Made by a program: the position numbers and the translations under genes. The notes below the pieces were generated by a model. It did no database searches. It was not told where the DNA came from and saw only the letters and a program-made list of their open reading frames with translations. A stretch of DNA of 37,848 bases from Heterotrichella gracilis. Taxonomy: Eukaryota; Sar; Xanthophyceae; Tribonematales; Xanthonemataceae. Positions 1 to 37,848 of this stretch are shown here, piece after piece; position 1 is the stretch's first letter; each line of letters opens with the position of its first letter. The stretch lies in the NCBI GenBank assembly GCA_032358255.1, contig JAULBX010027363.1, positions 1 through 37,848 of the forward strand, in the 5' to 3' direction.

Positions 1-390
1 TGGGGGGCGAGGCGGTGGCGTGGGGGGACTAGGTGGAGGGTTGGGGGGCGGGGGTCTGGGTGGTGGGGTAGGGGGGACAGGCGGCGGGGACGGCGGTGGG
101 GGTCTGGGTGGTGGGGGTAGCGGAGGAGGGGATGGGGGGGGGCTTGGCGGTGGGGTGGGTGGTGGCGGGCGGGGGGAGGGAGGTTTTGGGGAGGGGGGCT
201 TCGGGGAGGGGGGCTTGGGGGAAGGAGGTTTTGGTGAAGGGGGCCTTGGTGAAGGGGGTTTCGGAGGATGCGGGCTGGCAGAGGTTGGTTTTCTACATTG
301 GGTCTCCATGTTGACCTTCAGTTGCTTGCCCTTGCCCACAGTGATGAAGGTTGCTTTGTAGCACTTGGCCTTGGAGCACACCACTTGCAC
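1..390 (-). CDS. Pro-rich (pherophorin/extensin-like) glycoprotein, 3' exon, partial
   Basis: The exon begins after a CGCAG acceptor at 391-392 and runs off the left edge. Read on the minus strand it starts VQVVCSKAKCYKATF, has Cys near residues 5, 10 and 33, and then changes into a long Pro-rich tract: Lys/Arg-Pro-Pro-Ser-Pro units followed by PPPP, PPPSPPP and PPRPP blocks. Such SPPP tracts are typical of hydroxyproline-rich wall and matrix proteins of green algae (pherophorin, extensin). The plus strand reads as poly-Gly, but that frame lacks the Cys-containing, well-composed start. Phase 0 joins it to the exon at 1267-1640. The family name is inferred from composition and Cys spacing; a specific pherophorin domain was not proven. 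Confidence 0.6.
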   Translation of the reverse strand, partial: MQVVCSKAKCYKATFITVGKGKQLKVNMETQCRKPTSASPHPPKPPSPRPPSPKPPSPKPPSPKPPSPKPPSPRPPPPTPPPSPPPSPPPLPPPPRPPPPSPPPVPPTPPPRPPPPNPPPSPPTPPPRPP

Positions 391-445
391 CTGCGCGCAA
401 GGAAGTTGGGGGTTGGGGTGCACTGTGTAGGGTTTAGGGTTTTCA

Positions 446-490
446 TGTAGAGTCTAAGGGGGCATACCACATGCACTTCTGCGCAGGCCA
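446..490 (-). repeat. Exon echo of the 390-1 exon start
   Basis: On the minus strand this intronic stretch repeats the acceptor and first coding bases of the exon starting at 390: a CTGCGCAG acceptor followed by a diverged copy of the bases for VQVVC. It lies upstream of the real acceptor in the same orientation. Divergence is substantial, so the call leans on the similar cases elsewhere in the window. Confidence 0.5.
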
Positions 491-902
491 TTTGTGGTGT
501 GAGGTGGACTGTGTGACACAAGAAGAAGACCTTGGATAATAATGAGTAAACACCACAGCTAAGTAAATAGCTTAAGAACAAAGATAAACCATAAGAAGAA
601 GGGAAGAAGAAACATAGGCAACAAAATGGGGGAGGAGCAGCATCCCTGCAGCATAGGTGTGCACAGAAATGCACACCCATATGCGCACAAAAAATGATCG
701 CACCAACCAAGCACGACCCAGGGGCGTCCTGTGTAGCATTTAGGGTGTTTCCCCTCCTGAGTCATGGAGAGCAGCTTAAGGGTTTTACCTCAGCACACAA
801 GGAATATCTGTGGGTATCTGGCAGGGGTAGCCCCGTGGCAAACAACATCACGTTTCAGATCCTCTGGAACCCTAGCCCTCAGCCCCAAACGCTAACCACT
901 GC

Positions 903-1128
903 CACCCTCACCGGCTGCAGCAACTGGCACGCCCAATGCAGCCCAACCCTTATGGAAGCCCTAATCTGCTGTGTTGGTGCCCAAGCCCCTTGTACCCCTC
1001 GGCTAAAACCCCCAAACCCTGCCATCCTCACCCTACAACACCTTGCGCTTCACAGCCTCCGAGAACCCTAAACCCAAACCCTTGCATCCTGCAATTCTCA
1101 CAGTCTGCAGCACGTCGCGCTTCACCGC
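903..1128 (-). repeat. Three echoes of the 1267-1640 exon end and donor
   Basis: Plus-strand blocks at 903-940, 1025-1064 and 1095-1128 each resemble the exon-end/donor region at 1262-1300 (CTCAC, then CTGCAGCAC or a variant, then TTGCGCTTCA-like sequence). They lie in the downstream intron in direct orientation and decay with distance: 1095-1128 is closest to the original and 903-940 the most diverged. CCCTAAA-like motifs lie between them. Confidence 0.55.
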
Positions 1129-1266
1129 TACACCATAAAACCCCAAACCCGGTAATAATTACCTCTGCTGCAGGGATGCTGCCCCTGTCTCAGCGTGTAG
1201 TCTATGTCCCACTGGGGCACGACGGGTACATTATTACTCTAATTTTAATTCTAATTCGATACTCAC

Positions 1267-1640
1267 CGTCTGCAGCACATTGCGGTTCAGTGCCTTTGAA
1301 AACACCATGCGCTGCCCGTAGCATGGCAGCTGTGCTGGGGGTGGGGGCCGCTTGATGGGTCCCTTCGGTGGGGGCCGGCGGCGGGGGGGTGGAGCTTTGT
1401 TGACAGCCGCTAGTGCACGCCGGTGGGTGGTGGTGGTGGTGGTGGTGTCCCACTGCTGAGGGGTGGCTGGTGTGGGGACTGGGTGGGGGTGGTGGGGCAC
1501 AGGGCCATCTGTACGAGGTGGGTCCGAAGGGTGGATTAGAGGTGGGGGGGAAGGTGGGGCGGAAGGTGGGGGAGGGGGGTTGCATCCCACCTTGGGCAAT
1601 GGGTGAGGTAGGGGTTCAGGGGTGGTAGAATTGGGTTTAA
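1267..1640 (-). CDS. Pro-rich glycoprotein, upstream exon
   Basis: The minus-strand exon ends at a GTGAGT donor (1261-1266). It encodes a Pro/His/Thr-rich linker with PPPPPSAPPSPPP and a run of seven Thr, then a compact segment LPCYGQRMVFSKALNRNVLQ. The last codon is complete and splices in phase 0 to the 390-1 exon, giving NVLQT-VQVVC. Cysteines in both exons suggest one small Cys-paired domain interrupted by an intron and flanked by Pro-rich spacers, a modular plan common in algal matrix proteins. The 5' edge of the exon is not certain: the frame stays open to about 1644 and further exons must lie upstream. Confidence 0.5.
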
Positions 1641-1649
1641 ACAACCACT

Positions 1650-3160
1650 CAATAAACAGTCAGCTGGATAGTGGACGAAAAAAGGTCAGCTGTATTCGAA
1701 TTCGCCAGTCAGCTGTATTAGTCATCCTGCAGGTGGCTAGTTGCAACAATTGTTGGTCGGTCGGGGCACCATATTGCTTGCAATACCACTCTAGTGAAGC
1801 TGGGGATGAAAAATAGAATAGTACAAACCTATTCCAAGGTTTCGCAGGTCGGGACAGCTGAAACAGCCACAGCTAGGGCGGTGGGTACACCTTAGCATGC
1901 ATGCATGCACACAAAAAATATGCACAGCCCAAACAGGAAGGTTCGAGTCCCAAAACCTCGAACTTGTGCAATCGGCAGTACGTGCCCAGGGCGGGGTAAT
2001 CATGTGCGAAGAGGGCGTCGTTGCGTTGAACCAAGCGCGGGTGGCAAGCGGTTTAGCTGCCACGTGTGGAGTCTGCGGGCATCGATTCGGGTGCACAGCT
2101 GTTAACGTACAGCTCAAACCGTGCTGACAGACCGCGGCATAGTGAAGGTTCAAGCCGCGAACGATCTTGCATGCGAACTGTGACCCTGAAAGCGATGCAG
2201 CGAGGGCGACGTGGGGGTGGCCCACGTGGAGCTGATCGAATAAGCTCTAGTTGACCTAAAGTTTCAGGTTAAAACCGCCCAGCTAGGTCCTCGATCGAAC
2301 CTCTCTGGATGGCAAGCTTAAGGTGTCCAACGTACCAAAGCTGCTTGCGTGGCTGGGAAGTATGGTGGGCGATGCGGGGCCCCAGACCAACGCCAAGGTC
2401 AAAACTGCAGCTAGGCAGCGTGGTAGGGGTAGTGGGAACAGGCGGGGGTGGTGCCCCATCATTGTGGGCTGTGTGCGTGGTTGTACTCCACTGTGCGCCA
2501 TATAGCACTGCCAACGTCCCCTTACGAGGTTGTTCAGCCCTGGTCTGCGCTCGGCCTCGCAGAACTTGTAGCCGACAGCGTAGGCGCAGGTGGGTCCATT
2601 TTCTGGTTGGCGGGAATATCTGACCTCGCAGTTGTTCCTCCACGTTTACAAGCACTGTTTTATGAAGTATTGTCCTGGTTGCAGCACTAGGTATCCTATA
2701 GGGCAGCTGGGCTCTTCAGCTTTACTGACGTACAGCGAACCTCGTGATGTTTGAACTCCACTCCTTATTAAAAAAAAAATGTGATATAAATATTGTTTTT
2801 GCACACTTCAGACAGTGGAGTACAACTTCGGTCCCTTGCATGCATTGCGGTAGATAAGTGCACAGCGCCCCACCCACGTCCAGCTCTACATATCTCCTTC
2901 AGGGTACACGGCTCCCGGGTCTATCGTTCTCCTGCTGTCACCGTGCCGGAATGCAGTGCTCAACCTCGAGCCTGCGCCCTTGCAAGGCATATGCATGCAT
3001 GGGCCCAAGTCCAGCCCAAAACATCAACCCAACCCCAAGAGCGATGCCACGAAGCGGTCAACAACACTGGGCGCAAATGCAAGTGGTATCTCCTGCCATG
3101 CCACTCCTGCTATGCTGACAAGGTGGTCGGTTGTCACCTGATAGTTTTGCGTGGGAACCG
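1650..3160. other. Unassigned 1.5-kb region with coding-like fragments
   Basis: No gene can be assembled here. Coding-like scraps on the plus strand include NVPKLLAWLGSMVGDAG (about 2325-2385) and, near 2633-2755, a segment with a CPGC motif (KYCPGCSTRYPIGQ) that ends in a stop. A second frame across the same bases also looks protein-like (WSALGLAELVADSVGAGG), so neither is secure. Short exons of the gene at 3163 may lie at about 2812-2990 (TVEYNFGPLHAL; YTAPGSIVLLLSP). A decayed transposon or an upstream gene with small exons is possible. Confidence 0.3.
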
Positions 3161-3162
3161 CA

Positions 3163-3982
3163 GGCTACCTTCCGCCTGTACAACCCTCCACCCGCTGTGC
3201 CACCACCGCCTCCAAGCGCGACTCTTAGGGTGGAGCCGTTTATTGCTGGTTTTTTAGGCAGCTTTGTGCCCTTGGAGACACTGACGCTGATCTCGGGCCT
3301 GGAGACCATGCCTTATGATCAGCAGGTGCGCTCTGCCCTGCCTCCAGCCTTTCCAAATCACAATGCAACACAGTTGCCTCCTCTGAAGCTCTTGTTTATA
3401 CTTTTACAGCTTGCAATCTCTTTTGCAACAGCGTTTGTTTGCTGCTGCCTGGTGCCGGGTGGCATTGTGCCACGCCTCCGCGACAGCCACCTGAGGAGGC
3501 TGCAGGAAGAGGCCAAAGCTAAAGCAGCGCTCCGTGTGGTGAGTCCTATGCAATCCATAGTTGGAATCTGTGTCAACAGGCAAGCCGCTTTCGCACTGCC
3601 TAATATGATCCCTAGGGCGGGTTCCTATTGGGTCACGTATGACAGAGGGTATGGCGCACACCCTGCACGGTACCTACTCCAGGTCTGTGAGGGGTGTGGC
3701 TGTTCATCGGCGCAGGTGAGCTTCTCCCTGCCGGGGGGTGTTATACAACAGACCTTCATGACTGTTGGTGACCTGGAGGAGGCTGCTGCCGGGGGCACCG
3801 CAGCAGTGGAGGCGGCGCTGCAGAAGTGTATCCCCCAGGGGCTGGCGCACCTCAAGGTGACTTCCATGATGCTGGAGTTGTCGCCTGGCTTCCGCGTCCC
3901 AATCAGTGAGTATCCACAGGAGGGGCTGAGCCACGGCTTAGTGGAGCAGTGCGATATTTGGTTGACCTTAGGCGAGGAGTAG
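3163..3982 (+). CDS. Unrecognised protein, possibly membrane-associated
   Basis: The frame is open from a CCGCAG acceptor at about 3162 to TAG near 3980. It likely contains an intron between GTGAGT at 3539 and GCAG at 3715: the flanking exons join in phase 0 (AKAKAALRV-VSFSLPGGVIQQ), and the later part has a well-composed helical stretch (VGDLEEAAAGGTAAVEAALQ). Upstream is a Pro-rich start (YNPPPAVPPPPPS) and a hydrophobic segment (LAISFATAFVCCCLV) that could cross a membrane. A second intron at 3326-3410 is possible (GTGCGC...TTTTACAG). A good GTGAGT donor at 3907 suggests the protein may continue past the nominal stop. No family was recognised and no ATG is assigned. Confidence 0.4.
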
Positions 3983-4047
3983 GGTGGATGAGCTTTGGAG
4001 TAGGGTGGAGTAGCCATGACGTAGGGTGGATGAGCTTTGCAGCAGCT
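3978..4047 (+). repeat. Short tandem repeat, GTAGGGTGGATGAGCTTTG unit
   Basis: A unit of about 20 bp reading GTAGGGTGGATGAGCTTTG occurs twice, with a partial copy (GTAGGGTGGAGTAGC) between. It follows the last stop or donor of the 3163-3982 gene. The unit overlaps sequence just after the ORF, so this may be another local junction duplication. Confidence 0.6.
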
Positions 4048-4342
4048 GGAGGGGGTTGGGCTTGTTGCCTATGTCTCCTTGCAATATATTGTTGTGGAAC
4101 AACTGTGAGCCTTGTCACTGAAGCGAACCAGGGTGCACTGGTTGTTTGACTAGGCTTCAGCATACCAGGGTGGCAGGGCAGGGCGCGTTGGCTTGCAGCA
4201 AGGGCTTAGTGGTGGCAGCGCATGTCTACTGTACCGTACTCTGCTTTGTGGGCGGCTTTAATGGTGGGGGCTGACTGGGCTAAATAGTTAGCAATAGTTT
4301 TATGCTTTAATTGCTACCTTTTTCGCCACCTTTTCCGGCTCC

Positions 4343-4557
4343 TCACGACTCAGCACTTTTCTGGCCCTTGGGTGAGCCCACCATCACAGCCACCTGCAAT
4401 TGAACAATAAACCTTCGAATGCTGCTGGTGTTTTCAAGCTTGACCTACAACAACCAGTGCACCCTCAAATGTGCAAATTTACCTCTATGACCTCTTGGTT
4501 GTTCTTTTTGTTTTCTAGCCAGCACTTTCTGCAAATTGTCGTAGTCGATTTTCCTAG
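4343..4557 (-). CDS. 3' end of an unrecognised gene (two exons)
   Basis: Two minus-strand exons join in phase 0: 4483-4557 (acceptor TCTGCAG, donor GTAAAT) and 4343-4444 (acceptor TTGTAG, stop TGA at 4343-4345). The joined tail reads ENKKNNQEVIE-VKLENTSSIRRF, then IVQLQVAVMVGSPKG and the end QKSAES. The charged-then-hydrophobic pattern and clean phase support a real 3' end. Upstream exons are uncertain; a candidate near 4604-4660 carries KLNAPVQKLELALA. It would converge with the 3163-3982 gene. No family was recognised. Confidence 0.4.
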
Positions 4558-4659
4558 CTGCAGATAGAAGGCAACACACCTGTGCACAAGCCTACAGCAA
4601 GAGCCAGCTCCAGCTTTTGCACAGGCGCGTTCAACTTTTGTCTGCGATAGGAAAATGGA

Positions 4660-6120
4660 CTATGACATGTCGCAGGTAGCCCAAGCAGAAGAAAACGAGA
4701 TACACCAAGGGGGCATGGAGAAAGTTGTGCGCGGCGCGCTACCGTTACGGCAATAGTTACTGTAGTGGACTCCGGGTTGCTGCTCATTTCCCTTTTCCAA
4801 TACTCTACTACTCTATGACTTCCAGTGGAAGACTACCAACTTTCTCGCAGTATGGGCAATTGCCAGACCTCCCTATTAGTCTGACTCATAGGATTGCCTT
4901 GAGACTTAGAATAAGTATCAATTTTGTTCCTTATGCAATAGGTGTGGCTAATGATTTCAAAGGAAGCCGGTCCTAGTTGCCCAGTGGCACTATTTCATTG
5001 CATGGGTGGTGACTGTGCGCATGCGTATTTAATATTCCCGCCCATAGTTGTATACATTACTCAGTGACTGTGGTAGGAAAACTGTGGTAGATGGATCGTA
5101 CTCAGTAGGCAGTGCCAGAAAAGTACATGTACTTGATTTAGAATGGATTGTACTTACCGGCTGTAATTATATCATATGACAATACAATGTATTATACCAT
5201 ATGACATATTGAACGGTCCGGGCCCCCGGGTGTCGGGGACACCATGCCATATGTTGAAGTAATACTATCATGTAAGCCCTAGAATCTATGCATCTGATGC
5301 ATTGCGGCAAGCATTGAGAACTCATTGATTCAGCCTCATTGATTCAGCTCCGCTTGAAGCGGCTGCGTGCACGCCGCCGCCCCTAGTCACTAAGTCTTGT
5401 CACCTTCCCGGACCGAAGGAATGTTTAGTAATATACCCAACTTGGAGTGAAAACCAAATTTCTTTGCAAAATTTGGACAGTGGCTGTTTACTCTTGCGAT
5501 TGAAATGAGATGACATCATAAATCCAGGCTGGGGATCCACCAACTGGAGCCGCAAGACTGTCACAGGCAAATATTGATTCATTGAACTTTAAAGTATTTT
5601 GGTAACTAATATATTTTGGTAAGATGTCTAGTAGCTATCCACTCTACCCAGGCTGGCAAACAGGACTTTTTTTCATTATAAGGGGGGCTATGCCACATCA
5701 ACATAAGTTCAAAAATGGTTGCATCATGTTGCAGCCCAGTCACTGGCAGAGTGGATGGCATCTCCAGACAGGGTGCATATACTGCTAGCATTACCGCAGA
5801 GCTTGGCAAATGCTGCATATAATTAATTCAATTAATTTAAAAAACGTGATCTGACATTGCATATGACCTGGGTGTTTGGAAGTTAGACCATACTCATTGG
5901 AACGCTGAATAACGGCATGCAATTTAGAATCCTCCAGGTAGATACCTGTTCTGGAAACCAATTCAAACCAAGGGCCCTAGTACAGTAATAGAAGCTCCAT
6001 GGCATAAAACATAGAAACTCCCATGACAGTATGTACCATAAATCGCGAACTCATACATGCACCTGCAAAGTAAGAGTATCTATAAGATATGTACACCGAC
6101 TCCTATCCCCGCCCCAGAAG
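4660..6120. other. AT-richer intergenic region, no supported gene
   Basis: This stretch is lower in GC than its neighbours, with ATATG-rich palindromic patches around 5160-5215 and a direct repeat CATTGATTCAGC at about 5324-5350. Two minus-strand ORFs (5400-5582, 5606-5818) lack recognisable composition or splice context. It probably holds the 3' flank of the leftward RecQ/poly-Gly transcription unit and the upstream part of the 4343-4557 gene. Confidence 0.4.
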
Positions 6121-6132
6121 GTCTGCTGCTAC

Positions 6133-6800
6133 CCCCCGGCCCCGCGCGCCAGCGGCACCCTAAAGGGCTTGCGCTTGTACATGCCAGGCGCACGAGGGGG
6201 CACCACTTTAGGCCCCCCTTCTCCCCGCTGCGACGCCCCTCCCCCGTCCCGCTCTGAGCCTGCCATGGGCCCTGGGGCGATGTTCTCCTTGTGCAGAAGA
6301 GATCCTCCACCAACACCAACACCTCCATTGCTGACACTGTTATGCATGTGGCCACCACCACCACCACCACCACCTCCTCCTCCACCAACACCACCACCAC
6401 CACCACCGCCGCCGCCGCCGCCGCCGCCACTGCTCCTACGCAAGTGAGGGACGGTACCGCCACCACCACCGCCAGCCCCACCACCGCTGCTGTCTATGTG
6501 AGGGACAACACCAGCACCACCGCCACCACCACCACCACCACCACCACCTCTGCCTCGACCACTGTCAGGCTGTGTCCCCGCCTCACTATCTGCTGCTGCT
6601 GCGCATTCCTCTTGGAATGTGTTGCTGGGTGGTACGGAAGTTCGGGTGGGGTCCTGCACTTGCCCGGGCGGGCGCATGAGTGGCAGAGCCGGCACTGCCA
6701 TGGATGCACCCCACCTGGGCTGCGCACGTGGTTGTGGGGCTATGGGCAGCGGATGCCAGGATGGGGACCCTGTTTGGTCTGGGATGTTTGGGAGAACCAC
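6133..6800 (-). CDS. Poly-Gly, disordered exon; probable C-terminal region of the RecQ gene
   Basis: The minus strand is open through a Pro-rich start, an acidic patch (FQEECAAAADSEAG), long Gly runs broken by VVPHIDSSGG and TVPHLRRSSGG, and then KENIAPGPMAGS and a basic end, MYKRKPFRVPLARG, before a donor-like GTAGCA at 6127-6132. The ordered non-Gly blocks on both sides in one frame indicate real coding sequence. It has the same strand as, and lies downstream of, the RecQ exons, with an apparent intermediate exon at about 7180-7368 (VNPSEPTSTSRPTAA...). Assignment to RecQ is inference: no second start or stop separates them, but splice joins were not proven. A separate Gly-rich gene is the alternative. 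Confidence 0.4.
6340..6560. repeat. CCA/CCG trinucleotide microsatellite
   Basis: Three dense tracts of CCA, CCG and CTC triplets on the plus strand encode the Gly runs of the minus-strand exon. The triplet phase is constant and the runs are separated by conserved non-repeat coding blocks, so the repeat appears to be under reading-frame constraint. Confidence 0.85.
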
Positions 6801-7329
6801 ATGTGCAGGGCTTTGTGTGGGGTCTGCAAGCGCGGCCTGGTAGTGGTCCAGTACTGGTGGTAGCTTCCTGCGTTTGGTAAGGCCCAGCCTGCAGGGACAT
6901 GCGGAGGGTGTTGAATGCCTAACCCTTAAACCTTACACATGCAGGCACATGTAAAGATGTTGGACGCGCGAATGCTTGTCAACACATGCACGCATGCGTC
7001 ACAGTGTTGTACGGCAACCATGCAGGGCCACGCTGGGCGCAGTGGGTAATCTATGGGTGTGCGGGCTTAGCATGCCTGAAAGGGCAGGCGCGGTATGCGA
7101 GGGCCGCTGGTGCGCAAGATGCATTTCCTATGCAAGGACACAGTGCATGAACCACATGCATGCCCCACCTGCGCAGGGGCACCACTGGTTTGACGACCTC
7201 CGCGGCATCAAGGGGGCCCTCCCCATCCCTGCCCCCTGTTCCTGCTGATGGTGGTGGATTTTCACCTGCTGCCCCCCCAGCAAGGGCTACTGCTGGCTGC
7301 CATGCGCATGCGGTGCGTGGTGCGGCTGT

Positions 7330-7585
7330 GGGCCTGGAGGTGGAGGTGGGCTCGCTGGGGTTGACCTGGGGAGACGTGGGGTTGTGAAGGGGCTGAAAAT
7401 AATCCGAGAATAATTTATGATCATCTGCTGGCAATCACCACAACAGCATACTACCACCAATAAAAACCCACAGTAAAAAATGAAATTTTCTGTAATATGT
7501 TGCAATGTGATGTCGGCTGTGGGCCTGGACGCGGGGGTTGCCTCGCCGGGGTTGACCAAGGGGCATGAGGATTGGTGAGGGGGCT
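7330..7585 (-). repeat. Direct duplication of an about 80-bp Pro-rich segment
   Basis: Plus-strand 7322-7402 and 7505-7588 match over TCGGCTGTGGGCCTGGA-type sequence, the GGGGTTGACC core and GGGGGCTGGAA-like ends. Minus-strand translations are FQPLHNPTSPQVNPSEP and FQPPHQSSCPLVNPGEA. The copy at 7330-7400 has an acceptor-like CCCCAG before VNPSEP and is the better exon; the other looks like an echo of its 5' edge. Confidence 0.6.
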
Positions 7586-7799
7586 GGAATTTTTCTGTGT
7601 ATGCTGCACTACGGATCATGCGGCAAGGGGGCAGCTCTGGCGACCCGCAACTGCATACCACCACATCATTTCGTAGAACTACATTCATATACAATCATCA
7701 TATAATGCAACATGATGTAACAATATATTATTGCAACTGTTCTCGCTAAACAGCCATTCTCCCCTAACTCCCCCCACCCCCCACGTACCCCTCCCCTAC

Positions 7800-10323
<2,524 letters not shown>

Positions 10324-10845
10324 GCTGCGTTTGCTTAGGCCATAAGCTATGGTGGCAAAAGCCCGAGTGCAACTTGAACTTTCACATTGTAGTGAACTAT
10401 TGTTACAGGCTACTAGCGGTTAACAGTTACTGTCTAGGTTGTAAACAGCCCTGTCTCGGTTTGCCTACATTGGCATGCATGCATAGGAACCAGAAACTGC
10501 TGTACTGTACAACAACCGTTTTCATATAGTATTATCACAGAAGCCGTGGTCCAGGTGTTCTTGTTGCATAACAGCATATAGTTCCGCCCTGAAGAACAGG
10601 AGGCCTCGTGTTGTTCCGTATCGCACCTGGTGAACAATCGGAGTTTTGGCTGAGTTTTGGCGCCATTTTGGGCCCAGTTCAAAACCGCCCACATCGTTCC
10701 ATACACGAGTATCTCAACAACAGACGCCCTGTGCTCGCCTCAAACCAACTTGTGCCTACGTGAAACTGCATGTGACTATCAACCGTATCGCTTCGTTGGT
10801 CGGTGTAAAGCCATCGGCACCGCACTGATCCGAGGACGTTTAAAA
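10324..10845. promoter_or_regulatory. Shared upstream region of RecQ (-) and NSE1 (+)
   Basis: 522 bp separate the two ATGs, which point away from each other. No other gene fits inside. Both genes act in DNA repair and recombination, so a common bidirectional promoter is plausible. No clear TATA box or repeated operator was identified. 5' UTRs must also fit within this space. Confidence 0.5.
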
Positions 10846-13800
10846 ATGCCCCCTCGTGCGGCTGCTCGCAGCAGGCCAGACACATACCGTGGTGACGATG
10901 TGGCAATACAGCAGGCTTTTATCCAGGCTATGCAGAAACGGTGTTGGCTCCCCGAGACAGAAGCCAAGGACCTGTTCAAACAGCTGTGCAGTACAGAGGA
11001 GGGTACGCACCACCAACCGTCTGACTGGTGCTCTTCACTTGATTTCATGCGTCAGCCATTCGAGTGTCCAGTTTATGGCATATTTTATCGTCTGTTTACT
11101 GTCCTGTTGTTGTCACATGGATCATATGCATGCATTGTGTCTTGCCGAGTATGTTTCAAGATGCCTGTTATAACGCCCAGACTGTGACAAGATGCCCGTG
11201 CCTGGTTCAGAGACGGAGTATGCAAACTTTGTGGCCAAGTGCAACCAGACGCTTGGACGGTTTTCCTTCCAGATCAAGCGGATAAAGCACCTGGTACGCC
11301 ACCGGTTGTGCACAAGCTATGTAGCTGTGGGCCCGCGAGGCAAGAAGGACACTGCACGCCACCTTAGCACCTGTGCTGACCCATTCTTTTGCTATCATTG
11401 GTGGTGCTGCCACCGCCTTATTGGTGTGCCATTTAACACCCACTACCTGCGGGAATACCCTTCGTGGTTCGGCCAAGTATGGCGGTGTGTATTGGCGTGC
11501 AATGTTTGATGGCGGTGTGCCTGGCTGCAGGTCGATGGCGTGTGGTATATCGCGTTCATCAACAAGGTAAGTGGTGCACCACAGACTCGGAACCTTTCCC
11601 GCGCAAGCACGCTCATTACATGACTAAGGCCCAACTGCTCAGGCGCACTCCCACAGCTGCCACCCACACTCCCGACCCCCCGTGGATATCTGATGCTAGG
11701 CACCCACACTCACACCCTGCTGCTGTCTGTCAGCTTGCGTCGCTAATCCACCCTCCCCACCCTACCCAACCCACCGCCATCCGCCCGCCAGGGCATTGCA
11801 TGGCATACTGTCCCCACTCCCTTTGCATAGAATGCTCCACCCTTGTGCACAACTGACAATGCCCTTGGTGTGCTACCACAACCAGCAGTGTACTGTACCT
11901 GTCCATGCTACAACTTGACCCCCTCAGCGCTGTCCATGCCAACCACACGCCTTCGCCCTGTCACTCCCCTTTTTCTCTTTTTTCTCTGAAGGAGACCCGG
12001 TTATTCGTCTGCGGATTTTATATTGACCAGTTTTCAACGTTTGGTGTGCAGACAGCGGACTACGCTTCCAAGCTGGGCACGCAGTACAAGTATGCACAGC
12101 TGGCGTTCTTCAAGGCACTGGTGAGTCCAGGGAGGCTGGTACTGGTCACACCAAAACCCCCTACTATAGTCCACTGTGCACGAACCGCTGTACCTGGCCT
12201 CAACCCTGATGGGGGGTGTACTAAACCATGACCGGACACCCCACGCCCATGGCCACACAGTACCAGTGCACGCAGCTGCTGTTGTTCAAGGCGCTGGGGA
12301 ATAGCACCTAGTGGCACCTAGTGGTGTCACTAGTTCAAGGCACCTTGTGGGGCACCCAATGCCTGCTGCACACCAAAACCCTAAACCCTAGGCTCCTTTG
12401 TTCGCCCGACAGTCTTGCATGAAACAATGGGTGGGCAGGGCCCAGGCTGCTTCCCACCAGGATGCTGCCCAATCCTTAGCGGCAACGCCACCCGCACAGC
12501 CCCACCCGGAAAAAACTGCTGTATCCGGTGGCTGCATTGTGCTCATGCGCAGTGCGCACCACCATTTCACCTATGCCTGCCTGTGCGGCGGTTCAAACAC
12601 CACACCCGGGGGGATGGCACTGCATGGTAGTAGGCACGCATAGATGTGGGTTTGGGTGTGGGAGGTGGCACTGCTAGCACTGCTAGCCACACCACAGGGA
12701 CCTAGCTGCACCACCCTGCCTACCTGCGCCTTGCTAAATGCCAGGCTTGCGACAGGGAACACGCTTTCTTCCTCCACCCCTGGCTAGTGTCTGCTAAGGC
12801 ACCTATTACGTCAACCGTGTTACTGACACAAGCCATAACGAAGTCCCCTCCTAGACCCAGCACACACAACCCGAGTCCCATCTACCCCCTTCCTCACAGC
12901 TTGAAGCCCTAGCCACCGAAGAGGAGGACCTGGTCGCCCAGGTGGGCGTGATGTCCTCCACCAACGCGCTGCACGTGAGCCTGGCGGCAGTGAGCAACAC
13001 GCAGGCGGGGGAGGACAAGTCGACGCAGGTGGGTGGGGTGTGGCGGGTGTGGCTAGCTGCATTTGTGCGGAGTGTTGGGCGACGAACTAGAGACGAGAAG
13101 GCACCAACGAGCACATTTTCCAGCACAGTGGTATAGGCGCAGTCCGTAAGTGCACAACTCTGTCTTTCGCGACAAGTGAAGGTTTTGTTTTGCGACAAAC
13201 TAGTGAAATATGCCCTTGTCGTCGTTCAGAGCTTGCAGAAAATGCATGATGATCATCCGAGTCTCGTTGGTGTAGTTGGTTATCACGTTCGCCTCACACG
13301 CGAAAGGTCGCCGGTTCGATCCCGGCATGAGACAGTTTTTTTTGCTCCCCATCCTGTGCCCTGGGATGCCTTTTAAGGCTGTTCTTTTGCTTCCTTTGCT
13401 CTCTTTACAATCTTGTTGTTCATTGGGCTGTTTTTTGAAGCCATTCAGGGTGTGAAGCCACGTTTAAGTTGGGGTGAAGTCAGGGCCAAGGGGGAAAATA
13501 CCAGCCACCCGTGGTACATCTTTCGCCATACAAGAGGTTGGTGGGGATCAGGGTGGAACATGGGTATCCACCCCAAATTTGCCAGCAGGGACAATGTAGG
13601 GAGCTACGTAAAAGCCGAATTGAAGCGCAGTTATCCTTGGTATGGTCGTTGAAATGATAAAAATGGTGGCTATCCACCCCCTGTGCTCACCATCCGAATG
13701 CAACCAAGATGTGACCCGTCCCCAGCAAGACGCAGGGGTGCTCCGGGGCCTACCACCTCATGGTGCCAAAAGTGAGGCGGGGATCATTTAAATCGTCATA

Positions 13801-14996
13801 TATGACTAAACCAATGCGGGCACTGGCAACATTGCAAGCAAAAAAAATAAATACGTAAAAGAAATAAATACGCAAATGCAATTACAATACCTGATTCAAT
13901 GCAATATGTTAATCTGATTGTTGACACTGTCCGCGCACCCTTGTGCGGCTTGCATGCGCCCTGTGGCCTTGGAAAGTTGCGCCACTTTGCACCCTTACTA
14001 TAGGTCCAATGTCCGGGGTTCCCCCTTTCGCCCCCACCCCCACACCCCCACACCCTCCCACAGGACCTCAAGTTGCGTGGGATCAGTAAGTGGCTTAAAC
14101 AGTGCCAGGAAAGAGCTGCGTGGCGCTGCATGTGCAAGACTGGCCGCTTCTCTGGCTGTAATCCTGGAATACATGGAACTACCTAACTAACTCCCACACC
14201 CCTGCAGGCCCCCCCAGCCCACCTCACCCTGGGCGAGCGCGAGGACAGCATGCGCGAGTTTGTGAGGGACGGGTGGCTCATGGACGCACCGGGGCGAGCA
14301 GGCTACCTAACCATCGGGGTGAGTACGCATTGCAAAACCCCAAATACCCTGCTACTGGGATTTCTTACTGGAAAACCATGCGGCTGTAAATCGACAGAGC
14401 TCTGTACATGCGTTCATGTGGGCTCATGCGGTGTGAATGGCGTGGGGACTGTCCACATGTGGTTAGGTTGCTAGGGTATGGTTTGTGCGGTCGGGCTACC
14501 AGCTCAACACTCCATTCAGGGCTTGGGGTTCATAGTATGGCCTTAATGTTGTTTGCATGCGGCAGTACTGCTCAACATGACAACCCTTTCACAGGAACTG
14601 TTGCCATTCAGTCAGCGCTCATTCTGTGCCTGTTACAAGTCGAGGCAGTGTGGACAGCCAAGTAAAGGTTTAGGGTAAGGTTTAGGGTTTAGGTCGAGGC
14701 GGTGTGGACAGGCAGACCTACGCCCGCCTGCTCCTTTGCTCCGACGTATAGTCTTGAGGCTTGAGGCTGTAGGGCTAGGTCTAGGGTTTAGGGCGGTGTT
14801 TAAATGGTTGCATGTCTATTTGCCCACACCACCACCTGTTCATTTGCAATGACGCAGCAAAGCTGCAGCATTTGCCCTCGCTACTGACCTGTTGTTGCAT
14901 GTGCAGCCCCGTTCCTTCCTCGAGCTGAGCAGCTACCTGCTAGCGCTGCCTGACCTCCCAGAGGAAACTAAGGCTGCATGGGAGCGGGTGCTGTGA
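10846..14996 (+). CDS. NSE1: NSE1, SMC5/6 complex subunit (winged-helix part; RING not found)
   Basis: NSE1 binds NSE3/NSE4 in the SMC5/6 DNA-repair complex and usually ends in a RING-like domain. Seven exons: 10846-11002, 11181-11293, 11531-11566 (36 nt), 12052-12120, 12900-13028, 14208-14318, 14907-14996; every phase joins, giving 234 aa. Recognition rests on ordered similarity to the family: AIQQAFIQAMQKRCWLPE; ANFVAKCNQTLGRFSFQIKR; VDGVWYIAFINK-TADYASKLG; AQLAFFKAL-LEALATEEE; VMSSTNALHVSL; LGEREDSMREFVRDGWLMDA; and LELSSYLLALPDLPEE. These cover the winged-helix region up to about human residue 185. The last exon ends in TGA at 14994, overlapped by a strong GTGAGC donor at 14993, so splicing to a RING exon is possible, but none was seen before 16.6 kb. 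Confidence 0.85.
12253..12303 (+). repeat. Echo of NSE1 exon 4 end
   Basis: The exon end at 12074-12120 (ACGCAGTACAAGTATGCACAGCTGG..., TTCAAGGCACTG) is repeated at 12253-12303 with scattered substitutions (TACCAGTGCACGCAGCTGCTG, TTCAAGGCGCTG). The copy lies in the intron about 180 bp downstream in direct orientation. Its donor has decayed from GTGAGT to GGGAAT. A further scrap (GTTCAAGGCACC) occurs near 12332. Confidence 0.75.
13261..13334 (+). tRNA. tRNA-Val, anticodon CAC
   Basis: Complete cloverleaf. Acceptor arms GTCTCGT (13261-13267) and ATGAGAC (13327-13333) pair with one G-T, followed by discriminator A. The D arm includes GTTGGTTA, the anticodon stem is TTCGC/GCGAA with loop CTCACAC (anticodon CAC), and the T arm GCCGG/CCGGC has loop TTCGATC. 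Internal A box (TGGTGTAGTTGG) and B box (GGTTCGATCCC) are present. A run of eight T at 13336-13343 is a pol III terminator. No intron and no encoded CCA. It lies inside NSE1 intron 5 on the same strand. Confidence 0.97.
13335..13343 (+). terminator. RNA polymerase III oligo-T terminator
   Basis: G followed by eight T immediately after the tRNA-Val discriminator base, the standard pol III stop. It sits within the intron of a pol II gene in sense orientation. Confidence 0.85.
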
Positions 14997-15104
14997 GCAG
15001 GGGGGCATGTCGCAAGGGGAGGTGACGCACATGTGTCCCTGGACTCTACTATGTGCGAGGACAGGCCGCTTCTACCAACCAGATACGGCTTTGGTTGTTG
15101 CACA

Positions 15105-15205
15105 AGGTCGTTCCTGGGGTTGAGAGTCTACCTGCTGGCGCTGCCGGAGCTGCCAGAAAAAACCTAGGCGGCACGGGAGCGGGTGCTGTTAGGGGGGTAT
15201 TTGAT
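15105..15205 (+). repeat. Echo of the last NSE1 exon
   Basis: This block repeats exon 7 (14907-15010) about 200 bp downstream: TACCTGCTGGCGCTGCC, GAGCTGCCAGA, GGAGCGGGTGCTGT and the G-rich flank. Its translation follows the exon (YLLALPELPEKT) but meets TAG at 15165-15167. The copied region extends past the exon into flanking sequence, and similarity (TGGACTCTGTTATG) continues to about 15280, so the unit is about 200 bp. Confidence 0.85.
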
Positions 15206-15289
15206 AGGGGGGGAGAGTGGGACTGTGGAGCAGAGGCTGTGGATACGGTGTCCAGTGCTGTTGGACTCTGTTATGGATCGCTGGTGGCA

Positions 15290-16660
15290 GCGGGAAATGC
15301 CCTCATGCCCCACGGGGGTTGGCATCTGATTCAGCTGAGAATAGATCACAATAGCTCATTGACAATTCAGTTCAGGTCCAGTATCACATCACGATCGTAT
15401 CAGATGAATTGTGCAAATCGCAAGCATTGTGCCATAGCTAAGGGATTATGTAGCTAAGCCTTCAAGTTTGCAGCGTGCAATTGATTATCATGATGATCCC
15501 GACAGGTGGGCTGTGAGCGCTTATCAATGACACAATGTGACCTGACAGGCTGTGAGCTCTTGACACAGCGTGGGCGCTCTGCAGATGTGGACGGCTGCGG
15601 CAGGCTGGCACAAACCTGCCTCGAAGCATATGCGCACTGCCACAGAGCTGGGCTACCGTATTTGTTATAAAACATTAGAAATATTTTTACTGCTAAATAA
15701 ATTGAGCTACCGGCATCTACCATAATTGCCGGCCGTTCATGCATCATCATCATGGCCTATATCGATACAAGATTCTGGATTTCGAGCATGTAGTGTGGTT
15801 GTAATGCGTACAACATATGTGTGCGGGCCATGGGCTGACGGCACATGCTGTCCACATCCCATGCCATTGGGCCATTAAATGCTGGCAATGCATCAATTGT
15901 GGATCTGAATCAAGAGTGGCGCTGGGGTGCACCTGGTCCCTGGAAATGCTGGCGCCACAAATTATGCACACTGCTGTTATGACAATGCATTGGCAAAAGT
16001 GTGGTGCCCTGTGTCCTAATACTCAATACCCTCCCACAGAACACATACCCTCCCATTAAACACAGATAACGGTTATGAACAAACATGTGCAGACTCTGGA
16101 GCTTCCAGGAAGCAGGCAAGGGAAAGTACATCTAAGGTTCATCCAAAATCCCTCAAACAGTGCAGTCAGTGCTGTGAGGATGGCGGCGGAGTGCGGCTGG
16201 TAGTAAACGGCTGGTGCAATCGACTGAAAGGTATTCAAGGGTATTGTGGCTGCATTCGCAAACAGTGTGACCATGTGCCTTGCGATGCCCTCCTACTGTC
16301 TAGGCAGTTCTTGGCAAACAAACTGGCGCCCCTACTCCCAAGGCATGAACCACCCACACAAAATGCGTGCCCGTTAAGGCTGATACTTGTCACGTGCGCG
16401 TCTGCACCCAATATCAATTGCTGGCACACTCGAGCCAGCTGGCATGCCATGCCCTTTGAAGCTTGAAATACGCTTGGGAACTAAGCTGCTAGGCTGCATC
16501 TGACTGTGGCTATATTTTTGTAACCCTTACGCCTGTCACGCGTATTCTGCTCCCTGGAAGCACCCATCCCTGGAAATGTGGCGCTTGATCCTGATCCCTG
16601 AAAGGACCTATTTCTGGGAAACGATGCGGCTCAATCCTGATCCCCGGGAGGAATTGCGCG
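15290..16660. other. Convergent intergenic region, no supported gene
   Basis: Between NSE1 (+) and the DnaJ-type gene (-). ORFs here are short and their codon composition is not convincing. No RING-type Cys/His spacing with usable splice sites was found that could complete NSE1. Tandem repeats with CCTGATCCC(T/C)G cores occur around 16560-16650. Confidence 0.4.
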
Positions 16661-16669
16661 TGGGGCTGC

Positions 16670-18348
16670 TCAGTCCTCATCCTTCTGGGGGTTGAGCTTG
16701 ATTGCCTTTTGGCCCCGCAGCAGCATGCCCCTTGGGCTGGCTGGGTGTTTAGGGTCAGGCGCCGGCGCCGCCGGCGTGCGCCCGATGGTGAGGTTGCCGC
16801 TACCCTCGTCCATCTCTGGTGTGATACGAGCAGAGGCCCGCCTGCAGGGAAAGACGGGTTGGTAAAAGCAACGTAACTTGACTGATCAACATGACCGCCC
16901 GAAGGAAGAACGAGTGGGCAAGAATGGTGTCGGGAACAAGCCCGCTTGGCGCAGATTACGCAGGGCTAGCAGTTACCCTGTCTGCATTGCTGGAGTGCAA
17001 GTAACAATGGATAATTGCTGGCATACAAGTTGAAAGGGCATATTCAGCTAATACAGTGCAGGCGCTCACCTGACGTATCCTACCCCCGTGCAGCTGGGGC
17101 AGGAATATATGCATCGGTGCCTGCCCCGGCTGGTCAGTAGGCCTGTGCCATAGCACTTGACGCACTTGGACTCCCACACGTGCATGGCGGTGTAGCAGCG
17201 CCCAGCCTCTGGATCACAAGACTCCTCCTTGGGCAGCATGGTCTGCACACAAGGTACATGGGGTTTTGGTCTTCTGCAAGATTTGAAATGGTCACAAGGT
17301 GGCAGTTATAGGGTTAGTAGGGTTCCTGGTTAGTTGAATTGGATGCCATTGCTGCTGAATATCAGTGTAGCAGCGCCCAGCCTCGAGTCCCACCACTCCT
17401 CCTTCGGCAGCATGGTCTGCACAGGGTTTCATGCTTAGTAGGAGGGCACGTGAGGAGGGCCAAGTTGTAGCGTCACCAAGCGGGTTATAGGGGTCAATAT
17501 GGTAGGGTCCACATGAGTGCTCTGGGATAGCGGCGTAGCAGCGCCTGGGTCATACATACTCTTCCCCAAGCAGCTGGACAAGAAATACGTGACAGCTGTG
17601 TAAAGCATGTAAGTACTGTGCGTGTCCACTTATTTGAAGGTGTGACCTGCACACGGGCGGTGACCCAAGCAAGCCAACCAAGGTGGCACCCAAATTGTAG
17701 GCTGAGCTCCACTTAGTACCGCCTGGCTAGTGCATATATGGGATACATCAGCAGCAAGATCCCTGAAGGGTTGGTAAGTGGTAACTCGTGTCCTCGCAAG
17801 CCCATGCATGGTGAACTTGTACACCAAGCAAGCCTTACCATTCCGTCTGGTGGCAGGTTCTTGTAGGGAGCAAACAGCGAGATGGGGATGCCGTCCGCCC
17901 TTGGCTTCCCGTTTCGGTGCCTTGGTTTCCTGGTCTCAAACGCTGCAGAGCTGCTGCTCGAGGCCCCACTCGATGTCCCTTCACTCGAAGTTGCCCCATC
18001 GCTCTCTCCTGCACCATTGTTGCCATCCCCGTTGCTGCTATACAGCTCCCGTGGCACCCCGTTCCCTGAACCGTTCAGGAACTGCCTTTCTACAACGCTG
18101 TCTGCGGTTCCAGATTCGGTACTGGCCCCAGTCCCGAGCGGTTTGGGCTCTGCTGCTGTGTCTCGTTGATCTGCTGTGCTGGTTGCAGCTGGTCGTGTTT
18201 GTTGAGGCACGAAGCACACGATGCTCTTGCGAGATCGAGACAGCAGTGCTCGAGAACGACAGAAGCTCCTGGCTGCGACCCTCTGCTGCCCAGGCAAGGC
18301 CAGGGCGGCACGAGGGCCCAGCACAGTGTTCACTTGGTGGGACGCCAT
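16670..18348 (-). CDS. DnaJ-type zinc-finger protein, probably plastid-targeted
   Basis: Three minus-strand exons: 18348-17839, 17242-17070 and 16841-16670, giving 284 aa with matching phases. The N-terminus (MASHQVNTVLGPRAALALPG..., RSFCRSRALLSRSRKS) is rich in Ser, Arg and Ala with almost no acid, like a chloroplast transit peptide, and is followed by a Ser/Gly/Asn-rich linker to about residue 150. Exon 2 carries two CxxCxGxG-type motifs, CVKCYGTG and CPSCTGVGYVR, separated by a short basic loop: half of a DnaJ zinc finger, without a J domain. Plant proteins of this kind (BSD2, PSA2, LQY1) help assemble photosynthetic complexes. The tail (SGNLTIGRTPAAPAPDP...) is not recognised. Which plant member it matches is unknown. 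Confidence 0.75.
17361..17580 (-). repeat. Two echoes of DnaJ-gene exon 2 start
   Basis: On the minus strand, 17425-17361 repeats the acceptor and first about 50 coding bases of exon 2 (TGTGCAG, then ACCATGCTGCC(C/G)AAGGAGGAGT and GGCTGGGCGCTGCTACAC). An indel shifts its frame. A second, weaker copy at 17580-17526 keeps CTGGGG/AAGAGTATG- and GCGCTGCTACGCC-like parts. Both lie upstream of the real exon in transcript sense, spaced about 170 bp apart. Confidence 0.8.
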
Positions 18349-19513
18349 GTGGGCGGGGGGCAACGAGTGGAAACAACCGCTGTGTCTGCTAACCACAGTA
18401 TGCTTCAACTACGCAGATAACTTGGAACGAATAAGTGGCTATTGTTCCAACGCAATCCTCCGTATCCCACCAGCTTGACTCGGCCAAAGTTTGCTACTTC
18501 AAAAGCAGTCACCCCAACGCATGTGGTCTAATTCAACAGTGCCTACACTTGTGCACACGAAACCCCAGCTACTTGCTATATCAGGAACCTTGCCATCTGC
18601 TATCAATGCAATGAAGCTCTAGTCTGTGGTTGTGTGGCCAGTTCAGGTGCAAAGCGGGTGTTTTGGCCAAGTCACTTCCGGTGGACGACGGGCTGCCAGC
18701 TGATGGCGCCAAAAATCAGCTCAATCACGTGAGAGAAAGAAAGAAAGAAAGAAAGAAAGAAAGGGGACGCACAAAGGCGTAGTTGAGGGGCGTGACGCCA
18801 ACCCTTGCAAGGGTTTAGGGTTTCCACCTCCTGGGCAGAGGCACACATGCGGGCAGCTAGCAACCACTTGCACAGCAGTCGAGTTTGTAGGACGAGCGTG
18901 GAAAACGACCCGAGAGAGTGCCGAGCTTGCCCACCTGCCAATAGCTGAAAGTGGGCGAAAACCGGCAAGACTGGTATTGATCATCCACCGAAAGTGAGGT
19001 CAAGTTGCTAAAGTTGGCAGGCTCGTTGTTATCGAGCAAGAAACACCCACCCACACACCCACTTGTGAAACCTTCGTCAGGTAAGCCGGTTGCCTATCTG
19101 ATGTCGTTCTCACAGCGGCCCTGATTCACCAGGGCTGGAACCCAACCTCACTTATAAGGTGACCCCTTGCAAGCCAAATGGGAGCCAATTGGGAGCCACT
19201 TGGGGGCCCTTTACTTAGCCATTATGTCATCCAAGGCCTGGGTTCCAATGTATGCATCTTGTACAACTGCACTCACAGCCCTAATACCTGTTGAAATGCA
19301 CCTTGCAACCCCAACCTGGCATGTCAGTTGGGCCCATCACTCGGAGTGTATTGGCACTGCACCTGCCAGGCCATGATAACGAATTACCCAACTACACAAG
19401 GTGACCCAACAACATATTAAGCAGTTGTCACAATTTTCTCGCAGGTCTTCTGATACACACTAGCACCGCAGCCTTTAATTGAACTTTACAGATTACACAC
19501 AAGTTTTCTCAAA
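18349..19513. promoter_or_regulatory. Divergent upstream region of the DnaJ-type and Gly-rich genes
   Basis: 1.17 kb between two outward-facing ATGs. It contains a (GAAA)n run at 18731-18763 and one TTTAGGG-like motif (GGGTTTAGGGTTT) at about 18810. No gene was recognised. ORFs here are small shadows. Confidence 0.45.
18731..18763 (+). repeat. GAAA tetranucleotide microsatellite
   Basis: About eight tandem AAAG/GAAA units, uninterrupted, in the intergenic region between divergent genes. Confidence 0.95.
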
Positions 19514-21472
19514 ATGGGTAAGTGGCTGTCGTAACACCCCTTGCTGGGCCCCACACTGGGTGCAAGAGGGCAGGGCCCCGGGGCATTATCATATATTGAG
19601 TGCACCCCTACCCATGCACACCCTGCTGTCACAATAATGTTATTCTTCTTGCATCCTATGCATGCCAATCCTGTGTACCGTACTGGCGAGATTGGTTCAC
19701 CCCCCATTTTAGAAAACATATTACAAAGCACATTTTTCAGCATTGCCAGGGCTTATTTTTTATATTCATCACACCTAAACATATATATGATTAAATGTAT
19801 TAATTTTGACCATGCGCCTGCCTGCAGGATTCGACACACAACAGGGGCAGCCCTCCACCACCACTGGCGCCACCCCCCCTCAACCCCACCCCCCAGGCTT
19901 TGTCGCACCCACCACCACTCACCCCGGCGGTGCCTTCACCACCGCCCCCGCCCACCCAGCCCCCCCGGCCCCCACCCACCTCCCTGCTCAGGACCAGGCC
20001 AAGCCAGGCATGGTCACCCGCCTGAAGGCCGCCTATGACGGGGCCCTGGGGGGCGCCTACGGGGCGCCACCTGGCAAAGCTGCAGCGACCGGTGCCGCCA
20101 TGGCACAGGAATCCTCGCCAGGTAATGCTGGGTCAGCACGCAGTGTGGTAGTCCTCGTATGTGTAGGTGTGCTTCCATGGTGCTCGGGGCAGGGAGTGCC
20201 GGGTTCCGCACCTGCAGGGAGTCGCATCGGGTGCCCTGTAATCCGATGCGTGCATTTGATGCATCCTCTATCATGCGCCACCTGGCAAGATTGCAGCCGC
20301 AGGTGCTGCCATTCCACATGCATCATCGCCAGGCATGCGGGGTCGAGCACTGAGGGTGGCGGTGGGTGCATGGGTGGGTACCTAACTTGACTCTTACCCC
20401 CTGCTTGCCTGCGTGCAGCGGTGCCGCACCCCGCGGGCAAAGCCAGGCACCACCTGAAGGAGGCCGGCACAGGCCTCGTCCAGCAGGTCAAGGGGTGTAT
20501 TTCAGCATCTACAAAGAGCTACGGAAAGCCTGTGACGGCAGATCCCAACGCGTATGCGGCGGCGCACCAGGGGGCGACCGGGGCGGCGCCGCCGGCGTCT
20601 GGCCCGGCGACCTATGGGGCTACTCACCCCCTGCAAAATCAAGGTGAGTGCACCAAGTCATCGAGGACGATGTTTATTTGGTGTCGATTCAGTTGACTGA
20701 TCACTGTGCTCTGGTGTCTGGAGGGCAGGGTATGAGGATCTCATAGGGAGGGGCTACAGGATTGCAGAAATACTGGATATGTATGTAAATGAAAGTCACT
20801 TATGTGGTGAATTAAACCAATATATTTGGAACTACTGGATTTTAAGTAGTACATTACTCAGTACAAAATCACCTTTGCAATACTTCCCCTCCCCGCTCCC
20901 AAGCCCTCCTCAGTAAGTGCCAGGTGGATCCATGCCTCGAGGATGCCGTCAATAGTATAAGAAGAAAGAAAGCATTTAACGCATTTGTGCTCCTGATCCC
21001 TAAATCTTAACAGCTGACAAGTCCCTCCTTTCGCCCAGGCGCTCCCGCCTCCAAGCCCCCCTCCGTCTCTACCCACCTGAATGAGGCCGCCAAGGTGATG
21101 AAGGACAGGGTGGTGGGCAGCTTTGAGGGAGCAAAGGAGGCCTACAAGGGCAGCGCGACAAGCGGCACTGGGCAAGGGGCAGGTCTAGGTGCTGCGGCGG
21201 CTGGTGGGGGTGGGGGTATGGGTGGCATGCCTGGGGGTGCGCCGCTGGGTGCTGGTATGGGTGGCGGTGGCGGTGGTGCGGTGGGTGGTGGGGCCCCTGG
21301 AGTGGGGGGTGTGCACCACGTGCCGGGGGCGGGGGTGGGTGGTGGACAGCCTGGTGGTGGTGTGGTGGGTGGTGGTGGTGGTGGTGGTGTGGCGGGACAG
21401 GTGCCACCACAGGGGCAGCAGCCGCAGGGCCAGCAGCCGCAGGGCCAGCAGGGGTACTACCCGTCAATTTGA
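19514..21472 (+). CDS. Hydrophilic Gly/Pro/Gln-rich protein with repeated amphipathic segments
   Basis: Four exons: 19514-19517 (only ATGG), 19828-20121, 20419-20643 and 21039-21472; phases join exactly and give 318 aa. The first coding exon is 4 nt, spliced at GTAAGT. The protein starts MGFDTQQGQPSTTTG, has a Thr/Pro/His-rich stretch, then three spaced helical repeats: VTRLKAAYDGALGGAYG, HHLKEAGTGLVQQVKG...TKSYGKP and THLNEAAKVMKDRVVGS...AKEAYKG. It ends in Gly-rich (GGGGGMGGMPGG) and Gln-rich (QQPQGQQPQGQQGYYPSI) tails. The Lys/Ala/Gly amphipathic repeats recall LEA-like stress proteins, but no family is proven. No signal peptide was seen. Confidence 0.75.
20274..20352 (+). repeat. Echo of exon 2 end of the Gly-rich gene
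   Basis: Sequence at 20063-20141 (GCGCCACCTGGCAA, GCTGCAGC, GGTGC(C/T)GCCAT, TCGCCAGG and past the donor) recurs about 210 bp downstream in the same intron. The copy keeps GCGCCACCTGGCAAGATTGC and GGTGCTGCCATTCC, while the donor GGTAATG has become GGCATG. It is direct orientation and about 75% similar by eye. Confidence 0.8.
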
Positions 21473-22260
21473 GTGATCTGAGCCAGTGCTACTCTTGGGG
21501 TGTCAGATACTCTGGTTCTGCGGCACAATGAATATAATTGTTGATTCGCAATCTCGTATGATAATACCTAGTTCAATTTGACATGAGCGCAAGCTGTTTT
21601 GAACTTTTGTACCCAAGGGGGAATTGCATGTTGCAGTATAACATCTTTGCTGACATTGTTTTTCGTATAACCACATCAGCGGAACCCATTTTGTCTGGTC
21701 TGTTTCCTTTAATCAGCAATGAAACATCGTTTGCACATGCTGTGCACTGCCTTGCTGTGTCAGTCCTACACCACTGGCCTGCAGGTGCCTTATGTGTGCA
21801 AACAATTTGTTTAATAAAAAAAGCAGCAAAAGTTATTCTTTCTTGTCAACTTGGAAGTATGAGGGCGTGCAGTTGAACCTGAAGTTGGCCATGACATCAT
21901 CGCCATGGCATTGCCCAATCTACAATCCGCAAATTGCGTATCTACAATCTCCCTGCATGTGCGTATGCCATAATACTACAACGTTGTGGGCGACAACGTG
22001 CAATGCATCTGCAAACCCCCAAGCGCGTTACAGGGCACTGATTATGCACGGAGGAATAGGAGTTGGAGGAATCATTCCTCCTCAGTATGATCCTCGTTAG
22101 GGCGGCCTCAGTATGATCCTCGTTAGGGTGCCAGTAAACCCTACCGCAGGGTTCTGTTCATATATTGTGCCAAAACGCAGCCGCACGCGCAGTGCCCTAT
22201 ATTCTGCCACCAAATAGCAGCTTCGGCACCAGCCAGTGACATAAACTGTGAGTAGGCTAT
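21473..22260. other. 3' flank of the Gly-rich gene; no supported gene
   Basis: It probably holds the 3' UTR and terminator of the 19514-21472 gene; an AATAAA-like stretch (TTTAATAAAAAAAG) occurs at about 21810. A 25-27 bp tandem repeat lies at 22076-22132. The ORF at 21583-21876 has no recognisable features. Confidence 0.4.
22076..22132 (+). repeat. Two-copy tandem repeat, CCTCAGTATGATCCTCGTTAG unit
   Basis: The unit CCTCAGTATGATCCTCGTTAGGG occurs twice in direct tandem with no mismatch over 22 bases, starting near 22079 and 22107. Confidence 0.9.
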
Positions 22261-22279
22261 CAACCCTACCTCACTGTGA

Positions 22280-22868
22280 TACCCACCGAGTAGGCGTGTA
22301 GCGTGTCGTGGCAAGCTGGGGCCACATTGTACTGCATGGCTCCACCAATAGTAACAACATGTACCAGCACCTCAGGCCAAACCTTGTCCCCAAGTGACGC
22401 CCGATACTGCCGGTGATAGAAGCAGATACGTGCCCTACCACGCGGTAGTACGAATCTTTGCCAAAGCGCTGAACTAGGACCGGTTGTAGCCCACAGCGTG
22501 ATACCCTGAATAGCGCACCATATCCACTGCACCACTGGTACCACCTGAGGAGAACACCCCCTTCCAGAGCTGGCTCAAAACCCTGAACGACCACCAGTGA
22601 CTCCAAACCAGCGGCTTCTTCCCTTCTCCCCTCGCCCGGACCGCAACCCAAACCAGGGATGGCGTGCGACAGGCAGAGCACACTTGGGTGCTGTACCAGC
22701 AGCCTGGCCCCACATTCCACCTCCCAGACCACCGAAAGCGAGGAGGGTCCCACCAAGCATGCGCAGCAGGGCCAGCCGGGGCGCTTCAGCTTCAGCGACG
22801 CGAGGTGGGTGTAGGCTATGGGTCGTACTGCCGCGCCTGAAAAGTCTGGCGTTTAGCACTGTAGCCAT
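22280..22868 (-). CDS. Candidate gene: short targeted/membrane N-terminus plus downstream exon
   Basis: An ATG at 22868 opens MATVLNARLFRRGSTTHSLH, a basic, acid-poor start that could be a mitochondrial or plastid presequence, followed by a possible membrane segment LLRMLGGTLLAFGGLGGGMW. A donor (GGTACAG) follows at about 22690. Downstream on the same strand, an exon after CGGCAG at about 22411 reads YRASLGDKVWPEVLVHVV then TIGGAMQYNVAPACHDT, with good composition and a GTATCA donor. The join between them is not established, and a third frame (QRFGKDSYYRVVG) also looks coding. The ATG is only 18 bp from the ATG of the divergent membrane-protein gene. Confidence 0.3.
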
Positions 22869-22886
22869 GCCAGAGCAGCGCCGTTC

Positions 22887-25800
22887 ATGACGGGGTTTTT
22901 GGGTCCGTGCTGGCTGTATGCTATGTGGGTAAGCCAGTGCTGGTTTCGATCCACGGCGGGGATGTCCCGTGCTTGCTTGCTAGATCACCCGAAATCGTTG
23001 GTTCAGCTCAGGGGGTGAGTCACCGCTACTCTAGGGAGCCCATTGGCCCCGTTTGTTCGCAGACGGCGGTGGTGAACAACCAGGGGGCTCTTATAGACCA
23101 CTCCTGCGCCACCTTGGACCCATACAAGCCTGCACTAGCCTCCCCAACCCACCGGCATCCCGTCCCATCTGTCATTGTCACCCTGTGTACACGTCGCCTT
23201 TTGATTCCCTCCCGGCAGCACGGGTGGTGTCCCTGTTGACAACGCCACACCCAAGGGTTGCTGGTACCAACCCACTGCCTATGACATAGGCACTGCGCTA
23301 TGCATACGCGCATGTAGAGCACACACCCTCCCGCCCCCCCACACACTCCCCCAGCGCCACTTGTCCGCGCCCACCCCCAAAACTGCCAGCTTCCCCAAGA
23401 CCAAAGTACGCAAAACAAAGTATCCCCCCTTCCCCCCAGCAGGACTACATTACACCACCTGGGCTTGCCCCTCAACCTGCGCTAACACACACATCCACCC
23501 CAATCACCCCTGCAACCCCTCCTTACCCCTCCCCTCCCACACCACCACCACCACTCCTCCCCCGCCTGACTTCCCCTCCCCTTTTGCAGCACCGAGCTCG
23601 CCTACCTTGCATGGGCCTCCCGAAACAACAAGACCCTGTCCAGCCGCATGCGCCTGTTTGCAGCTGCGTGCTGGGTGTGTCAGGTGGTGAACGCAAGCCT
23701 GAATGCGCACACAGCAGCTCGCAGGGGGTACGCGGACCCTAAACCCTAAGCTCCAAGCCCCAAGAGATTTGTGTGCTATGTGGGCCCTACACCCTACACC
23801 CTAAAATGTGCTGGGCGTGCAAGCTGGCCAACGCAAGCACGACTGCACACAGCGGCTTGCAGAGGGTACAAAGACCCTAAACCCTGAAACCCTAAGAGAG
23901 GTTTTGCGCATACCTAGACCCTAACCCTGCACCTCAGGCAGGGTGTTGGGCAAAAGCAAGCACGCAGACCCACACAGCAGCCAGAAAGGGTATGTGGACC
24001 CTACCCTAAACCCTAACGCGCTGCACCCTAACCCTCTGAACCCTAACTGTCGCCCGTGACCCCGTATAAACCCTAACCCTATGCAAATCCAACCCTTAAC
24101 CCTCCTCTCATGCTTCTGCCAGTTTGACGCCACTGGCGCCTCCCCACACTGCAGGGACACCGTTTGAAACCTATCCCTGACCAATCTACACCCCAAACCC
24201 TAAGCTTTCAAATCACATTTTACCACTGACGCCCTTGTGTCTCCCGCACAATGCAGGGACACCGGCAGCGCTCTCAGGCATGTCTGCATCGCATTGCTTA
24301 TCCTGTTCAACCTATTGGGTAACCTGTGGGCGCTGCGACTGATGCTGTCCAGGAAGTGGTGAGACCCTAAACCCTAATTGTGCCCTGGGTGGCATACTCG
24401 TACTGCTCATGCCACTGCAACCTGTATGTGAAACACCACGCCATGCAAAAACCCTACCTGGGGTCACACAAAACCCTAACCAGGGTTCCTGCCCTGCAGG
24501 CAGGATACAGGTCTTGAGGTGCTGACATCGTTCGTGCCGGTCCTGGCATGTTGCATGTAGAATACCCTGGTCTAGGGTAACAGAACCCTGTCCTAGGCTA
24601 CAAGAACCCTACCTTGTGAGTCATAAGTTATGACAAATTCCTAACCCAGGTTCCTGTTATGCAGGCGGGATGCAGATCTCGAGGTGGTGACATCTACCCA
24701 CCATGCCCTGCAGAAAACTCTGCCTGGGTCACAATTGACTCGCAACACTCACAAAAACCCTAACCTGGGTTTTCTATACTGCAGGCGGGATGCAGATCTC
24801 GAGGTGGTGACTGCGCGTGTGTCTGTGCTGGAGACTGGCATGATTTTGGGGTGTAACATACTTCAGAAGAACGCGGAGTACATGTTCGGGATGCCCTTCA
24901 GCTGCCTGCTGCTCAAGTCCATGTTCCAGAGCTTCGAAATGGTGCGGGCGTGCAAAACCCTAACCACAACCCTAAACCCTAGCCACTTACCTGAATTCTG
25001 CCCCTGAAGTCGATGTTCCAGAGCTTTGAGATGGTGCCAGCGTGAAATCCAAAACCCTAGTCCAGAAACCCTAGATGGTGCACCTTTGGCCAAAGACTGG
25101 AGACCCATAGCTCCCTGGCTGCGGTTCCCACAACCCCACCACCCAAAACCCTGCTGTGCCCTTATAACCCCGATCCAACCTCCAGGCGCTGCTCGTGCTG
25201 CAGTGCCTGCTGAGGCACCCCGTTTGACCCCGCTCATAACCCTATTTTGAGGGTGCAAAAGGTGCCGACAACAAAACCTGGTGAAACCCTCTCCCTGTGT
25301 GGGCACACCAGGCAAACCCCATCGGCAATACCCTGGTAAAGCCCTGACCCACATCCCTACCAAAGTGAGGTGTGGGCTGGAGGTTGGGCTTGTGGTAGAG
25401 CAGGTGATACAGCCCTCCCCCAGTGGTCAATAAACCCCTATCAATTACTTGTTAGGTACGTGCATTCCACCAATACAGCCAGAATAGCAATCAGCAGTCT
25501 TGCACATGCTGCGCCAAGCAGCTCTTTCCTGGCGCTGTTGGAACCACCTAATGATCCCACGCCACTCGAGGTCCTGCTGGGGAAGGTCAGCCCATGTGGT
25601 GGCCTGCCCCCTTTGCCCCCTCCACCCTACCAAACATTACACATTTGTAGGGACTCGGGCGTGCGATAGAGGCCCTTGATGCCCCAACCAGCATCAGGAC
25701 TCTGGTTACACCCCTACCCCCCATACCCTACCCCCGGTACCCAACTCAAACCCTACCTGTACCCTACTGAACCCCCCGTCCCCTCCTGCAGCTGCGGCTG

Positions 25801-27892
25801 GAGACTGACCTCGTGCTCCAATGCCTGGCGGTCCTTGCATTTATGTTGGGGCAAGCGCAGCTGGTGGGGTGGGGGGAGAGCAGCTGGGCTCGGGCGGGGT
25901 GCGAGGTGGTGCTGGGGGGCGCAGTGGCGCTGGCGGCGCAGCCTGCGGTGGTGGCGCTGAGAGAGGTGAGGGTTTTGGGGGTCCTGGGCTTTAGAGCGGG
26001 CGGGGTTGCGGGCAATTTGCAGTGTCAGTGCAGGATGCAGTGGTGACATGACAGTGAGAATTTCTTTTGGGGATTTTTTTGGTGCGGGGTACGAAGTAGC
26101 GCTTTGGTGGTTGGTTGGGGGGGTGGGGGGAGGTGGAGCTGGCGGCGCAGCCTGCGGTGGTGGCGCTGAGAGAGGTGAGGGTTTTGGAGCGGGTGGGGTT
26201 GCAATGAAATCTGCAATGGGGCAGGATGCAGTGGGCGCAACCTGCGGTGTTCTTCTGTGGGGGAGGTATTTTTGGGCAGGGTGCGAGGTGGGGCTAGGGG
26301 GAGCGGTGGCGCTGGCTGCGCAGCCTGTGGTGGTGGCGTTGAGAGGGGTACGGGTGGCATGCAGCTTGCTCTGAGGGCGCAGATTGCAGTGTCGGCGGTA
26401 GGCGAGGGGGTTTTGGGTAGCGTTTCAGGCGCAGCTACTGGGATGGGGTGCAAGGTGGCGAAGGGGGTGGCGGTGGTGATGGCGGCGCAGCCTGCAGTGG
26501 AGGCGTTGCGGGTTTTCACGGTTTTGGGGTTTATTGCGGGTGGGGTTTCGGGCTACTTGGAGGGTTGGTGCAGGATGCAGTGGTGGCGTGACGATAAATA
26601 GTGATCATGATATCTACCCGCAAAGTGTGAAAATGACAGAGGCCAAGTTGGCTGATACCAATATTGCTGCACTCTCACAATCCCCCCCCTTTCCTCTGCA
26701 GTCCCAGATGCGCGACCTGTTCCTCTCCCGCCACAGCCTACCCCCCGCCCTGCTGGCACCCTTTTGGCGCCACGTCACCGCCACATGCGCCGTGCTGGAT
26801 AGGGCGGGTGCGCGGCTGGGGCGAGTGGGGGGTGCAAGGGGGCGAGGGAGGCAATGAGGAGAGGGGAGGATATTGGAGCCACATGCAGGGCGCCTGGGCC
26901 GGGCGGAAGCGAGCTTGATATCTTGGGGCTGCAGATCCCTAGTCCAGGCCCTAGAATGGCGTGGCTTGGTTCGGGTGAGGGCGGGGTGGAAGGCGGGCGA
27001 GGGGTGTGCTGGGTGTTGTGGTGGATGCACAACTCTGGTGTAGGGTCTACCCTGGGGTTAGGCGAGGCAGTGTAGCGAGGGTGCGCACTTGGATGAAGGA
27101 GGAGAGGCGCATGGGGCTGCGGGACCAGCGAGGGTTTAGGTTCAAGGGTTTAGTTGCTAGGGTCCAGGGCAGGTGTATTGCAGTGGCGCGAGCTTGTGAG
27201 GGACCACTGGAGACATGCTGGGTGGCCTGCGCTGCCAAGAGGATTTAGGGTGCGGGGGATTTGATTCATTAGGGTTTTTCAGCTGTCCTGTAGGGTTGGG
27301 GTACATCTCCTTGTGCCCGCCTGTGCACGTAAATAACATTACATATCCCGAGCCAGGATACAGGCAAAGCAGCCTGGGCGCTGTTTTTGCAGGACTTCAA
27401 TAGTATATTGCCGTGCGGGTATTTGTTTGCTATAGCTTCCTTTTCTCGCTTTCTCGCACCGGCCGACAATTTATACATAGAAGTCCAGTTCATGGTGAGC
27501 TGTGAACCAGGCAGCATGCGTATGCCACTCGCGTGCTGCTTCTTTATAGTCAGTTGCGATGCATGTCCCGTTATTCTTTTCAGGCATATGACGCCTCTCT
27601 AGGTGCTTTCTCACTGGTAGGTTGGTTAGGTGCATGCCATCCGGCAACACAGCCTGTTATTGGATGGATAAACTAGGGTTTCAGGTTTAGGGTTAACCAG
27701 AATCTGGTTTGCAGTCAGCCTTGCACATACCGGGTCAATCTGGTGCTGGCAATGTTCATATGGCTTGTGTTTATCATCACACTATCTGTTTATTCTTGTG
27801 CAATCCAAGGTCTGCTGTGCCAAGTTGGTCCTCCAGGGGGGGGACTATATATCCTGTCCAGAAACGTGGAGTTCGACTCGAATGCCTGCTAG
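22887..27892 (+). CDS. Multi-pass integral membrane protein, unrecognised family
   Basis: Nine supported exons: 22887-23014, 23590-23727, 24257-24358, 24785-24941, 25792-25965, 26702-26807, 27393-27494, 27584-27616 (33 nt) and 27719-27892. Phases match for the first six and last three; an extra exon is needed between 26807 and 27393, where the phase differs. Hydrophobic segments include LFAAACWVCQVVNASL, VCIALLILFNLLGNLWAL, LVLQCLAVLAFMLGQAQL, VVLGGAVALAAQPAVVAL, CGYLFAIASFSRFLA and VNLVLAMFIWLVFIITLSVY. Soluble parts contain DADLEVVTARVSVLETG and SQMRDLFLSRHSLPPALL. It ends FDSNAC. The start ATG at 22887 is supported by phase only. A peroxisomal PEX11-like protein was considered but not supported. 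Its introns carry more exon echoes than any other gene here. Confidence 0.6.
23806..24005 (+). repeat. Two echoes of membrane-gene exon 2 end
   Basis: The exon end and donor at 23660-23745 (TGCTGGGTGTG, AACGCAAGCCTGAATGCGCACACAGC, GGGTACGCGGACCC, then CCCTAAACCC) recurs at 23806-23890 and 23925-24005 with more decay each time. Each copy carries the following CCCTAAA-like motifs, so intron sequence was copied too. Confidence 0.85.
24140..24180 (+). repeat. Echo of membrane-gene exon 3 start
   Basis: CCTCCCCACACTGCAGGGACACCG at 24140-24164 resembles the acceptor and start of the exon at 24257 (TCTCCCGCACAATGCAGGGACACCG, 24239-24263). The copy lies about 100 bp upstream of the true acceptor, keeps AG, and then diverges. 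Confidence 0.7.
24496..24691 (+). repeat. Two echoes of membrane-gene exon 4 start
   Basis: The acceptor plus first 27 coding bases at 24781-24811 recurs identically over 31 bp at 24661-24691, exactly 120 bp upstream, and in diverged form at 24496-24526 (GCAGGCAGGATACAGGTCTTG). All three have an AG acceptor in the same phase and are preceded by similar intron text (AACC..GGTT, CAAAAACCCTA). This is one perfect and one decayed echo. Confidence 0.95.
24995..25044 (+). repeat. Echo of membrane-gene exon 4 end
   Basis: GTC(C/G)ATGTTCCAGAGCTT(C/T)GA(A/G)ATGGTGC at 24917-24946 is repeated at 25009-25037, 92 bp downstream in the intron, with the GTGC donor retained and followed by (G/A)GCGTG in both. 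Confidence 0.9.
25880..26590 (+). repeat. Four-copy, about 190-bp array spanning exon 5 end and intron
   Basis: The exon 5 end (GGGGTGCGAGGTGGTGCTGG... GCGGCGCAGCCTGCGGTGGTGGCG, ending at 25965) plus its GTGAGGGTTTTGG donor is followed by copies ending near 26175, 26345 and 26510, each with G(C/T)GCAGCCTG(C/T)(G/A)GTGG and, in the first copy, the same donor. The intron part (GCAGGATGCAGTG) is repeated as well, at about 26030, 26221 and 26571. Only the first copy continues the reading frame of the exon. Confidence 0.9.
26830..27390 (+). other. Intron of the membrane-protein gene, exon possibly missed
   Basis: About 560 bp between exons that do not join in phase, so a short exon should lie here. 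None was identified with confidence. G-rich blocks and several TTTAGG-like motifs are present. Confidence 0.35.
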
Positions 27893-28211
27893 AAGATAGA
27901 GTGGCTCTATCGGCCAGATAGAGCATGCGACAAAGCACAAAGCATGCGACAAAGCGCCGTTATTAGCAGCGCATACTGCCGCTTGACGACGCTGGTTGAA
28001 GTTTTAGAACCTGTCCTACCACTGTACTTGTGTGCTGGGTCGGGTAAGACAGTTCAGCAAGTGTGTGCATGCACGTTTCGTGAGGCCAGCTTGATACGTG
28101 CTCTTGAACTCAAAACCTTGGCGAGCACACAGCAGCAGTTGTAAAAGTACTAGAATCGTCTCCCTTCCTATCTCCTCTTCCATTGGTGCTGTGACAGACA
28201 GAGGGTAAGCC

Positions 28212-28364
28212 ATGCCACCTCCCACGTTGCCCTACAAGCGACCTTTCTTCCAGCTTACGCTTGCTCCGCACGAGATCGAGGAGGACATGGCGATCATAAT
28301 CACAAACACCAAGCGACGAAGGAGGGCGGAGGACAACGGGAGGGACAAGGACAGGGAGACGTGA
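28212..28364 (+). CDS. Short DUF1639-like protein or exon
   Basis: A 50-codon ORF from ATG 28212 to TGA 28362-28364. The core FFQLTLAPHEIEEDMAI then NTKRRRRAEDNG follows the plan of plant DUF1639 (F-x-L/V-x-L-S-x-x-E-I-E-E-D-x, then a basic KPxRRPKKR patch). The usual plant C-terminal extension is absent. An excellent donor (AGAGG|GTAAGCC) lies just before the ATG and a good acceptor (TTTCTTCCAG) at 28251, so the true structure may be an exon from 28252 joined to an earlier exon, with the ATG intronic. DUF1639 function is unknown. The resemblance is over about 30 residues only. Confidence 0.4.
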   Translation: MPPPTLPYKRPFFQLTLAPHEIEEDMAIIITNTKRRRRAEDNGRDKDRET

Positions 28365-29415
28365 TTGCAGTGCGGCTAGAGCAAGGTATGACTACTTTTT
28401 TGTATTTGCTCTGCCTAAGTGCGGTTTAAGTGTGTTCCGGCTAGTCCCCACTTTATAAATGCAAACCACGCTACTGTTGGCAATAAGCCTGCCCTATTCA
28501 TTTATAGTGGTGTTCTCAGCAGCTTGCCATTGTGCATCGTTGTTGACACCCGTGTCGAAGCCAACTGCACCGCATGGGTGGGCAATACGTACGTTCACAC
28601 TAAGAGTGTTGCAGAGTGAAGCCCTGCCTCCAACATGTTGCTCTCCAGGCCAGTATAGGTCACTTGTGTATGTCCAACGCGTGTGTTCCCATCGCACTGG
28701 ACTGCACGAGTGCCCAAGCACCGACTCTTTCGGCTATCTCCAGCTGGCCCTCGAGTGGGATTCGCTCACCAAGTAACTGACGAGTGTACCCTTGGCCTTT
28801 GCAGGGCGATCCTGAAGATGGTCCACGTCTATTACAGCAACGGGCTGCTCCTTCCAGTGGAGCATCTGCGTATGGGTCCTTCGGATGGAGCTCAGAAAAC
28901 TACTGTTGCCGCTGGGGGTATATCACTGACGGCAGCTGCCTTGAGGTTGAAGTGTCTAGCCGCAAACCTTGTGGCGTGGGTTACCCAGGTAGAGGGGAAT
29001 AGGTTTAGAGATTGTGTTTTTTTGCTGCCTTCCCGCAAAGCTGCAGATTGACGTGCTGATGGGTCAGAACAGGATCAGGGTTTTTTAGCAGGTGTTGTTG
29101 ACACATCACCTTGCCCCAACAGTGATGGGTGGTCAGGGGCACCCTTGGCCAACTTAGCATAGCAACGGATGGGTGCTGAATGGACGTGTTACATGTTAGG
29201 ACCTTCATTATAGTCCACAACCTGGCTGTGTTGCACAACCTATTTGCACCACCCCTAGGTCCCCCTACAACTCCACCAGTCCAATTGTACACATAGAACG
29301 TCTAGGTATCTTCCTGGGTATCGCACAGTTGATTTCTGCGCTGGGTGTTTGGAAAGTTTCTGCAGCGTGTTGCCATGCTACGTTGTGGCTGCGAGATGTT
29401 TTACCTGATTTGCAG
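28365..29415. other. Region with possible exons, unresolved
   Basis: After the DUF1639-like ORF, a donor-like CAAG|GTATGA (28386) and an acceptor-like TTTGCAG (28805) flank a stretch where two frames remain open (DPEDGPRLLQQRAAPSSGA; KMVHVYYSNGLLLPVEHL). Neither could be tied to a gene. It may be an untranslated exon. Confidence 0.25.
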
Positions 29416-29499
29416 GTTGTGGTTTCCAACAAAGGGAAGTGCGTGCTGCACCTTTGTCACAGCACCTTTGCTCCAGCCCGTTTTCAGTGTGGCAGATAA
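29416..29499 (+). CDS. Candidate terminal exon
   Basis: After a TTTGCAG acceptor, 27 codons (VVVSNKGKCVLHLCHSTFAP, then ARFQCGR) lead to TAA at 29497-29499. The composition is protein-like with three Cys. There is no assigned upstream exon and no family, so this is tentative. Confidence 0.22.
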   Translation, partial: VVVSNKGKCVLHLCHSTFAPARFQCGR

Positions 29500-29686
29500 T
29501 ATGCAGCATACCGCTATGGAATTCACAAGGCATTGAGCCAATGGCGGCTGGGAACGCCTTTCGCTGTAACAAAAAGCTGCACCTGGATATTAGAGTGGTG
29601 ACCTGTTGCCGCCATTCCACTTGAGACCTGCCCTTAGGGCTTAGGGATTTGGGTTATGCAGCCCAGTTGCCGCCAACCCTGGGACA

Positions 29687-29763
29687 GGTTAGACCAGGGG
29701 TGTTAATATATAAACCAGGAATCTTGGTTTCCTGGTTTATATATTAACACCCCTGGTTAGACC
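29687..29763. mobile_element. Hairpin (MITE-like) element with 28-bp perfect arms
   Basis: Arms 29694-29721 and 29729-29756 are perfect reverse complements (starting CCAGGGGTGTTAATATATAA) around a 7-nt loop. GGTTAGACC occurs at both outer edges (29687-29695 and 29755-29763), which could be a target duplication overlapping the ends. A related half-site (GATGTTAATACATAAACCAGGAAT) is at about 32573-32596. No coding capacity. Confidence 0.7.
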
Positions 29764-30269
29764 TGAGAAGCTCAGGCATAGAAAGGCGTCAGGCATAGAA
29801 AGGCAAGCTGTCACAGCAGACCTTTCAAGACAAGCGCTTTGTGAGTCACAGAGGGGTACAGGTGTCTGCACTCTGCTGCCCTTGCACCAAATGGCAGTCA
29901 CAGTGTGCAGAGGTTACTGGCTGTGCAAGTCCGGTCCAAAAGCCTGAAGACTTTGCCGAAATATAGGATATCTGCAATATGTCAAACAAGCCTTGGCTAT
30001 TGGACTGGGGTGAGGCATGAACCCAGGCACGCTAATCTGGAGTCAAGGCTGGACTGTGCACTCCAGCTTGGGAAGGGACCATACCTACGTTTTGCACCCA
30101 CCCAGTGAACTCAGAATAGCACGATCGGGTTAGGAGGCAGGGCGGCAGCTGACCCAGCATCACTGCACCCTCCATACTGAGGGGGGAATGTTGATAAAGC
30201 TGCGGTCACCGGTGCTGGAGTGGGGGTAGTAGGAGCAGTGGCTGTAGTGGTGTGGCTGTCTTGCTATTG

Positions 30270-30515
30270 GTGGTGGTAGTGGTGGTAATACCCACTCCTG
30301 GGGTGCCCGCAACACCTCCCCCAGCGCTGGCGCCGCGCCTCCTCACTCCCCTCAGGGGGTGACAACCATGCGGCACTCTCCACAACCTGGCTGCGACGTT
30401 GTTGGAGCACTGCTGGCGGCGGCTGTGGTGGTGGTTATACCCACAACTGAACCCATCCTCCTTTGGGATGCACTGTACGCGATGCTGGACCTCCATGCTA
30501 TGAGGAAAGCCTCTC
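30270..30515 (-). repeat. Echoes of the last CPO exon downstream of the gene
   Basis: Plus-strand 30270-30355 repeats the 3' coding end at 30570-30655 (TACCCACTCCTGGGG(C/T)GCCCGCA(G/A)CACCTCC, CGCCTCCTCACTCCCCTC), and 30427-30515 repeats the same end plus the next part (GGTTATACCCAC, GGATGCAC, CTCCATGC(A/T)ATGAGG). They lie beyond the stop codon, so the process is not confined to introns. Confidence 0.85.
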
Positions 30516-30582
30516 CTTAAGCAGCAGCGGCTAAAACAACTGAGCACCCTCCTGGCGGCGGTGGCGGTGGCGGTGGCGGTGG

Positions 30583-33500
30583 TTATACCCACTCCTGGGG
30601 CGCCCGCAGCACCTCCACCAGGCGCGCCTCCTCACTCCCCTCCTCAGGATGCACGTTATACTTCCATGCAATGAGGGGGGGTGCGGAGACCATAATGGAT
30701 TCCAGGCGACCCCCATTTAGCCCGAATTTCACCCCCCGATCGTAGAGCAGGTTGAATTCCAGGTACCTGCGGAAAAACCCACCGCACGATTGTTAATTTT
30801 TGCTGCAGTGTCGCAAATTTCGCCACAAATTCTAAGCACCAGGCGCACTCTTCAGGAAAACATGTATCACTGGTGCATATGAAAATCTCCTGCAAATTAT
30901 TATAAAACATCAAACATAGGAAAACAACCTCCCAAAACAATGATATATGATCAAGGTACCTGCCCCGCCTCAGCAGCTGCCATTGACGCTGATCGGGTGT
31001 GAAAGGGAGCGAGGAGCGGCGCTCGGCAATGGCCGTCCAGCTGGGGATGATGCCGGTCCCCACGTCACGCACAAACTGCAGGCAAGGGTGTTTCTCAGGG
31101 TTTTGGGAAGGGGAGGGTTTAAAATCAGGGTGCGCTGGTGGCGATGTGGGTGTCCCACTCGGTGCAAGATTGGTGAAGGGTTTGGGGGTTGCTGTAAAGG
31201 GCCAACGTGTCTTGGATGGCATATTCCCAGCAATCCAGGAGATTCGAGTGCCATAACCTGTTGAACCTATCTCGTGTTTATCTTCGGATGCATATGTGTG
31301 ACTTTTTGGCAACTTGAACAGGAATGAAAGAGCAAAGTCCTTCACAAGCACCCACCTGTCCCACGTCATAGTCTGCTGACGTGGCATCCAGATCGTCAAA
31401 AAATATGCCCCCAATCCCCCTGTGCTCCTGCCGTGCGGGGATGTAAAAGTACCTATCGCACCATGCCTTGAATTCAGGGTACAAATGCGGCGCGTGCGCG
31501 TCGCACACCCCCTTCCAGAATGCGTGGAATTCCGTGGCATCTTGGGGGTTCAGGTAGGCTGGGGTGAGGTCGCAGCCGCCCCCATACCAGGCCTGGCCGT
31601 CCACCTAAAAGGGGGGGCATGGGAGGTCACAGGGAAGAAAAGTAATTGGTGTCATTACCGTAGGTGCAAGGTGCATAAATAGAAGAAAAACATCCAGTAA
31701 AAATAATGGGTGTCCGCTTCAGCAACTGCATGCTGCATGCACAGTGGTATGGGGCCTACCAACCCCCGGTCTCCAGCTGCAGCTGCAACTCCCGCTTACA
31801 TAAACCCACTGATTGCCATGACTGGCCTCCTCCCCACGCCGCCACCACCACCACCTCACCTCAAACAGTCTGAAGTCCGCAGAGTGGGCACCAAAGGGGG
31901 TGCGAGGTGGAACACAAGCTAATGCCGCCTCCACTCGTACCCTAAGGAGGCAAGGACCGGTGCCGGGAGGTGTATTAGGAGCCCCCGCAGGATTTACATG
32001 TGCGACACACTATATACCCCACCCACCCCCACCACCCTCCCACCTCAAACAGCCTCACGTCCGCCCGCAGGGTGGGCACCAGGGGGTGTGCGGGATGGAA
32101 CACCAGGGAGAGCGCAGCTGCGGCATATGGCTGACCTCCCCTGGGGTTGATGTTGCTTCGCCCCCTTGAGCTCATGGCTTTGGCCCGCTCGGGGGTCAGC
32201 ACGCCTCGCACCACGGTGATGTTGGCAGCGGCCTGTGATCGGTGGAGGGTTACATTAGATCGTTTGTAATGAATGATTTGGATCTGAGGGGTATGGGTGA
32301 CACTGGCTATGGGGGTCAGCACCCCTCGCACCACAGTGGTGTTGGCAGCGGCCTGTGATTGGTGGGGGTAGTGATTTCATCAGTGGACAATCACAAATCA
32401 ATTGTTGTTTCATGTATTTTGCCTGCTGAAGTCACAGCTGACAGCTGGATGGGGTTGAGCACCACTTTGGTGTCGGCGGCCGGAAGCGATCGGTGGAGGT
32501 AGCGGTTTTGTCCAGGAGTAATCATAGGCTACCCTGATGTCGGCGGTGGCGTCTCATCAGTTTTGATCAGGGATGTTAATACATAAACCAGGAATTGCAG
32601 GAATTACAAGAATTGCATAAGCATTGTTGAATAACATTCACATGATATTCGCGGCGGCCTCTGATCGGTTTCGACACCATCCAATATATATCATCCGAGG
32701 TGTTAGTGAACCTGGAACCCTGGAATTCCTCCATATGATGATGATGTGAGGGAAGCGACACCGCTATTTGGTTATCGCAAGCTAGCCAAAAGCAACCCCT
32801 TGCAGCTGGGGCTCATCCCCTGTCCACCCACCTTTTCCAGCAGGTCCCCACCCTCCAGCACGCACGTGACGCCGTACCCTGCGTTAGGGTTATCGGGGCT
32901 GCGCTCCCACCGGTCCTGGAGGAAGGTCTTGCCACTGCCATCGAGCTCCTCAGCTGCCTGAGGGCATGCGAGCAACAGTATTGAAAATGATCGATTTAGA
33001 AAAAATGGAAACATTGTATTTGTATATAGAGGACGGTCTTGCCTCTGCCATCAAGCTCCTTGGCTGCATGAGGGCATCCAAGGAACAGTTCAAATAGCGA
33101 TCGATATATAAAGAACATTATTTAGAATAACGTTTTGCCACTGCCACCAAACTCCTCAGTGTGAAGGCATGCACATAGGTGTTTATGCGACTGGATTTTT
33201 CTACAATAAGGTCAGACGTCCTGCCAAGGCTACAACTTGGCAAACGCACCTTTGCAACATTTTTTATTCGCCACCTAGAATGGACATTCCCCAGTTACCT
33301 TGATAATGCTTTGTTGCGTATCCAGCAGGTAGCCAGCAAATGCCTCGCTGATGCCGGGTGCATCCACTGCCGCTGCTGCTGATGCCATTACCCTACTTAG
33401 GGTGTTCCAACGGGCATATCCTTTGCCTAGGGTTATGTGGCGCTGGCGGTGGCGGACCCATGGAACGCCATGGCGGGCCATGGCATGGCGCGGCGCGGCA

Positions 33501-33586
33501 TGCATGGCGCGCATGGCGTGCGGCGCCGAGTGGCTGGCAGGTGACATGGCCTGAGCTTTTGGCTTGCAAGGGGTGGAATGGATCAT
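30583..33586 (-). CDS. Coproporphyrinogen III oxidase (oxygen-dependent, HemF type), divergent active site
   Basis: It should convert coproporphyrinogen III to protoporphyrinogen IX, for heme and chlorophyll synthesis in plastids. Six exons: 33586-33299, 32957-32832, 32232-32044, 31604-31356, 31075-30960 and 30766-30583; all phases join, giving 383 aa. ATG at 33586 starts a His/Arg/Ala/Ser-rich leader of about 65 residues that could be a transit peptide. Family blocks: [98 protein letters not shown] and C-terminal EWV. Of four His normally conserved as metal/catalytic ligands, two remain (H184, H228) but PTxH is PTLR (R194) and HRxE is ARQE (A258). It may be an altered paralog. Confidence 0.92.
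31858..31935 (-). repeat. Echo of CPO exon 3 end
   Basis: Plus-strand 31858-31935 matches the exon-end/donor region 32041-32110: CCTCAAACAG, TC(C)GC, AG(A/G)GTGGGCACCA and GGTGGAACAC. It lies 183 bp downstream in the intron in transcript sense, with the GTGAGG donor changed little. Confidence 0.85.
32306..32680 (-). repeat. Four progressively decayed echoes of CPO exon 3 start
   Basis: The exon 3 start and acceptor (plus-strand 32195-32245, GGGGTCAGCACGCCTCGCACCACGGTG, GGCAGCGGCCTGTGATCGGTGG) recurs at 32312-32365 (nearly identical), 32456-32495 (GTCGGCGGCCGGAAGCGATCGGTGG), about 32535-32560 and about 32650-32675 (GCGGCGGCCTCTGATCGGTTT). Copies further from the exon are more diverged. The AG acceptor is kept in the first copy. 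Confidence 0.8.
33029..33175 (-). repeat. Two echoes of CPO exon 2 start
   Basis: Plus-strand 33032-33076 (GGTCTTGCC(T)CTGCCATCAAGCTCCTTGGCTGCATGAGGGCAT) and 33131-33172 (GTTTTGCCACTGCCACCAAACTCCTCAG...) repeat the exon 2 start at 32924-32968. The following intron bases (GATCGAT, ATATA) are also shared, giving a unit of about 105 bp in three tandem copies. Confidence 0.88.
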
Positions 33587-35258
33587 GGTGGAGGGGTGCG
33601 CTGGGGAGGTAGCCCTGGGTCGCTTTTGTGGAGGTTTATCCTGCGGCAGGCGGGTTTGAGGTAGATGTGGGCAGGATTGTCCAGAGGTAAGACAAATAGG
33701 GTAGGGATATATGATGCTGTGCCCGGATTTGTGATGGGGATACTAACCCTTGGGTCATTGGACCCCAAGTTTACCAGCAAGTGGCCTACGGTAAAGTTTT
33801 GTGTGTGTGCGCAAGCAGCAAACATAGCAGCGAACAATAGCAGTAATAGTAAGTACTGCCTTATTACGCTGAACGACGCAATTATACTTGTGAAAGCTGC
33901 ACTGGCAGTTGAAAAAAACCCGCTGTGTATAGTCTCGCTATTACCTTAGGCAGGCACCCCAACCTTGCCAATCAGCAAGGGCGCGACAAGCCAAGGGTAC
34001 CCCTCAGCAGGCGCTGTGCCACATTTGCGCAGTCGTCAGGGTTGACAGGGTTGACGGAGGATACTCAACTGTCAATACTGCAGGAGTCGTGGGTTCAGTG
34101 AGCTGGGGCTAGGGCACATGCACATGCAATGCATGCATGCATATGTTGCAAGGGCGAGCTATCGAGGCGTGACTAGAAGCAAGGCGTGCCACACGCTACG
34201 AGTGCATCGAGCAAACGAAATACAGCTGATGAGAGCAACTCCGGTACTGCAACACGTCGGCATTTTAACCTTATCCTGATAAAACGAGTTGCGTTTTGAA
34301 GGAAATGTTTTTGTTTTTCAATTTCTGTAAATTTGACAGGCGAAAATGCCATTTCTTTTTCTACCTCGCAACCACCAGAACGGGCCATTCCTTCTGGATC
34401 TGTTGCATAGCAACCAAGCGAAACCTACCGATATTCTATTATGTCCATCCACTTGCTTCCCACCCACATCTTGCGCCATCCTCGGGACATGCTCATGCCT
34501 ACAGCGCCCTCAAGAAGCAGTCACGACACAGTACCCGCCACGAAGTTGCACCAGGGGCACTGTCGCTGCTAAGGACGACACTTCCGTCGCCTGAACGACT
34601 CGGCAATTTCGACGGGGTGGTTAAGAGGTGGGTGGGGCCGATTGCAACGCGACTCCCCACAATGCATGCATATGCACAACGAGTACCTCCCTGGACTACG
34701 AGTACCTTCCTGCACAGGGAGCACCTGCCTCCAAACCGACCGGCTGCACCATTACCTTCCCGATATAACACGTCAAAAATGCTATTCAGTGCACGCGCGT
34801 GTTTGCACTAGCAAGGCATGCATGCCTGCCTACTGCCATGGAAATTCAACTCGCGCGCCAATGGGGTGCACCTTACAGTTGGGCGATGCTTGCAACCTAT
34901 CTGGATATCTGGTTTTACCCATGGCTACGTCCATCTCATCCCCCCATGGCCTTCTCATCCCCCGCATCCTCAACCACCTCCCACCACCTGCAGGACACAC
35001 AGTAGCCTTCCAACCCTCCCTCAACAGCTTGGGAGCCGGGAGGCGCCACAGGTACCACATGCGACACCCTCCCCTCAGGGATCCCCACACGCCACCGGGG
35101 GCCCATCAGATTTAGGGTTTAGGGTCTAGAGTCTAGGGTCCCAGGCCTGGTGAACCCTACCCAGCGCAGCAGCAGCGTGGCAGCTTTTCACTCAGCACTT
35201 TTTTGTTATGGTCCGTCCTTGCCAGTGAGGTCAGCCGTGTCGGCAATTCTCCTTCGCC
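33587..35258. promoter_or_regulatory. Divergent intergenic region between CPO and MED16
   Basis: 1.67 kb between outward-facing ATGs. No convincing gene. The plus-strand ORF 34296-34811 and others lack family features. Alternating purine-pyrimidine ATGCATGC runs occur near 34125-34142, and a TTTAGGGTTTAGGGTC motif at about 35111. It presumably contains both promoters. Confidence 0.45.
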
Positions 35259-37600
35259 ATGACGTCCCCGCAATATGTTCTCCCGGGGATTCTGGAGGAC
35301 ATCCACTTCACAGGGCAGGTGGCGGGCCCCCGCAGCGCCTGGGATCGATCCACCAACCTGATCGCCATCCAGCTGGAATCCCAGGATGCGGTTTCCATCC
35401 CCGTGGCAGTGACCGATCCCTCGTGCCCCAAGGTGGGTTGCATGGAAAACCCTAAGAAACCCTTTGCAAAACCCTAAGAAACCCTCTGAAAACCCAGGAT
35501 GCCAACCCTGATGCAGTGATCGACCCCTCCTCTCTTGGGAGCACAAAAGTAGCGGCACCGAAACCCCATAAAAACCCTGTGAAAACCCTAGATGCTGATT
35601 CAGTCCTTTGCCAGCGATTGTTCCACCGTTTCTATAGTCGAGTGTGAAAACTGTCGCATTGACATGCCCATTTAATAGCCATGGTAAATACCCACGAAAA
35701 CCCTGGATGCTGATTCAAAGGTTGGGTAACCGCCCTGCTCACCCCACACACCTCATCGGCTCTCCCTGAACCAACCCTTCTTTTTTAGTAAGGTACCCCC
35801 CCCCCCCTCCCCCCATCCGCGCCATCCCCACCCCATTCCACCATCCCCCCACCCCCCCGTAGGAGCACACCCTCCTCCATGTGCCACGTGGCGATGCCTC
35901 AGAGACCCTGGTGGGGCTGCAGTGGGCGCCACCAAACACAACAAGGTGGGAACCAACCAAAACCCTACAAACCCTAGCCCCTGAAACCCCACAAACCCTA
36001 GCCCTGAAATCCTCCCAACAGGGAACTGCTTGGGGTAGTCTCCAGCAAGGCAAATATGCGACCCCTGCCAGCAAAAACTATGGATTGGAGTTAAAATACC
36101 ATGTGGCACTGCAGATTCATTTTCTTATTATACATTTTTATTGTTTGTTCAATTTGTTACTCCCTGCAGGGGCCTGCTGACTGTGGTGTCCAGCGGTGCT
36201 TGCTACCTGTGGACTAACGCCAAGGCGGAGGCGGCACCCAGTGAGGTAGTCACCCTGTCGCACTGGTTTGGCAACAAGATCTTCCAGCTGTCTTCCGAGC
36301 CAGGTGGGTATTGTGAAAGGGGGCAGGGGTGCTTGGGGCTGTGGGCATAGCGGGGGACGTGGGGCGAGGGAGGTGGGGCAAGGCTTAAAATGGCAACGTA
36401 ATTAACGCAGAAGCTTTCTCCTTTGTAAATTACCACGCCTGTTGGAGGACAGGCTGCATAGTGCTTTTCTTGCTTCTTTTTCCCTGCATGGTCCCTCATC
36501 CCCTCCCCGTTCACCTCGCAGTTGCCGCCTCTTTTATCGAGCCGCCCTCCCCATTCCGCTGGCCTCCACAACCCCCTGCTGACGCGCCACCTGGCAGGTA
36601 AGAAGATACAGTCACCATCACACCAATAATGTTAGGGTTTGCGGTTTTGGCTTTTGGGTTTAGGACAATCACACTCATCGTCACAATATTCATCATTATC
36701 ACAATGACTCGTCACAATCGCACACACACCCATTCGCATAGGAACGGGCACAGGCACTTGCAATTACACCCACATCACACCCACCCACACGGCACTGACA
36801 GCCAGTCCATTCCAAAACCTTTACCCAAGCCCACATAAAAGACCCCAATCAGAAACCCTTTGCCACTTTGTGCAGGCACGAGGGCATCGACTCCCGATTC
36901 ATCCGCAGCGACGGGGGTGTGGTGGTGGAGGGGTCGCTGCATTGGGTGCGTCCAGGAGCGCTGGTAGTAGTGGCGGTGACAAAGGATGCACATGTGGAGG
37001 TACGGGGATTGTTGGCAGGGTTTCGGTAGGTTTTCGTTAGTCCTGTGGTATCGTTTGGGTGTGGCACGGTGGAGGTTTCAGTTGGGTTTTGGTAGGGTTT
37101 TGGTAGGGTTCTTTAAAATGGAGGAGGGCGCCGCACTGGGCGCGGTCTGGGGAGTGGCGATCTAAGATGGAGTCTCTGGCAGAGTGCCAGGTATCCTGGG
37201 GTTGAAGTGTACCACACCCTATCCAAAACCCTGACAGAAACATCTACCCCCCCTGCGCAGGTGCATTGGCAGGGGTTGCGGCTGGGGCATGCTGATGTGA
37301 TTACCCTCTCCAACAGCCGTGCCACAACCCTATCCAAAACTTAACCGCCACATTTTCAACCCCCTGCGCAGGTGCATTGGCAGGGGTTGCGGCTGGGGCA
37401 TGCTGCCCCCACCTGGCACACATGCCCCCCCTTCCCCCTACCCGTACGGACGGACCAAGGGGGGGAAGACCTACTGGGGAGTGCGGATGTGATTTGTGGC
37501 CAGGGAGGGGGCGTGCGCTTCCTGGTGGTGAAAAAGAGCGAACCGGAGAGGATTGCGCTGATGCAGATTGCAGGGAACCCCACGTTTTTGGACTCGGCAG
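35259..37600 (+). CDS. MED16: Mediator subunit MED16 (SFR6-like), N-terminal WD40 part, partial at right edge
   Basis: A tail-module subunit of the Mediator complex linking activators to RNA polymerase II. Six exons: 35259-35432, 35863-35945, 36170-36303, 36522-36597, 36876-36999 and 37372-37600; all phases join. More exons lie beyond the window. Similarity to plant SFR6 in order: SAWDRSTNLIAIQLESQ (the 'W-x-x-x-NLIA' start), ASETLVGLQWAPPNTTRGLL, TVVSSGACYLWT, VVTLSHWFGNKIFQLSSEP, ALVVVAVTKDAHVEVHWQGL, and LLGSADVICGQGGGVRF followed by ERIALMQIAG. These are degenerate WD40 blades. ATG 35259 opens MTSPQYVLPGILEDIHFTG. An exon 6 duplicate and a large inverted repeat sit in its introns. Confidence 0.8.
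37209..37293 (+). repeat. Echo (tandem duplicate) of MED16 exon 6 start
   Basis: 37209-37293 and 37319-37404 are direct copies, offset 111 bp, including CCCTATCCAAAAC, the CCCTGCGCAG acceptor and the first 33 coding bases (GTGCATTGGCAGGGGTTGCG...). The first copy then reads VHWQGLRLGHADVI, resembling the later GSADVI of the real exon, and meets a stop after SKT. Use of its acceptor would truncate the protein. Confidence 0.93.
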
Positions 37601-37655
37601 GTGGGTGGTGGGTTGTGTGGCAGGTGTGGGGGCATAGCTGCGTGGTACGTGTGGA

Positions 37656-37812
37656 GGGTGGATGGGGAAAACGGGGAGGTTGTGGTGGGTGTGGATGTGG
37701 CTGCTGGTCAGGGGGGGAGTATGCGCATCCAATAGATGGATGCGCACACTCCCCCCCTGCCCAGCAGCCACATCCACACCCACCACAACCTCCCCGGTTT
37801 CCCCATCCACCC
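37656..37812. repeat. Large inverted repeat, 76-bp arms, in a MED16 intron
   Basis: Arms 37656-37731 and 37737-37812 are reverse complements with three mismatches (73/76) and a 5-nt loop (ATAGA). It starts 56 bp after the exon 6 donor. The left arm is GT-rich like neighbouring sense intron text, so the right arm looks like an inverted copy. It would form a very stable RNA hairpin. Confidence 0.9.
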
Positions 37813-37848
37813 GCCATTGGGCAATAGAGCGGGCCCCTGAGGAGTATG

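Follow-up and report, generated by a model that had tools for sequence, protein, structure and literature searches.

Introns in the genome of Heterotrichella gracilis carry partial direct copies of the edges of their own adjoining exons. These copies recur across the genome, sit at exon edges in the sets with gene models, decay as if free of selection, are ordered by age with distance from the exon and fall into two structural classes. They probably represent recurrent local short duplications produced by staggered-break repair and tolerated since splicing hides the extra copy.

Direct repeats in the window

The window (the whole 37,848-nucleotide stretch analysed, contig JAULBX010027363.1) was compared with itself (blastn, word 7, E≤0.01). 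This returned 27 direct-repeat pairs at 50–1000 bp spacing versus one inverted pair in the same range, and no pairs in three block-shuffled windows under the same search; more than 1600 bp apart, there were one direct and three inverted pairs. Once merged, and with the CCA/ACC simple-repeat stretch at 6300–6560 excluded, the 27 direct pairs form 16 families. With the same exclusion, the spacing to the nearest copy is 92–211 bp, in agreement with the value of about 90–210 bp given in an earlier note on this DNA.

The coproporphyrinogen oxidase (CPO) gene is the sole window gene with exons fixed by homologs (tblastn, seven homologs). Among the best 120 of 7779 matches, the highest identity is 77 % and the top named ones are the green algae Micractinium conductrix (75 %) and Parachlorella kessleri (72 %). 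The features of the gene are as follows.

32832..32957, minus strand: CPO exon 2, real copy, 5′ edge repeated (tblastn; AG 32959–32958, GT 32831–32830)
33029..33115, minus strand: near copy of the exon 2 acceptor edge (partner 32919–33005, spacing 110; part of the intron similar too)
33129..33172, minus strand: far copy of the exon 2 acceptor edge (spacing 206)
32044..32232, minus strand: CPO exon 3, real copy (tblastn with seven homologs; splice sites read)
32311..32368, minus strand: near copy of the exon 3 acceptor edge (partner 32191–32248, 91.4 % identical, spacing 120; AG kept)
32459..32499, minus strand: second copy of the exon 3 acceptor edge (76 %), no longer with an AG
32634..32674, minus strand: third, most decayed copy of the exon 3 acceptor edge (63 %)
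31832..31918, minus strand: copy of the exon 3 donor edge (partner 32017–32106, spacing 185; GT kept; 4 gap positions versus the exon)
30583..30766, minus strand: last CPO exon, coding part and stop codon, end repeated downstream (tblastn)
30269..30353, minus strand: copy of the stop-codon end, 3′ of the gene and non-intronic (partner 30566–30642; further partial copy 30414–30444)
30767..30959, minus strand: CPO intron 5, GCAGGTACCT on the donor side and again on the acceptor side (by reading)

The exon 2 acceptor edge thus has two copies, the exon 3 acceptor edge three, the exon 3 donor edge one and the stop-codon end two (one partial); the blastn self-comparison of the window found no copies for exons 4 and 5. 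Both donor-side and acceptor-side edges are affected, as the earlier note states, and the exon 3 donor copy is frameshifted. The stop-codon family involves no splice junction, its copies lying downstream of the stop codon. Among exons fixed by homology (CPO and the PF00118 chaperonin genes described below), copies span the donor, the acceptor or, in one case, the stop codon.

The remaining window families are listed below.

7323..7589, plus strand: family 7323–7398 / 7514–7589, first arm with coding signal
8618..8655, minus strand: exon end of a helicase gene, with coding signal, exon placed from the reading frame (decayed copy 8414–8451, spacing 204, GT kept)
12074..12300, plus strand: family 12074–12124 / 12250–12300, coding signal
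14913..15197, plus strand: family 14913–15004 / 15108–15197, coding signal
17190..17423, minus strand: family 17190–17249 / 17365–17423, minus-strand coding signal
20064..20359, plus strand: family 20064–20148 / 20275–20359, coding signal immediately upstream of the first arm
23668..23885, plus strand: family 23668–23747 / 23808–23885, coding signal weak and ambiguous
24125..24264, strand unassigned: family 24125–24162 / 24227–24264, without clear coding signal, probably a non-coding duplication
24759..24811, plus strand: acceptor edge of a putative exon (copies upstream at 24640–24691 and 24464–24526)
24906..24962, plus strand: donor edge of the same putative exon (copy 24998–25059)
25921..26592, plus strand: four copies of a segment resembling an exon end, spaced by 209, 173 and 167
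37365..37405, plus strand: acceptor edge of a putative exon, coding signal weak (41/41 identical copy 37254–37294, spacing 111)

Outside the 41/41 core of the last pair, similarity in the flanking intron drops to about 82 % (42/51 aligned). Regarding the gene names proposed earlier, CPO is upheld by homologs and the helicase by Pfam (DEAD and Helicase_C domains in exons upstream of 8618..8655); its assignment to the RecQ type is a reading of the sequence, not a Pfam result. The presumed NSE1, DnaJ-type and MED16 frames matched no Pfam family, which is neutral on those names.

Recurrence across the genome

A scan of 56 other loci (omitting L026, L027, L031 and L035, which are the window itself or overlap it, and L001–L008) returned 36 direct and three inverted pairs, spread over 18 contigs, and none in shuffles. 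Direct pairs also outnumber inverted and shuffled pairs in eight PF00118 genes, which represent 8 of the contigs listed for that family (C134, C189 and C498 being among those left out), and in a 44-gene set, which omits at least two adjacent exon pairs (C849, C277:30117) and includes 14 loci that were chosen after a repeat scan had already covered them. In these four sets, the window included, the shuffles yielded almost none.

The same note's statement that every well-supported gene is affected went too far. A copy is present in 11/71 introns bounded by Pfam exon matches and in 4/8 PF00118 genes (none in the other four), and two HSP70 genes have 0/12 introns with a copy. The distribution between genes is uneven, with six families in L072 and none in the HSP70 introns. 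Copy-bearing introns are longer (median 373 versus 231.5 bp, P=8e-4, 71 introns), though there is also more space for a copy in a long intron. The assembly itself is mixed, with long intronless bacterial-type genes on contigs C111, C68 and C331.

Structure of the duplicated units

Eight of 18 curated edges repeat intron and exon parts across the junction in tandem, and ten do not. The tandem class comprises L029, L038 (twice), the L071 acceptor, L072-2410, L072-3068 (weakly, z 2.9), CPO exon 2 and the window edge at 37371. The cleanest head-to-tail units including intron sequence are those of L038 (104 bp, with copies a single base apart) and L071 (181 bp). Inspection by eye of L029, L072-2410 and one of the L038 arrays shows a spacer that recurs between copies and is absent after the last one. 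At the other ten edges, the exon edge and 0–27 intron bases are repeated with an unrelated spacer between, giving an edge-spacer-edge arrangement. In L073, this arrangement has 53/54 identity and a spacer unlike the sequence following the copy.

The repeated exon part measures 19–112 bp at the curated edges, and the duplication unit is mostly about 70–210 bp. Curated copies are partial exon edges, with no intact copy of an exon with two splice sites among them. The proposal of tandem duplication over junctions is supported by the head-to-tail units and by the codon pattern and age order given below, but 10/18 edges are not simple tandems. We considered whether the spacer is a mobile element and rejected this for the one spacer searched, that of L073, which together with its junction matched itself alone genome-wide in a search that skips very common words.

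Decay and relative age of the copies

Identities of the pairs range from 70 to 100 %. Across 12 ungapped edges with known frame, mismatches per codon position are 18 : 16 : 36 (n=70), which fits 1 : 1 : 1.85 (P=0.81), our own rough expectation where selection constrains the exon and leaves the copy free, and not 1 : 1 : 1 (P=0.006). In 12 comparisons from ten arrays (two used twice), the far copy differs at 44 sites and the near copy at 19 (P=0.002, assuming independent sites), with the far copy more diverged in 8/12 and ties in 4/12. Copies near the exon are better preserved, as had been noted, and the more distant ones appear to be the older. In the L072 2360–2660 and L029 arrays, there is by eye less divergence in the exon part than in the spacer, and the two L072 2360 copies share changes.

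By eye, GT or AG is kept in 22/31 copies and lost in 9/31 (5/18 donors, 4/13 acceptors). Copies that retain these signals could possibly act as decoy splice sites. Selection removing such decoys was considered and rejected, as the loss is about what divergence predicts (P=0.19).

Placement relative to exon edges

The gene-model sets hold 15 junction-spanning families versus one intron-only family (10 : 0 in PF00118 genes, 5 : 1 in the 44-gene set). This count drops three ambiguous rows (L104-784, L059-1417 and L024-868) and includes L106-662, labelled intron-only by the script, in its exon-edge family. In a simulation that placed units at random and applied the same detection, 35 % of tandem and 56 % of edge-spacer-edge pairs were intron-only, against which 15 : 1 gives P=0.010 and 4e-5, respectively; with the ambiguous rows taken as intron-only (15 : 4), the values are 0.15 and 0.002. 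We rejected decay bias as the source of the scarcity of intron-only pairs because the expected fractions already include simulated detection loss (intron-only pairs detected: 160/180 of the tandem kind, at per-copy divergence 0–25 %, and 168/261 of the edge-spacer-edge kind).

Coding potential in the 45 families from the window and the 56 loci gives a threshold-dependent exon-edge share of 42–71 %, a range that brackets the 65 % expected from random tandem units. Exclusive placement at exon edges, suggested by the PF00118 genes (ten families, no independent intron-only one), was not retained, being weakened by this estimate. True targeting of exon edges is favoured by the gene models (15 to 1) but not by coding potential.

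Origin of the copies

In the mechanism that we favour, a staggered break with long overhangs, or a pair of opposite-strand nicks, would be filled in and rejoined; direct joining of the filled ends would leave a head-to-tail duplication, and joining with some filler an edge-spacer-edge arrangement. In mouse and human cells, small tandem duplications result when CST-Pol alpha-primase fills in staggered 3′ ends and NHEJ then joins them (PMC8355091). A duplication entirely within a coding exon would be lost by selection, while one over a splice site or stop codon would be tolerated, the extra copy falling in an intron or 3′ UTR, because the splice site beside the exon body would still yield a normal message. 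The spare copy would decay at the neutral rate. Recurrence at the same edge would push older copies outward, and the intron would therefore gain about one unit each time.

Some observations sit poorly with this explanation. Intron-only duplications amount to 1/16 in the gene-model sets versus 35–56 % under random placement, a scarcity for which breaks falling purely at random do not account; the 10/18 edges without a repeated intron part would need filler or templated copying; the exon part is less diverged than the spacer in some arrays; and the copies are very unevenly spread between genes. All comparisons lie within one genome, and the duplication events are accordingly unpolarised.

The scarcity of intron-only families would be accommodated if splice junctions were preferred sites of breakage or template switching (e.g. 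through R-loops or a paused polymerase), favouring junction-spanning copies. This is compatible with staggered-break repair and, although we think it somewhat unlikely, it agrees with the 15 : 1 ratio and with the shorter reach of the repeat on the intron side in 10/10 edge-spacer-edge cases (109 intron versus 424 exon bases, detection favouring exon parts). It is weakened by the 15 : 4 count, by the coding-potential range and by the stop-codon family of CPO, which lacks a splice junction. A source free of double-strand breaks, whether slippage during replication or unequal exchange at short direct repeats, is unlikely overall: it would yield the head-to-tail class and expand existing arrays, as the changes common to two L072 2360 copies suggest, but not an edge-spacer-edge arrangement with an unrelated spacer at 53/54 identity (L073).

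That the copies are kept alive, by gene conversion from the exon or by a role as a decoy splice site or as the edge of an alternative or poison exon, seems very improbable. The 41/41 identity at 37254/37365 beside about 82 % in the flanking intron and the less diverged exon parts in L072 and L029 point that way, but the mismatches by codon position are those of a free copy, the donor copy of CPO exon 3 has a frameshift, splice-site loss is about what divergence predicts and far copies are more diverged. We give almost no credence to an assembly artefact or chance similarity; the bacterial-type genes show that the assembly is mixed, but the spread of identities, the codon-position pattern, the number of contigs with pairs and the near-empty shuffles argue against it.

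Telomere-like heptamers in introns

AAACCCTA is among the commonest 8-mers (118 versus 7 in shuffles). Telomeric heptamers occur at about 9–15 per kb in introns and 1.4 per kb in exons, and in introns they are ten times commoner than permuted heptamers (27.7 versus 2.75 per motif). Raw counts placed TTTAGGG close to donors and AAACCCT close to acceptors, but this polarity was not upheld when counted by intron (11 : 3, P=0.06; 11 : 6, P=0.33) or by clusters around exons at 100 bp (Fisher 0.40 and 0.34). We do not claim telomerase involvement. It is a doubtful extension that splice-junction hot spots repeatedly re-copy 20–110 exon-edge bases into introns, outward, so that introns lengthen from exons, with the same break repair leaving the telomere-like filler.

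Comparison with known systems

Introner elements are dispersed mobile families that add sequence as or inside introns. Unlike them, each copy here resembles its own adjoining exon, and no dispersed relatives were found for the single spacer searched (L073, very common words skipped). Nor do the curated copies resemble duplicated alternative exons, being partial and, for the CPO exon 3 donor copy, gapped.

Other parallels exist in the consulted portions of four further papers. The potato RdRp gene has a published tandem genomic duplication across an intron-exon boundary (PMC4974935), likewise local, spanning a splice junction and with copies inheriting splicing signals; it made a new intron in one gene, whereas the copies described here are surplus, for the most part decayed, and lodged in introns that already existed, recurrently and in many genes. 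Such close repetition of intron and exon parts across a boundary is what the eight tandem edges show. In Daphnia, direct repeats at neointrons are ascribed to staggered double-strand breaks, repeated rounds of which are proposed to lengthen introns (PMC4202315). Those repeats also lie inside introns and some derive from adjacent exon ends, but exon-shared repeats there are 4–12 bp and the introns new. Our ten edge-spacer-edge sites could be repeats flanking inserted filler, as in the Daphnia type, but a spacer already in place beforehand would look the same in one genome.

The direct repeats of Rogers and Bendich 2025 (4–30 bp, mean 11.4) are similarly within tens of bases of exon-intron borders but link one end of an intron to its other end, as scars of insertion (PMC11782384), whereas in our case a given edge recurs, once or several times, within the intron. 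The AGGT tandem-duplication model derives a new intron from an exonic segment (PMC3443670); it too duplicates exon sequence in tandem with splice sites, but the copies read here lie within a longer intron, which runs beyond the copy, rather than a whole intron lying between copies, in the CPO and PF00118 cases read. CPO intron 5 does, by reading, resemble the AGGT pattern and is possibly a trace of intron birth by that route. The joining of two filled staggered ends by CST-Pol alpha-primase would make similar small duplications, but was shown with Cas9 nickases in mammalian rather than algal cells and is not tied to exon edges in the portion consulted (PMC8355091). Since the potato and Daphnia cases are published (PMC4974935, PMC4202315), the claim that no described class matches, as far as these portions go, was too strong; single cases are already in print, and what is new here is the density of such duplications.

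Significance

Decaying spare exon-edge copies suggest one route of intron lengthening. To our knowledge, intron length gain without transposons is poorly documented, and layered copies in many introns offer a countable record of intron growth, in which the rate and size of small duplications can be gauged against a neutral clock. The question of whether splice junctions are fragile sites becomes directly testable. Annotation is also affected, because a copy with intact splice sites can mimic an exon; in L100, an exon-edge copy was scored as a second kinase-domain match.

Direct repeats in the window and in other loci

Self-comparison of the window using BLASTn returned 27 direct pairs at 50–1000 bp spacing, against one inverted pair at the same spacing and none in three shuffled versions. 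In 56 other loci of the assembly, gathered via DEAD-helicase and kinase Pfam searches that were blind to repeat content, there were 36 direct pairs, spread over 18 loci, and 3 inverted pairs; shuffles of these loci gave none. The repeat pairs are genuine.

The window is one complete contig of 37,848 bases in the assembly (68.5 Mb, 903 contigs), and among the named matches listed, the nearest relatives of the window's coproporphyrinogen oxidase (CPO) gene are green algae. Long, intronless aminoacyl-tRNA synthetase and HSP70 genes of bacterial type lie on contigs C111, C68 and C331; hence, the assembly seems to include bacterial contigs. Some of the loci taken without selection may be non-algal, in which case the density of exon edge copies in algal genes would be underestimated.

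Copies at exon edges in gene-model sets

The limits of the CPO exons were set with seven homologs and then read base by base. Two copies accompany the exon 2 acceptor, three the exon 3 acceptor and one the exon 3 donor. The last exon has two copies of its stop-codon end (one partial), both 3′ of the gene; the self-comparison gave none for exons 4 and 5. The donor and acceptor sides of CPO intron 5 (window 30767–30959) both carry GCAGGTACCT; hence, this intron may, judging from its sequence, have been born via duplication of an AGGT segment.

In eight chaperonin genes (PF00118) chosen by Pfam exon matches, copies were present in four and absent in four. The 14 direct pairs formed 10 families, every one at exon edges (for L072 1010–1042, the exon end was recognised by reading, without a Pfam match), and the single pair without exon bases matches copy to copy; there was one inverted pair, and shuffles gave approximately 0.1 in total. 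A further set of 44 genes, with 47 introns each bounded by adjacent exon matches, yielded 10 direct pairs and 1 inverted (0.1 in shuffles). Reading assigned five of its families to exon edges and one to intron only, and left three ambiguous:

L095, L100, L104-467, L106, L024-1404: exon-edge families
L029-1846: intron-only family

Across both sets, 11/71 introns bear copies; none of 12 introns in two HSP70 genes (one covered only in part) does. In L100 (G000:C113:97750-98360; 205–335 and 397–525), the exon-edge copy is 90 % identical to its exon and drew a kinase match of its own in the Pfam search, making such copies a pitfall for gene prediction.

On a neutral account, many surviving duplications would span a junction because wholly exonic ones are lost. 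We simulated this on real gene structures, with detection as for the observed pairs, and the intron-only share of detected pairs was 35 % for head-to-tail tandem units and 56 % for edge-spacer-edge units (exon edge, unrelated spacer, exon edge). The gene-model sets gave 1/16 (P=0.010 and 4e-5, respectively), or P=0.15 and 0.002 with the three ambiguous rows scored as intron-only. Coding potential placed 42–71 % of 45 families (window plus the 56 loci) at exon edges, depending on threshold, a range that spans the 65 % random expectation for tandem units.

Two structures

Eighteen curated edges were aligned outward from the junction (19 attempted; one string was not located). At 8/18, the intron part is also repeated, one weakly (z 2.9); L038 (104 bp) and L071 (181 bp) have the appearance of plain head-to-tail duplications, and the spacer, by eye, recurs between copies and is absent after the last in L029, L072-2410 and one L038 array. 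At the other 10/18, the repeated intron part covers only 0–27 bases, and the rest of the expected intron part displayed no detectable likeness in this alignment (z≤2.1). The clearest edge-spacer-edge case is L073, where 53/54 exon and 4/4 intron bases match, after which the spacer differs from the sequence beyond the copy and has no match in the genome except itself. A plain tandem duplication of this age should have retained a visible intron part.

Age and growth of the arrays

At 12 ungapped edges of known frame, exon-versus-copy mismatches at codon positions 1, 2 and 3 numbered 18, 16 and 36 (P=0.81 against 1 : 1 : 1.85, our own rough expectation), with 32 synonymous and 38 non-synonymous (one stop). 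This is the pattern predicted where the exon is constrained and its copy is free.

In arrays with at least two copies, it was the far copy that stood apart at 44 sites, against 19 for the near copy, and at 16 sites the copies share a change relative to the exon; the far copy was more often odd in 8/12 comparisons and tied in 4/12 (the exon in three arrays being inferred or known via one Pfam match). Growth thus came from repeated copying of the exon edge in several arrays and from duplication of a copy in at least one (L072 2360–2660).

Possible mechanism

Recurrent repair of staggered breaks would account for both structures: ends that are both filled in and rejoined would give a tandem duplication, and ends rejoined with filler an edge-spacer-edge unit. 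Related published cases are tandem duplication by CST-Pol alpha-primase, demonstrated in mouse and human cells at staggered breaks cut by Cas9 (PMC8355091), direct repeats at Daphnia neointrons interpreted as staggered breaks that possibly lengthen introns (PMC4202315) and a tandem duplication crossing a boundary in potato (PMC4974935). By analogy, we infer that the same kind of event may be at work here. Elements of the process are already known; what is new is how dense the copies are, how long a piece of exon is repeated and that the ages are layered. Titles and abstract openings of the best matches in the open-licence literature contained no description of recurrent, decaying exon-edge copies genome-wide.

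Other features of the window

A dispersed repeat of approximately 95 bases occurs at 1161–1257 and inverted at 608–684, with no Rfam match there. It has at least 38 further matches (72–91 % identity) on many contigs, many beginning at window position 1161, and C102 carries two neighbouring copies. Introns (e.g. window 24906–25074) show a strong enrichment of telomere-like AAACCCT/TTTAGGG heptamers, which are rare in exons. Most runs consist of one unit (162, against 13 double and 2 fourfold). The window also carries one tRNA gene:

13261–13334, plus strand: tRNA-Val, anticodon cac
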